Positions 1 through 55,000 of a DNA stretch of 55,000 bases are shown piece by piece. Numbering within the stretch: the stretch's first letter is position 1; every line of letters begins with the position of its first letter. Under the pieces are notes generated by a model. It did no database searches, was not told where the DNA came from, and saw only the letters and a list, made by a program, of their open reading frames with translations. The stretch spans positions 207,501 through 262,500 of the forward strand of contig NZ_CP029151.1 of the NCBI RefSeq assembly GCF_003095655.1, written 5' to 3'. Position numbers and translations under genes: made by a program. The stretch comes from Dokdonia sp. Dokd-P16 (GTDB taxonomy: Bacteria > Bacteroidota > Bacteroidia > Flavobacteriales > Flavobacteriaceae).

Positions 1-30
1 ACGTAACGCACAATAACAGGGACAAGCTCT

Positions 31-1556
<1,526 letters not shown>

Positions 1557-1826
1557 GTATTGTAAATAAATTTAACTCCTCACGACTCGAAATATCTGGT
1601 CAATAATAAACTTCTAGTTTTCAAATTCTTTGTAATAATACCCGAAGATATTAATACGCGCTGTCAATTCAATAAATCAATGAACTTTCTCTACTACTAT
1701 TAATAGTAGAAAACTCTTGTAAATGCTAAGGATTCGAACCTCAAATTAGAATAACTAATCTTCCAAAACATCTAAATAAAAACTTTTGAACTTCGCTAGA
1801 TATGTTACTGTTTCTCTAAGCGGGTG

Positions 1827-1856
1827 CAAATATACAACTGTTTTTTAAACTCACAA
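1827..1856 (-). promoter_or_regulatory. rRNA promoter P1 (proximal)
   Basis: On the minus strand a TTG (1854-1856) is followed after 19 bases by TATATTTG (1827-1834). This matches the Bacteroidetes sigma-A pattern TTG-N19/21-TAnnTTTG. It is followed directly by CACCCGC, a GC-rich discriminator shared with P2, P3 and the tRNA-Glu promoter. It lies about 270 bases upstream of the 16S 5' end, so a long leader is expected. Confidence 0.75.
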
Positions 1857-1958
1857 CTTAATCTTAAAAATAATTGAAAATTTAATTTCAAACCTTTAAA
1901 ACTAAGCAACAATCGCAATGAACATAACTCCCAAATAACCTCCATTTGTTAGCGGCTG

Positions 1959-1988
1959 CAAAACTACAACCTTTTTATTAATCTAAAA
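1959..1988 (-). promoter_or_regulatory. rRNA promoter P2 (middle)
   Basis: TAGTTTTG (1959-1966, minus strand) fits the TAnnTTTG -7 box and is followed by CAGCCGC. No clear TTG is seen at the -33 distance, only a T-rich stretch, so it looks weaker than P1 and P3. Confidence 0.5.
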
Positions 1989-2074
1989 CTATCTTTTGAA
2001 AAATAATTTGAAAAAATAAAAACAAACTTTTTGAAGACATTTAAAAGAACAACCGCTTGCTGTTAAGCGGGTGG

Positions 2075-2104
2075 CAAAGATACACCGAAGTTCTAATCTG
2101 ACAA
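2075..2104 (-). promoter_or_regulatory. rRNA promoter P3 (distal)
   Basis: TTG (2102-2104) and TATCTTTG (2075-2082) are separated by exactly 19 bases on the minus strand and are followed by CCACCCGC. With P1 and P2 this makes three tandem promoters at about 120-base intervals. The stretch 1557-2339 holds no gene: it carries these promoters, the rRNA leader and one palindrome. Confidence 0.72.
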
Positions 2105-2290
2105 GAATATTCTTAGGAAAATTTTAAGGAAATATGCAACTCACTGTAAATACATGAAGTAGCTTTTAAAATAATTTGACTAACACCTCAACTAAGCTAA
2201 AAGAACCCTATTTTACCTCTCATAAACTCAGAGAAGCCAGCAAATCTCACCTCAGCAACCATCAAATAGCTGCAAAAAGCACCCTAGAAA

Positions 2291-2304
2291 TTTTCGCGAA
2301 AGCG
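2291..2304. repeat. Dispersed palindrome copy 1
   Basis: TTTTCGCGAAAGCG, with one altered base in the left arm. It is intergenic, 36 bases past the stop of the DUF4294 gene. Confidence 0.8.
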
Positions 2305-2339
2305 ATACAATGTAATTATACTATATAATAGGTATGATG

Positions 2340-3020
2340 CTACTCTACTCCTTTCTCCTTCCACTTATCTGATAATTCTAAAAACTCAAAGTCTAAAGCG
2401 CTAGGCTGTGTTTCTAGAATTCCTGATTGAAAAGAGCGTTGCAGTATATCTTCTATAAGGAAATCTTCTTCCTCGTTTACTGGATCAAACTCTCTTTTAA
2501 GTGATATGTCAAAAGCACTGGCGGTTGTATTATACCAGAATGCTCTCCAACCACTGCGCAACCTCTTTATCAACTCGAAGGCTGTCTCGCCTGTTTGACG
2601 GTGTATGAGCTTAATAAGTATTTGTCCTTCGGTGCGTGTGAGTTTCTTAAGCTCTGCCGAAAATTCTCCTTCTAGATATTTATGAATGATTTTTGTGTAC
2701 TTCTTTCTAGCGCGTTTGCCCTCTATAGAATCTAATCTACTATTTAATTCTACAAGCCTATCTGCAGCAAGTTTTGCGTATGGAAAAACCTTTCTAGTTT
2801 TTCGGCGTAGTATTAAGTAGCGTCTACGGTCTTCTTTATTATCAAACTTCAATCTTTTAAAAACGATTACCTCATTAAGATATATAGCGCTCCTTGGGAT
2901 GGTGTCTCCCTGAATGATGTAATACTCAATTGCTACTTCTGTAGAATCTACAGGAGTTTCTTGAGCACAAGCAAACCTTGCTATGAATACTATTATATAT
3001 AGGAGATTATGTATGCGCAT
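2340..3020 (-). CDS. DUF4294 family exported protein
   Basis: A 226-residue protein with an N-terminal signal peptide (residues 1-20, cleavage expected after the ACAQ end). The rest is a basic, helical body containing the run YLILRRKTRKVFPYAK near residues 88-103, which I associate with DUF4294 of Bacteroidetes. The function is unknown. The envelope location is inferred from the signal peptide. It is divergent from the M42 peptidase gene, with a TAnnTTTG box (TAATTTTG, 3052-3059) 31 bases upstream of its ATG. Family assignment is from memory of the sequence pattern and is likely but not certain. Confidence 0.8.
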   Translation of the reverse strand: MRIHNLLYIIVFIARFACAQETPVDSTEVAIEYYIIQGDTIPRSAIYLNEVIVFKRLKFDNKEDRRRYLILRRKTRKVFPYAKLAADRLVELNSRLDSIEGKRARKKYTKIIHKYLEGEFSAELKKLTRTEGQILIKLIHRQTGETAFELIKRLRSGWRAFWYNTTASAFDISLKREFDPVNEEEDFLIEDILQRSFQSGILETQPSALDFEFLELSDKWKEKGVE

Positions 3021-3127
3021 CTTTTTCTTTCGCTTTAAGCTAAAATCGTTCCAAAATTAGGTATTAGACCTCTATAACGTTATAAACTCTTGGTTAATAT
3101 TCTTACATTTAAAGAAAATATTATACT

Positions 3128-4216
3128 ATGGCTTCAAAAAGCATTTTAAATAAAAAGTCTCTGGACTTTCTCGAACGTTACCTCAACAACGCTGCTCCTA
3201 CTGGTTATGAGTGGGACGGTCAAAAATTGTGGATGGATTATCTCACTCCTTATGTAGATGAATTTATCACAGATACCTATGGAACTGCAGTTGCAGTAAT
3301 TAATCCAGACGCAAAATATAAAGTAGTAATAGAAGGACATGCAGACGAAATATCTTGGTATGTAAATTACATAGCAGATAATGGTCTTATATATGTAATA
3401 CGTAATGGCGGTAGTGATCACCAGATTGCTCCTTCTAAGATTGTAAATGTGCACACTAAAAATGGCATTGTAAAAGGAGTGTTTGGCTGGCCAGCAATTC
3501 ACACTCGTGATAAGTCTAAAGAAGAAGCTCCAAAACCTGATAACATTTTTATAGATGTAGGGGCAGCAGATAAAGAAGAAGTTGAAAAAATGGGCATATT
3601 TGTAGGCTGTGTAATCACTTACCCAGATACGTTCCATGTTTTAAACGGAGATAAATTTGTGTGCCGTGCTATAGATAATCGTGCAGGTGGCTTTATGATT
3701 GCAGAAGTTGCTAGATTACTTCATGAGAATAAAAAGACCTTACCTTTTGGTCTTTATATTACAAATTCTGTGCAAGAGGAAATAGGGTTACGTGGTGCAC
3801 AAATGATTGCAGAGCGTATTAAGCCAAATGTGGCAATCGTTACAGATGTAACTCATGACACCACAACGCCTATGATAGAGATGAAAAAGCAAGGACATGT
3901 GGAACTAGGTAAAGGACCTGTGATCGCATATGCTCCTGCGGTACAACAAAAGTTACGTGATCGTATTACAGAAACAGCCGAAAAGAATAAACTTCCTTTC
4001 CAGAGAGCTGCACTTTCTCGTGCTACGGGTACAGATACAGATGCATTTGCTTATAGCGGTAGCGGCGTAGCCTCTGCCCTTATATCATTACCTTTAAGAT
4101 ATATGCACACTACTGTAGAAATGGTGCACCGTGAAGATGTAGAAAATGTGATTAAACTTATATATGAAACGCTGCTTACTATAGAAGATGGTGAGACATT
4201 TTCTTATTTTGAATAA
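3128..4216 (+). CDS. M42 family metallopeptidase (glutamyl/leucyl aminopeptidase type)
   Basis: A cytosolic di-zinc aminopeptidase of the M42 (FrvX/PepA-like, formerly 'cellulase M') family, acting late in peptide breakdown. At 362 residues it is normal length. Metal and catalytic motifs are in the family order: GHADEI (His71, Asp73), the AIDNRAGG block near residue 183, QEEIGLRGA (catalytic Glu pair near 220), DVTHDT near 240 and MHTTVEMVHREDV near 330, which supplies the last metal-binding His. There is no signal peptide. The gene stands alone, divergent from DUF4294 and convergent with menB across a bidirectional terminator. Confidence 0.93.
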   Translation: MASKSILNKKSLDFLERYLNNAAPTGYEWDGQKLWMDYLTPYVDEFITDTYGTAVAVINPDAKYKVVIEGHADEISWYVNYIADNGLIYVIRNGGSDHQIAPSKIVNVHTKNGIVKGVFGWPAIHTRDKSKEEAPKPDNIFIDVGAADKEEVEKMGIFVGCVITYPDTFHVLNGDKFVCRAIDNRAGGFMIAEVARLLHENKKTLPFGLYITNSVQEEIGLRGAQMIAERIKPNVAIVTDVTHDTTTPMIEMKKQGHVELGKGPVIAYAPAVQQKLRDRITETAEKNKLPFQRAALSRATGTDTDAFAYSGSGVASALISLPLRYMHTTVEMVHREDVENVIKLIYETLLTIEDGETFSYFE

Positions 4217-4218
4217 TT

Positions 4219-4232
4219 CGCTTTCGCGAAAA
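4219..4232. repeat. Dispersed palindrome copy 2
   Basis: CGCTTTCGCGAAAA, right arm degenerate. It begins two bases after the stop codon of the M42 peptidase and just before the terminator. Confidence 0.8.
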
Positions 4233-4240
4233 ATTGAAAA

Positions 4241-4276
4241 AAAAAAACCCGTTCAATGATAATTGAACGGGTTTTT
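4241..4276. terminator. Bidirectional terminator
   Basis: A ten-base stem (CCCGTTCAAT, 4248-4257, pairing with 4262-4271) has a four-base loop. An A-run lies on the left and a T-run on the right, so it can serve both the M42 gene and the convergent menB. Confidence 0.9.
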
Positions 4277-4300
4277 ACTTTTAAAACGCTGAAGCCTCCT

Positions 4301-5140
4301 CTATGGAATCCACTTCTTCTCAAAATTAGGTGCTCTTTTTTCTAGAAAAGCATTTCTACCCTCTACAGCCTCATCTGTCATGTATGCAAGACGCGTTGCT
4401 TCTCCAGCAAAAACTTGCTGCCCCACCATGCCATCATCTGTAAGGTTCATCGCAAACTTGAGCATCTTTATAGATATAGGTGATTTAGCAAGAATCTCTT
4501 GCGCCCACTCGTATGCAGTATCCTCTAGCTCTGCATGTGGTATTACGGCATTTACCATTCCCATCTCATAAGCTTCCTGCGCAGAATAGTTTCTACCTAA
4601 GAAGAAAATCTCTCTTGCTTTCTTCTGCCCTACCATTTTTGCGAGGTAAGCACTTCCATAACCACCATCAAATGAGGTTACATCTGCATCTGTCTGTTTA
4701 AAAATTGCGTGCTCCTTACTTGCTAGTGTTAAGTCACACACTACGTGCAGGCTGTGCCCTCCTCCTACCGCCCATCCTGGAACAACTGCGATTACAGCTT
4801 TAGGCATAAAACGTATAAGACGTTGTACTTCTAATATATTAAGTCTATGATATCCATCTTCTCCTACATATCCTTCTTTACCACGTGCTTTTTGATCTCC
4901 ACCTGAACAAAAACTATATACACCATCCTTAGATGATGGCCCTTCGGCAGATAAAAGTACTACACCTATAGATGTGTCCTCATTTGCATCATAAAAGGCA
5001 TCATATAATTCCTTTGTAGTATTAGGTCTAAATGCATTGCGCACATCTGGCCTATTAAATGCTATTCTCGCTACACCATTACTCTTCTTATAAGTAATGT
5101 CTTTGTATTCTTTGGCTGTTTGCCAGTTTGGCTTATCCAT
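4301..5140 (-). CDS. menB: 1,4-dihydroxy-2-naphthoyl-CoA synthase (MenB)
   Basis: Crotonase-fold enzyme that closes the ring of o-succinylbenzoyl-CoA to give 1,4-dihydroxy-2-naphthoyl-CoA in menaquinone synthesis. It has 279 residues, the usual length. Visible motifs are FCSGGDQKARG (oxyanion-hole region, near 77-87), GWAVGGGHSLH (122-132) and QTDADVTSFDGGYGSAYLA (from 149). Asp151 sits where the bicarbonate-dependent E. coli-type enzyme has Gly, so this is the type II (carboxylate side chain) form as in Mycobacterium. The C-terminal NAFLEKRAPNF block is intact. The other men genes in the window are menI-menF-menD and menA. Confidence 0.97.
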   Translation of the reverse strand: MDKPNWQTAKEYKDITYKKSNGVARIAFNRPDVRNAFRPNTTKELYDAFYDANEDTSIGVVLLSAEGPSSKDGVYSFCSGGDQKARGKEGYVGEDGYHRLNILEVQRLIRFMPKAVIAVVPGWAVGGGHSLHVVCDLTLASKEHAIFKQTDADVTSFDGGYGSAYLAKMVGQKKAREIFFLGRNYSAQEAYEMGMVNAVIPHAELEDTAYEWAQEILAKSPISIKMLKFAMNLTDDGMVGQQVFAGEATRLAYMTDEAVEGRNAFLEKRAPNFEKKWIP

Positions 5141-5184
5141 AAAATGCTATTTTAGCGTAAAAATAATTCTTTATTCCTAGACCG

Positions 5185-6321
5185 ATGAAAAAAGTAGTAC
5201 TAAGTGTGATGGTTGTTTTTGCTTTCGCGAAAGCGTACTACGCACAAGAAGTCACCACCGCTCCCTATATTTTTACAGATACTATTGATTTACAAGCTAC
5301 AGCTGTAATAAGTCAAGGTGTTACTGGAACCTGCTGGAGCTTTAGCACATCTTCCTTTTTAGAAAGTGAAATACTAAGACTGACAGGCAACACTGTAGAT
5401 CTGTCTGAAATGTATACGGTAAGGAATATATATCCAGAAAAAGCAGATAACTACATAATGAGACAAGGTAGCGCACAGTTTTCTGAGGGTGGGCTTGCTC
5501 ATGATGTATTACATAGTGTAACAAATTATGGATTAGTTCCCCACGCTGCTTATACTGGACTTGCTGATACAGAAGAAGCTCATAATCATGCCGAAATGGT
5601 AGCAGTATTACATGCTATGCTGGACACCTACATTGATAATCCAGGGCGTAGCTTAAGCAAAAAATGGAAAAAGGCCGTGAATAAAGTGCTAGATGTGTAT
5701 CTAGGAGAAAACTTAGCTACATTTAATTATAATGGTAAAACTTATTCTCCTAAAGAGTTTGCGAGAGAAATGAAAGTAAATCCTAAAAACTATGTGACGC
5801 TTACTTCTTTTACACACCATCCATTTTACACTTCATTTATACTTAATATTCCTGATAACTTTTCAAATGGATCAATGTACAATCTCCCGCTAGATGAATT
5901 TATAAGTAATATAGATCACGCACTAGACAATGGGTTTACAGTTACACTTGACTGTGATGTGAGCGAACTCACATTTTCTTCAAAACATGGTGTAGCCGTT
6001 ATTCCTTCTCGTGATGAGAATAAGAGGATTGCCGTCTTAGGTCCAGAACTAGAAAAAACAATCTCTCAAGAGTATAGACAAGAGGAGTTTGAAAACTACA
6101 ATACTACAGATGACCACCTAATGCATATCACAGGGAAAGCAACCGATCAAAATGCAAACGTCTACTATAAAGTAAAAAACTCATGGGGAACAGATCTAGC
6201 AAAGACTACTTATGACGGCTATGTATATATGAGCGTTGCATATATGAGATTAAAAGCCATTTCTGTACTTCTACATAAAGAAGGACTTTTAAAACAAACT
6301 TCAAGGAAAATTACTTTTTAA
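5185..6321 (+). CDS. Exported C1-type cysteine peptidase (bleomycin hydrolase/PepC-like)
   Basis: A papain-fold cysteine peptidase of 378 residues. The active-site block SQGVTGTCWSFS gives Gln44 (oxyanion hole) and Cys50 (nucleophile). DHLMHITG supplies the likely His311, and KNSWG supplies Asn332. The pattern resembles the C1B branch (bleomycin hydrolase, PepC), which is normally cytosolic and longer. This one starts with a signal-like segment (residues 1-20, hydrophobic core VVLSVMVVFAF), suggesting export to the periplasm or surface. One copy of the dispersed palindrome encodes residues 13-17 (AFAKA) of that signal peptide. It is divergent from menB. Substrate unknown. Confidence 0.85.
   Translation: MKKVVLSVMVVFAFAKAYYAQEVTTAPYIFTDTIDLQATAVISQGVTGTCWSFSTSSFLESEILRLTGNTVDLSEMYTVRNIYPEKADNYIMRQGSAQFSEGGLAHDVLHSVTNYGLVPHAAYTGLADTEEAHNHAEMVAVLHAMLDTYIDNPGRSLSKKWKKAVNKVLDVYLGENLATFNYNGKTYSPKEFAREMKVNPKNYVTLTSFTHHPFYTSFILNIPDNFSNGSMYNLPLDEFISNIDHALDNGFTVTLDCDVSELTFSSKHGVAVIPSRDENKRIAVLGPELEKTISQEYRQEEFENYNTTDDHLMHITGKATDQNANVYYKVKNSWGTDLAKTTYDGYVYMSVAYMRLKAISVLLHKEGLLKQTSRKITF
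5221..5235. repeat. Dispersed palindrome copy 3 (in gene)
   Basis: GCTTTCGCGAAAGCG inside the cysteine peptidase gene. It reads as Ala-Phe-Ala-Lys-Ala at residues 13-17, at the end of the signal-peptide core. Confidence 0.85.
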
Positions 6322-6452
6322 AATCGACAAAGTGACATCTATCATCGATTAATTACATATACAAGCTAAAACGCAGTAATATAGCAACTTACAGTCCCAA
6401 AAATTGTAATTCAAATTATCTTTGAGCCATCAACAACAAGCTATTAAAGCCG

Positions 6453-6869
6453 ATGAGTATAAGTGAATTAAAGTCTTTAGAAGAAATTGAAACTATATAT
6501 CATCTAGATATCGGGTCTGTAACTATGTTTAAAAATTATCTTGTTACAGAGTTTAAAGAAGGTGTATTACTTGATGCAAAAAATTATCAATACCTGGCAT
6601 CACTTATAAAAGATCATTTTGAACATTTAGACACATTTGGATATATATCTAATAGACTTAATGCATATGCTGTTGTTCCCACAGCACTTATGAATACTGA
6701 GCCTTTTAATATCCCAAAAGCGAAGGTCGCTATTGTAAGTTATAACGAAACAAGTAAAAGGTCTTCCATTTTTGAAAGCAAATTTTATCCATTTAAACCC
6801 ACAATATTTGACAGCCTACCTGAGGCTCTTGATTGGGTTACTAGCGATAATTCTATTACCGCTTGCTAA
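6453..6869 (+). CDS. Hypothetical protein, possible STAS/SpoIIAA-like fold
   Basis: A 138-residue soluble protein with no signal peptide or membrane segment. I do not recognise a named family. The alternation of predicted strands and helices, ending in a 'sLpEALDWV' helix (near 122-130), resembles the SpoIIAA-like STAS proteins common in Flavobacteriaceae. That is a weak structural inference only. It stands alone after a 130-base gap and is followed by a strong bidirectional terminator shared with the convergent cvfB. The start at 6453 is the only plausible ATG. Confidence 0.7.
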   Translation: MSISELKSLEEIETIYHLDIGSVTMFKNYLVTEFKEGVLLDAKNYQYLASLIKDHFEHLDTFGYISNRLNAYAVVPTALMNTEPFNIPKAKVAIVSYNETSKRSSIFESKFYPFKPTIFDSLPEALDWVTSDNSITAC

Positions 6870-6898
6870 AGACGGATCTCAAAATCCTCCATTTAATT

Positions 6899-6935
6899 AA
6901 AACAAAAGGCAGCTCGATGAGCTGCCTTTTGTTTT
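6899..6935. terminator. Bidirectional terminator
   Basis: A 17-base perfect stem (6899-6915 with 6919-6935) has a GAT loop, an A-rich left end and a T-rich right end, between convergent genes. Confidence 0.9.
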
Positions 6936-6953
6936 ATCACTTACTTGGTTAAT

Positions 6954-7787
6954 CTAATCAATAAGATGAATTCCATCATCTTTTATTAAAATTTTACGAT
7001 CTCTATATAAAGTGCCTATTGCCTTTTTAAAACTCTTTTTACTCAAACCTAATTGGTTTTGTATATCTACCGGATCAGATTTATCATGTAAAGGCATGAA
7101 TCCGTCATTTGCTTGAAGTTCGTCAAATATGTATTGAGCATTAGGCTCTATGCTTTTATATCCTTCTTCTTGAAGTACTAAGTCTATTTTTCCATCTGGG
7201 CGTATTTTCTTTACCCATGCTTCAAGTTTATCACCAGTTCTTATATCCTCAAAAATATCTTCCTTATATATAAGACCTTTATGTTTACCATCTACAATTG
7301 CATTTGCACCACGGTCTGTAATATGTGAGATAATAACTTCCACTTTATCAAACTTCTTTACCTCAATATTATCGTTAGATAAATACTTCATGGTTTTACT
7401 TGTGGCTGCAAGACGATTTGTTTTTGCGTCTAGATACATATACACAATGTACCAGCTACCTACCTTCATAGGTCTTGCTTGTTGAGCAAAAGGCACGAAA
7501 AGTTCTTTCTCAAGACCCCAGTCTAAAAACGCTCCTACTTCATTTACCGCAGTACATCTTAAATAACCAAAGTTATTAAGCTCTATAAAAGGCTTAAGAG
7601 TCGTCGCTACCGGTCTTTCTTCATGATCAAGATAAACATACACATTAAGTTCATCCCAAATTTTATATTCTTCTGGAACATATTTATTGGGTAACAAGAC
7701 GTCATCTCCTGCTTCATTAGAAAGAAAAAGCCCAGGCTCTGTCTCTCTATCTATTCTCATTATATGGTACTTTCCTATATCTAACAT
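6954..7787 (-). CDS. cvfB: S1-type RNA-binding protein, CvfB/YitL family
   Basis: A 277-residue protein built of tandem S1-like OB domains followed by a C-terminal winged-helix domain (the KKSFKKAIGTLYRDRKI segment near 250-266 is the recognition helix). This is the CvfB (YitL) arrangement. In Staphylococcus aureus, CvfB binds RNA and affects virulence gene expression; in Bacteroidetes the role is not established. The second OB unit carries GYLRCTAVNEVGAFLDWGLEKELFVP (split near residues 73-99), typical of the family. Length is normal. It has its own promoter and a terminator at each end. Confidence 0.88.
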   Translation of the reverse strand: MLDIGKYHIMRIDRETEPGLFLSNEAGDDVLLPNKYVPEEYKIWDELNVYVYLDHEERPVATTLKPFIELNNFGYLRCTAVNEVGAFLDWGLEKELFVPFAQQARPMKVGSWYIVYMYLDAKTNRLAATSKTMKYLSNDNIEVKKFDKVEVIISHITDRGANAIVDGKHKGLIYKEDIFEDIRTGDKLEAWVKKIRPDGKIDLVLQEEGYKSIEPNAQYIFDELQANDGFMPLHDKSDPVDIQNQLGLSKKSFKKAIGTLYRDRKILIKDDGIHLID

Positions 7788-7803
7788 AATCTTAATTAAA
7801 GTG

Positions 7804-7833
7804 CAAAAATACGATTACTTAAATTACAAACAA
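7804..7833 (-). promoter_or_regulatory. cvfB promoter
   Basis: TTG (7831-7833) and TATTTTTG (7804-7811) are separated by 19 bases on the minus strand. The box ends 16 bases before the cvfB start codon. This matches the Bacteroidetes consensus at both elements. Confidence 0.7.
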
Positions 7834-7928
7834 CCATCTACTATAGACTTAATCTATAGGGTAGAAAACAACAAAATTCTGAGCACAATGTCACATACAG
7901 ATTAAGCAATTTACTAGTTGCCCAAAAT

Positions 7929-7966
7929 CAAAAAACGCCTTGACGGTAGGTCAAGGCGTTTTTTTA
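7929..7966 (-). terminator. Terminator after DUF2853 gene
   Basis: A stem of ACGCCTTGAC with GTCAAGGCGT around a GGTAG loop is flanked by A- and T-runs. It lies just downstream of the DUF2853 stop codon. Confidence 0.88.
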
Positions 7967-7982
7967 ATATTGTAAGAGTAGT

Positions 7983-8324
7983 CTATTTGTAAACAGACTC
8001 TTTCTTAAAGTGCTTTGCTAGCATATAGTATACTACTGCACGGTATTTATTACGGTTAGACTTTCCATATGTTTCAAGAACACTATCGATAGCCTTATCT
8101 AAGTCTGCGCTATCTGCAAGACCTAGTTTTTTTATTAAGAAGTTATTCTTCACAGTAGCGATTTCTGTAGCAGAACCTCCAGAAACTGTAGATGAGTCTT
8201 TATTATAGATAGACGGTCCACAACCTATTGTTACTTTAGTAAGAAAGTCCATGTCTGGAGTTACTCCACATTTGTTCTTTAAATCATCTGCATACTTGGC
8301 GATGAGTTCTTCTCTTTTGCTCAT
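7983..8324 (-). CDS. DUF2853 family protein
   Basis: A 113-residue soluble helical protein. The N-terminal REELIAKYADDLKNKCGV, the central YNKDSSTVSG and the C-terminal KYRAVVYYMLAKHF match my recollection of DUF2853. A structure of a family member exists, but no function is established. It lies 79 bases downstream of menD on the same strand, with a terminator directly after it. It could be cotranscribed with menD, but nothing in the sequence links it to menaquinone synthesis. Confidence 0.85.
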   Translation of the reverse strand: MSKREELIAKYADDLKNKCGVTPDMDFLTKVTIGCGPSIYNKDSSTVSGGSATEIATVKNNFLIKKLGLADSADLDKAIDSVLETYGKSNRNKYRAVVYYMLAKHFKKESVYK

Positions 8325-8403
8325 AATTGTATTGTTACTAGTTTAGTTAATTCTTTATTACATCTTAAAGATAAACAAAAAGTTAAACTATCCTTAAAAA
8401 AGA

Positions 8404-10122
8404 TCACTTGATAAAGTTAAAGTAATCAAGCAACACTTTATCGTTGATTTTGCGCGGTGTGAAGATTTCAAGCAACGCAGGTTTATCATTTGATGCATAT
8501 AACTCCGCTTTCGCGAAAGCGCAACTCTCCTCACTATCTGCTTTTAAGTATTTCAAATTATACATCTCACATAACTTCTCTGCCGAAAGGTCGTGCGTAG
8601 TTTCAAAAAACTCATCAAAGTTATCCGTGTTCTTATCCTTATTAGGTAGAATACGGAAAATGCCTCCTCCACTATTATTTATAACGATGATTTTAAAATC
8701 TTGCGGAATATTTTTATTCCACAGCGCATTGCTATCGTAAAAGAAACTTAGCTCTCCTGTGATGAATGTAGTAGGCTTTCCACTTACCATAGCAGCACCT
8801 ATTGCAGTACTCGTGCTTCCATCTATACCGCTAGTCCCTCTATTACAATAAACCTCAAGCGTTTTATTAATATCAAATAGTTGTGCATATCTCACGGTAC
8901 TACTATTACCTAGTTGTAACATTGAGTGATCTGGAATCTCACTGAGAATATGGTCAAATGCTTTAAAATCGCACCATTCCATTTGATTGATATACTCTGT
9001 ATGAAGTCCATCACGTTTTTCTCGTATAGCAAGCCATTCCTGTTGGTAAACACTCTCAGTGTATGAAGTGTGATCTCGCAAGTTTTCTAAAAAGTGGGAA
9101 GCCGAAGTTTCAAAATGTTTATTAAGACAGAAATAAGTATCATAAGCTTTCTTTGCGTCAACATGCCAGTGCTGTTCTGGCTGGTAATTTCTAAGAAAAG
9201 CTTTTACCTTTTTTGAAACCACCATTCCTCCAAAGGTTAATAGAATGTCTGGCTGCAATGCTTTGAAACCATCATCATCTAGACTACCGATTATATTGTC
9301 TATGCGAGTAAAGAAATTAGGGTGAGAAACATTTGAAGTTGTCTCTGTAAAAACAATAACGCTAGGATCATTACCTAACATATCAAGTAATGATTGTTCC
9401 ATCACATTTGGCCCTTGTACACCGACTATTACAAGCTTACGTGTTGCATGATTCCAGCTATCCATATAGGGTTGTAACTCGTCTAAAGATAACTGACCAA
9501 TAATTTTATGAGGTGCTACCTCTATAGGTTTTGCTATCGCCACATCTGTCATTTCATACAAAGGCTCGTAAAAAGGAACATTAATATGTACTGGGCCAGA
9601 TTGTTCAATCGCTATATTAAGCGCTTTATTAATCTCTTGATCATTATGTCGCTGGCTCTCCTTTATTTTCTGAGCAATCTTAGTATCCGTAACCTCATCT
9701 GTGGGCACTAATTCTGAATATAAGTTTGCCGAATATAAAATGTGATTTTCAAAAACATTCTTTTGTCTTATCGTTTGTCCATCTCCTATATCTATACGTT
9801 CTATAGGTCTATCTGCACTTATAGCTATAAGCGGGATATCACTGTAAAAAGCTTCGGAGATCGCTGGATAGTAATTAAGTAAAGCACTACCTGAAGTACA
9901 TACAATAGCCACAGGCTTTCTAGATTGCTGTGCTATTCCTAAAGCTACAAAAGCAGCACAGCGCTCATCTACAATGCTGTGTGCTTTTATGTTTGGATTT
10001 TTTGTAAACTCAATGGTGAGCGGTGCGTTACGGGACCCTGGAGATATGATAACCGTGTCAATTCCTTTACTTAAGCAAAGGTGAACGATAGATTGTGCTA
10101 CAGGAATTTTAGAGTGAATCAT
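8404..10122 (-). CDS. menD: 2-succinyl-5-enolpyruvyl-6-hydroxy-3-cyclohexene-1-carboxylate synthase (MenD)
   Basis: Thiamine-diphosphate enzyme joining isochorismate and 2-oxoglutarate in menaquinone synthesis. It has 572 residues from the ATG at 10122. The N-terminal SPGSRNAPLTIEF block binds substrate, the ITGELSFFYDSNALWN segment and the later INNSGGGIFRILP form the cofactor and Mg site, and all three TPP-enzyme domains are present. I chose 10122 over an in-frame ATG at 10149 because MIHSKIPVAQSIV is the family N-terminus and because a TATTTTTG promoter box lies between them. A dispersed palindrome encodes AFAKA near the C-terminus. It follows menF by about 100 bases. Confidence 0.96.
   Translation of the reverse strand: MIHSKIPVAQSIVHLCLSKGIDTVIISPGSRNAPLTIEFTKNPNIKAHSIVDERCAAFVALGIAQQSRKPVAIVCTSGSALLNYYPAISEAFYSDIPLIAISADRPIERIDIGDGQTIRQKNVFENHILYSANLYSELVPTDEVTDTKIAQKIKESQRHNDQEINKALNIAIEQSGPVHINVPFYEPLYEMTDVAIAKPIEVAPHKIIGQLSLDELQPYMDSWNHATRKLVIVGVQGPNVMEQSLLDMLGNDPSVIVFTETTSNVSHPNFFTRIDNIIGSLDDDGFKALQPDILLTFGGMVVSKKVKAFLRNYQPEQHWHVDAKKAYDTYFCLNKHFETSASHFLENLRDHTSYTESVYQQEWLAIREKRDGLHTEYINQMEWCDFKAFDHILSEIPDHSMLQLGNSSTVRYAQLFDINKTLEVYCNRGTSGIDGSTSTAIGAAMVSGKPTTFITGELSFFYDSNALWNKNIPQDFKIIVINNSGGGIFRILPNKDKNTDNFDEFFETTHDLSAEKLCEMYNLKYLKADSEESCAFAKAELYASNDKPALLEIFTPRKINDKVLLDYFNFIK
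8506..8521. repeat. Dispersed palindrome copy 4 (in menD)
   Basis: Perfect 16-mer. On the menD strand it reads as Ala-Phe-Ala-Lys-Ala in the poorly conserved C-terminal region. Confidence 0.9.
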
Positions 10123-10128
10123 TAGTAA

Positions 10129-10136
10129 CAAAAATA
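10129..10136 (-). promoter_or_regulatory. Possible menD -7 box, leaderless
   Basis: TATTTTTG lies six bases upstream of the menD ATG, so transcription would start at or next to the start codon. No clear TTG at -33. Confidence 0.45.
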
Positions 10137-10222
10137 CGATTTCTACCATTTAGAATTGAGCATCTATAATCAGGAATTATAGAAAATTTGAGATACTTTA
10201 TTTCTCAGATAGCCCCTTCATG

Positions 10223-11356
10223 TCATGCAGGACGCAGTACCTTAGCAACAGTTTGTAACTTATTTACAGTTTCCTCCCACTCTGCTAGGGCATCGCTAGA
10301 TCCTGTTATTCCTCCACCCACATATAGTTGTGCACCTTGAGCATCTACCTCCATGCATCGCAAGTTTACAAATAAATGAGTGTGTTTTTTTATCGCGCCA
10401 TAAGCAAGGTTCTCAACGTTTCTACGAGTACTTGCTCTCTTTTTTTCTGTTTTGTAATTAAGTTCCCCTAAGAAACCTGTGTAATAAGAACGCGCATATC
10501 CTTCATGATTAAGGATAAATTCCTTTGCTTCTTCTTTTGGTAGTCCGCAAACGGCTGGTGTGGGATGTAAAGCATTTACTACAGCAGCTATGCTTGTTTC
10601 ATTTTCATTAATGATTGCAGAAATATCTGTCTTGAGATGTAGCAAAGTTCCTGCTTGCTGGGTCGTAACATCAGAAACTTGAAGATCATTTACAAGCGTC
10701 AATAGATTTTCGACAATAGAGTCTGTGACAAATTGTTGTTCCTCTTGTTCTTTTTCTCCCCAGACCACATCAGAACTAGCGCTTGTTTTCTGTGTTCCAG
10801 CTAGCGACATTGTATGCAAACGTCTATTATTTATAGATAATAATGTTTCTGGCGTAGCTCCTAGCCATAAACCTACATTAGGGTGATACCAGCAATACAC
10901 AAACGCGGTCTTATAAGTCCCTAGTAATCGCTTAAAAAGCTCAACAGGAGATTCATAGTTATGCGGTATGTTTTGCTTTCGCGAAAGCACCACTTTCTTC
11001 ATAACCGTATTTGCTATGGCTTCAATTCCTTTTTTTACTAGTTTAATATGAGTCTCACGATCCTCATTTGTGTGATTAACTACGATTGTTTCTGCTTCTA
11101 ATAGCATCTCATTTTCAAAGGAATTGAGTTCCATTGCAAAAGACTCTTCAGCAGGAATTAAGACAGTCTCTGAAGTCGATGCATCAAAAGGTGCAAACAC
11201 GAAGCCACTTTCTGAAAAGTCATTTACTTCGTGAAGCGATTCATCATCTTGTAAAAGCGCATGAATCTTTTCTTCATTAGGTTTTCTATAAACCACAAAT
11301 GGTAATGCACTTTCAAAATGCTCATCGATATGTTCAAAAAAGTCTGTGCTATTCAT
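10223..11356 (-). CDS. menF: Isochorismate synthase (MenF/EntC family)
   Basis: Chorismate-binding enzyme converting chorismate to isochorismate, the first committed step of menaquinone synthesis. It has 377 residues. Conserved blocks in order are KVVLSRK (121-127), WLGATPETLL, LHTMSLAGT, the HPTPAVCGLPKEEA signature, YYTGFLGEL and the C-terminal LYVGGGI. The location beside menD and menI favours a menaquinone role over siderophore synthesis. The start codon overlaps the menI stop by one base (TAATG), indicating translational coupling. A palindrome copy encodes the LSRK of the first conserved block. Confidence 0.94.
   Translation of the reverse strand: MNSTDFFEHIDEHFESALPFVVYRKPNEEKIHALLQDDESLHEVNDFSESGFVFAPFDASTSETVLIPAEESFAMELNSFENEMLLEAETIVVNHTNEDRETHIKLVKKGIEAIANTVMKKVVLSRKQNIPHNYESPVELFKRLLGTYKTAFVYCWYHPNVGLWLGATPETLLSINNRRLHTMSLAGTQKTSASSDVVWGEKEQEEQQFVTDSIVENLLTLVNDLQVSDVTTQQAGTLLHLKTDISAIINENETSIAAVVNALHPTPAVCGLPKEEAKEFILNHEGYARSYYTGFLGELNYKTEKKRASTRRNVENLAYGAIKKHTHLFVNLRCMEVDAQGAQLYVGGGITGSSDALAEWEETVNKLQTVAKVLRPA
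10975..10988. repeat. Dispersed palindrome copy 5 (in menF)
   Basis: GCTTTCGCGAAAGC, a perfect 14-mer. Here the coding frame gives Leu-Ser-Arg-Lys within a conserved block of the enzyme. Confidence 0.85.
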
Positions 11357-11775
11357 TACTTCCTAGGCAAAGCGATTGTAGTCAGTTTACATTTTGAAAT
11401 AAGCGCATCGTTTTCGTCTACCACATCGATGTTCCAAAGCTGGGTGGTTCTACCTTTATGTATAAATGTAGCTTTTGCATAGACCATCCCATCACGCTTA
11501 CTCTTTACATGATTTGCCGAGATTTCTATACCCCTTATAGTATGCTCCTGGTTAAGAAACATAAAACTAGCAGCGCTCCCTACACTCTCTGCAAGTGCAA
11601 CCATTGCACCTCCATGCAACACTCCATCTGGCTGATGTACTTTTGGAGTTACAGGCATTTGTGCTACAAGAAAATCCTCTCCAAAATCTATATAAGTAAT
11701 ATCTAAGGTTTCCATTAAAGTGTTTTTACAACTCTCTGCTAGACGTGCTAGTACTTCTTCTTTATTATTTTTCAT
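11356..11775 (-). CDS. Hotdog-fold acyl-CoA thioesterase (PaaI/MenI family)
   Basis: A 139-residue hotdog thioesterase. The LHGGAMVALAESVGSAAS segment (near 53-70) is the PaaI-type catalytic helix with its acidic residue, and the terminal strands KATFIHKGRTTQLWNIDV are typical. The one-base overlap with menF in a menI-menF-menD run suggests it hydrolyses 1,4-dihydroxy-2-naphthoyl-CoA (MenI role). That assignment rests on context; a general phenylacetyl-CoA-type thioesterase is the alternative. It is the first gene of the run. Confidence 0.87.
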   Translation of the reverse strand: MKNNKEEVLARLAESCKNTLMETLDITYIDFGEDFLVAQMPVTPKVHQPDGVLHGGAMVALAESVGSAASFMFLNQEHTIRGIEISANHVKSKRDGMVYAKATFIHKGRTTQLWNIDVVDENDALISKCKLTTIALPRK

Positions 11776-11853
11776 ATAAATCTTTCAAGCAAACAAATTA
11801 TAGATACTTTCGCTTATCAAATTTCGTTAATATTGAACACAAAACCCTCAATT

Positions 11854-12387
11854 ATGATTAAAAAGACACTTGCTATCACATTACTTATACTTACAATTAT
11901 CTCTTGTGATAAAATTGATGAGCTCACTAAATTTGACATAGACTACACTACAAACTTTACGATTCAAGCGACTACACTTCTAGGTACGCCGTTTGATATT
12001 GTTACTCCAGAAACCACCACAAACTCAGAGTCAGAATTTGAGAATAATAATACAAACTCTAGTCTTGTAGAAAGTGTGAAATTAACCACCTTGAGACTTG
12101 ACCTTCAAACACCTGCTTCTGGTGATTTTGATTTCTTAAATGACATTTTTATTTATATCACTGCAGATGGTCTTCCAGAGCAACTCATCGCTTCAAAAGT
12201 GGGCATCCCAGAAAATGGAGCTCGCTCACTTACGCTAGACATAGAGAATGTAGAGCTTGAAGAGTATATAAAGAAAGATTCTTACAGATTGCGCACAGAA
12301 ACAACAACAGATCAAACCATCGAGTCTGATCATGAAATTGAGATTTATACTAAATTTAAAGTCGATGCAGAGATTTTAGGAGTATAA
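11854..12387 (+). CDS. Hypothetical lipoprotein
   Basis: A 177-residue protein starting MIKKTLAITLLILTIISC, a lipoprotein signal with Cys18 as the lipidation site. The mature part is Thr- and Asp-rich with predicted beta structure. I recognise no named family. The start at 11854 is preferred over an in-frame ATG at 11833 because it gives a compact signal peptide. It is divergent from menI and ends before a strong terminator. Probably anchored to the inner leaflet of the outer membrane or exported to the surface. Confidence 0.75.
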   Translation: MIKKTLAITLLILTIISCDKIDELTKFDIDYTTNFTIQATTLLGTPFDIVTPETTTNSESEFENNNTNSSLVESVKLTTLRLDLQTPASGDFDFLNDIFIYITADGLPEQLIASKVGIPENGARSLTLDIENVELEEYIKKDSYRLRTETTTDQTIESDHEIEIYTKFKVDAEILGV

Positions 12388-12413
12388 TAACTCATAACAT
12401 ATCGCTTCTTACA

Positions 12414-12450
12414 AAATGTGTCGTATTTTTAAATACGACACATTTTTTTT
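12414..12450 (+). terminator. Terminator after lipoprotein gene
   Basis: A stem of TGTGTCGTATTT with AAATACGACACA is followed by eight T. It ends only three bases before the ATG of the next gene, so that gene either has a promoter overlapping the hairpin or depends on read-through. Confidence 0.85.
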
Positions 12451-12453
12451 GAT

Positions 12454-13044
12454 ATGAAAGTAAAGAAATTAGAAAACGAAAGAGCAAAATTACTTGCCTT
12501 AGAGAATTACCATTACAGTGATCTTCTTCCATTATCACAAGAAGTAGACCTCAACGCCTATGGCGGTTCGGATATATCTACGGGGCCTAAACTAAAGGCG
12601 TACATAAAGGATGCAATAGAAAGGCAATCATTAGGAACTGCTTTACCTTTTATCATTTTTGACAAAAAACTTTGCAAATTTGCTGGCTCCACACGTTATG
12701 GAAATATAGATGATGTCAATAAAATTGTCCATATAGGATGGACTTGGCTTGGAGAAGATTTTCGCGGAAGCGGTCTTAACTTACATGTCAAGTTTCTCAT
12801 GCTACGTTATGCTTTTGAAAAACTTCGCTATGAACGTGTAGAGTTTCGTATTGACGAGCGCAATATTCGCTCAAGAAAAGCAGTAGAAAAGCTAGGCGCT
12901 ACCTTAGAAGGTATCATGCGCAAAGATATTGTTACAAAAAACGGTAGACGTCGTAATTCTTGTTGCTATTCAATTCTCAAAGAAGAATGGGAAGAAATCA
13001 AGAACACACGATTTATTGATATTCTAGATAGTAAAGAAGAGTAG
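12454..13044 (+). CDS. GNAT family N-acetyltransferase (RimJ/RimL type)
   Basis: A 196-residue acetyltransferase. The core WTWLGEDFRGSGLNLHVKFLML (split near 107-128) carries the acetyl-CoA-binding loop. FRIDERNIRSRKAVEKLGATLEG (near 132-154) is the RimJ/RimL-like ending, associated with protein or small-molecule N-acetylation. The substrate is unknown. It directly follows a terminator and is convergent with mtaB. A palindrome lies 14 bases past its stop. Confidence 0.87.
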   Translation: MKVKKLENERAKLLALENYHYSDLLPLSQEVDLNAYGGSDISTGPKLKAYIKDAIERQSLGTALPFIIFDKKLCKFAGSTRYGNIDDVNKIVHIGWTWLGEDFRGSGLNLHVKFLMLRYAFEKLRYERVEFRIDERNIRSRKAVEKLGATLEGIMRKDIVTKNGRRRNSCCYSILKEEWEEIKNTRFIDILDSKEE

Positions 13045-13058
13045 ATGTTTTTAAAGTA

Positions 13059-13074
13059 CGCTTTCGCGAAAGCG
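13059..13074. repeat. Dispersed palindrome copy 6
   Basis: Perfect 16-mer in the 35-base gap between the convergent GNAT and mtaB stop codons. Confidence 0.9.
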
Positions 13075-13079
13075 ATCAC

Positions 13080-14423
13080 CTACACCTCTACGTTTGCAAA
13101 ATCAAATCTCACCATTCCATCGTCATCTATAGAAGTTAGCTCCACTTCGTGTAATGTATTTACAAGTTCTGGATTCCAAGGTGATTTTACTTTTACATAA
13201 TTTTCTGTAAACCCGTGAATGTAGCCTTCCTTATTCTCACTTTCAAAAAGTACCGTACGTGTACTATTTAATTGAGACTCATAGAATGCTCTACGCATTT
13301 TGGCTGAAAGTCCTCGTAGCATTTTACTACGTTTACTGCGCACTTTTTTGGGAACTACACCATCCATCGCAGCCGCAGGAGTATTATCACGTTCTGAGTA
13401 CGTGAAGACGTGTAAGTAAGAAATATCTAGACTAGTAAGGAAATTATACGTTTCTAGAAAATCCTCATCTGTTTCTCCCGGAAAACCTACAATCACATCT
13501 ACACCTATGCAAGCGTGCGGCATCACCTCCTTGATTTTGGCAACACGATCTACATATAACTCGCGTTGATAACGGCGACGCATTAACCCAAGAATCTTGT
13601 TACTTCCACTTTGTAATGGAATATGAAAATGAGGTACAAATGTGCGGGACTTAGACACCACATCAATTGTCTCATTTTTAAGAAGATTAGGTTCTATAGA
13701 AGAAATTCTTAAGCGCTCTATTCCGGCTACTTTATCAAGCTCTTGTACAAGTTCTAAAAAAGTATGCTCGTGCTTTTTATTACCAAACTCACCCTTACCG
13801 TAATCTCCTATATTAACTCCAGTAAGTACAATTTCTTTTATGTCTTGCGCGGCAATTTTTGAAGCGTTGTCCAATACGTTTTGTAATGTATCACTTCTAG
13901 AAATACCTCTAGCAAGTGGTATCGTACAATAGGTACACTTATAATCACAACCATCTTGCACTTTTAAAAAGGCACGAGTTCGATCTCCTATAGAATAAGA
14001 ACTCACGTAGAAATCTGCATCTTGAATTTCGCAAGCATGTACTTCTCCGCCCTCCTTAGATCTGTCTGGATTATCTAGTAAATCATTTATATAACTTGTA
14101 ACATTAAACTTCTCTGTCGCCCCAAGAACGAGATCTACACCATCTACAGCAGCAAGCTCTTCTGGTTTGAGTTGTGCATAACAACCTACTGCAACAGTAA
14201 CTCCTTCTGGATTTCCTTTCTGAGCTTGTTTTACAATTGACTTAAAACGCTTATCTGCATTTTCTGTCACACTACATGTATTTATCACGTAGACATCTGC
14301 AGGCTCAGAAAACTCAACCTTATCAAATCCCTCTTGCCCAAAACTACGAGCAATAGTGCTCGTCTCTGAAAAATTCAGTTTACAACCTAGTGTATAAAAT
14401 GCGACTTTCTTTGTAGAGGACAT
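13080..14423 (-). CDS. mtaB: tRNA t6A37 methylthiotransferase (MtaB)
   Basis: Radical-SAM enzyme adding a methylthio group to t6A at position 37 of ANN-decoding tRNAs. It has 447 residues. The N-terminal UPF0004 domain holds three cluster cysteines (Cys14, Cys50, Cys81). The radical-SAM motif CDYKCTYC gives Cys159, Cys163 and Cys166. A C-terminal TRAM-like domain follows. The TLGCKLN start and the ARGISRS segment favour MtaB over MiaB or RimO. A TACCTTTG box (14465-14472) lies about 42 bases upstream. Confidence 0.94.
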   Translation of the reverse strand: MSSTKKVAFYTLGCKLNFSETSTIARSFGQEGFDKVEFSEPADVYVINTCSVTENADKRFKSIVKQAQKGNPEGVTVAVGCYAQLKPEELAAVDGVDLVLGATEKFNVTSYINDLLDNPDRSKEGGEVHACEIQDADFYVSSYSIGDRTRAFLKVQDGCDYKCTYCTIPLARGISRSDTLQNVLDNASKIAAQDIKEIVLTGVNIGDYGKGEFGNKKHEHTFLELVQELDKVAGIERLRISSIEPNLLKNETIDVVSKSRTFVPHFHIPLQSGSNKILGLMRRRYQRELYVDRVAKIKEVMPHACIGVDVIVGFPGETDEDFLETYNFLTSLDISYLHVFTYSERDNTPAAAMDGVVPKKVRSKRSKMLRGLSAKMRRAFYESQLNSTRTVLFESENKEGYIHGFTENYVKVKSPWNPELVNTLHEVELTSIDDDGMVRFDFANVEV

Positions 14424-14509
14424 GTGGTGATGATTTGGAAAAATTGCTCAAATTTTGAGGACTGCAAAGGTAACAAAAGAAGCAAAGAAAATATTACTAC
14501 TTACAACAA

Positions 14510-15634
14510 CTAATCATTGGTTGCTAAGAATTTGTTTCTGGCAGCTACGGCATCTTTAGTATAGTCGCTAAAAACTCCATCTACGCCTGCCTCAAAAAAC
14601 AGTTGATACTCGGTAATTCCTTCATTATTCTCACTCCACAAAGTATCTTCTTTCCTAAAGGTGTAGGGATGTACTTCTAGCTTCTGCTCATGTGCAAGCG
14701 CTACAAAGTCTGTAGATGCTAGCATCTCAACCTCTCCTTCATCCGTTTTACTATAAGAAATTACAAAAGGTTTCCAAGGACCTATTCCATCGGCATAGGT
14801 AGAAACAAACTTCATTCCTTCTTTGGTTGTGAAGTAATTGTATGTACGAGCATCTTTACTCAGTATGAAATCATAAGGTTGCCCTTCTGGATCATAGCTA
14901 CCATCTTCTTTGGAAAAGCGTAAATCTCCATTGCTAGAGATTCCAGCTGCACCAATAAGTTGTATAAGTCGCACATCTGAACGTGCTGAAATGTATTGCA
15001 ACGTACTCACCTCAAAACATTGGACAAAAATGGGTGAGCTTTTATCCACATAACCAGCCTTTGTAATCTGATTAAGGAAGAGATCTTCCATTACAAGCCC
15101 TAATTCTCGGTGATAACTAGGATGCTTTAATTCTGGATAAATACCCACAGGATTTCCTGATGTGGTTTTGTTCGCTTTCGCGAAAGCGATAATCTCCTCA
15201 AACGTAGGGATCTCAAAAAGATCATCATACTCGTGTGTTCTCTCCTCCCAAGACTGCCTCGCTCGTAGTGTTTTGAGTTCGCTAAGAGTGAAGTCAGATA
15301 CAAACCAATCTGTTACAGGTACACCATCAAGCATTTTTGTGGTTTTACGATCTGCATATTCTGGGAGTACAGAGACATTAGTAGTTCCAGAAATAAAAGG
15401 CTCATGCCTAGCTACAAGAACGCCATCCTTTGTCATCACAAGATCTGGCTCTATGAAATCTGCGCCTAGTTCGATTGCTTTTTTATACCCTTCCATCGTA
15501 TGTTCTGGATATAAAAATTGCGCTCCCCTGTGTGCAATAACAATAGGCGTATTATGAATTTGAGGTTGCTCCATTTGATTACAAGATAAGATGAGTATTG
15601 AAAATAAAAGCGATATTCTTTTTAAACTAATCAT
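14510..15634 (-). CDS. Glycerophosphodiester phosphodiesterase, lipoprotein (GlpQ-like)
   Basis: Hydrolyses glycerophosphodiesters to glycerol-3-phosphate and an alcohol. Lipobox LILSC follows a short signal from the ATG at 15634, so the enzyme should be periplasmic or membrane-anchored. The HRGAQFLYPEHT and EPDLVMTKDGVLVARHEP segments hold the metal and catalytic residues, and the E(L)KHP motif and C-terminal GVDGVFSDY are present. It has 374 residues, GlpQ-sized. An upstream extension to 15673 would run into the murA terminator and is rejected. A palindrome encodes AFAKA in the middle of the gene. Confidence 0.93.
   Translation of the reverse strand: MISLKRISLLFSILILSCNQMEQPQIHNTPIVIAHRGAQFLYPEHTMEGYKKAIELGADFIEPDLVMTKDGVLVARHEPFISGTTNVSVLPEYADRKTTKMLDGVPVTDWFVSDFTLSELKTLRARQSWEERTHEYDDLFEIPTFEEIIAFAKANKTTSGNPVGIYPELKHPSYHRELGLVMEDLFLNQITKAGYVDKSSPIFVQCFEVSTLQYISARSDVRLIQLIGAAGISSNGDLRFSKEDGSYDPEGQPYDFILSKDARTYNYFTTKEGMKFVSTYADGIGPWKPFVISYSKTDEGEVEMLASTDFVALAHEQKLEVHPYTFRKEDTLWSENNEGITEYQLFFEAGVDGVFSDYTKDAVAARNKFLATND
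15173..15188. repeat. Dispersed palindrome copy 7 (in phosphodiesterase gene)
   Basis: Perfect 16-mer reading Ala-Phe-Ala-Lys-Ala in a helix of the TIM-barrel enzyme. Confidence 0.9.
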
Positions 15635-15639
15635 GTAGA

Positions 15640-15647
15640 CAAAGGTA
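15640..15647 (-). promoter_or_regulatory. Possible phosphodiesterase -7 box, leaderless
   Basis: TACCTTTG lies five bases upstream of the ATG at 15634, between the gene and the murA terminator. No convincing -33 TTG at the right distance. Confidence 0.45.
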
Positions 15648-15660
15648 GAATCTATTCCAC

Positions 15661-15693
15661 AAAAAAGGCGCAAATATCACTTGCGCCTTTTTT
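15661..15693 (-). terminator. murA terminator
   Basis: A 13-base stem (15661-15673 with 15681-15693) has a seven-base loop and A/T runs at both ends, 23 bases past the murA stop. Confidence 0.9.
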
Positions 15694-15715
15694 AATTTTA
15701 TAACTAGAGATTAGA

Positions 15716-17029
15716 TTAATCTATTCTAGTGATTTTTGCTCCTATTGCTCTAAGACGCTCATCTATATTTTCATATCCACGGTCTATTTGCTCAATATTA
15801 TGAATAGTAGAAGTTCCCTTTGCACTTAACGCTGCAATAAGCAATGAGATACCAGCACGTATATCTGGTGATGTCATTGTAGTTGCCTTAAGCGTAGACT
15901 GAAAGTTATGTCCAATCACTGTAGCGCGGTGCGGATCACAAAGTATCACTTTGGCTCCCATATCTATAAGCTTATCTGTAAAGAACAAACGACTTTCAAA
16001 CATTTTCTGGTGAACCATTAGTTCGCCCTTTGCTTGGGTTGCCACTACTAGAATAATACTTAAAAGATCTGGAGTAAAACCTGGCCATGGTGCATCAGAG
16101 ATAGTCATAAATGAACCATCAATGTATGATTCCACCTGGTAACCGTCTGTGTGTGCAGGAATGTAAATATCATCTCCCTTACGTTCTAGCGTTATCCCTA
16201 GTTTTCTAAAGGTATTAGGTATAACACCAAGATCATCCCAGCTTACATTTTTAATTGTAATCTCACTTTTAGTCATTGCTGCAAGACCTATCCATGATCC
16301 TATTTCGATCATGTCTGGTAATACTCTATGCTCGCAACCACCTAGTTTTTCTACACCTTCTATAATAAGCATGTTTGAACCTATCCCTTGAATATTTGCT
16401 CCCATGCGCACCATCATTTTACAAAGCTGTTGTAAATATGGTTCACAAGCTGCGTTATATATAGTTGTAGTTCCTCTGGCTAATACGGCAGCCATCACGA
16501 TATTTGCCGTACCTGTAACAGATGCTTCATCTAGTAGCATGTATGCTCCTGTAAGTCCGTTAGGTGCTTCTACACCATAAAAACGTTCTTCACGATTGTA
16601 ACGAAAAGTCGCTCCCAGTTTAATAAAACCTTCAAAGTGTGTATCAAGACGACGACGACCTATTTTATCACCTCCTGGTCTAGGAATGTATCCTTTGCCA
16701 AAACGAGCTAGTAATGGCCCTACAATCATTATAGATCCTCTTAGTCCACTACCTTCTTTTTTAAATTTCTCACTTTCTAGGTACTCGAGGTCAAGATCAT
16801 CTGCTTGAAACGTGAACTCACCTTTTCCAATTTTCTCCACCTTTACACCTAGATTTTCCAAGATCATGATGAGCTTATTTACATCTATAATGTCTGGCAC
16901 ATTACTTATGGTAACTTTTTCAGGAGTGAGTAGTACTGCACATAATATTTGTAATGCTTCGTTTTTTGCGCCTTGTGGTTGGATATCACCTTTAAGTTGG
17001 TGACCTCCCTCGATCTGAAATGTTGCCAT
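15716..17029 (-). CDS. murA: UDP-N-acetylglucosamine 1-carboxyvinyltransferase (MurA)
   Basis: First committed enzyme of peptidoglycan synthesis, transferring enolpyruvate from PEP to UDP-GlcNAc. It has 437 residues with the EPSP-synthase fold. KNEALQ (near 22-27) is the substrate-binding Lys-Asn pair and GLRGS the phosphate loop. The active-site loop reads PRPGGDKIGRRRLD: Asp121 replaces the Cys that fosfomycin alkylates in E. coli (Cys115). The Asp form is known to be active and fosfomycin-insensitive in other bacteria. It is 19 bases downstream of the DUF4290 gene on the same strand, probably one transcript. Confidence 0.97.
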   Translation of the reverse strand: MATFQIEGGHQLKGDIQPQGAKNEALQILCAVLLTPEKVTISNVPDIIDVNKLIMILENLGVKVEKIGKGEFTFQADDLDLEYLESEKFKKEGSGLRGSIMIVGPLLARFGKGYIPRPGGDKIGRRRLDTHFEGFIKLGATFRYNREERFYGVEAPNGLTGAYMLLDEASVTGTANIVMAAVLARGTTTIYNAACEPYLQQLCKMMVRMGANIQGIGSNMLIIEGVEKLGGCEHRVLPDMIEIGSWIGLAAMTKSEITIKNVSWDDLGVIPNTFRKLGITLERKGDDIYIPAHTDGYQVESYIDGSFMTISDAPWPGFTPDLLSIILVVATQAKGELMVHQKMFESRLFFTDKLIDMGAKVILCDPHRATVIGHNFQSTLKATTMTSPDIRAGISLLIAALSAKGTSTIHNIEQIDRGYENIDERLRAIGAKITRID

Positions 17030-17048
17030 AGTTAATTAGAAATATATT

Positions 17049-17711
17049 TTAATAACGCTTTTTGCGGTTGTTATTGTTGTTTGTATTTTTTGAGTAGCTT
17101 CTTTTCTTTATTGGATTATCTGCGGCTTTAGCTTTCTTGTTTGCTCTTATAAGTCTATCAGAATCTCCTAGTTCTTCTCCACTATTTTTTAGATTGATCT
17201 CCCCATTACTTAACTCAAATAGGTGATTAAAGATGACCTCATCATCTACAGTATCCTTATTCCAGTTTAAGAAACACTTTTTCATATGGTTTGCGATAGT
17301 CATTGCAAGTCCCTCACGCATATCTCCTTTATCCCAGCTTACGGCTACATCAATCATACGTTTGATGTTGTTACCGTAAAAACGATATTTAGGGTGGTTT
17401 TGCGGATATTCTAAAGGCTCTGGACGCTCTGCAAGCTCCTCTCTAGATGGTTTTCCATATGGCGACTCAACATCTAGTTGAAAATCAGACATTATAAATA
17501 ACTGATCCCACAACTTATGCTGAAAATCTGGTACATCACGCAAGTGAGGTTGCAAATTCCCCATTACTGCGATAATCGCTTTAGCTGTTTTGTTACGCTC
17601 TTCGGCGTCTTCCATTGCCGTCGCATCATTTACCATTTTCTGTATATGGCGCCCATACTCGGGAATGATGAGATGAACTCTCTCCGTGTTGTACTCTAAT
17701 TGATCTATCAA
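17049..17711 (-). CDS. DUF4290 family protein
   Basis: A 220-residue cytosolic protein. The N-terminal LEYNTERVHLIIPEYGRHIQ and central YRFYGNNIKRMIDVAV mark DUF4290, a Bacteroidetes family without known function. The C-terminal 35 residues are a Lys/Asn/Arg-rich tail, suggestive of RNA or nucleic-acid contact (inference). It lies immediately upstream of murA, and I recall the same pairing in other flavobacteria, which hints at a link to envelope or growth. Confidence 0.88.
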   Translation of the reverse strand: MIDQLEYNTERVHLIIPEYGRHIQKMVNDATAMEDAEERNKTAKAIIAVMGNLQPHLRDVPDFQHKLWDQLFIMSDFQLDVESPYGKPSREELAERPEPLEYPQNHPKYRFYGNNIKRMIDVAVSWDKGDMREGLAMTIANHMKKCFLNWNKDTVDDEVIFNHLFELSNGEINLKNSGEELGDSDRLIRANKKAKAADNPIKKRSYSKNTNNNNNRKKRY

Positions 17712-17849
17712 TTGTAAAAAATTAAGTGAAGTCGTCCTTTAAGTAAAGACATGTGCAAAATACTAAAATTTGTCTAAACGCATCTAGTCTTTAGTAAATT
17801 GATAACATAACAATAAAAAAAGCCTCTTATTGTGTTCTTGAGATGCTTT

Positions 17850-17949
17850 GGGCGTGACCACAAGGGTCGGGCGCTACGCTTTTACGCTTCGGCTCCTTGC
17901 GCTATCGCTTCATGAGCCTGCAGGGTAACCACTACGATCCCTCACGCGG
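17850..17949. other. GC-rich structured intergenic element
   Basis: About 100 bases far richer in GC than the surroundings. The ends pair (GCGTGA 17852-17857 with TCACGC 17942-17947). Internal stems are GACC/GGTC, GGCTC (17891-17895) with GAGCC (17914-17918), and AGGG/CCCT. I recall similar dispersed intergenic sequences in other flavobacterial genomes; only one copy is present here. No coding frame is convincing. The whole gene-free stretch 17712-18008 holds this element and one palindrome. Confidence 0.6.
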
Positions 17950-17986
17950 AGTTAGTAAAACTAAAAGATGGTAGTGATTAATAACA

Positions 17987-18000
17987 TTTTCGCGAAAGCA
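17987..18000. repeat. Dispersed palindrome copy 8
   Basis: TTTTCGCGAAAGCA, imperfect at both ends. It lies nine bases past the stop of the DUF493 gene. Confidence 0.75.
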
Positions 18001-18008
18001 TATATCTC

Positions 18009-18299
18009 TTACAATGAAATAACGCCTTCTATCTTACCTACTTCCTTATACTTTTCTATCACAACATCAGGATTATCTAGACGTACGTTTATAGAAACGC
18101 TTGTGTACTTCCCTGTGCGAGATACATTCTTTTTTATTACAGCTCCTAGGTGGTCAAAGAGCCCTTCAATTTGCGCTTCTTTCTCTGCATTTGCAGGCAC
18201 AATAAACTTGTACAAATAAGGTGCAGGCCAGCTAGAAGTTTCTTCTAGTTGTGTCTTTAATTTTTTATAAAACTCTTCTGGATTTTTATCTAAACTCAT
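18009..18299 (-). CDS. DUF493 (YbeD-like) family protein
   Basis: A 96-residue protein with the ferredoxin-like alpha/beta pattern of DUF493/YbeD, often regarded as a small regulatory fold. The YLYKFIVPANAE strand, the VSRTGKYTSVSINVRL hairpin and the C-terminal VEGVI-like strand fit. In E. coli, ybeD sits beside lipB, but no such neighbour is seen here. It is divergent from the P-loop kinase gene, with a TACCTTTG box at 18317-18324. Confidence 0.88.
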   Translation of the reverse strand: MSLDKNPEEFYKKLKTQLEETSSWPAPYLYKFIVPANAEKEAQIEGLFDHLGAVIKKNVSRTGKYTSVSINVRLDNPDVVIEKYKEVGKIEGVISL

Positions 18300-18379
18300 G
18301 GGTGTCTATTATAATACAAAGGTACATAAATCACGTTCTTTGTAGTTTGCTTAATTTTGCTAAAAAGACTACCATTTTT

Positions 18380-18919
18380 ATGCCAAAACGTATACTTCTC
18401 ATAGGAGGGCCATCTACCGGGAAAACAACATTACTTAACCACCTAGAACAACTAGGGTATCCCTGCCTTGAGGAAATCTCAAGACAAGTAATAAGTCAAG
18501 CTCAAAAGGAAGGTATAGACCAGTTATTTCTAGAGAAACCATTATTGTTTTCTGAGCTTCTTAGAGATGCTCGCATACAACAACATAAGGAAGTGGACAC
18601 ATACATCACAGACACTGTTTTTATAGATCGAGGGATTCCTGACACTGTGGCATATATGGACTTTATAGGACAAGAATATCCTGAGGCTTTTGTTCAGGCT
18701 TGCAAGACGTATACTTATGATATCGTATTCATCTTACCTACTTGGGAGAAAATACACAAGGTAGATCAAGAACGCTATGAGACTTTTGAACAAGCTCAAA
18801 AAATTGAAAAACACCTTGTAAAAACGTACCAAAACTATGGGTACACCCCTATTGTAGTACCTATGTCTCCAGTAGAGGATAGAGCGGCTTTTATATTAAA
18901 AACGCTAGCTCTTGAGTAA
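18380..18919 (+). CDS. P-loop ATPase/kinase (AAA_28 domain)
   Basis: A 179-residue protein. The Walker A motif GGPSTGKTT (9-17) is followed by FIDRGIPDTVAYMDFIG (near 82-98), the characteristic block of the AAA_28 family related to nicotinamide riboside kinase-like proteins. The substrate is unknown. The start is the ATG at 18380; an upstream in-frame extension overlaps the divergent gene and lacks family similarity. The stop overlaps recQ by eight bases. A TAATTTTG box (18352-18359) lies 20 bases upstream. Confidence 0.88.
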   Translation: MPKRILLIGGPSTGKTTLLNHLEQLGYPCLEEISRQVISQAQKEGIDQLFLEKPLLFSELLRDARIQQHKEVDTYITDTVFIDRGIPDTVAYMDFIGQEYPEAFVQACKTYTYDIVFILPTWEKIHKVDQERYETFEQAQKIEKHLVKTYQNYGYTPIVVPMSPVEDRAAFILKTLALE

Positions 18920-20801
18920 TCAAGCGCAAGACATATTACAACAATACTGGGGTCACTCCACCTTTAGACCACAACAAGCAGAAATTATAAAGAATGTGCT
19001 TGCTGGGAGTGATAGTATTGCACTATTACCCACAGGTGGCGGAAAGTCTCTATGCTATCAATTACCTGCGTTATTACTGGACGGTATTACGATAGTGGTA
19101 TCACCACTTATCGCTTTAATGAAAGACCAAGTAATGACTTTGCAAGAAAAAGGTATCAAAGCGCTCTCTATCACAAGCGGAATTTCCTTTAGCGAGCTAG
19201 ACACGCTACTCGATAATTGCATTTATGGCAACTACAAGCTTTTATATCTCTCACCAGAGCGATTACAACAAGAGCTTGTAAGAGAACGTATTAAACTTAT
19301 GAATGTCTCTCTCATCGCTGTAGATGAGGCTCATTGTATTTCTCAATGGGGACATGACTTTAGACCCGCATATAGAGAAATCTCAAAATTACGTGCTCTC
19401 AAGCCTACCGTACCATTTATAGCGCTTACTGCTACAGCAACACCTAAGGTATTAAAGGATATCACAGAGCAGCTAGAATTACAAGATCCGCAGTTATTTA
19501 AAACTTCTTATCACCGCCCTAATCTCACATATAATGTAGTGCAAGCTACAGACAAGTTTTACCAGCTAGAAACTATCCTCGCAAATACAAAGGCTAGTGC
19601 TATTGTATATGTGCGTAATAGAAAGGCTACACTTAATACTGCTCACTTTTTAAAAGGCAGAGGCATCTCTGCCACCTCTTACCACGGAGGTATGTCTCGT
19701 GATGAACGTCACAAACAATACCTCGCATGGCGTAATAATAAAGTGCAGGTCATGGTAGGCACAAGTGCCTTTGGGATGGGAATTGATAAGGCAGACGTAG
19801 CTACTGTAGTGCATTTAGAAATCCCTGATAGTATAGAAAATTACTTTCAAGAGTCTGGAAGAGCTGGAAGAGCTGGACAAGAATCACAAGCTGTACTCCT
19901 TTATAATGAAAATGACGAGGTGCGATTAGAAAATCAGTTTATAAAAGTGATTCCTCAGGTAGCAGATGTGAAAAAAATATACAAGCACCTCAACAACTAC
20001 TTTCAGATCTCTTATGGTGAGGGCCAAGAGACACTGCATCGATTTAACTTCAGTGAATTTTGTGCAACTTACAAACTTCATACGATTCTTACATTTAATG
20101 CGCTTCAAACACTAGATCGTAATAGCGTGATAAGCTTATCTCAAGAATTTACAAAGCGCGCAACAATCAACTTTAAAGTAAATGACTTTGCGCTTTCTTA
20201 CTATTTGATTCGCAATAATCAGCTGGATGATGTGGTTAAGGCTGTTCTTAGAACGTATGGAGCCGTTTTTGAACAAGTCACAAATATCAACTATAGCATT
20301 GTAGCTACAAAAGCTAGTAAAACTATAGAACAGGTACACCAAGTCCTACTTACTCTTGAGAAAGATGACATCATAGATTACGAGCATCAAAATTATGATA
20401 CCGCAATTACCTTCCTTGTGCCTAGAGATGATGATAGAACTATAAACGTCATTGCTCCATATATAAATGCACAAGCTACGTATAAGAAAAACCAAGTAGA
20501 TGCTATAAAAACATATCTCGCTACAGATACCGTTTGCAGGGCAATCCAACTTATGCAGTACTTTGATGAGACATTAACCACACCCTGTGGAAAGTGTGAT
20601 GTATGTACAAATGCAACACACCAAGTTTCAAGAACTGCTATACACAGTGCTATTATTGATATTTTAAGAGAAGGTCCAAAAACTTCTCGCGAAATATCAC
20701 AACTAGACTACCCACAACAAACCATAATTAATACGATTCGACTACTTTTGGATCAGAAAAAGATAGCCATCTTGGCAAATAACACCTACACCTTATTATG
20801 A
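18912..20801 (+). CDS. recQ: RecQ-type ATP-dependent DNA helicase
   Basis: A superfamily 2 helicase acting 3' to 5' in recombination and replication repair. It has 629 residues. Walker A TGGGKS (41-46), DEAH box (138-141), TATATPKV, and motif VI QESGRAGRAGQ are intact. A zinc-binding Cys set (CRAIQLMQYF ... CGKCDVC) and a winged-helix region follow. No HRDC domain is evident, so it is a short RecQ. The start is TTG at 18912, overlapping the kinase gene by eight bases; no better ATG exists nearby. The stop overlaps fmt by four bases. Confidence 0.94.
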   Translation: MSNQAQDILQQYWGHSTFRPQQAEIIKNVLAGSDSIALLPTGGGKSLCYQLPALLLDGITIVVSPLIALMKDQVMTLQEKGIKALSITSGISFSELDTLLDNCIYGNYKLLYLSPERLQQELVRERIKLMNVSLIAVDEAHCISQWGHDFRPAYREISKLRALKPTVPFIALTATATPKVLKDITEQLELQDPQLFKTSYHRPNLTYNVVQATDKFYQLETILANTKASAIVYVRNRKATLNTAHFLKGRGISATSYHGGMSRDERHKQYLAWRNNKVQVMVGTSAFGMGIDKADVATVVHLEIPDSIENYFQESGRAGRAGQESQAVLLYNENDEVRLENQFIKVIPQVADVKKIYKHLNNYFQISYGEGQETLHRFNFSEFCATYKLHTILTFNALQTLDRNSVISLSQEFTKRATINFKVNDFALSYYLIRNNQLDDVVKAVLRTYGAVFEQVTNINYSIVATKASKTIEQVHQVLLTLEKDDIIDYEHQNYDTAITFLVPRDDDRTINVIAPYINAQATYKKNQVDAIKTYLATDTVCRAIQLMQYFDETLTTPCGKCDVCTNATHQVSRTAIHSAIIDILREGPKTSREISQLDYPQQTIINTIRLLLDQKKIAILANNTYTLL

Positions 20802-21748
20802 GAGATTTACGCATAGTTTTCATGGGTACACCAGAGTTTGCAGTAACTATATTAAATGGTCTACTAGAAGAAGAATATAATGTAGTGGGAGTAATCACCG
20901 CACCAGATCGTCCTGCAGGAAGAGGACAGAAAGTAAGAGAAAGTGATGTTAAGGCGTTTGCAAAGGCAAGAAACCTCAACATCCTACAACCTACAAACCT
21001 TAAAAGTGAAGAGTTTTTAAAAGAACTAAAAGACCTTAATGCAAACCTACAGATTGTCGTTGCCTTTAGAATGCTTCCAGAAGCTGTATGGAAAATGCCA
21101 ACTTATGGAACCTTTAATTTACACGCATCGCTCTTACCTCAATATCGTGGTGCCGCGCCTATAAACTGGGCAATTATTAATGGAGAGACAGAAACAGGTG
21201 TTACTACATTCTTTATTGATGAAAAAATTGATACCGGTGAGATTATATTACAAGAGAAACTCGCTATAGATGATAAGGAAAATGCTGGCGTATTACATGA
21301 CCGTCTTATGATTGCAGGTAAAGAACTTGTAGTAAAAACGGTAAAAGCTATAGCGATAGATGAAGTAAGCACTTTTGTACAAGACTCCAGTAGAGAACTC
21401 AAAACAGCATATAAGTTACATAGTGAGAATACGAGAATAGACTGGGATGCTCCTCTTCAAGACATTTACAATCACATAAGAGGATTGAGTCCTTATCCAG
21501 CAGCTTACACAATGCTAGAAAATGGAGGAAAAGAGCAACGTGTAAAAATTTATAGCGCTTTCGCGAAAGCAGAAAAAGAGATGTTTATTCCATCTGGAGC
21601 AGTCACCCAAGTAGATGATCATCTAGCTATCGCAACGCCAGAAGGTTACATATGCATCACCGAAATACAGCTTTCTGGGAAGAAAAAAATGGCCGTTAAA
21701 GACCTTTTAAACGGATACAAATTTGATAAAAATGCAAAAATGCGCTAA
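20798..21748 (+). CDS. fmt: Methionyl-tRNA formyltransferase
   Basis: Formylates initiator Met-tRNA using 10-formyl-tetrahydrofolate. It has 316 residues, the usual length. The catalytic triad is visible as Asn107 and His109 (NLHASLLP) and Asp145 (FFIDEKIDTG). The C-terminal OB-like tRNA-binding domain is complete. ATGA overlap with recQ implies coupled translation. A palindrome encodes AFAKA in the C-terminal domain. The same peptide occurs once more near residue 53, but with different codons and no palindrome. Confidence 0.97.
   Translation: MRDLRIVFMGTPEFAVTILNGLLEEEYNVVGVITAPDRPAGRGQKVRESDVKAFAKARNLNILQPTNLKSEEFLKELKDLNANLQIVVAFRMLPEAVWKMPTYGTFNLHASLLPQYRGAAPINWAIINGETETGVTTFFIDEKIDTGEIILQEKLAIDDKENAGVLHDRLMIAGKELVVKTVKAIAIDEVSTFVQDSSRELKTAYKLHSENTRIDWDAPLQDIYNHIRGLSPYPAAYTMLENGGKEQRVKIYSAFAKAEKEMFIPSGAVTQVDDHLAIATPEGYICITEIQLSGKKKMAVKDLLNGYKFDKNAKMR
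21556..21570. repeat. Dispersed palindrome copy 9 (in fmt)
   Basis: CGCTTTCGCGAAAGC, reading Ala-Phe-Ala-Lys-Ala in the C-terminal domain. Confidence 0.88.
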
Positions 21749-21850
21749 ACCCTTGCTCCTATTGGTGTTAAGGGAATTATAAAAAGAGACTACCTTTATC
21801 AACAATTGGCTCGACTTATTAACAAAACCTCTCATTTCCCTTGCTATAGC

Positions 21851-21880
21851 TTGCGTAGGCAATTAATTCAGATAAATTTG
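21851..21880 (+). promoter_or_regulatory. HU gene promoter
   Basis: TTG (21851-21853), then 19 bases, then TAAATTTG (21873-21880). The expected start site leaves a leader of about 50 bases before the HU ATG. Unlike the stable-RNA promoters, the box is followed by AT-rich sequence. Confidence 0.7.
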
Positions 21881-21936
21881 TTAGGGAATTAAGCATTTAG
21901 CTTAACCAACAATTTAATTAATTAACAATTTACATT

Positions 21937-22209
21937 ATGAACAAATCAGAATTAATTGACGGAATGGCAGAGCATGCAGGTATCACCAAAGCTGCAGCAA
22001 AAAAAGCATTAGAATCTTTCTTAGGAGATGTTGAAAAGACTCTTAAAGACGGAGGACGTGTTTCTCTTGTAGGTTTTGGATCTTGGTCTGTTTCTAAGCG
22101 TAACGCACGTGAAGGAAGAAACCCACAAACTGGAAAAACTATTAAAATTGCAGCAAAGAACGTAGTAAAGTTCAAAGCTGGATCTGAGCTTGCAACTTCT
22201 GTAAACTAG
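21937..22209 (+). CDS. HU family DNA-binding protein
   Basis: A 90-residue histone-like protein. The N-terminal MNKSELIDGMAEHAGITKAAAKKAL helix pair (split here at 20 residues in conserved form), the GFGSW turn, and the arm GRNPQTGKTIKIAAKNVVKF (104-like arm, near residues 61-80) are all standard. It binds and bends DNA in the nucleoid. It is monocistronic with its own promoter and terminator. Confidence 0.97.
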   Translation: MNKSELIDGMAEHAGITKAAAKKALESFLGDVEKTLKDGGRVSLVGFGSWSVSKRNAREGRNPQTGKTIKIAAKNVVKFKAGSELATSVN

Positions 22210-22227
22210 TCAGTTTTAACTGTTATA

Positions 22228-22262
22228 TAAAAAACGGGTAGCTCACGCTACCCGTTTTTTTT
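22228..22262 (+). terminator. HU gene terminator
   Basis: A stem of AACGGGTAGC with GCTACCCGTT around a TCAC loop is followed by eight T. Confidence 0.92.
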
Positions 22263-22364
22263 GTTTCCAACCGGCTTATATTGACAAAAGCAATCTTATT
22301 GGGAATCCATTAGTAATGAATAACCCTTTGATTATCTCGTGATTGTACTAGAGGTTTTTGGAAA

Positions 22365-22379
22365 ATTTTCGCGAAAGCA
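22365..22379. repeat. Dispersed palindrome copy 10
   Basis: ATTTTCGCGAAAGCA, imperfect. It lies 14 bases past the menA stop codon. Confidence 0.75.
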
Positions 22380-22393
22380 TAACTATATCCTTT

Positions 22394-23296
22394 CTATATA
22401 TAACAACTTATAAAAAAGAGTATAGCAAGTAGAAATGTAGATAAAGCCACTTTTTTAAGTTCTGGATCAAGTAAAGCGTGTATTGAAGTACTTCTTACAG
22501 TAAACATATGCTTCACTAGTGGTATAAACGCCACAAGAGAGATATAATCAATAAAATGAGTTGCCGTAAGCATGAGATAAGAAACCCACCCTAAGAGTCC
22601 TAAAACGAATAATGCCGAATGATACTTCTCTGCACCAGCTGCTCCTAAGACAACTGCAAGTGTGTTTTTACCCACGCGAGCGTCTGCCTCACGATCTCTC
22701 ATATTATTAAGATGCAATACCATTGTAGATAGCGCTCCTATAGTAAGAGCAGGAAGTATCTGTATAAAATTGATATACTGTGTAAATAAAAAGAAAGACC
22801 CCAGAACACCCACGAGACCAAAAAATATAAAAACAAAAACGTCTCCTAACCCTCTATATCCATAAGCACTCTTTCCTACAGTATATTTAATAGCAGATAC
22901 AATTGCTGCTACTCCTAACAGTAAAAAAAGTATGGAAAGTAAAAAGTGATCTACTCCAAAGGATACGTAAATCAAAAGCAGCACAATAAACACGGTGATA
23001 ATTGATGTAATTATAATTGCCTTCTTAAGATCTTGTGCCGTAAGAAGGCCGCTTTGCATGGCTCTAGCTGGACCTACTCGCTCTGCATTATCTGTTCCCT
23101 TAACGCCATCACCATAATCATTTGCATAATTAGATAAGATCTGAAATCCTAAAGTAGCGAGTATGGCTAGTATAAAAATACTCCAGTTAAAGGCGCCTTC
23201 TTGCAATGCGAGTCCGCCTCCCACAAGAATCCCAGCTATAGAAAGTGGTAATGTACGAGGACGTGCGGCACTAAGCCAAACTTGGAATGAGGGCAT
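22394..23296 (-). CDS. menA: 1,4-dihydroxy-2-naphthoate polyprenyltransferase (MenA)
   Basis: Integral membrane UbiA-family prenyltransferase that attaches the polyprenyl tail to DHNA in menaquinone synthesis. It has 300 residues and about eight or nine hydrophobic segments. The two Asp-rich motifs are NYANDYGDGVKGTD (near 61-74) and NNMRDREADARVGK (near 196-209). It is separate from the menI-menF-menD run and divergent from the amylase gene. A TACATTTA near-consensus box lies upstream. Confidence 0.95.
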   Translation of the reverse strand: MPSFQVWLSAARPRTLPLSIAGILVGGGLALQEGAFNWSIFILAILATLGFQILSNYANDYGDGVKGTDNAERVGPARAMQSGLLTAQDLKKAIIITSIITVFIVLLLIYVSFGVDHFLLSILFLLLGVAAIVSAIKYTVGKSAYGYRGLGDVFVFIFFGLVGVLGSFFLFTQYINFIQILPALTIGALSTMVLHLNNMRDREADARVGKNTLAVVLGAAGAEKYHSALFVLGLLGWVSYLMLTATHFIDYISLVAFIPLVKHMFTVRSTSIHALLDPELKKVALSTFLLAILFFISCYI

Positions 23297-23378
23297 ATAT
23301 TTTTTTAAGTGCGTAAATGTACTATTTTCTTTGGGCTTCTACCCTTCTCAAATTTCAAAAGGATTTACTAGCTTCGTA

Positions 23379-25070
23379 ATGATTAAAAATAATCTCATGA
23401 TGAATCTCAAATCTATTGCCGCACTACTTCTTGTAATTCTTTCAGTTTTAAGTTGTAAACAAAAAGAAACTACAGCAGCCCATGTTGAAGTGGAAGAAAA
23501 AAAACCTTTTTTCTGGGAAGCTGCAAATATGTATTTCTTACTCACAGATCGCTTTAATAACGGCGATACAAGTAATGATGTCAACTTTGAGAGAACTCAA
23601 GACGCTGCGGTATTAAGAGATTTTATGGGTGGTGACATCAAAGGAATTACGCAGAAGATAGAAGACGGTTATTTTACAGATCTTGGGATCAACGCTATCT
23701 GGTTTACTCCAGTAGTAGAGCAAGTACATGGAGCAGTAGATGAAGGAACTGGTGTTACTTATGGTTATCACGGTTACTGGACTAAGGACTGGACTTCACT
23801 TGACCCTAACTTTGGCACGAGAGAGGACTTACAATCATTAATAAGTGCAGCACATCAAAAGGATATACGCATTGTTATGGATGTGGTACTTAATCACACA
23901 GGTCCTGTAACACAAGAAGACCCATTCTGGGGTGAAGACTGGGCAAGAGAAAACCCTAATTGCGCCTTCAGCACTTATGAGAATACTACTGCTTGTAGTC
24001 TTGTAGAAAACCTACCAGACATCCTTACCGAGAGTGATCAAGAAGTTGCACTTCCAGCTACACTAGTTGCAAAGTGGAAGTCTGAAGGACGTTATGATGA
24101 GGAAATGGCAGAGCTTGACTCTTATTTCGCAGCAAACAACCTAAAGAAAACACCGCGCAATTACATTATAAAATGGCTTACGGACTACATTAGAGACTTT
24201 GGAGTAGATGCTTTTAGAGTAGATACTACAAAACATGTGGATGAAGCCTCATGGGTGGCATTAAGAGCACAAGCAGATATAGCCTTTGCGGATTATAAGG
24301 CAAACAATGAAGACAAAGTTATGGATGATAATGACTTTTTCATGTTTGGAGAAGTTTATAATTACTCTATAGATGGAGGTCGTGATTATGATTTTGGAGA
24401 TAAAAAGGTAGATTACTTTGCAAATGGCTTTGATAATCTGATTAATTTCCAATTTAAATATGATGCTCAAGGAAGTTATGAGCAGCTATTTAGTAAGTAT
24501 GCGACAATAAAGGATTCTATTTTTAGCGATAAGAGTTTTGTAAACTATGCTACCTCACATGATGATGGACAACCGTTTGACAAAGACCGAAACAAAGCAA
24601 TAGAAACAGGTACTAAGCTCTTATTAACTACGGGGATATCTCAGGTTTATTATGGTGATGAAACTGCAAGAGACTTAACGATAGAAGGAACAGATGGTGA
24701 TGCAACCCTGCGTAGCTTTATGAACTGGAAAGATATTAACAGTAGTACTACAAATGAGGTTCTTGCTCACTGGCAAAAGCTAGGAACTTTTAGAAGAGAC
24801 CATCCTTCGGTAGGTGCTGGTACTCATGAGATGCTAAGTGCAGCTCCTTATGTATTTAAAAGATCATTTGACAAAAATGATATGAAAGATACTGTGGTCG
24901 TAGGACTAGACCTCAATATTGGGAAGAAAGATATTGTGGTGGGTAACGCTTTCGCGAAAGCGCAAACTGTCAAGGACACTTACTCGGGACAAGAGGCTAG
25001 TATTATCGACGGTAAGATAACTCTTGATACTCCTTATGATATTGTTTTACTAGAGGTTGTAAAAAACTAA
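23379..25070 (+). CDS. GH13 alpha-amylase family lipoprotein
   Basis: A glycoside hydrolase acting on alpha-glucans. It has 563 residues from the ATG at 23379. A lipoprotein signal ends in LSVLSC (Cys26), so it is envelope-anchored. Conserved GH13 regions are DVVLNHTG, FRVDTTKH (nucleophile Asp282), FGEVYNY (acid/base Glu325) and SHDDG (Asp395). Alternative starts at 23397 and 23400 are possible; further upstream extension overlaps menA and is unlikely. A palindrome encodes AFAKA in the C-terminal beta domain. It is convergent with the flavin reductase gene, their ends overlapping by three bases. Confidence 0.92.
   Translation: MIKNNLMMNLKSIAALLLVILSVLSCKQKETTAAHVEVEEKKPFFWEAANMYFLLTDRFNNGDTSNDVNFERTQDAAVLRDFMGGDIKGITQKIEDGYFTDLGINAIWFTPVVEQVHGAVDEGTGVTYGYHGYWTKDWTSLDPNFGTREDLQSLISAAHQKDIRIVMDVVLNHTGPVTQEDPFWGEDWARENPNCAFSTYENTTACSLVENLPDILTESDQEVALPATLVAKWKSEGRYDEEMAELDSYFAANNLKKTPRNYIIKWLTDYIRDFGVDAFRVDTTKHVDEASWVALRAQADIAFADYKANNEDKVMDDNDFFMFGEVYNYSIDGGRDYDFGDKKVDYFANGFDNLINFQFKYDAQGSYEQLFSKYATIKDSIFSDKSFVNYATSHDDGQPFDKDRNKAIETGTKLLLTTGISQVYYGDETARDLTIEGTDGDATLRSFMNWKDINSSTTNEVLAHWQKLGTFRRDHPSVGAGTHEMLSAAPYVFKRSFDKNDMKDTVVVGLDLNIGKKDIVVGNAFAKAQTVKDTYSGQEASIIDGKITLDTPYDIVLLEVVKN
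24947..24962. repeat. Dispersed palindrome copy 11 (in amylase gene)
   Basis: Perfect 16-mer reading Ala-Phe-Ala-Lys-Ala in the C-terminal domain. Confidence 0.9.
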
Positions 25071-25609
25071 TCATCTAGCTGCTGAAGAAATGAAGCCAGC
25101 ACTTGAGAAATCCCTAACTCCATAGCAGGATTTGTTATGGAGAGATTGTTTACGTCAAAGTTTTCTTGAAATGATGGAAAGCTAAAGCTCTCTGCGATAA
25201 CTCCTCCAAAACGAGGCGCTGTACTCTTCATGTATTCAAGCGCAGAAGAGGCTCCTCTCGCTCCAGGAGAAGTACTCACTAATAGAATCTTCTTATTTGC
25301 TAAGAAATTCCTATCTGCTCGAGAAAGCCAATCAAGAATATTTTTAAAATAGGCAGATATCATCCCGTTGTGCTCATTTACTCCTATAATAATACTAGAA
25401 GCCTCGGCTATCTTATTTTTAATAATCTGAATATCAATTGGGATTCCTCGCTCTTGCTCTATATCTAGATTATATATGGGAATATCATAATCAAGAATAT
25501 GCAAACGCGCCTCGGGCTGAGATTGAATTGCATTAATAATATAATCTAGCAACATGCTATTTATAGATGTGTTGCTGTTACTTCCCGATAATGCTATAAT
25601 GTTTCCCAT
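25067..25609 (-). CDS. NADPH-dependent FMN reductase family protein
   Basis: A 180-residue flavodoxin-fold oxidoreductase. The N-terminal ALSGSNSNTSIN is the FMN phosphate loop, NEHNGMISAYFKNILDWLSR the dimer and flavin contact, and STSPGARGASSAL the second flavin loop. It probably reduces FMN or quinones; the substrate is unknown. It stands alone after the terminator of the outer-membrane protein gene. Confidence 0.9.
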   Translation of the reverse strand: MGNIIALSGSNSNTSINSMLLDYIINAIQSQPEARLHILDYDIPIYNLDIEQERGIPIDIQIIKNKIAEASSIIIGVNEHNGMISAYFKNILDWLSRADRNFLANKKILLVSTSPGARGASSALEYMKSTAPRFGGVIAESFSFPSFQENFDVNNLSITNPAMELGISQVLASFLQQLDD

Positions 25610-25616
25610 AGTTTCA

Positions 25617-25647
25617 TAAAAAAAGCCACCCGAAGGTAGCTTTTTTA
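25617..25647 (-). terminator. Terminator after outer-membrane protein gene
   Basis: AAAAAAGC and GCTTTTTT flank an inner ACC-CGAA-GGT hairpin with one mismatch, 20 bases past the stop. Confidence 0.8.
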
Positions 25648-25666
25648 TTAATTATAAAATTCCTTT

Positions 25667-27190
25667 TTAGAGACTCAACGTAAGTGTAGCAATAATTGAT
25701 GTATTGTCACGGTCTACTGTAGCCTCATTTGTTAATCCTGTACTGTATAGAGAATTAGTACGCTCTTGTGAGAATGTATCATAAGCTACATCTAATTTTA
25801 TTTTTCCAAAATTATAACCAATACCTGCAGAGTAACCAGACAAATCACCTACCGTAGTCTCATCTTTAAACGGACTATCTTCATAGCGATAACCACCTCT
25901 AAAACTCCATGCCTGAGATCTAATCTCTCCACCTAATTTATAAGAATTTACTGGTTGCAATAAATTATCTATCGCTGCATTTTGAGCGTTAAAAAAAGAA
26001 TCGCTTTCTGGTCTAAAACTAAGATTTGTATAATCTTTATAAGAGTAATCAAAACTCAATAAACCTTGCTGTCCAAAAAGATATGCGATACTTCCTGTAT
26101 ATTTTCCTGGTGTTTTGATTTCATAATTTTCATAGATATTAGTTACTCTAGGATTAATCACCGTGTTAAATACTCCTGCATCATCAATAGCTGTAGTAGA
26201 AACACTTTGATTAGTCTCTTCACTTATAGTTGTCCACGTAGGTGAATCATAGGTAAAGCCAACTCTCAAGTTTTCTCCAGCCTTATAAATACTTCCTAGT
26301 TGGAAAGAAAACCCACTACCAGTAGTTCTTAAATTATTTTCAAAACGAATGTCTGTAATATTTGTAAAACCTTCATCTGATCCTACATTGTTAGACTCAA
26401 ATAAAACAGTAGACTGGTTATAATCTATAAAATGGGAATTTAAGTTAAGTCCTAAATAAAGATTTTCATCATACTGCGCTCCAATATTAAATGACGCTTT
26501 ACCACTATAACCCGATGAAGCAAAAATGTACTCTTGGTCATAATTTTCGGCAACCGTGTTTACAAAATACTCAGTATTACCAAAATCATTCGAAGCTGGA
26601 TCCAAAATAAAAGATTGGAACCCGAATAATGCCTGTTGAGCACCGAACCCTTCACTTTCTCCAAGAAATTGATATAAATCTGAAACAGACTCCCCATCAA
26701 CCGTCTCTAACAGATCAAGAGGAATTCCTTGTGCAAAATCACTAAAGTAGCTAGAAATAGAATTTGTATTGTTTCCTACGGCCGTATATTGATTATCAAG
26801 ATTTGATGTTCGATCGTAATTGAAACTAAGAGAAATTTTATTCCACTTAGAATTACCTGAACCCCCTATAATAAAAACACCACCAGCCTGATTTATAGAT
26901 AAATCAGAATCTGAAACATTTGTAGTATTTCCAAGGTATCTCGTATCATTATCGAAGTTATCATTAACGATAGATAGTGATACTGTACCTTTTGTAAAAA
27001 CAGCACTTGCTGCAGGATTATCTCCTATTGCACTTAAGTCTCCACCTAAAGCACCAAAAGCACCTCCCATAGCTCTATAACGAGCTGTTCCGGTTACATT
27101 TGATGAGGTATATAAAAGTGCATCAGAAATACTCTGTCCAAAAGATGTTCCGGTGGCCACTAAAGCCGCTATTATAATTAGTTTTTTCAT
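25667..27190 (-). CDS. Outer-membrane beta-barrel transport protein (OmpP1/FadL-like)
   Basis: A 507-residue protein with a clear signal peptide (1-18, ending SFG/Q). The mature start reads ARYRAMGGAFGALGGDLSAIGDNPAAS, the PorV/FadL-like hatch sequence (here spanning residues 36-62). Many amphipathic strands follow, and the protein ends in an alternating strand with terminal Leu. Probably a hydrophobic-compound channel of the OmpP1/FadL/TodX family; the substrate is unknown. It is followed by a terminator and preceded by a lipoprotein gene on the same strand, 31 bases away, so the two may be cotranscribed. Confidence 0.88.
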   Translation of the reverse strand: MKKLIIIAALVATGTSFGQSISDALLYTSSNVTGTARYRAMGGAFGALGGDLSAIGDNPAASAVFTKGTVSLSIVNDNFDNDTRYLGNTTNVSDSDLSINQAGGVFIIGGSGNSKWNKISLSFNYDRTSNLDNQYTAVGNNTNSISSYFSDFAQGIPLDLLETVDGESVSDLYQFLGESEGFGAQQALFGFQSFILDPASNDFGNTEYFVNTVAENYDQEYIFASSGYSGKASFNIGAQYDENLYLGLNLNSHFIDYNQSTVLFESNNVGSDEGFTNITDIRFENNLRTTGSGFSFQLGSIYKAGENLRVGFTYDSPTWTTISEETNQSVSTTAIDDAGVFNTVINPRVTNIYENYEIKTPGKYTGSIAYLFGQQGLLSFDYSYKDYTNLSFRPESDSFFNAQNAAIDNLLQPVNSYKLGGEIRSQAWSFRGGYRYEDSPFKDETTVGDLSGYSAGIGYNFGKIKLDVAYDTFSQERTNSLYSTGLTNEATVDRDNTSIIATLTLSL

Positions 27191-27221
27191 ATAAAAAATT
27201 TAATACTGTAAACTATATCAA

Positions 27222-28400
27222 TTATCCTCTACGTCCCCCGCTTCTACCAGAAGATCTTGAAGATGAACCACTACTACTTCTTGATGAAGATGACGATCTA
27301 GAAGCAGAACTACTTCTTGACGAAGATCTGCTAGGCGTCGCTGTAGGTCTAGACGAACTTGATGCAGGTCGTGAGTTTGTACCACTAGGTCTTACTGGAC
27401 GCGAAGGTCTTGATTGAGTTCCAGATGGTCTTGTAGGGCGACTTGGTCTCGTTGCATTAGGTCTCCCTCTTGTAACTCCATCGCGATTTGCAGATGTAGG
27501 TCTACCTCTAGTTACACCATCACGGTTAGTAGAAGTAGGTCTCCCTCTAGTTACGCCATCTCGATTAGTAGATGTTGGTCTAGTTCCAATTACTCGCGAA
27601 CTATTTCCTCTATTTCTAGAATATGTATTTCTACTTGTAGCACTTGATGTTCTTCCTGAAGCCGAACGTAAACGAGATCTTGAGGATGAAATAGCATTTA
27701 CAGCACTACTTCTTCTTCCTGTATTTGAAACAGCTGATCTTCTCCCTGCGCTATAGGCTACACGACCTCTATAATTCCTACCATTGTTTCCATAGTAATG
27801 ATTGTTAAAGTTATTACCATAGTGAAAGAAAGGACGGTTATATGCGTATCCATAACCACCGTACCCGAAAAATGGACTATTAAACCCTCTATGAAAGCCA
27901 TATCCCCATGGTGACCAAAATCCGCCTCCCCAAGCATTTCCATAGAATCCTCCACCCCATCCGTAACCGTAGCCTCCAAAACCTCCCCAGTTATTAAAGC
28001 CCCAATAAGGAGCGTTATTGTAGATGTTTATTTCTACATCTTGAGTTTCATCACCCCAAGCTGCATACCCAGTATTCGTTTCAAAACTAGCTCCGTCTAC
28101 ATAAATATCAGTCCCCGCTTCTGAAGAGTAGGATTCAATATCAGTAAATACGGCACCGTCTTCTTCTAGCTCACTGAGTTCTTGAACTCCTTTTTCAAAA
28201 TAATTTTTATAAACCTGAGTATTTGCACCACTAGAAATTTCTTGATCAGAAGCGCTAGCTGCATCAGTTTGCGGACTACTATAAATTCCATCCTCATCAT
28301 AAAAACTTTGTGTAGAACTACAACCTATCAAAAATACTGACGTAACAGCCACAAATGACAAATTCTTTGTTGTGCGTATAAGTGAAGTATAAAATTCCAT
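27222..28400 (-). CDS. Low-complexity lipoprotein with Gly/Tyr-rich and Arg/Ser-rich regions
   Basis: A 392-residue protein. A lipobox LIGC (Cys27) marks a lipoprotein. Residues 30-130 are acidic, 130-215 are Gly/Tyr/Trp/Phe-rich, and 215-392 are Arg/Ser/Pro-rich with three tandem copies of RPTSTNRDGVTRG (274-312). The last 40 residues are almost only Ser, Arg and Gly. I recognise no functional domain; flavobacterial relatives with the same layout exist in my recollection. It could coat or condense at the envelope, but this is speculation. It lies 31 bases upstream of the barrel gene and is divergent from proS. Confidence 0.82.
   Translation of the reverse strand: MEFYTSLIRTTKNLSFVAVTSVFLIGCSSTQSFYDEDGIYSSPQTDAASASDQEISSGANTQVYKNYFEKGVQELSELEEDGAVFTDIESYSSEAGTDIYVDGASFETNTGYAAWGDETQDVEINIYNNAPYWGFNNWGGFGGYGYGWGGGFYGNAWGGGFWSPWGYGFHRGFNSPFFGYGGYGYAYNRPFFHYGNNFNNHYYGNNGRNYRGRVAYSAGRRSAVSNTGRRSSAVNAISSSRSRLRSASGRTSSATSRNTYSRNRGNSSRVIGTRPTSTNRDGVTRGRPTSTNRDGVTRGRPTSANRDGVTRGRPNATRPSRPTRPSGTQSRPSRPVRPSGTNSRPASSSSRPTATPSRSSSRSSSASRSSSSSRSSSGSSSRSSGRSGGRRG
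27465..27581 (-). repeat. Three 39-base tandem repeats in coding sequence
   Basis: Encode three near-identical 13-residue units (RPTSTNRDGVTRG, with T to A in the third). DNA copies differ at synonymous sites, so the protein sequence is conserved rather than freshly duplicated. Confidence 0.85.
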
Positions 28401-28430
28401 ATCGATAGTGTTTTAATTGTTGCTTGATTC

Positions 28431-28459
28431 AAAAATACCTAATTTCGCTAGGTATTTTT
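28431..28459. promoter_or_regulatory. Inverted repeat between divergent genes
   Basis: An 11-base perfect arm (AAAAATACCTA, 28431-28441) with its complement (28449-28459) and a seven-base loop sits midway between the divergent lipoprotein and proS starts. It is more likely an operator or promoter overlap than a terminator, because no gene ends there. The left arm overlaps a TATTTTTG box on the minus strand (28430-28437). Confidence 0.5.
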
Positions 28460-28499
28460 ACATTCAAATAAACACAACATTTGTGCCAAAACAAGTTTT

Positions 28500-29978
28500 A
28501 TGGGCAAGAACCTCACAAAAAGAAGTGAAGATTATTCTAAATGGTATAATGAATTAGTAGTTCAAGCAGATCTAGCAGAAAACTCAGCGGTGCGCGGCTG
28601 TATGGTTATCAAACCATACGGATATGCTATCTGGGAAAAAATGCAAGCAGAGCTTGATCGTATGTTCAAAGAAACAGGACATGAAAACGCATATTTCCCA
28701 TTATTTGTACCCAAAAGTCTTTTTGAAGCTGAAGAAAAGAATGCAGAAGGCTTTGCAAAGGAATGTGCAGTAGTTACTCACTACAGATTAAAAACAGATC
28801 CTGATAATCCTAGCAAGCTTATTGTTGATCCTAACGCAAAATTAGAGGAAGAACTTATCGTTCGTCCTACTAGTGAAGCTATTATATGGAATACTTATAA
28901 AGGATGGATTCAATCATATAGAGATCTTCCACTATTAATCAACCAATGGGCAAACGTAGTACGCTGGGAAATGCGTACTCGCTTATTCTTAAGGACTGCC
29001 GAATTTTTATGGCAAGAAGGCCATACAGCACACGCTACTAAACAAGAAGCACTAGTTGAGGCAGAATTGATGAATAACATCTATGCAGAATTTGCTGAGA
29101 ATTTCTTAGCCATTCCTGTAGTAAAAGGTGTAAAGACAGAGAGTGAACGTTTTGCTGGTGCAGACGAAACCTTTTGTATCGAAGCCCTTATGCAAGATGG
29201 AAAAGCGCTACAAGCTGGAACATCTCACTTTTTAGGTCAAAATTTCGCAAAAGCGTTTGATGTAAAATTCACCACAAATCAAGGAAAACAAGAGCACGTA
29301 TGGGCTACCTCTTGGGGTGTATCTACACGACTTATGGGAGCTCTTATAATGACGCATAGTGATGACCAAGGACTTGTTTTACCTCCTAATCTCGCTCCTT
29401 TCCAGGTGGTGATTGTTCCAATATATAAAGGACAAGAACAACTGGATGCAATATCTCAAGTGGCAAATGAAATTGTACAAGACCTTAAACTGCACGGAGT
29501 TTCTGTAAAGTTTGATAATCGCGATACTCATAAACCAGGATGGAAATTTAATGAGTATGAGCTCAAGGGTGTTCCTTTAAGAATAGGTATAGGACCTAAA
29601 GACCTTGAGAAACGAACGGTAGAACTTGCAAGAAGAGATACACTGACTAAAGAATTTGTAGCCAAAGAGGATATTGTAGAGACTGTAGTTGACTTATTAA
29701 AGGAAATACAAGAAAACCTATACACTAAGGCAAAAAATTACAGAGACACGCACATAACGCCTGTAAATAACTTTGAGGAATTCAAAGAAGTACTAGAGAC
29801 AAAAGGAGGTTTCTTAAGTGCACACTGGGACGGAACAGAGGAAACAGAAGAGAAAATCAAACAAATAACAAAAGCAACGATAAGATGTATCCCTATGGAT
29901 GCTGTTGAAGAGGAAGGAAAATGCGTTTTTTCTGGTGCTCCTTCAAATCGTAGAGTACTGTTTGCCAAGGCCTATTAA
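28500..29978 (+). CDS. proS: Prolyl-tRNA synthetase, archaeal/eukaryotic type
   Basis: Class II synthetase charging tRNA-Pro. It has 492 residues, matching the short form (type 3) found in archaea, eukaryotes and Bacteroidetes, which lacks the INS editing domain of the E. coli enzyme. [38 protein letters not shown] (motif 2 region, near 120-160) and the anticodon-binding domain from about 290 are complete. The C-terminal zinc-like domain ends with FAKAY. It heads a translation cluster with tRNA-Glu, rpsT and rplS. Confidence 0.97.
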
Positions 29979-30007
29979 AAAAAATTTGAAAAAAGTTTCA
30001 AATTGGC

Positions 30008-30037
30008 TTGCAACATCTAGAAATATGTTTATTTTTG
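30008..30037 (+). promoter_or_regulatory. tRNA-Glu promoter
   Basis: TTG (30008-30010), 19 bases, then TATTTTTG (30030-30037), followed by CATCCGC. Both spacing and discriminator match the rRNA promoters. It drives the two tRNA-Glu genes. Confidence 0.78.
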
Positions 30038-30062
30038 CATCCGCAATTTAAACGTTGTTCTA

Positions 30063-30134
30063 GGCCCGTTCGTCTATCGGCTAGGACGCATGGTTTTCAT
30101 CCATGTAAGAGGGGTTCGATTCCCCTACGGGCTA
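30063..30134 (+). tRNA. tRNA-Glu (anticodon TTC), copy 1
   Basis: A cloverleaf is visible. The acceptor GGCCCGT pairs with ACGGGCT with one G-T pair, the anticodon stem is CATGG/CCATG with loop TTTTCAT, and the T arm is AGGGG-TTCGATT-CCCCT. The discriminator is A and CCA is not encoded. Confidence 0.96.
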
Positions 30135-30151
30135 CACATTTTGAATTAATG

Positions 30152-30180
30152 AATTCTGAAGTTAACACTTCAGAATTTTT
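30152..30180 (+). terminator. Hairpin between the two tRNA-Glu genes
   Basis: An 11-base perfect stem (30152-30162 with 30067-type partner at 30167-30177) with a TAAC loop is followed by T residues. It resembles a rho-independent terminator but may instead be a processing signal, since a second tRNA follows within three bases. Confidence 0.6.
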
Positions 30181-30182
30181 CT

Positions 30183-30254
30183 GGCCCGTTCGTCTATCGG
30201 CTAGGACGCATGGTTTTCATCCATGTAAGAGGGGTTCGATTCCCCTACGGGCTA
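30183..30254 (+). tRNA. tRNA-Glu (anticodon TTC), copy 2
   Basis: Identical to copy 1 over its full 72 bases; exactly 120 bases downstream of it. Lies 30 bases upstream of the rpsT start codon. Confidence 0.96.
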
Positions 30255-30284
30255 CAATTTTTATAATTACTAGAAAAAACAATA

Positions 30285-30536
30285 ATGGCAAATCACAAGT
30301 CAGCTTTAAAGAGAATTAGAAGCAACGAAGCTAAGCGTCTTAGAAATCGTTACCAACACAGAACGACTCGTAACGCGATCAAAAGACTACGCGATATGAC
30401 TGAGCAAAAAGATGCACAGGCTTTATATCCAGCTGTAGCTTCTATGATTGACAAGTTAGCTAAGCGTAATATCATTCATGATAACAAAGCAGCTAACCTT
30501 AAATCTAAGCTTGCAAAGCACGTAGCAGCGCTATAA
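30285..30536 (+). CDS. rpsT: 30S ribosomal protein S20
   Basis: An 83-residue basic, helical protein binding 16S rRNA. The start MANHKSALKRIRSNEAKRLRN (20-residue conserved N-terminus plus one) is typical. It directly follows tRNA-Glu copy 2, so it may be read from the tRNA promoter. A GU-containing hairpin terminator follows. Confidence 0.97.
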   Translation: MANHKSALKRIRSNEAKRLRNRYQHRTTRNAIKRLRDMTEQKDAQALYPAVASMIDKLAKRNIIHDNKAANLKSKLAKHVAAL

Positions 30537-30558
30537 TAGCACTACGATTATGATATAC

Positions 30559-30594
30559 AGAGAACTTCTATATTTCTATAGGGGTTCTTTTGTT
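30559..30594 (+). terminator. rpsT terminator
   Basis: AGAACTTCTATA pairs with TATAGGGGTTCT (two G-T pairs) around TTTC and is followed by a T-rich stretch. Confidence 0.75.
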
Positions 30595-30621
30595 ATTTAA
30601 GAAGTAGATAAGTATAACTTA

Positions 30622-30636
30622 CGCTTTCGCGAAAGC
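30622..30636. repeat. Dispersed palindrome copy 12
   Basis: CGCTTTCGCGAAAGC in the gap between rpsT and rplS, after the rpsT terminator. The rest of this gap (to 30763) holds the rplS leader, with a possible TTAGG/CCTAA pairing (near 30695 and 30731). Confidence 0.88.
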
Positions 30637-30763
30637 AAAACCTCTCTACTACTTTTACATATTAAGATTAATACCGCAAGAAATTCTTGCAACTGATTAG
30701 GCTAACCTCTGACGATGTTCGTGAATGTTGCCCTAACGTAAAACCACTTTAATATCCATAGAA

Positions 30764-31117
30764 ATGGAAGATTTAGTAAAATTCGTACAAGACGAATTCA
30801 TCCCAAAAAACGATTTCCCAACTTTTTCAGCAGGAGATACAATTACTGTATTTTATGAAATTAAGGAAGGTGAAAAAAGTAGAACACAGTTCTTTAGAGG
30901 AGTTGTGATTCAATTAAGAGGAACTGGAAGAACTCAAACATTTACAATCCGTAAAATGTCTGGTACTGTTGGTGTGGAACGTGTATTCCCACTTAACCTT
31001 CCTGCTATCCAAAAGATTGAAATAAACAAGAAAGGTATTGTACGTCGTGCACGTATCTTTTACTTTAGAGGTCTTACTGGTAAGAAAGCTCGTATTAAAG
31101 AAAGACGTGGAGCTTAA
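30764..31117 (+). CDS. rplS: 50S ribosomal protein L19
   Basis: A 117-residue protein at the 30S-50S interface. FSAGDTITVFYEIKEGEK, RTQFFRGVVIQLRGTGRTQTF (near 45-65) and the C-terminal KKARIKERR are standard. It has its own leader after the rpsT terminator and ends at a strong terminator. Confidence 0.97.
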   Translation: MEDLVKFVQDEFIPKNDFPTFSAGDTITVFYEIKEGEKSRTQFFRGVVIQLRGTGRTQTFTIRKMSGTVGVERVFPLNLPAIQKIEINKKGIVRRARIFYFRGLTGKKARIKERRGA

Positions 31118-31135
31118 GCTACCACAATATATTAT

Positions 31136-31170
31136 CAAAAAGCTCCATCATAACGATGGAGCTTTTTTTT
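31136..31170 (+). terminator. rplS terminator
   Basis: A stem of AAGCTCCATC with GATGGAGCTT around ATAAC is followed by eight T. The gene-free stretch from here to 31641 shows no other gene and no tRNA; only the icd promoter near its end is evident. Confidence 0.92.
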
Positions 31171-31554
31171 TGAACATATGTTAGGATACAAACATCTTAA
31201 AAAAGATAAATATTATACACACATCTACATTTGCATTGGAATAATATGGATTCATTAATCAAGTAAACTACTGTTGTCATCTTTCGAACTAATTAGAATC
31301 TTTCCGTAATAGTTGACAAGAAGTTCAAAGTCATCCCCTTCTCCTCAAACTTAATCTCCCTCCTTAAATACTACACATCAAACATAGTTATTAGCACTAC
31401 AGCTTTGTAACACACCTAAATGTCAAGGCCACCTTTATACTTTATATAACTTCTAAAAAAGCATTATTCATCCCTCTTAATTAATTAAATGAATTCAATG
31501 TGTACTTAAATACAATATTCTTAATAATTCTAAGTGCATTCGCACACCTAAGCA

Positions 31555-31586
31555 TTGCAAGTAACCTTAGTGATTTGGTATATTTG
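31555..31586 (+). promoter_or_regulatory. icd promoter
   Basis: TTG (31555-31557), 21 bases, then TATATTTG (31579-31586). This predicts a leader of about 50 bases. Confidence 0.65.
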
Positions 31587-31641
31587 CTAGGCTCGACTTA
31601 CGAGTGATTTTCAAAAGATTTACTAAACAAATACCTTCTAA

Positions 31642-33864
<2,223 letters not shown>

Positions 33865-33871
33865 ATTATAA

Positions 33872-33887
33872 CGCTTTCGCGAAAGCG
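33872..33887. repeat. Dispersed palindrome copy 13
   Basis: Perfect 16-mer seven bases after the icd stop codon and before its terminator. Confidence 0.9.
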
Positions 33888-33901
33888 TACAAAATCACTT
33901 A

Positions 33902-33940
33902 AAAGCCTCTTCTAGACAGAAGAGGCTTTCATTTTTTTTA
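33902..33940 (+). terminator. icd terminator
   Basis: A stem of AAAGCCTCTTCT with AGAAGAGGCTTT around AGAC is followed by CA and a T-run. Confidence 0.92.
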
Positions 33941-33987
33941 ACAAGTTTAATTAAAGAATTGTGGTTAGCTTTACTCAAAACTATAAC

Positions 33988-36366
33988 ATGAAAAAGTTCT
34001 TTACTTTACTCTTTCTCATAGGGGTTACTCAGCTTTCATTGAGTCAAGAAAAGTATACACTAAGTGGCACAATCACCGATAGCTCAAGTAATGAAACGCT
34101 CATAGGTGTAAGTATATTATTTCCAAAATTAAGCGATGGTGTAGTTACAAATTCTTATGGATTCTATTCCATAACACTACCCGAAGGAACCTACCAGCTA
34201 CAAATAAGCTATCTAGGATTTAAAGATGTTATTGAAACGGTTAATCTTACAAGTGATATACGTCGCAATGTTAAACTAACACCTTCTGAAGAGCTACTCA
34301 ACGAAGTCGTTATAGAAGAAAAAGTAGAACGAGTACGTATACGCAAACCTCAAATGAGTGTAAATGCACTGAGCGCTGCGACTATCAAACAGATTCCCGT
34401 AGTACTGGGAGAGGCAGATGTAATTAAAGCTATTTTATTACTCCCAGGAGTTACAAGTGCTGGCGAAGGTGCTTCTGGGTTTAACGTGCGTGGTGGTGCG
34501 GCAGATCAAAATTTAATATTACTTGATGAGGCTACCATATTCAACTCCTCTCACCTCTTCGGGTTCTTTTCAGTATTTAATCCTGATGCGATTAAAGATT
34601 TAAAGCTATATAAAGGCGGAATCCCTGCACGTTATGGTGGTCGCGTTTCTTCTGTATTAGATATTTATCAAAAAGAAGGAAATAGTAAAAATGTAAAAGT
34701 AAGCGGAGGAATAGGCGCTGTAGCGAGTAGATTACTTGTAGAAGGACCTATTGTAAAGGACAAAGCTGCGTTTCTACTAGGAGGAAGAGCATCATATGCT
34801 CATTTATTTTTACCCTTATTTGACATAGACAACAAGGCATACTTTTATGACCTCAACACTAAGATTAACTACAATATAAATGACAACAATAGCTTGTACC
34901 TCTCTGGATACTTCGGCAGGGACCTCTTTAGTATAGATGATAGTTTTAAAAATGTTTATGGAAATGCCGTAGGAAACTTACGATGGAATCATATTTTTTC
35001 TGATAAATTATTTTCTAACGCCTCCTTAATATACAGCGACTATTATTATGGTTTAGACCTTGACTTTGTAGGCTTTGAGTGGAATTCTGGCATCAATAAC
35101 ATTAACCTCAAGTATGATCTTACTCATTACTTAAATGATAAAATGAAGATTTACTCTGGGATTAATAATCTATACTACACCTTTAATCCTGGTCGCATAA
35201 AACCTAATGGCCCAGATTCTGGTATTATAGAAGAACAACTCACAAAGAAGTATGCAAATGAGTTTGCTGCATATGTAGATATCGAACACAAATTATCAAA
35301 AGATCTCACCGTTGAGTATGGGTTACGTTATAGTAATTTTACCCGCCTTGGCCAAGATGAAATTAATATATATAGAGATAATCAACCTATTACTTTTGAT
35401 CCATTTTTATTAATTTATAAAAGTGAAGATCCTATTGGAACAGATACTTCACTATCAAGAAGCGATAAGCTAGCTACCTTTAACTCACTAGAGCCCCGTA
35501 TTGCCGCATCTTATGCCTTTAATGACGACACCTCTATAAAAGCAAGTTACACAAGACTTGTTCAATATCTTCACTTATTATCAAATACAAGCTCCCCTAC
35601 TCCTCTAGATATATGGACACCTAGTGGACAATTTGTACAACCTCAAAAACTAGATCAATATGCGCTAGGTTATTTTAAAAACTTTGAAGTAAAAGACACA
35701 GAGTACACCCTAGAAACTGAGGCTTTTTATAAGAATATAGATGGTAGAGTGGATTATATTGATGGCGCACAACTTATCGCAAATGACGCCATCGAGCAGG
35801 TAATATTACAGGGCGAAGCAAGAGCCTACGGCCTAGAGTTTTTATTAAGGAAAAATGATGGTGATCTTAAAGGATTTATAGCGTACACACTCTCAAAATC
35901 TGAACAACGCACTCCGGGCAGAAATGAAAATGAGTTAGGTATTAATAGAGGACAGTGGTATAACACACCTTATGACAAAACTCATGACATCTCTATGAAT
36001 CTAAGCTATGAACTCAGTAAGAAATGGAAATTTGGTAGTAACTTCCTTTTTCAAACTGGACAGCCTACAAATTTCCCTGTAGGACAATTTGAGTTCCAAG
36101 GAATAGTAATCCCTACCTATGGTCCTCGCAATGAACAACGACTCCCATCTTACCACAGGCTAGACTTAAGTGCAACATTAACTCCTAGTGCAAATGAAGG
36201 TCGCTCATGGAAATCCGAGTGGATTTTTAGTCTTTATAATGCCTATAATCGTCGCAATGCAGCTTCAATCAACTTTAGGCAAAACGCAGAAACTGGAAAT
36301 AATGAAGCTATTAGGACTTCTATTTTTGGGGCAATACCTGCAGTAACATATAATTTCAAATTTTAA
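33988..36366 (+). CDS. TonB-dependent receptor with carboxypeptidase-regulatory-like domain
   Basis: A 792-residue outer-membrane receptor. The signal peptide is residues 1-19 (ending SLSQ). A CarboxypepD_reg-like beta domain follows (about 24-105, with SGTITDSSSNETLIGVSI). The plug has LPGVTSAGEGASGFNVRGGAADQN (split at 155-178) and the barrel has terminal aromatic residue Phe. The start is the ATG at 33988; a GTG 27 bases upstream would spoil the signal peptide. It is paired with the DUF4249 lipoprotein gene four bases downstream, a common Bacteroidetes import pair. The ligand is unknown. Confidence 0.94.
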   Translation: MKKFFTLLFLIGVTQLSLSQEKYTLSGTITDSSSNETLIGVSILFPKLSDGVVTNSYGFYSITLPEGTYQLQISYLGFKDVIETVNLTSDIRRNVKLTPSEELLNEVVIEEKVERVRIRKPQMSVNALSAATIKQIPVVLGEADVIKAILLLPGVTSAGEGASGFNVRGGAADQNLILLDEATIFNSSHLFGFFSVFNPDAIKDLKLYKGGIPARYGGRVSSVLDIYQKEGNSKNVKVSGGIGAVASRLLVEGPIVKDKAAFLLGGRASYAHLFLPLFDIDNKAYFYDLNTKINYNINDNNSLYLSGYFGRDLFSIDDSFKNVYGNAVGNLRWNHIFSDKLFSNASLIYSDYYYGLDLDFVGFEWNSGINNINLKYDLTHYLNDKMKIYSGINNLYYTFNPGRIKPNGPDSGIIEEQLTKKYANEFAAYVDIEHKLSKDLTVEYGLRYSNFTRLGQDEINIYRDNQPITFDPFLLIYKSEDPIGTDTSLSRSDKLATFNSLEPRIAASYAFNDDTSIKASYTRLVQYLHLLSNTSSPTPLDIWTPSGQFVQPQKLDQYALGYFKNFEVKDTEYTLETEAFYKNIDGRVDYIDGAQLIANDAIEQVILQGEARAYGLEFLLRKNDGDLKGFIAYTLSKSEQRTPGRNENELGINRGQWYNTPYDKTHDISMNLSYELSKKWKFGSNFLFQTGQPTNFPVGQFEFQGIVIPTYGPRNEQRLPSYHRLDLSATLTPSANEGRSWKSEWIFSLYNAYNRRNAASINFRQNAETGNNEAIRTSIFGAIPAVTYNFKF

Positions 36367-36370
36367 GAAT

Positions 36371-37264
36371 ATGAAATATTTATTTTCTATCCTCATACTG
36401 CTTTTCATCGCTACTTCTTGTGAAGACGTAGTAGATGTAGATCTAGAAAACGAAGAGCCAAGACTTATAGTAGATGCCCTTATTAGAATTGATACAGCAC
36501 AAAATCTAACAGATGCAACCATAAAGGTTTCTTTATCATCTTCATTTTTTGGAGCTATTGAACCTGCCTCAATAGAAAATCTAGAATTAAGAAAAGAAGA
36601 CGATGGCAGCACTGTTCCCTATGAAGCCATTCCTGGGTCACCTGGAATGTATCGCCCTTTCAGCACGACAACTTCTCCTGTGTCAGATAATAAAATTGTC
36701 ACTAACTGGCTCGTAGATGATAGTGAGTTTCTATTATATGTAACCTATCAAGATCAGCTATACCTAGCAAGAACTTCATTTGCGCCTTCTTCTCCTATTG
36801 ATTCTGTTACTCAGGGCGATGGAGGACTATTTGATGAAGATGATAAAGAAGTTATTGTGGCATTTACAGATATTGAAGCTCAAGAAAACTATTATATTTT
36901 TGACTTCGGGTTCAATGAATTCTTACCTACAGAAGATCGATTTTACGAGGGTCAGCAATTTGAATTCTCTTATTTTTATGATGCAGAAGATACCGGTATA
37001 GCAACGGGAGACGAAGTAAACATCAGTATTCTAGGAGCTACAGAAGACTTTTTCAACTACATGAACGGACTTGTTGAACAGAGTCAGCAAGGAGATAATG
37101 GACCTTTTCAAACTCCTACCGCCACCGTAAGAGGAAACTTTCTCAATGTGACTGACATAGATAATATAGACCAGTTTGATAATGTAAATAGACCAGATGC
37201 TTTTATCTTAGGCTACTTCTCGTTATCACAAGAATTTACAACCAGCTTCGTTATAGAAGAGTAA
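36371..37264 (+). CDS. DUF4249 family lipoprotein
   Basis: A 297-residue protein. Signal MKYLFSILILLFIATSC gives a lipoprotein (Cys17). EPRLIVDALI and the later VSLSSSFFG segments match DUF4249, a family usually encoded directly after a TonB-dependent receptor, as here (four-base gap). By analogy with SusD-like partners it may sit at the surface and assist the receptor; no ligand is indicated. Confidence 0.9.
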   Translation: MKYLFSILILLFIATSCEDVVDVDLENEEPRLIVDALIRIDTAQNLTDATIKVSLSSSFFGAIEPASIENLELRKEDDGSTVPYEAIPGSPGMYRPFSTTTSPVSDNKIVTNWLVDDSEFLLYVTYQDQLYLARTSFAPSSPIDSVTQGDGGLFDEDDKEVIVAFTDIEAQENYYIFDFGFNEFLPTEDRFYEGQQFEFSYFYDAEDTGIATGDEVNISILGATEDFFNYMNGLVEQSQQGDNGPFQTPTATVRGNFLNVTDIDNIDQFDNVNRPDAFILGYFSLSQEFTTSFVIEE

Positions 37265-37275
37265 TTTTCTTTTTA

Positions 37276-37291
37276 CGCTTTCGCGAAAGCG
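37276..37291. repeat. Dispersed palindrome copy 14
   Basis: Perfect 16-mer 11 bases after the DUF4249 stop, in the short gap before the M23 peptidase gene. Confidence 0.9.
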
Positions 37292-37348
37292 TACTAATAA
37301 CATACATCGACATTTTATTTTATTACTTGATTACCTACATTAGCCTTT

Positions 37349-39049
37349 ATGATTAAAAGTATCTTATCCTTTACATTATTTATAGTTACAAGCACTCTTC
37401 TATTTTCACAGCAAGATGTACCTCAAGACTATTTTGTTAATCCGCTGGACGGACAGCTTGTCCTTGCTGGAAGTTTTGGAGAGTTGAGGAGTAATCACTT
37501 TCATAGTGGTTTAGATTTAAAAACACAAAGAAGAGAAGGACTTCCAGTTTATGCATCTGCGGCTGGTACGGTTACACGCATTAAGATATCGCACTACGGT
37601 TATGGGAAGGCCATTTATGTTACTCATCCTAATGGATACACTACCGTTTACGGACACCTGCAGAAATTCTGTGATGAGATAGAAGAATATGTAAAAAATG
37701 CACAGTATAAAAAGGAAAGCTTTGAGATAGAGCTTTTCCCTAAAAAGGGCGAACTAGAAATAGGTCAAGGTGAGATTCTAGCATATAGTGGTAACACTGG
37801 AAGCAGCGGCGGACCGCATTTACATTTTGAAATAAGAGATGCAAATGAACGCCCTATGAATCCATTTTTATTTGGACTTACAGCAAAAGACACGCGTAAA
37901 CCTACTATTAATGAGCTACGCGCGTACCCTGTGGGAGAAAATGCATCTATTAATCAAAATGCAAATCCAGTATCTGTGAGACTTACACAGAAGCCTGATG
38001 GCAGCTACCTTGCCGAAAATATCAATGCACATGGAGAAATAGGTTTTGCAATAGGCACCATAGACCAGCAAGATCTAGCAAATAATAAAAATGGCATATA
38101 TGCTATTACCACAGCTGTTAATGGTCAAGAAAACTTTGAAGTAACTATGGATAAATTTTCATTTGCAGAGACTCGCTATCTCAACCGAATGATTGATTAC
38201 AGTCTATATAAAGACAAGCGTAAACGTGTTCAAAAATTATTTATAGAAAAAAACAATCCTTTGAGCATCTACACTAAGCAAGTGGATAATGGGATACTGA
38301 ATATAGTAGATAGCCTCTCTTATCAATATCAAATAAATGTACGTGACTATGCAGGTAATAATGTAATCATTAATGTACCTATCACAGGCAAAAAAGAAAC
38401 GATACCACCTGCTGACAAAAGTGAAATAGAAGATTATGTCTATAGTGATCAAGGATACACGTATAATGATGGTAAATTTGAAGTGTATATACCAAAAGGA
38501 GCGTTATACGAAGACACTTTTCTCAACTTAAAAACAGAAGGGGATAAACTTACACTGCACGAAGATTTAATCCCGGTACATAAAAACATCGCTATCTCTT
38601 ATGACTTGTCTAGTTACAATGAAGAAGACCGAGATAAACTATATTTAGGTAGAATAGGATACAAAGGAGACGTTTATTATAGCAATACAAGAATTAAAGA
38701 TAATAAGCTACAGATAAGCACTCGTATATTGGGCGACTATACAATAGGAAAAGATACGGATTCACCAATCGTAAAAGCTGTAAATATTACAAAGGGAAAA
38801 TGGATGTCAAAATACAGATATCTCAAGTTTGAAATAACAGATCTTACTAGCGGCATTAAAGGCTATAGGGCTACTGTAAATGGCAAGTATATTCTATTCG
38901 AGTATGACCCAAAGACTAAACTCCTTACTCATGACTTTAATGACAAGGTGGTAACAGACACAGAAAACAACTTAAAACTAATCGTAACTGACAATGTAGG
39001 AAATAACACTACATTTGAAACTACCTTCTTTAGAAAATCTGCCTTTTGA
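37349..39049 (+). CDS. M23 family metallopeptidase (exported)
   Basis: A 566-residue protein with signal peptide 1-20. The LytM/M23 domain comes first: HFHSGLDLKT gives His52 and Asp56 as zinc ligands, and GPHLHFE gives His157 and His159. The long C-terminal part (about 180-566) is beta-rich and unassigned. The complete zinc site suggests an active peptidoglycan or glycylglycine endopeptidase in the periplasm. The stop overlaps the next receptor gene by four bases, so they are translationally coupled. Confidence 0.9.
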   Translation: MIKSILSFTLFIVTSTLLFSQQDVPQDYFVNPLDGQLVLAGSFGELRSNHFHSGLDLKTQRREGLPVYASAAGTVTRIKISHYGYGKAIYVTHPNGYTTVYGHLQKFCDEIEEYVKNAQYKKESFEIELFPKKGELEIGQGEILAYSGNTGSSGGPHLHFEIRDANERPMNPFLFGLTAKDTRKPTINELRAYPVGENASINQNANPVSVRLTQKPDGSYLAENINAHGEIGFAIGTIDQQDLANNKNGIYAITTAVNGQENFEVTMDKFSFAETRYLNRMIDYSLYKDKRKRVQKLFIEKNNPLSIYTKQVDNGILNIVDSLSYQYQINVRDYAGNNVIINVPITGKKETIPPADKSEIEDYVYSDQGYTYNDGKFEVYIPKGALYEDTFLNLKTEGDKLTLHEDLIPVHKNIAISYDLSSYNEEDRDKLYLGRIGYKGDVYYSNTRIKDNKLQISTRILGDYTIGKDTDSPIVKAVNITKGKWMSKYRYLKFEITDLTSGIKGYRATVNGKYILFEYDPKTKLLTHDFNDKVVTDTENNLKLIVTDNVGNNTTFETTFFRKSAF

Positions 39050-41517
39050 AAAACAACTACCTACTCCTACTCATTACGTTTCTAGTCACAACTGCTACCA
39101 GTCTAGCGCAAACCGCAACTGTACGCGGTATTGTGATTGATGATAGAAAAACTCCCGTTCCTGGGGTTTCCGTGTCTTATGGAACGAATGGCACAACTAC
39201 AAATGATAATGGTTTTTACTTACTAGAAATACCTTCTGGTGAGCAAGTAACTATAAACTTCACCTATGTAGGTTTTAAAAAAATAGCACAACCTTTTAAC
39301 CTCTCTCCTAATGCTGAAGTGGAGTTTAACCCAGTGTTAAGCGCAGACGTAGAACAACTAGGAACAGTAATTATAACTGCAACAACACAGCAACGCGTTG
39401 AGGGTGTCGTGACCATATCTCCAGAAGTTATTAGAAAAACTCCTGGCGCAAACGCTGGAGTAGAAAACTTATTAAAATCCTTACCTGGGGTAAGCAACAA
39501 TAACGAGTTGAGCACACAATATTCTGTACGTGGGGGAAACTTTGACGAGAACCTTGTATATGTAAATGAGATTGAAGTATACAGACCTTTCTTAGTAAGG
39601 TCTGGGCAACAAGAAGGATTGAGTTTTGTAAACAGTGATCTTGTTCAAAACGTGGCATTTAGTGCTGGAGGGTTTCAAGCCAAATATGGAGACAAATTGT
39701 CGTCAGTTTTAGATATAAGCTATAGGAGACCTACAGGTTTTGCCGCTAGTGTAGACGCAAGCTTATTAGGTGGAAGCATCTCTGGCGAGGGAATAACAAA
39801 GGATGGACGGTTTACAGCACTAGCAGGAGTACGCTATAGAGATAATAGCTTACTTGTAGATGCAAAGCAAACAGAAACAAATTTTAGACCTCGCTTTTTT
39901 GATGCGCAGACGTTTCTTACCTATAAGTTTTCAAGCAAATTCCAATTAGACTTTCTCGGAAATATTGCTGTAAACAAATATGATTATGAGCCACTTACAA
40001 GACAGACTAATTTTGGAACTTTAGCAGATCCTATTGCGCTTGTTGTTTTTTATGAAGGCCAAGAAAAAGATAAGTATGAGACATACTTTGGAGCATTAAA
40101 AGCAACTTACGAGCTTAATGAGCATACTACATTAAAGCTATTAGGCTCTGCATATCACACACAAGAACAAGAGTATTTTGACATTTTTGCAAATTATCGC
40201 TTAGGACGACCTAACACAAATATAGGGGATGAAAACCTAGGAGATGTAGAATTCACTCAAGGTATAGGGTCTCAACTTACCCATGCTCGTAATGATCTTG
40301 ATGCGCTTTTTATTAACCTAGAACACAAAGGAACCTACTTAAAAAACGATGATCAGCTAGATTGGGGAATTAAATACACTAGAGAAGATATACGTGACCG
40401 CCTCGAGGAATATGAAGTAATAGATTCGGCTGGCTTTTCAATTAGACCTCCGATAGGGGATTTTATAAACCAACAACCTTATCAAGCTTTTGACGCTCCT
40501 CTTGAACCCTTTACAAATATCAGAGCTAGAAATAATGTTCAAATAGACCGCATCTCTGCTTATGGTCAATATAGCAAGCGCACGGATTGGGGCAATAATG
40601 AAGTATGGATTAATGCAGGAGTACGGGCACATCAATGGACAGTAAGTGGTGAAGGAATAGAAAGTAATACACAAACCATTATAAGCCCTAGAGCTCAAAT
40701 TAGCTTAAAACCAGGCGGAAGTGAGGACATGATTTTTAGACTTTCAGGAGGGCTTTATGCGCAACCACCGCTCTATCGTGAGTTAAGAGATTCACTAGGT
40801 CAAGTACGCCCAGAAGTAAAAGCTCAAAAATCTTATCATATTGTAGCTGGACACGATTGGAGCTTTAATATGTGGGAACGTCCTTTTAAATTAGTTACAG
40901 AAGCTTACTATAAAGGTCTTACAGACGTAAATCCATATACGCTAGAAAATGTACGTATAAGATATAGAGCTACTAATAATGCTACTGCTCGATCGTACGG
41001 ACTGGATACAAGACTTAATGGAGAGTTTGTGCCAGGAACTGAAAGTTGGATAAGTCTGGGTGTATTACGCACAGAAGAAAATATAGATAATCAAGGCTAC
41101 ATACCTCGACCAACAGACCAGCGATTAAAGGTTGCTTTCTTATTTCAAGATTATGCTCCTAGTATTCCAAGTCTTAAGCTATATATCAATATGGTATATC
41201 AAACAGGATTACCAGGAGGATCTCCAAGTTATGCAGACCCATATCAATTTGCAGAGCTACCGAGATTACGAGATTACTTTAGATCAGACATAGGTATAAA
41301 CTATGTAATAACAGATGCAACAAAGCCATACCCAAAAGGGCACTGGCTACACGTATTCAAAGATCTAACTGCGGGATTTGAAATCTATAATATATTTGAT
41401 AGACAAAACTCGATTACAAATACCTTTGTAAGAGATGCTAGTACGAGACAACAATTTGCAATCCCTAATTTTCTATCACCTAGAGTATTTAATGTAAGAA
41501 TGTCTGCAAAGTTCTAA
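39046..41517 (+). CDS. TonB-dependent receptor with carboxypeptidase-regulatory-like domain
   Basis: An 823-residue outer-membrane receptor. The signal peptide is MKNNYLLLLITFLVTTATSL (1-20), then AQTATVRGIVIDD begins the CarboxypepD_reg-like domain. The plug has LPGVSNNNELSTQYSVRGGNFDEN and the barrel ends in Phe. The start is TTG within TTGA overlapping the M23 gene stop; no ATG fits the signal peptide. Its coupling to an M23 peptidase rather than to a SusD-like or DUF4249 protein is unusual. The ligand is unknown. Confidence 0.92.
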   Translation: MKNNYLLLLITFLVTTATSLAQTATVRGIVIDDRKTPVPGVSVSYGTNGTTTNDNGFYLLEIPSGEQVTINFTYVGFKKIAQPFNLSPNAEVEFNPVLSADVEQLGTVIITATTQQRVEGVVTISPEVIRKTPGANAGVENLLKSLPGVSNNNELSTQYSVRGGNFDENLVYVNEIEVYRPFLVRSGQQEGLSFVNSDLVQNVAFSAGGFQAKYGDKLSSVLDISYRRPTGFAASVDASLLGGSISGEGITKDGRFTALAGVRYRDNSLLVDAKQTETNFRPRFFDAQTFLTYKFSSKFQLDFLGNIAVNKYDYEPLTRQTNFGTLADPIALVVFYEGQEKDKYETYFGALKATYELNEHTTLKLLGSAYHTQEQEYFDIFANYRLGRPNTNIGDENLGDVEFTQGIGSQLTHARNDLDALFINLEHKGTYLKNDDQLDWGIKYTREDIRDRLEEYEVIDSAGFSIRPPIGDFINQQPYQAFDAPLEPFTNIRARNNVQIDRISAYGQYSKRTDWGNNEVWINAGVRAHQWTVSGEGIESNTQTIISPRAQISLKPGGSEDMIFRLSGGLYAQPPLYRELRDSLGQVRPEVKAQKSYHIVAGHDWSFNMWERPFKLVTEAYYKGLTDVNPYTLENVRIRYRATNNATARSYGLDTRLNGEFVPGTESWISLGVLRTEENIDNQGYIPRPTDQRLKVAFLFQDYAPSIPSLKLYINMVYQTGLPGGSPSYADPYQFAELPRLRDYFRSDIGINYVITDATKPYPKGHWLHVFKDLTAGFEIYNIFDRQNSITNTFVRDASTRQQFAIPNFLSPRVFNVRMSAKF

Positions 41518-41518
41518 A

Positions 41519-42676
41519 CTAAGCAGGAACACCTTCTAGAATTTCTTTTAAGATCCCAATTACATAATCTACCTCTTCTTTGGTGTTATATTTTGAGAAT
41601 GAAAAACGCACACTAGGCTTTCCTAAATCTTCTCCTGATAGTATTTCTTGTAATACATGCGATCCCTTGTCGCTACCACTTTGACAAGCACTCCCTTTAG
41701 AACAAGAAATACCTTTCATATCTAGTTGAAAAAGTAGTAAAAGGGCTTTTTCTGAAGCGATAGGTAAACAAACATTGAGTAAGGTGTATGTACTTTTTTC
41801 TGAGTTAGAACAATTACCGTTGAGCTTAGCTTCAGGTATTTCTTGTTGTAGCCTTTCGGCGAAATAGTCTTTTATGCCCTTCACATAAGCGCTTTCTTCT
41901 TCAAGATTTTTGTAAGCATACTCCATTGCCGTTTCTAATCCTGCAATGTTATGAACTCCTTCTGTTCCCGCTCTTAATCCTCTTTCTTGAGAACCTCCAT
42001 AAATTAAAGGTCTTAGGCCGCTATTTTTTCTCACAAAAGCAAAACCAACCCCTTTAGGACCGTGGAATTTATGAGCAGCTGCAGCAATGTAATCTACAGG
42101 TATCTTCTGTAGGTCTATATTATAATGACCTATACTTTGTACCATGTCACTATGCACTAGTGCTCCATATGACTTACACATAGTCGCCACAGCTTCTATA
42201 TCAATCATATTACCTACTTCATTATTAACATGCATTAAGCTCACAAGCGTCTTCTCTTCACTTGATTTTAGCATTTCTTCTAGATGCTTCTCATCTGGTG
42301 TCCCGCAGTTCTTGAGGTTTACGTACTCTAATTTGATATTATTAGTACGTGCTGCCTCTTCGGCTGCATGTAGGACTGCATGGTGCTCTATACGTGAAGT
42401 AATTATGCGTTGTATTCCTAAGTCGCGTGCTGCGCTATTTATTACAAGGTTATCTGCTTCTGTACCTCCAGAAGTGAAGAATATTTCTCCAGCAGATACA
42501 TTGAGAATCTTAGCTACTGTCTTACGCGCATTTTCTACAATGCTTTTAGCACTGCGACCTACAGCATGTGTCGAGGATGGATTTCCAGATACATCACGCA
42601 TTACTTGCATAATACGGTTAAGTACTTCCTCTCTTATTTGTGTAGTTGCTGCGTTATCAAAATAAACCTTAGACAT
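41519..42676 (-). CDS. Cysteine desulfurase family protein (IscS/NifS-like)
   Basis: PLP enzyme taking sulfur from cysteine for Fe-S clusters or thiolation. It has 385 residues. FDNAATTQIREEVL, FTSGGTEADN, the AAAHKFHGPKG lysine motif (near residue 203) and SCSKGSACQSG with the mobile-loop Cys are intact. There are no isc or suf neighbours in the window, so the pathway is unclear. Its stop lies two bases from the convergent TonB receptor stop. Confidence 0.93.
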   Translation of the reverse strand: MSKVYFDNAATTQIREEVLNRIMQVMRDVSGNPSSTHAVGRSAKSIVENARKTVAKILNVSAGEIFFTSGGTEADNLVINSAARDLGIQRIITSRIEHHAVLHAAEEAARTNNIKLEYVNLKNCGTPDEKHLEEMLKSSEEKTLVSLMHVNNEVGNMIDIEAVATMCKSYGALVHSDMVQSIGHYNIDLQKIPVDYIAAAAHKFHGPKGVGFAFVRKNSGLRPLIYGGSQERGLRAGTEGVHNIAGLETAMEYAYKNLEEESAYVKGIKDYFAERLQQEIPEAKLNGNCSNSEKSTYTLLNVCLPIASEKALLLLFQLDMKGISCSKGSACQSGSDKGSHVLQEILSGEDLGKPSVRFSFSKYNTKEEVDYVIGILKEILEGVPA

Positions 42677-42813
42677 AAGCGTTATTCATTAGGGATTTGC
42701 ATACAAAAATAACCAAAATAACTCGAGACTGGTCGATAGCTGCCTATTTGGTTATTAGAATTTGCAGAGCTAAAAAATAATTCAAATAGCTGCTTTTTTG
42801 AAAGTAAATAACA

Positions 42814-42827
42814 TTTTCGCGAAAGCG
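42814..42827. repeat. Dispersed palindrome copy 15
   Basis: TTTTCGCGAAAGCG. Unlike most intergenic copies it is upstream of a gene, 20 bases before a TATTTTTG box (42847-42854), where the -33 element would lie. Confidence 0.8.
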
Positions 42828-42871
42828 AATTTCAATCACTTTGCCCTATTTTTGCATTAAACATCATAACT

Positions 42872-43792
42872 ATGAAGAAGCTCACGCTTTTACTTGCTCT
42901 TATATTTTTAATCGTGTCATGTGATGACGGCGACGTTATTGTTACGGAACTTGATTTTGATGACGTTGAGTTACAACGATGTGAGAATGTAAGTGATGTT
43001 ACTAACTATGTTTTTTATAAGACCAAATCTAGTACTAATGAGGCGCTTGCTTTACAATTTGAGACAGATGAGCCTTTATTTGAAGAAGTAAATACCTCTT
43101 ATTCTATATTACTTTCTGGAACAGATCAATACTCATACCGTGTATTTAATGGAGATCCAAGCAACTACTTTTGTAATGCGATACCACCTACAAGTCCATT
43201 GGTTCAAGAAGAGTTTATAAGTACAGATGGTCTGGTAGAAATATTTTCTAGCGGTACAGAAAGCGACGCAGATGGTATTCCTACAGAAATAGAAGACCCT
43301 ACACTGCTGCTAGATACAGATCTTGACGGAATCCTTGATTACTTAGATTTTGATGATGATGGAGATAATGTACCTACTAGACTTGAGGGTGTGGTTTTAA
43401 ATGAAGATGAGACAGCGATAGATTTAATGTTATCCCGCGACACAGACGGAGATATGATTCCAGATTATCTTGATGATGATGATGATGGCGATGGGATTCT
43501 TACAAGAAATGAAGATTTAAACAGAGACTTAAACCCAAATAATGATAAATCTGATCTTGATTTTCCAACGGTCCCAGATTACTTAAACCCAAATATTACT
43601 GTAGAAACTGTAGTAGACGTCTATCGTGAAAACGAGTACTTTATATCGGATTTAACGCTAGATATCACGATTACTAATACGGTGCTTATTAACCCTGCAA
43701 ATCAGGAAGAATTGCGAGATGAGACATTACAATTGCTAGGAACATACGCTGCAGGTGATGTGTCAATAAAGGATACCCCACTGTTTAATTAG
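42872..43792 (+). CDS. Hypothetical lipoprotein with Asp-rich repeats
   Basis: A 306-residue protein. The lipobox VSC (Cys17) follows a short signal. Residues about 135-225 carry repeated DTDxDGxxDxxDxDDDGD motifs, as in thrombospondin type 3-like calcium-binding repeats. The N- and C-terminal parts are unassigned. Probably a calcium-binding surface lipoprotein; the role is unknown. It is divergent from the cysteine desulfurase gene and convergent with the Smr gene, one base apart. Confidence 0.83.
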   Translation: MKKLTLLLALIFLIVSCDDGDVIVTELDFDDVELQRCENVSDVTNYVFYKTKSSTNEALALQFETDEPLFEEVNTSYSILLSGTDQYSYRVFNGDPSNYFCNAIPPTSPLVQEEFISTDGLVEIFSSGTESDADGIPTEIEDPTLLLDTDLDGILDYLDFDDDGDNVPTRLEGVVLNEDETAIDLMLSRDTDGDMIPDYLDDDDDGDGILTRNEDLNRDLNPNNDKSDLDFPTVPDYLNPNITVETVVDVYRENEYFISDLTLDITITNTVLINPANQEELRDETLQLLGTYAAGDVSIKDTPLFN

Positions 43793-43793
43793 A

Positions 43794-44333
43794 TTATGTA
43801 TTCTGGAAAATGTAGACTTCGGTAGCTCCTACTCCATACTTCTGAAAATCTGCATCATAAAACCTAAGATTATCATACCTACGAAGTAGTGTATATAGCT
43901 CATCACGAAGTACTCCTTCTCCCACTCCATGTATAAAAACCATCTTAGGAATACGTTTTTTGATTGCAAATTCTAATTGTCTAGTGGCAGTATCGAGTTG
44001 AACGGTAAGAATTTCATAATTACTCATACCACGTTCCCTATCGACTAACTTATGGATATGTAAATCCACCTCAAACATGGGAGCATTGCGCTCTTTAGGA
44101 TTTACCTTTATCGCTTTCTTTCTTTTTGCCTCTTCTTTTTCTGAAATTACAGAATCTGGCACTACAGAAAGTGCTGCTCTCATACTCTTAGAAACTGCTG
44201 GTATAAGCTCGCTTTCGCGAAAATAGGATATAAAGCCATCCTCATCTTCTACCGAAACTTCATCCTCTTTTATGAGCACCACAACGCCCTCAAAATCATC
44301 GTCTAACGCTTGCACTTGATCTCCTAATTTCAT
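43794..44333 (-). CDS. Smr domain protein (MutS2-like C-terminal domain)
   Basis: A 179-residue protein. An N-terminal SH3-like segment (MKLGDQVQALDDDFEGVVV) is followed by a C-terminal Smr domain with VDLHIHKL and IHGVGEGVLRDEL. Smr domains are nucleases or nucleic-acid binders, as in MutS2. No MutS ATPase is present, so it is a stand-alone Smr protein. A palindrome encodes the FRES of the SYFRESEL linker. It is preceded by 140 bases of non-coding DNA before the T9SS cargo gene. Confidence 0.87.
   Translation of the reverse strand: MKLGDQVQALDDDFEGVVVLIKEDEVSVEDEDGFISYFRESELIPAVSKSMRAALSVVPDSVISEKEEAKRKKAIKVNPKERNAPMFEVDLHIHKLVDRERGMSNYEILTVQLDTATRQLEFAIKKRIPKMVFIHGVGEGVLRDELYTLLRRYDNLRFYDADFQKYGVGATEVYIFQNT
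44210..44223. repeat. Dispersed palindrome copy 16 (in Smr gene)
   Basis: CGCTTTCGCGAAAA, right arm degenerate. The gene uses a third reading frame of the element, giving Phe-Arg-Glu-Ser. Confidence 0.8.
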
Positions 44334-44475
44334 AAATTTACAGTCGAATAGGTTTTTAGTCGGTAAAAATATACAATCTATCGAAAATTAAGCAGAAAAG
44401 TATACTACTTACGCTGTCCTATCTACATTTGACTAAGTTTGACCCCAAGTTATAACTAAGTGTAAAGTTTAAATT

Positions 44476-46617
44476 ATGAAAAATCTACTTCTTGTAGCAG
44501 CACTCTCCCTAGGATTCTCTGCTCATGCACAACTTTTTGTAAAACCTACAGATACAGATGCATCATATGTTTTTGTAAACGATACTTTCATTTATGTTGA
44601 AAATGATATTGAGTTGGAGTCTAATAGAAGCCTATCAAATGGTACTGATGATGGTACAGCTAATATTGTCTTGCGAAACAATGCCCAGCTCCTTCAAGGT
44701 GCAGGCACGGTTAGTAAAAGTAATAAAGGAACAGGTGAAATATCAATATATCAAGAGGGTACTGTAAACAATTTTGATTACAATGTTTGGGGCTCTCCAG
44801 TTGGAATTTCTCGCAATGGGGCTAACTCTCCTGCTCCTGATGGAAATGGGGTATTCTCCTTCAGAGATGGTTCAAGTGGTTTTATTGAAAGTGTCTTCTA
44901 TTTGCCTACTTCAGTGACAAATAGCAACCCTGCACTGGAAATTTCTGGATTTGATGGAGTTGTAGTTCCAAATACTTTAAAAATTGCAAATTATTGGCTA
45001 TGGTCATATAAATCTGGAACAAACTATGGCGCCTGGGATCACGTTACAAATACTGGTGAGTTAGATGCTGGTTATGGTTTTACAATGAAAGGCGTATCGG
45101 GCACAGATGCAACCGAGATTTCAACAGAAATTGGACAGTTACAAAACAATCCTGGTAATGCGCAACGTTACGACTTTAGAGGAAGACCGAACAATGGGGA
45201 TATAAATATAGAAGTAGGACCTACTACTAATCCATTATCGCCTGTTCAAACTTTAGTAGGAAACCCTTACTCATCTTCATTAGATCTCAATTATTTTTTG
45301 CTGCAAAACTCACGCGCCGCTAGTGATCCCGTTACTTACTCTGAAAATGTAGGAGGTGAAAATGTAACCTTTACCAGAAAAAGTGTGATTAATGGAATGG
45401 CATACTTTTGGGATAGTAATCCTGATGTAATGTCGCATTATCTCGTAGACTACCAGGGTGGATACGGCACGTACTCACCTCTTGGATCACTCAATGGTAA
45501 CGGTTTATATACGAATGCCGTTTTTTATATGTATGATGAAAGTGGCGCTCAGATTCCTAACAGTGACACAACAACAGATCAAAGTAATGTTGGAGTTTTT
45601 GATAGAAGGTTTTCTCCCGTAGGTCAAGGCTTTTTTGTAACAGGTGCCGAAGTACAAGATGAAAGTACTCCAGGAGTTCCAGAATTAATTTCTTTTAATA
45701 ATAGCCAGAGAGTATTTGTACGAGAGGGAAATAATTCTGACTTTCGATCATCACAATCATCTCAAAGTGAAGAGCAAACTCCAGGTGTAGGAGTATCTGT
45801 ATATTATCCAGATGTAAATAATCTAGACATTACAAGTCACATAAAATTATCTGCTGGAATTAATGACACATATGCACGAGAACTAGGAATTGCTTTCTTA
45901 GACAGCGCTACAGAGGGTTATGATGTTGCTATGGACGCACCAACAGTAGACAACTTAGGGTCAGACGTTGCTTTTGTTATAGAAGATATTAATAACTACG
46001 TAATCAATGCTGTACCAAAAGATGAGTACCAGTGGATTCCTCTATCTATAAAAGCTTCTGGACCTACAGAATTTAAATTTGCAGTGCATTACACAGAAGC
46101 ATTTGAATACAACGACGTTTTCTTAGTTGATATGGAAACAGAAGTATATCATTCTATACTAGGTGAAGAGGTTCTCATGATGCTTGAAGATGGTGTTTAT
46201 GATGATAGATTCTTTATTCGTTTTACTACATCAGCATCGCAAGAGGAAGATGAAACTACAGAGGAAGAAGAAACAACTGAAGAGGAAACCACAGATAATA
46301 CTGATGTAGCAGATGAAACTGTTGACATAGCGGTAAACGAGCAAGATCCATTTATTGAAGAAAGCGTTCTTGAATCTTTTACCATTATACAGAACAACAT
46401 TAACAACCAACTTGAAATTTATAACCCAAATAACATTGTTGTTGAGGATGTAACGTTATTTGATTTATCTGGAAAAAAGATCTTTAATGAGATAAACTTA
46501 GGTGGCCAGAGTGAATATACTTTTCCTACAAGAAACTTGGCAACAGGCATATATGTAGTTAAATTTACAACTCGCGACGGACTTACAAAAGGACGTAAAA
46601 TTAGTATAGTAAATTAA
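44476..46617 (+). CDS. Type IX secretion system cargo protein (type A C-terminal domain)
   Basis: A 713-residue secreted protein. The signal peptide is 1-18 (ending SAHAQ). A long beta-rich body follows, then a Glu/Thr-rich linker (near 594-615). The C-terminal sorting domain (about 635-713) reads VTLFDLSGKKIF ... LATGIYVVKF ... GRKISIVN, the T9SS type A pattern. The body has no recognised catalytic motif. Two small membrane-protein genes follow on the same strand. A TACATTTG box (44424-44431) lies upstream. Confidence 0.9.
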   Translation: MKNLLLVAALSLGFSAHAQLFVKPTDTDASYVFVNDTFIYVENDIELESNRSLSNGTDDGTANIVLRNNAQLLQGAGTVSKSNKGTGEISIYQEGTVNNFDYNVWGSPVGISRNGANSPAPDGNGVFSFRDGSSGFIESVFYLPTSVTNSNPALEISGFDGVVVPNTLKIANYWLWSYKSGTNYGAWDHVTNTGELDAGYGFTMKGVSGTDATEISTEIGQLQNNPGNAQRYDFRGRPNNGDINIEVGPTTNPLSPVQTLVGNPYSSSLDLNYFLLQNSRAASDPVTYSENVGGENVTFTRKSVINGMAYFWDSNPDVMSHYLVDYQGGYGTYSPLGSLNGNGLYTNAVFYMYDESGAQIPNSDTTTDQSNVGVFDRRFSPVGQGFFVTGAEVQDESTPGVPELISFNNSQRVFVREGNNSDFRSSQSSQSEEQTPGVGVSVYYPDVNNLDITSHIKLSAGINDTYARELGIAFLDSATEGYDVAMDAPTVDNLGSDVAFVIEDINNYVINAVPKDEYQWIPLSIKASGPTEFKFAVHYTEAFEYNDVFLVDMETEVYHSILGEEVLMMLEDGVYDDRFFIRFTTSASQEEDETTEEEETTEEETTDNTDVADETVDIAVNEQDPFIEESVLESFTIIQNNINNQLEIYNPNNIVVEDVTLFDLSGKKIFNEINLGGQSEYTFPTRNLATGIYVVKFTTRDGLTKGRKISIVN

Positions 46618-46626
46618 AAGACACCT

Positions 46627-46902
46627 ATGGATGAATACATGTTGCCCTGCCTGAACAAGAAATATTTAGGTTTTGAATGCATGGGCTGCGGTATTCAAAG
46701 ATCCATTTCTCTCCTTTTTAAAGGAGAATTTATAGAAGCATTTTATATGTACCCAGCAATCTATCCTTTGATAGCATTGCTGGGTTTTTTAATGCTCAAT
46801 CAGTTTACAAATTTAAAATTTGCAAATAAAGGTGTAATATTTTTAGCTATATTGACGGTCGCTACTATCATTATTAGCTACACAATAAAAATGACTAACT
46901 AA
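46627..46902 (+). CDS. DUF2752 family membrane protein
   Basis: A 91-residue protein with an N-terminal CxxC-type block (FECMGCGIQRS, near 17-27) and two hydrophobic segments. This is the DUF2752 pattern, with the Gly-Cys-Gly-hydrophobic-R motif. The function is unknown. It lies nine bases after the T9SS cargo gene and 27 bases before the next membrane protein, probably one transcript. Confidence 0.87.
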   Translation: MDEYMLPCLNKKYLGFECMGCGIQRSISLLFKGEFIEAFYMYPAIYPLIALLGFLMLNQFTNLKFANKGVIFLAILTVATIIISYTIKMTN

Positions 46903-46929
46903 TCAATTAACTAAACATCAAAAATTAAA

Positions 46930-47265
46930 ATGGAAAATCGTAAACTGCCTAATGTAACTATTTCTCTAGTATTAGGGATTGTATCATTCATAGCTTGCTG
47001 CTTCTCTTGGGGTATAGGAGGAGTTCTACTCTCTGGAATAGGCTTATTTTTAGCAAACAAAGACAAGAAAACATACTTACTATCACCTGATAGCTATGAT
47101 AATTATGGACAGCTTAAAACTGCAAGAATTATCGCTATTATTGGTTTAGTTTTAGGTGTATTAACTTTATTAATGATAGTAGTTATGCTTGTTATGTTTG
47201 GAGGAATGGAAGGCATGCAAGAATGGCAACAACAACAAATGGAACAAGCAGGAATGGGACAATAG
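46930..47265 (+). CDS. Small membrane protein, DUF4190/CCC-motif type
   Basis: A 111-residue protein with two hydrophobic segments (about 8-38 and 63-90). The first contains IACCFSWGIGG, followed by LSGIGLFLANKDKK. The C-terminus is Gln/Met/Gly-rich (MQEWQQQQMEQAGMGQ). I place it with the flavobacterial CCC-motif or DUF4190-like membrane proteins, function unknown. It ends before a compact terminator. Confidence 0.82.
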   Translation: MENRKLPNVTISLVLGIVSFIACCFSWGIGGVLLSGIGLFLANKDKKTYLLSPDSYDNYGQLKTARIIAIIGLVLGVLTLLMIVVMLVMFGGMEGMQEWQQQQMEQAGMGQ

Positions 47266-47289
47266 TCTTATTATTCTTGAACAAACATT

Positions 47290-47318
47290 AAACACGTCTC
47301 ACGACGTGTTTTTTTTTG
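47290..47318 (+). terminator. Terminator after the T9SS cargo/membrane-protein run
   Basis: A stem of AACACGTC with GACGTGTT around TCAC is followed by a T-run. Confidence 0.88.
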
Positions 47319-47334
47319 CTAAATCATGAAAGCA

Positions 47335-47372
47335 AAAAAGCCGTTGGGATTAATAATCCTAACGGCTTTTTA
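47335..47372 (-). terminator. Terminator after ornithine aminotransferase gene
   Basis: AAAAAGCCGTTGGGAT pairs with ATCCTAACGGCTTTTT (one G-T pair) around a short AT-rich loop, 18 bases past the gene's stop. Confidence 0.88.
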
Positions 47373-47389
47373 TTTGAAACTAGAGCAAT

Positions 47390-48673
47390 CTATTTCTCAA
47401 ACTGCTTAAGCGTGTTGATTATTATATCAGTACACTCTAATAATTGTTTTTCATTCATTACTAATGGTGGAGCAAAACGAATAATGTTACCATGCGTTGG
47501 TTTTGCAAGAAGTCCATTATCACGTAGCGCCATACATATATCCCAAGCTGTTGAGCTATCTTCTGTATCATTAATGACTACAGCATTCAGTAGGCCGCGA
47601 CCACGTACTAGTGTTGCAATATTACTAGTATCTACAAACTCCTGCATCTTCTCACGGAAAATTGTTCCTAGTTTACGAGCGTTCTGTATAAGATGTTCAT
47701 CTCTTACAACCTCTAATGCTGCTGTGGCTACTGCTCCAGCTATTGGGTTACCACCAAAGGTAGACCCATGCTGCCCTGGCTTTATTACCTCCATGATGTG
47801 ATTATTTGCTAGCACGGCAGATACTGGGTATGCACCTCCAGAGAGTGCTTTTCCTAGAATTAATATATCAGGCTGAGCATACGTATCTTCTTGTTTCTCA
47901 CAGTGAGATTCACAAGAACAATCACCACATACCGCAAGTAATCCACCAGTACGTGCAATTCCTGTTTGAATTTCATCAGCTATAAAAAGTACTTCATGCT
48001 TATTACACAAAGCTTGCGCCTTACGCATATAATCATCTGCAGGAGTATAAACACCTGCTTCACCTTGGATAGGTTCTACTAGAAAACCTGCAATATTTTT
48101 ATGTGACTTAAGGGCATTTTCTAGCGCATCAACATCATCATAAGCTATTTTAATAAATCCTGGAGTATATGGTCCGAAGTTTTTACGAGCGCCTTCATCG
48201 TTAGAAAAAGAAATTATAGTCGTTGTTCTTCCGTGAAAATTATTTTCACAAACTATAATCTGAGCGTCGTGTTCTGCAACTCCTTTTTTCTCGTAAGCCC
48301 ATTTTCGCGCAAGCTTAATAGCTGTCTCTACAGCTTCTGCTCCCGTATTCATAGGTAATAGCTTATCAAAGTCAAAATACTCTGTAGCATATTTTTCGTA
48401 CGGTCCTAAGGTATCGTTGTAAAAAGCACGCGAAGTAAGCGTAAGTGTTTTTGCTTGTTCTGTCATTGCATTTACAATGCGTGGGTGACAGTGTCCCTGG
48501 TTTACAGCAGAATAAGCAGATAGAAAGTCGTAGTATTTTTTTCCTTCTACGTCCCACACATAAACGCCTTCTCCCTTACTTAAAACCACAGGAAGTGGGT
48601 GATAATTGTGTGCTCCATGCTTGTCTTCTAATGCAATTGCCTCTTGTGAAGAAAGTTGATCAACAGTGGCCAT
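47390..48673 (-). CDS. rocD: Ornithine--oxo-acid transaminase
   Basis: PLP enzyme converting ornithine and 2-oxoglutarate to glutamate semialdehyde and glutamate. It has 427 residues. HNYHPLPVVLSKGEG, NTGAEAVETAIKLARKW, FHGRTTTIISFS, ADEIQTGIARTG and the PLP lysine in LGKALSGG (Lys275) are typical of ornithine aminotransferase. A Cys-rich insertion CGDCSCESHCEK (Cys249, 252, 254, 258) interrupts the usual RTG..LAV-to-PDI connection just before the PLP lysine. No other arginine or proline gene is adjacent. Confidence 0.94.
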   Translation of the reverse strand: MATVDQLSSQEAIALEDKHGAHNYHPLPVVLSKGEGVYVWDVEGKKYYDFLSAYSAVNQGHCHPRIVNAMTEQAKTLTLTSRAFYNDTLGPYEKYATEYFDFDKLLPMNTGAEAVETAIKLARKWAYEKKGVAEHDAQIIVCENNFHGRTTTIISFSNDEGARKNFGPYTPGFIKIAYDDVDALENALKSHKNIAGFLVEPIQGEAGVYTPADDYMRKAQALCNKHEVLFIADEIQTGIARTGGLLAVCGDCSCESHCEKQEDTYAQPDILILGKALSGGAYPVSAVLANNHIMEVIKPGQHGSTFGGNPIAGAVATAALEVVRDEHLIQNARKLGTIFREKMQEFVDTSNIATLVRGRGLLNAVVINDTEDSSTAWDICMALRDNGLLAKPTHGNIIRFAPPLVMNEKQLLECTDIIINTLKQFEK

Positions 48674-48886
48674 AATAATAATATTTTAAAGATAGTAATC
48701 TACAATTCCTAATTTGTGCTTAAAGCTAGAGGTAAGAAATCAACCCCATAAAACGTATATGCTTAAATTAATGTATTACATCGAAAAAACAAAACACTTA
48801 ATCGATATCATTACATGATAAGTGAAATAAAGTAGTCTTCACTTACAGACAGTTTACTTTTGAAAAAACTAAAATAATTAATCAAA

Positions 48887-50053
48887 ATGAACTATCTCAA
48901 CGATTTACTAAGAAACTTAACGAGCGGTGATTATCTAATCAATGCGCTTATTGCAATACTACTACTTATAGTTGGTATTTTTATAGCAAAACTACTCAAA
49001 AAACTCACCGCAAATATTATTAAAAAGAGTGGGCTTGATGAAAAACTAAAGAGTGAGAATATCACTCTGTCGAAATTTATATCAAAACTAGTATACCTAC
49101 TTGTTATGATATTTGTATTTACTCTTGTACTAGGACGATTAGGACTTACATCTGCCTTAGATCCTCTTAAAAATATGCTTGATGATTTCCTAGGCTTCAT
49201 ACCTAAAATTGTAGGTGCTGGTCTTGTAGGCTACATTGGTTATATGCTGGCTACTATTATTGCTGAGTTTGTTGGAATGTCAGGAGATACTATTCGTAAA
49301 TTTCTTCCAAAACTCAAAATTTCAACGAAGATTGATGTTGTAAATATTTTAAAGAAGATAGTATTTATCTTTATTTTCATTCCATTACTTATAGTTGCTC
49401 TTAATATTTTAGGAATGGATGCTATTTCTATACCTGCTACAGAAATGCTATCGAGCTTTATGGAAGCTATCCCTAAAATTGCTACGGCAGCAATCATACT
49501 TATCGCCTTCACTATAGGTGCACGTTTCTTAAGTTCTCTTGTTAAGGATATTCTTAATGGTATGAATATGAATGAAACACTTCAAAAAATCCAACTAGAC
49601 AAAATGGTTGGCAGTGTAAATGTGGTAAACCTCATAGGTAACATTGTGTATTTCTTTATAGTATTATTTGGTATCACTACAGCAGTAGAAAAACTTGAAT
49701 TTAGCCAACTTTCAGAAATACTTGCAACAGTAAATGTGTATGGCGGCAAGATTCTTTTTGGCCTCGTGATTTTAGTAATTGGTAATTGGATCGCTAGTAT
49801 TGTATATAAAAATATGGCTGTAAAAGAAAACGCATTTTTGGCATCTATTGTACGCATGGCGATTATTGCTATATTTCTTGCAATAGGTCTTAACACGATG
49901 GGGATTGCAGATGAAATCATCAATCTTGCTTTTGGACTTACATTAGGTACTATTGCACTCACAATAGTATTAAGTTTTGGACTAGGTGGACGCGAAGCTG
50001 CAGGTCATCATATGAAGAAGATCTTAAATAAGTTTGATAATAAAATTGATTAA
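48887..50053 (+). CDS. Mechanosensitive ion channel family protein
   Basis: A 388-residue membrane protein with about eight or nine hydrophobic segments and several internal repeats of the TM-helix type (conserved-helix repeats such as LVGYIGYMLATIIAEF and GKILFGLVILVIGNWIAS). It lacks a clear MscS beta domain at the C-terminus, which ends with GLGGREAAGHHMKKILNKF. The family is annotated as mechanosensitive or small-conductance channel-like. It is monocistronic. A TACTTTTG box lies at 48855-48862 and a strong terminator follows. Confidence 0.87.
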   Translation: MNYLNDLLRNLTSGDYLINALIAILLLIVGIFIAKLLKKLTANIIKKSGLDEKLKSENITLSKFISKLVYLLVMIFVFTLVLGRLGLTSALDPLKNMLDDFLGFIPKIVGAGLVGYIGYMLATIIAEFVGMSGDTIRKFLPKLKISTKIDVVNILKKIVFIFIFIPLLIVALNILGMDAISIPATEMLSSFMEAIPKIATAAIILIAFTIGARFLSSLVKDILNGMNMNETLQKIQLDKMVGSVNVVNLIGNIVYFFIVLFGITTAVEKLEFSQLSEILATVNVYGGKILFGLVILVIGNWIASIVYKNMAVKENAFLASIVRMAIIAIFLAIGLNTMGIADEIINLAFGLTLGTIALTIVLSFGLGGREAAGHHMKKILNKFDNKID

Positions 50054-50074
50054 GCACTAATCAATTTTGTTCTT

Positions 50075-50110
50075 AAGGCTACTTTTTAATTAAAGTAGCC
50101 TTTTTTTTGT
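50075..50110 (+). terminator. Channel gene terminator
   Basis: A stem of AAGGCTACTTT with AAAGTAGCCTT around TTAATT is followed by eight T. Confidence 0.92.
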
Positions 50111-50201
50111 CTTATGTGTATAACTTAGGTGTTCTTCATACTGTATGGATACTGCTTTATAAAAAACTGCTTTTAATCAATTAAGGTTTTGATATAAGTC
50201 C

Positions 50202-50209
50202 TACTTTTG
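50202..50209 (+). promoter_or_regulatory. Possible rlmD -7 box, leaderless
   Basis: TACTTTTG lies five bases before the rlmD ATG. No TTG at the standard -33 distance. Confidence 0.5.
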
Positions 50210-50214
50210 CGCCT

Positions 50215-51627
50215 ATGGGAAGACGTAAACAAAACAGACAGGTTTTTGAGAATATTACTGTAACAGATGCAGGTGCAAAAGGTAAAGCTATCGGTCACGC
50301 GCCAGATGGAAAAGTAATTTTCATCAATAATGCAGTACCTGGTGATGTTGTAAACGTACAAACTACAAAGAAGCGTAAAGCTTATTATGAGGGAACGGCA
50401 ACGGAGGTTTTAACGCTTTCGCGAAAGCGTACTCAACCTCAATGTGAGCATTTTGATGCATGTGGTGGCTGTAAATGGCAACACATGGATTACAAGTTTC
50501 AACTAGAATACAAACAGCAAGAGGTAGAAAACAACCTAAAACGCTTAGGTAAAATAGAACTTCCCGAGCTTACACCTATCGCTGGGAGCTCAGAACAATA
50601 CTTTTATCGCAATAAAATGGAGTTTGGCTTTTCTGACTCAAAATGGCTTACACTTGAACAGATAAAAAGTGATGAAGTCATTGAAGATAGAAATGCCCTA
50701 GGCTTCCATATCGCTGGAATGTGGGATAAAATACTTGATATTGACAAATGTCACTTACAACGTGATCCTAGTAATGCCATACGTAATGGTATAAAAGAAT
50801 TTGCAACTGCAAATAATATGGCATTTTATAATGCTCGTAATCAAGATGGACTCCTTCGTACACTAATGATACGCACATCATCTAATGGTGAGTTAATGGT
50901 GTTAATTCAATTCTTTAAGGAAGAAACTGAGAATAGAGAATTACTCCTTAACTATATAAAAGACACTTGGCCAGAAATAACTTCGCTATTATATGTAATA
51001 AATAGTAAAGGGAACGATACTATTTATGATCAAGAAGTTATATGCTTCTCTGGAAGAGATCATATTTTTGAAGAAATGGAAGGTCTTAAGTTTAAAATTA
51101 ATGCCAAATCATTCTACCAAACAAATTCAAAACAAGCTTACGAACTTTACAAAATCACGCGAGACTTTGCTGGACTTAGTGGTAATGAATTAGTGTATGA
51201 CTTATATACTGGAACCGGTACTATTGCTCAGTTTGTAGCCAAGAAAGCCAGAAAAGTGATTGGTGTAGAAGCTGTACTAGATGCAATTGAAGCTGCTAAA
51301 GAAAATGCAAAGCTTAATGGCATTGAGAATACAGAGTTTTTTGTGGGTGACATGAAGAAAGTATTCAATACAGAATTTATAAATGCCCATGGCGTTCCAG
51401 ATATTATTATCACAGATCCTCCTAGAGATGGAATGCACGCAGACGTTGTACAGCAAATTATAAACATATCACCAGAAAAAGTGGTGTATGTGAGTTGTAA
51501 TAGCGCAACACAAGCACGTGATCTTGCGTTATTAGATGATACCTACAAAGTAACTAAGGTTCAACCTGTAGATATGTTCCCGCAGACTCATCATGTTGAG
51601 AATGTAGTGTTGCTTGAAAAGAGATAA
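50215..51627 (+). CDS. rlmD: 23S rRNA (uracil-C5)-methyltransferase RlmD
   Basis: SAM-dependent enzyme making 5-methyluridine in 23S rRNA (position 1939 in E. coli). It has 470 residues. An N-terminal TRAM domain (about 8-65) is followed by an iron-sulfur site formed by Cys77, Cys83, Cys86 and Cys179. The SAM site is DLYTGTGTIAQF, then TDPPRDGMH and VSCNSATQ with the catalytic Cys. The RlmCD or TrmA-like alternative is less likely given the cluster cysteines. A palindrome encodes TLSRKR between the TRAM domain and the first cluster Cys. Confidence 0.92.
   Translation: MGRRKQNRQVFENITVTDAGAKGKAIGHAPDGKVIFINNAVPGDVVNVQTTKKRKAYYEGTATEVLTLSRKRTQPQCEHFDACGGCKWQHMDYKFQLEYKQQEVENNLKRLGKIELPELTPIAGSSEQYFYRNKMEFGFSDSKWLTLEQIKSDEVIEDRNALGFHIAGMWDKILDIDKCHLQRDPSNAIRNGIKEFATANNMAFYNARNQDGLLRTLMIRTSSNGELMVLIQFFKEETENRELLLNYIKDTWPEITSLLYVINSKGNDTIYDQEVICFSGRDHIFEEMEGLKFKINAKSFYQTNSKQAYELYKITRDFAGLSGNELVYDLYTGTGTIAQFVAKKARKVIGVEAVLDAIEAAKENAKLNGIENTEFFVGDMKKVFNTEFINAHGVPDIIITDPPRDGMHADVVQQIINISPEKVVYVSCNSATQARDLALLDDTYKVTKVQPVDMFPQTHHVENVVLLEKR
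50414..50429. repeat. Dispersed palindrome copy 17 (in rlmD)
   Basis: Perfect 16-mer reading Thr-Leu-Ser-Arg-Lys-Arg in the linker after the TRAM domain. Confidence 0.9.
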
Positions 51628-51628
51628 T

Positions 51629-52132
51629 ATGAGAAAGCTACTTTTAATATTAATAATAAGTGCCAGTTTTGGACAGAGTTCTTGCGAACGAGATGATATC
51701 TGTGCAGAGACTACTCCCACTACTCCGTTACTTATTATTGAGTTTTATGATGTAGATAACCCAACATTATTAAAAGCTCCTAATAATCTAACGGTCTCAA
51801 CAATTGTTAATGAAGAGGTAAACGAAGTGCTAGCGCTCGTAAACCTAGAAAGTATAGAAATTCCTTTACGTACAAATGACGAACTCACAACGTACTCATT
51901 TACTATCAATACTGCCGAAGATGATGAGGAAGAAGCCAATACGGATGTTTTAACTTTCACTTACACCGTCACAGATGAGTTTGTAAATAAAGCATGTGGC
52001 TTTAGAGTAGTATATGACGATTTACAAAATACAAATGATCCTCAACAAGATGGAGCATGGATACAAAATATAGATATTGAAAACCCAACGGTTAATGATC
52101 AAACTGAAGCACATATTTCTATTTTTCACTAG
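51629..52132 (+). CDS. DUF6452 family lipoprotein
   Basis: A 167-residue protein. The signal MRKLLLILIISASFGQSSC suggests lipidation at Cys19. CERDDICAETTPTTPLLIIEFYD matches DUF6452 of Bacteroidetes, function unknown. The start at 51629 is one base after the rlmD stop; an in-frame ATG 15 bases earlier overlaps rlmD and is less likely. The 3' end overlaps the DUF6048 gene by 38 bases. Confidence 0.85.
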   Translation: MRKLLLILIISASFGQSSCERDDICAETTPTTPLLIIEFYDVDNPTLLKAPNNLTVSTIVNEEVNEVLALVNLESIEIPLRTNDELTTYSFTINTAEDDEEEANTDVLTFTYTVTDEFVNKACGFRVVYDDLQNTNDPQQDGAWIQNIDIENPTVNDQTEAHISIFH

Positions 52133-52817
52133 TATAATTCTCACCGTTTTCACCAGCTCTGTAAGAGCTCAAAAAACGTCTATAGAAAATACTGCTAGTG
52201 ATTCTATCACTGCTCCTGCAGACTACTATGGTTTACGCCTTGGTGTGGATATTTCTAAACCTATTAGGTCCTTTCTAGACGATAATTACAAAGGACTAGA
52301 ACTCGTTGCAGACTTTAGACTTAAGAAGAATTACTATGTTGCTGCAGAAATAGGTAACGAAACCTGGAACTCTGACCTCCCTAATCTTGAGAATACCACA
52401 AGCGGAAGTTACATTAAAGCAGGTTTCAATTATAATACCTATGAAAACTGGTTTGGGATGAACAATCTCATTTACGCAGGTGTTAGAGCCGGTTTCTCTA
52501 GTTTTAGTCAGGAGCTAGAGAGTTATACAATTTACACCACAAATCCAGTATTTGGTGATGACACTAGGTCAATAAGTCAAGAATTCAAAGGTCTCAATGC
52601 CACTTGGCTCGAACTCAAAATTGGCTTAGAGGTAGAATTATTTAGCAACATCTACCTAGGGGTCAACGCACAATTAAAAAGAACTGTTACAACTACAGAC
52701 CCAGACGGCTACTCTAACTTATATATACCAGGATTCGGAGAACTCACAGAAGGCACTCCTATAGGCGTAGGTTATGGATATACACTATCATATCTAATCC
52801 CTATTTTCAAAAACTAA
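52095..52817 (+). CDS. DUF6048 family outer-membrane protein
   Basis: A 240-residue protein. The signal peptide is about 1-25 (ending SVRAQ). The body is a predicted small beta-barrel with DYYGLRLGVDISKPIRSF and GYSNLYIPGFGELT, matching DUF6048. The function is unknown. It starts at the ATG 52095, inside the end of the DUF6452 gene, so the pair is translationally coupled; I recall rlmD-DUF6452-DUF6048 in this order in related genomes. Confidence 0.86.
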   Translation: MIKLKHIFLFFTSIILTVFTSSVRAQKTSIENTASDSITAPADYYGLRLGVDISKPIRSFLDDNYKGLELVADFRLKKNYYVAAEIGNETWNSDLPNLENTTSGSYIKAGFNYNTYENWFGMNNLIYAGVRAGFSSFSQELESYTIYTTNPVFGDDTRSISQEFKGLNATWLELKIGLEVELFSNIYLGVNAQLKRTVTTTDPDGYSNLYIPGFGELTEGTPIGVGYGYTLSYLIPIFKN

Positions 52818-52824
52818 TTATTTA

Positions 52825-52840
52825 CGCTTTCGCGAAAACG
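52825..52840. repeat. Dispersed palindrome copy 18
   Basis: CGCTTTCGCGAAAACG, one mismatch in the right arm. It lies seven bases after the DUF6048 stop and two bases from the convergent methyltransferase stop. Confidence 0.85.
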
Positions 52841-52842
52841 AA

Positions 52843-54021
52843 CTACTCCTCTTCCCTATCTAGGTATTTAGCTTTTTTACTTCCCTCGTACATTTCATAT
52901 TTGACAAGTCTGCTCTCTAAACTACCGTTGAAACATTTAATTTTTCTACTCGGTCTAAGTCCTACATGTTTTAATGATTCCATATTTGATGTAATCATCC
53001 AAGCGTGAGATCCAGGATATCCAGATTTAAGAGTGTCTCCTATTTCTTTATAAAATTCTTCCATCTCAATAGGTAAACGCTCACCATATGGTGGGTTAAA
53101 TACCATCTGCAAGAAATCACTACCTTCTTTCTCAGTCTTAAAGAAATTCTCTTCTTTTATAGTTACAAAATCAGATAGCTGAGCATTCTTAACATTCTCT
53201 CTTGCCTTCTCCACAGCCGACGGTGCTTTATCATATCCCGTGATTTTATATCTAAAATCCTTAACACGCTTTAGAGCCGATGCTTCAATGAGTTCAAAGA
53301 GATCTACATCCCAGTCTCCCCATTTTTCAAAAGCAAATTCCTTTCTATTAAGGTTTGCAGGGACATTACATGCTATCATGGCGGCCTCAATACACATAGT
53401 ACCAGAACCACACATAGGATCAAGAAAATCTGACTGTCCGTACCATCCGCTCATCATTATTAGCCCAGCAGCAAGTGCCTCATTAATAGGAGCAATATTT
53501 GTAGCAGTACGATAACCTCTATGGTGAAGAGAAGCTCCACTACTATCTAAAGATAGAGTACACCAATTATCTTGTATATGTACATTGAGACGAAGGTCTG
53601 GATGTTTTGTATCCACATTAGGCCTTACGTTCTCTTCACGACGGAATTTATCTACAATAGCATCCTTGGTCTTAAATGAGATATACTGAGAATGGGTAAA
53701 TGTAGGACCGCTTACGGTTGCATTTATTGCAAACGTAGTATTCACATCCATATATTTACGCCAATTGATTCTCTGCATGCGACGATACAAGTCGTCTTCA
53801 TTCATCACCCTAAACTCAGCAATAGGCTTTAAAATCTTTATAGCTGTACGACAGCAAAGATTTGCCTTATACATAAATCCTTTGTCCCCTTCAAAAGAGA
53901 CATTACGTACGCCTATTTGCACATTACCTGCGCCTAAATTACGTAGTTCCTCAGCTAAAATATTTTCAAAGCCAAAAAACGTTTTGGCTACCATCTTAAA
54001 GTTTTGACTTGTCTCGCTCAT
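52843..54021 (-). CDS. THUMP-domain class I RNA methyltransferase (RlmL/YpsC-like)
   Basis: A 392-residue protein. An N-terminal THUMP domain is followed by an UPF0020 methyltransferase domain with DPMCGSGTMCIEAAM and the catalytic NPPYGERL. This is the RlmL N-terminal half / YpsC family, making N2-methylguanosine in rRNA; the exact target is not shown. The start is the ATG at 54021 (MSETSQN), preferred over a TTG nine bases upstream because a TATTTTTG box sits there. It is divergent from the ZIP transporter gene. Confidence 0.9.
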   Translation of the reverse strand: MSETSQNFKMVAKTFFGFENILAEELRNLGAGNVQIGVRNVSFEGDKGFMYKANLCCRTAIKILKPIAEFRVMNEDDLYRRMQRINWRKYMDVNTTFAINATVSGPTFTHSQYISFKTKDAIVDKFRREENVRPNVDTKHPDLRLNVHIQDNWCTLSLDSSGASLHHRGYRTATNIAPINEALAAGLIMMSGWYGQSDFLDPMCGSGTMCIEAAMIACNVPANLNRKEFAFEKWGDWDVDLFELIEASALKRVKDFRYKITGYDKAPSAVEKARENVKNAQLSDFVTIKEENFFKTEKEGSDFLQMVFNPPYGERLPIEMEEFYKEIGDTLKSGYPGSHAWMITSNMESLKHVGLRPSRKIKCFNGSLESRLVKYEMYEGSKKAKYLDREEE

Positions 54022-54027
54022 ATACCG

Positions 54028-54035
54028 CAAAAATA
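54028..54035 (-). promoter_or_regulatory. Possible methyltransferase -7 box, leaderless
   Basis: TATTTTTG lies six bases before the ATG at 54021. The -33 region is weak. Confidence 0.48.
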
Positions 54036-54076
54036 CGTTAATTTTATCGCCTTAACACCGCAAAATATCTAACCAT

Positions 54077-54745
54077 TTGTTAGCAATTATATTACCCATT
54101 CTCGCAGTTATTATTGGATTCACTATTGCGCTTATTTTTAAGCCTATAGTAAATAATAGCATCAAGCTTTTGCTTTCTTTTAGCGGCGCTTTTCTATTAT
54201 CAGTAATCATATTTGAATTTTTACCTGAAGTTTATAGTGAAAGCACGAATAATGTAGGTATCTACATTATGGCTGGATTACTTGTTCAAATACTATTAGA
54301 ATTTGGTTCTAAAGGAGCTGAACATGGCCACATGCATCATCAAGATAAAGGGAGCTTCCCTTTCTTACTATTTGTAAGTTTGTGTCTACATTCTGTAATT
54401 GAAGGTTTTCCCATAGCCGATAATCAGGATTTACTTTATGGAGTGGTCATCCACAAGATTCCAATTGCCATTATTATTTCGGCCTTTTTATTTAACTCTA
54501 AAATGAGTAATCTAAATTCTAGTATATTTCTTATCCTCTTTGGATTAATGACACCAATAGGAGCATTTTTAAAGTCACAATTCATATTTCTACAAGAATA
54601 TAGCACCTATGTAAATGCATTTGTAGTAGGTGTACTATTACACGTCTCTACTACTATTCTATTTGAATCTTCAAAAAACCATCAGTTTAATGCGTCAAAA
54701 CTAGCCGTAATATTGCTAGGCATAATAATAGCATATTTTCTATAA
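54077..54745 (+). CDS. ZIP family metal transporter
   Basis: A 222-residue membrane protein with about seven or eight hydrophobic helices. The helix 4 motif HSVIEGFP and helix 5 motif HKIPIAIII carry the metal-site His residues, and a His-rich loop (EHGHMHHQDKG) lies between helices 3 and 4. It probably imports zinc or a related divalent metal. The start is TTG at 54077 because no ATG precedes the first helix; this start is uncertain. The stop overlaps the next ATG by one base. Confidence 0.88.
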   Translation: MLAIILPILAVIIGFTIALIFKPIVNNSIKLLLSFSGAFLLSVIIFEFLPEVYSESTNNVGIYIMAGLLVQILLEFGSKGAEHGHMHHQDKGSFPFLLFVSLCLHSVIEGFPIADNQDLLYGVVIHKIPIAIIISAFLFNSKMSNLNSSIFLILFGLMTPIGAFLKSQFIFLQEYSTYVNAFVVGVLLHVSTTILFESSKNHQFNASKLAVILLGIIIAYFL

Positions 54746-55000
54746 TGTTCACAAGAGAAGAGTCTAAAGAAATACGTAAACAATTTTGGATTTTCTTCGG
54801 GAAGAGATACCCTAGAAAATGGTTGTTGTACAATACTGGAGTCAAAGATTTAAACCTCAAATTTGATTTTGACAATGACAAAGCTATAGTCTCTATAGAT
54901 TCAGAATCTCGTGATGAAATAGACAGAATTTATTACTTCGATAAAATATTGAGTCTTAAAAACCTACTTTTGGATGAAGTGTCTCAAAATATAACTTTTG
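54745..55000 (+). CDS. DUF4268 family protein (partial, cut by window end)
   Basis: Begins with the ATG at 54745, overlapping the ZIP stop by one base (TAATG). The 85 visible residues start MFTREESKEIRKQFWIFFGK, then RKWLLYNTGVKDLNLKF, which matches DUF4268. The C-terminus lies beyond the window. DUF4268 domains are sometimes found near nuclease folds, but no function is shown here. Confidence 0.85.
   Translation, partial: MFTREESKEIRKQFWIFFGKRYPRKWLLYNTGVKDLNLKFDFDNDKAIVSIDSESRDEIDRIYYFDKILSLKNLLLDEVSQNITF

Follow-up and report, generated by a model that had tools for sequence, protein, structure and literature searches.

One of the closest described counterparts of the repeat treated here is HIP1 (GCGATCGC), an iterated palindrome of cyanobacteria, first described in 1995, for which a connection with GATC and CGATCG methyltransferases has been drawn and whose use is still open, according to the part of PMC4390886 considered. 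In the window, by which we mean the whole 55,000-nucleotide stretch of Dokdonia sp. Dokd-P16 analysed, a first-pass annotation noticed a dispersed palindrome that it called HIP1-like in style but different in sequence, a description that is borne out. Both are genome-iterated palindromes that occur far above expectation in coding as well as intergenic DNA, but the words differ (GCGATCGC versus TTTCGCGAAA to CGCTTTCGCGAAAGCG), the invariant core has 8 bases in HIP1 and 10 here, and the hosts belong to different phyla. In addition, HIP1 is tied to methyltransferases, whereas three carriers of the Dokdonia motif lack both families tested (PF00145 and PF01555).

Other iterated sites show partial likeness. 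Noc, MatP and SlmA sites are palindromes of dimeric chromosome-organising proteins, but they number in the tens and are regionally biased, whereas the Dokdonia motif has about 1000 copies spread uniformly along the chromosome. The DNA uptake sequences of Neisseriaceae and the uptake signal sequences of Pasteurellaceae are also clade-limited, with about 1000 copies and a strict core with softer flanks, but to our knowledge they are not palindromes, and a palindrome is unusual among known uptake sequences. Known Chi sites are likewise over-represented and a few kilobases apart, but are short, directional and not palindromic, whereas the Dokdonia motif is symmetric. Our best reading is that the motif works in the manner of the HIP1, uptake-sequence and Chi class and cannot be filed as a member of any of these. 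A search of titles and the beginnings of abstracts, with subscription journals mostly outside its coverage, found no literature on the motif or on such a motif in Flavobacteria. The Dokdonia motif adds, from a phylum other than that of HIP1, a separate example of a palindrome repeated at high copy number, through which the role of such arrays becomes testable. New here are the site retention, the deficit of short gaps, the unenriched sub-words, the phage contigs, and the three carriers without either methyltransferase family tested, together with the negative RecC and AddB searches.

Abundance, form and placement of the palindrome

The first-pass annotation had reported 18 core copies in the window and an expectation far below one. 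All 18 are exact TTTCGCGAAA at the positions it had given (Table 1), against a mean of 0.07 and a maximum of 2 in 100 dinucleotide shuffles. The genome from which the window was taken (G000) holds 1074 copies, with 10 for the reversed-word control, and in a 455 kb sample 140 copies were found where a third-order Markov model predicts 0.42. Nor is enrichment limited to the window, since each of twenty 20-kb stretches across the genome contained 2-8 copies (mean 6.1, variance 2.9). The over-representation is real and genome-wide, and the distribution of TTTCGCGAAA along the chromosome is uniform.

The motif, which is its own reverse complement, ranges from the invariant 10-base core TTTCGCGAAA to CGCTTTCGCGAAAGCG, with softer, symmetric flanks. 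Many copies had been said to reach the full 16 bases; the perfect 16-mer is present at 7 of the 18 window sites, and 17 of 18 lie within three mismatches of it, while genome g162 has full 16-mers at only 153 of 559 sites. Masking the motif leaves CGCG, TCGCGA and TTCGCGAA without enrichment, which indicates that the recognised unit is the whole palindrome. One-mismatch copies in Dokdonia number 29 versus 13.1 expected, to be set against the excess of exact copies given above. Strictness is nevertheless not absolute, because one-mismatch copies exceed expectation twofold (Dokdonia, g10) to threefold (g162).

Gaps between window sites measure 808 to 6204 bp, as the annotated range of 0.8 to 6.2 kb implied. 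Among the genomes G000, G001, g10 and g162, short gaps are 2.4-4.3 times rarer than expected in three and absent in the fourth; in g10 all 92 gaps measure at least a quarter of the mean and at most 10.4 kb. The coefficient of variation of the gaps is not significant for G000 alone (P 0.076), and long gaps do occur, of about 23 kb in G000 and about 17 kb in G001. Four pairs of sites less than 420 bp apart in the DNA examined have no neighbour gene in common, and close pairs were rejected as a guide to a self-regulated binding protein.

Eight window sites lie inside called genes and ten are intergenic. The claim that no gene carries two sites holds for these eight genes but not for the 455 kb sample, where 66 genes have one site and 3 have two or more. 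Coding sites make up 72 of the 140 in that sample and use all three frames, and intergenic site density is 7.6 times coding density. Divergent intergenic DNA accounts for 11 of 62 placed intergenic sites, and 25 stop-to-site distances of 10-32 bp were recorded at 22 sites.

Table 1. Positions, surroundings and retention of the 18 palindromic sites in the window.
Site	Position	Form	Surroundings	Peptide	Retention in relatives
1	2292..2301	core TTTCGCGAAA	intergenic, beyond stop of minus-strand gene 2340-3020		kept in G004, G005
2	4222..4231		just past stop of gene 3128-4216		lost in G004 (one substitution), kept in G005
3	5223..5232		in gene 5185-6321	FAFAKA	kept in G004, lost in G005 (one substitution)
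4	8506..8521	perfect 16-mer	in menD gene 8404-10149	CAFAKA	
5	10977..10986		in isochorismate synthase gene 10223-11356	VLSRKQ	
6	13059..13074	perfect 16-mer	between convergent genes 12454-13044 and 13080-14423		
7	15173..15188	perfect 16-mer	in glycerophosphodiester phosphodiesterase-like gene 14510-15673 (best family below cut-off)	IAFAKA	
8	17988..17997		intergenic, past stop of called minus-strand gene 18009-18299		
9	21559..21568		in fmt gene 20798-21748	SAFAKA	kept in G001, G007
10	22367..22376		past stop of minus-strand gene 22394-23296		
11	24947..24962	perfect 16-mer	in alpha-amylase-like gene 23163-25070	NAFAKA	kept in G001, G007, G014
12	30625..30634		between two tRNA-Glu genes and L19 leader (30703-30730)		kept in 6/6 alignable relatives
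13	33872..33887	perfect 16-mer	between isocitrate dehydrogenase stop (33864) and terminator-like hairpin 33902-33929		kept in 7/7 alignable relatives
14	37276..37291	perfect 16-mer	past stop of gene 36371-37264		lost in G005 (one substitution); kept in G004, G011, G001, G009, G003
15	42815..42824		between divergent genes 41519-42676 and 42872-43792		kept in G004, G011, G005, G001
16	44213..44222		in gene 43794-44333	YFRESE	kept in G004, G011, G005, G001; not in G007
17	50414..50429	perfect 16-mer	in rlmD (rumA) gene 50215-51627	TLSRKR	kept in 6/6 alignable relatives
18	52828..52837		between convergent genes 52077-52817 and 52843-54030		kept in 5/5 alignable relatives

Retention of sites and distribution of carriers

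All 12 sites that can be aligned with a relative of 77% DNA identity are kept there, versus 12% of aligned 10-mers that are identical. The coding sites in G001 are kept at the DNA level in 5 of 5 cases, versus retention of the bases in 12-18% of amino-acid-identical 4-mers. Places are retained in relatives far above random 10-mers, and in these bacteria natural selection probably holds the palindrome where it is. Selection is a likelier explanation than the selfish or repair-driven motif proposed in the first-pass annotation, because sites hold their places and Dokdonia has few one-mismatch copies; a drive that itself preserves places could nonetheless be at work.

All 18 Dokdonia genomes searched hold 481-1195 copies. 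Within the family only 5 of 249 genomes exceed 34 copies, and these come from Dokdonia and two other genera, which are not the nearest to it by 16S; carriers do not look like one clade by this marker. Counts in other carriers include 832 in G007 and 700 in G223, and islands with the motif are present in genomes otherwise poor in copies. Coding sites common to genera, among the aligned sites of the first-named genome, amount to 1/10 (G000/G223), 2/4 (G000/G178) and 1/4 (G223/G178); sites up to 80 bp downstream of a stop are few, and these pairs have none of them in common. Ancestral common sites were rejected as a reading. Since the coding sites in common exceed the expectation from site density, they are either old common sites or convergent on compatible peptides.

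Phage contigs with several copies were also found, these contigs having been chosen because they bear the motif; from a 14-mer scan of viral contigs, among the matches listed, only extra pieces of contigs already found entered the counts. Some phages carry the same palindrome of 10-16 letters, as do some marine bacteria around Dokdonia, about once per few thousand letters.

A putative dimeric protein and the rival readings

From the abundance, strictness and spacing of the motif, its retention in place within Dokdonia and its occurrence on phage contigs we infer a protein, its dimeric state, its need per DNA length and its use. The palindrome would be the strict high-affinity site of a putative homodimeric DNA-binding protein, a reading to which we give an even chance. 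Such a candidate sequence-specific protein, present in these lineages, would bind the palindrome and act per length of cell-resident DNA, about one site every few kilobases being needed and a second site nearby adding little. Sites would arise by point mutation in intergenic DNA or in compatible peptides (AFAKA, LSRK, FRES) and would then be held by purifying selection. The likeliest use would be anchoring or marking of resident DNA at regular intervals, as a nucleoid loop anchor or a self-DNA mark. A protein binding site had been among the roles first proposed; the strictness and symmetry of the site agree with it, as does the spacing, although neither a cognate protein nor a gene that tracks the carriers came to light. 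A tentative possibility, on the unlikely side, is a self-DNA mark that counts length, in which a horizontally movable determinant would demand a palindrome every few kilobases of resident DNA, phages would have acquired the palindrome to match, and three genera of one family would have taken the system up separately, each writing several hundred to a thousand sites by point mutation.

Preferential uptake of site-bearing DNA in natural transformation, by which sites would accumulate and stay, is rather unlikely. It accords with a clade-limited motif that occurs from hundreds of times to about 1000 times in a genome, inside genes as well as between them, with few short gaps and with the motif islands, and another member of the family, Riemerella columbina, is reported to be naturally competent and to prefer its own DNA (PMC7965970, in part), but the scattered 16S positions of the carriers speak against it, and the frequent words in the part of the PMC7965970 table covered are only A-rich. 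The few-kilobase spacing, phage contigs and scarcity of short gaps would suit a Chi-like signal that stops degradation by a helicase-nuclease and that resident DNA and phages need at intervals. This we consider doubtful, as RecC (PF04257) was found in 0 of 30 genomes and the AddB model (PF21445), which may miss a divergent flavobacterial AddB, in 0 of 28, carriers and non-carriers alike.

Methylation, with a methyltransferase and biased repair creating and keeping the motif as in the model for HIP1 set out in the part of PMC4390886 considered, could draw on a palindrome with a central CGCG. It is very unlikely, given that among eight carriers searched the C5 methyltransferase model (PF00145) is absent from G000, G007, G223 and G178 and the N4/N6 model (PF01555) from G000, G001, G003, G007, G009 and G223. 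Neither of these two families follows the carriers, and the suggestion of a methyltransferase-linked site finds no support in either of them, with no match in G000, G007 or G223 and no enrichment of the sub-words outside the motif. A transcription terminator or REP-like hairpin would account for the palindromic form, the intergenic preference and the distances after stops, but REP/BIME elements are, as far as is known, confined to intergenic DNA whereas about half of the sites here are coding, in three frames. Sites in divergent DNA, the few decayed copies and the result that site 15 alone was called terminator-like among six sites in 15 kb scanned weigh further against this extremely improbable reading, which is set aside because of the coding share and the separate terminator-like hairpin after site 13. 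The choices are narrowed by the strict site, selection on single sites, few close pairs, phage contigs, scattered carriers and the lack of both tested methyltransferase families in three of them.

Individual genes around such sites were also compared. A NusB-like match falls short of its site, one further check of a shared site found no relative, and the peptide is absent from primase relatives in the alignments inspected. The residues FRE of kynureninase also occur in the human protein, and isocitrate dehydrogenase has relatives far outside the phylum too.

A palindrome dispersed along the chromosome

The 10-base palindrome TTTCGCGAAA occurs 18 times in the window, seven of these sites being the perfect 16-mer CGCTTTCGCGAAAGCG, and the one-contig genome (3,623,447 bases) carries 1074 copies of it versus 10 of the reversed word. 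Positions 207501-262500 of that contig make up the window. A 455 kb sample, consisting of the window and 20 spread stretches, holds 140 copies against 0.42 expected under a third-order Markov model, and this motif has the top enrichment among palindromes of lengths 6, 8, 10 and 12. Its logo is symmetric: the core, invariant by construction, is followed by GC at about 0.9, G at about 0.75-0.8 and a weak TAA. Cores with one mismatch are twofold enriched (29 vs 13.1 expected) and the exact core 330-fold; upon masking of the motif no enrichment was found for CGCG (386 vs 476 expected), TCGCGA (30 vs 25) or TTCGCGAA (2 vs 1.4).

According to our own gene calls for this sample, 72 of the 140 sites fall within genes and the other 68 between them, corresponding to 0.18 coding and 1.35 intergenic sites per kb. 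Coding sites occupy all three reading frames (36, 21 and 15) and encode AFAKA, LSRK or FRES; 22 intergenic sites are located 10-32 bp beyond one or two stop codons. Chromosome-wide the distribution is uniform, with 2-8 copies per 20 kb. The 23-kb site-free stretch listed below is possibly acquired DNA.

Coordinates of features mentioned in the text
Sequence	Positions	Feature
Window	30063-30255	Tandem pair of tRNA-Glu genes
Window	30625-30634	Motif copy (site 12) between the tRNA genes and the leader
Window	30703-30730	Flavobacterial L19 leader
G000:C1 (own genome)	89946-113221	Site-free stretch of 23 kb, low GC, few genes called
G001:C1 (Dokdonia)	288426-301721, 305125-320283	Giant genes, site-free inside, sites on both sides of each
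G084:C3 (genus g68)	near 32330-33800	Two perfect 16-mers, 1.5 kb apart
G103:C1	2612308-2624387	4 of the genome's 14 cores within 12 kb
G153:C1	311233-330040	5 of the genome's 9 cores within 19 kb

Carriers in the family and among viral contigs

All 18 Dokdonia genomes searched, that of the window included, contain 481-1195 copies. Among 249 family genomes from 202 genera only five exceed 34 copies: two Dokdonia members (G000 and G003), G026 and G223 of genus g10 (595 and 700 copies) and G178, the one genome representing genus g162 (559 copies). The 14-mer was counted in 392 phylum genomes, a draw without g10 and g162, and occurs 808 times in the window's genome, at most six times in any other; no genome from outside the family has more than one copy. 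The genus name used here is taken from a contig (L126) that its submitter called uncultured Dokdonia sp. and that is 92.6% identical to genus member G001.

In 400 kb of G223 there are 93 sites against 0.13 expected, 75 of them 16-mers, with densities of 1.08 per kb intergenic and 0.13 per kb coding; the same length of G178 (46% GC) has 82 against 0.62, 25 of them 16-mers, at 0.39 and 0.18 per kb. One-mismatch forms number 14 vs 6.6 expected in G223 and 56 vs 16.8 in G178. Few coding sites are common to two genera (1/10, 2/4 and 1/4 of aligned sites in three genus pairs), and from the alignments these could be either old or convergent.

By 16S identity to the window's genome, which is a ranking rather than a tree and for which a 16S match was missing in 101 of the 249 genomes, 23 other-genus genomes precede G223 (91%) and more than 60 precede G178 (89%). 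On this ranking carriers look scattered in the family. Closest among the other genera are G261, with 25 copies, and G147, with 2, both at 93%. G261 belongs to g68, as does the genome with two neighbouring 16-mers, and the g68 copies may be remnants or acquired DNA.

Thirty viral contigs contain the 16-mer, in 41 stretches altogether, compared with 14 contigs for the reversed 16-mer, of which 13 have one copy of its core and one has two. At least two cores are present in 21 of the 30, with 66 sites in the 342 kb examined, a density of about 1 per 5 kb that is biased upward because the contigs were selected for the motif. The single-copy, GC-rich contigs look like chance matches. Both contigs that were checked have genes for portal, head and tail proteins, and one of them has a terminase gene as well. 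At 66-71% identity phage sites were kept in four cases and lost in three, a small non-redundant set of seven, against 6.6% for random 10-mers. Winogradskyella phage Peternella_1, a relative of one motif phage, lacks any site over 37 kb and encodes a different peptide, without a gap, at the position of the terminase site; since it has transposase genes, its motif-bearing relative is perhaps temperate.

The cluster in G153 lies in and around genes that, as read from sequence, resemble efflux and heavy-metal transport genes, and it was probably acquired from a motif-bearing lineage. That in G103 lies in an apparent hydrogenase gene cluster, also named from sequence, and its flanks mostly fall short of the 16-mer.

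Retention and spacing of sites

Retention was counted over the window's alignable sites, with the identity of random aligned 10-mers as background.

Window sites kept in Dokdonia relatives
Genome	Sites kept	Random 10-mers identical	Coding sites kept	Amino-acid-identical 4-mers with same bases	Sites absent from window
G004	17/18	62%			1
G011	5/5	54%
G005	16/18	37%	7/8	35-44%	1
G001	12/12 (10/10 excluding two at the extreme edge of an aligned block; six window sites without alignment)	12%	5/5	12-18%
G009	5/5	6%			2
G007	6/8	10%	3/3	9-16%	2
G003	1/1	4%	1/1	6-11%	1
G014	3/4	8%

A single substitution accounts for each loss in G004 and G005. In G007 one coding site, outside the 3/3 count, was lost where the peptide itself differs. 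Coding sites are kept above the share of amino-acid-identical 4-mers that use the same bases, and protein constraint is therefore excluded as the cause.

Gaps shorter than a quarter of the mean are depleted: 9 vs 21.8 expected in G000 and 5 vs 21.7 in G001 (first 100 sites each), 0 vs 20.1 in g10 (400 kb of G223) and 7 vs 17.7 in g162 (400 kb of G178). In the latter two genera the deficit is unchanged under a null preserving coding and intergenic class. For the gap CV, G000 taken by itself does not reach significance (P 0.076) and G001 gives a weak signal (P 0.033); in g10 the CV is 0.48, with a largest gap of 10.4 kb. Two long G001 gaps span giant genes, one encoding about 4,430 residues and the other about 5,050. 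Beside them lies a shorter gene in two near-identical copies.

Readings of the array

We give an even chance to the reading in which the array consists of sites for a putative dimeric DNA-binding protein needed per length of DNA. That the motif is a DNA uptake sequence is unlikely; competence has been the subject of a paper on Riemerella columbina (PMC7965970). A Chi-like signal that switches a nuclease we consider somewhat less likely again. The RecC model had no match in any of 30 genomes, and the AddB model, which may miss divergent AddB, was silent in all 28 searched. Temperate phages carrying the motif would fit all three, the binding protein, uptake and the nuclease switch.

Among eight carriers searched for DNA-methyltransferase families, PF00145 is absent from G000, G007, G223 and G178, and PF01555 from G000, G001, G003, G007, G009 and G223. 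HIP sequences, the iterated palindromes of cyanobacteria, and methyltransferases are treated in PMC4390886, in which searches for Bacteroidetes and Flavobacteria returned nothing; judged by titles and abstract openings, literature searches yielded no publication on the motif in these bacteria. CATG (957 vs 1548 expected) and GATC (1294 vs 1779) are scarce in the 455 kb sample of G000, for which restriction avoidance might be the cause.
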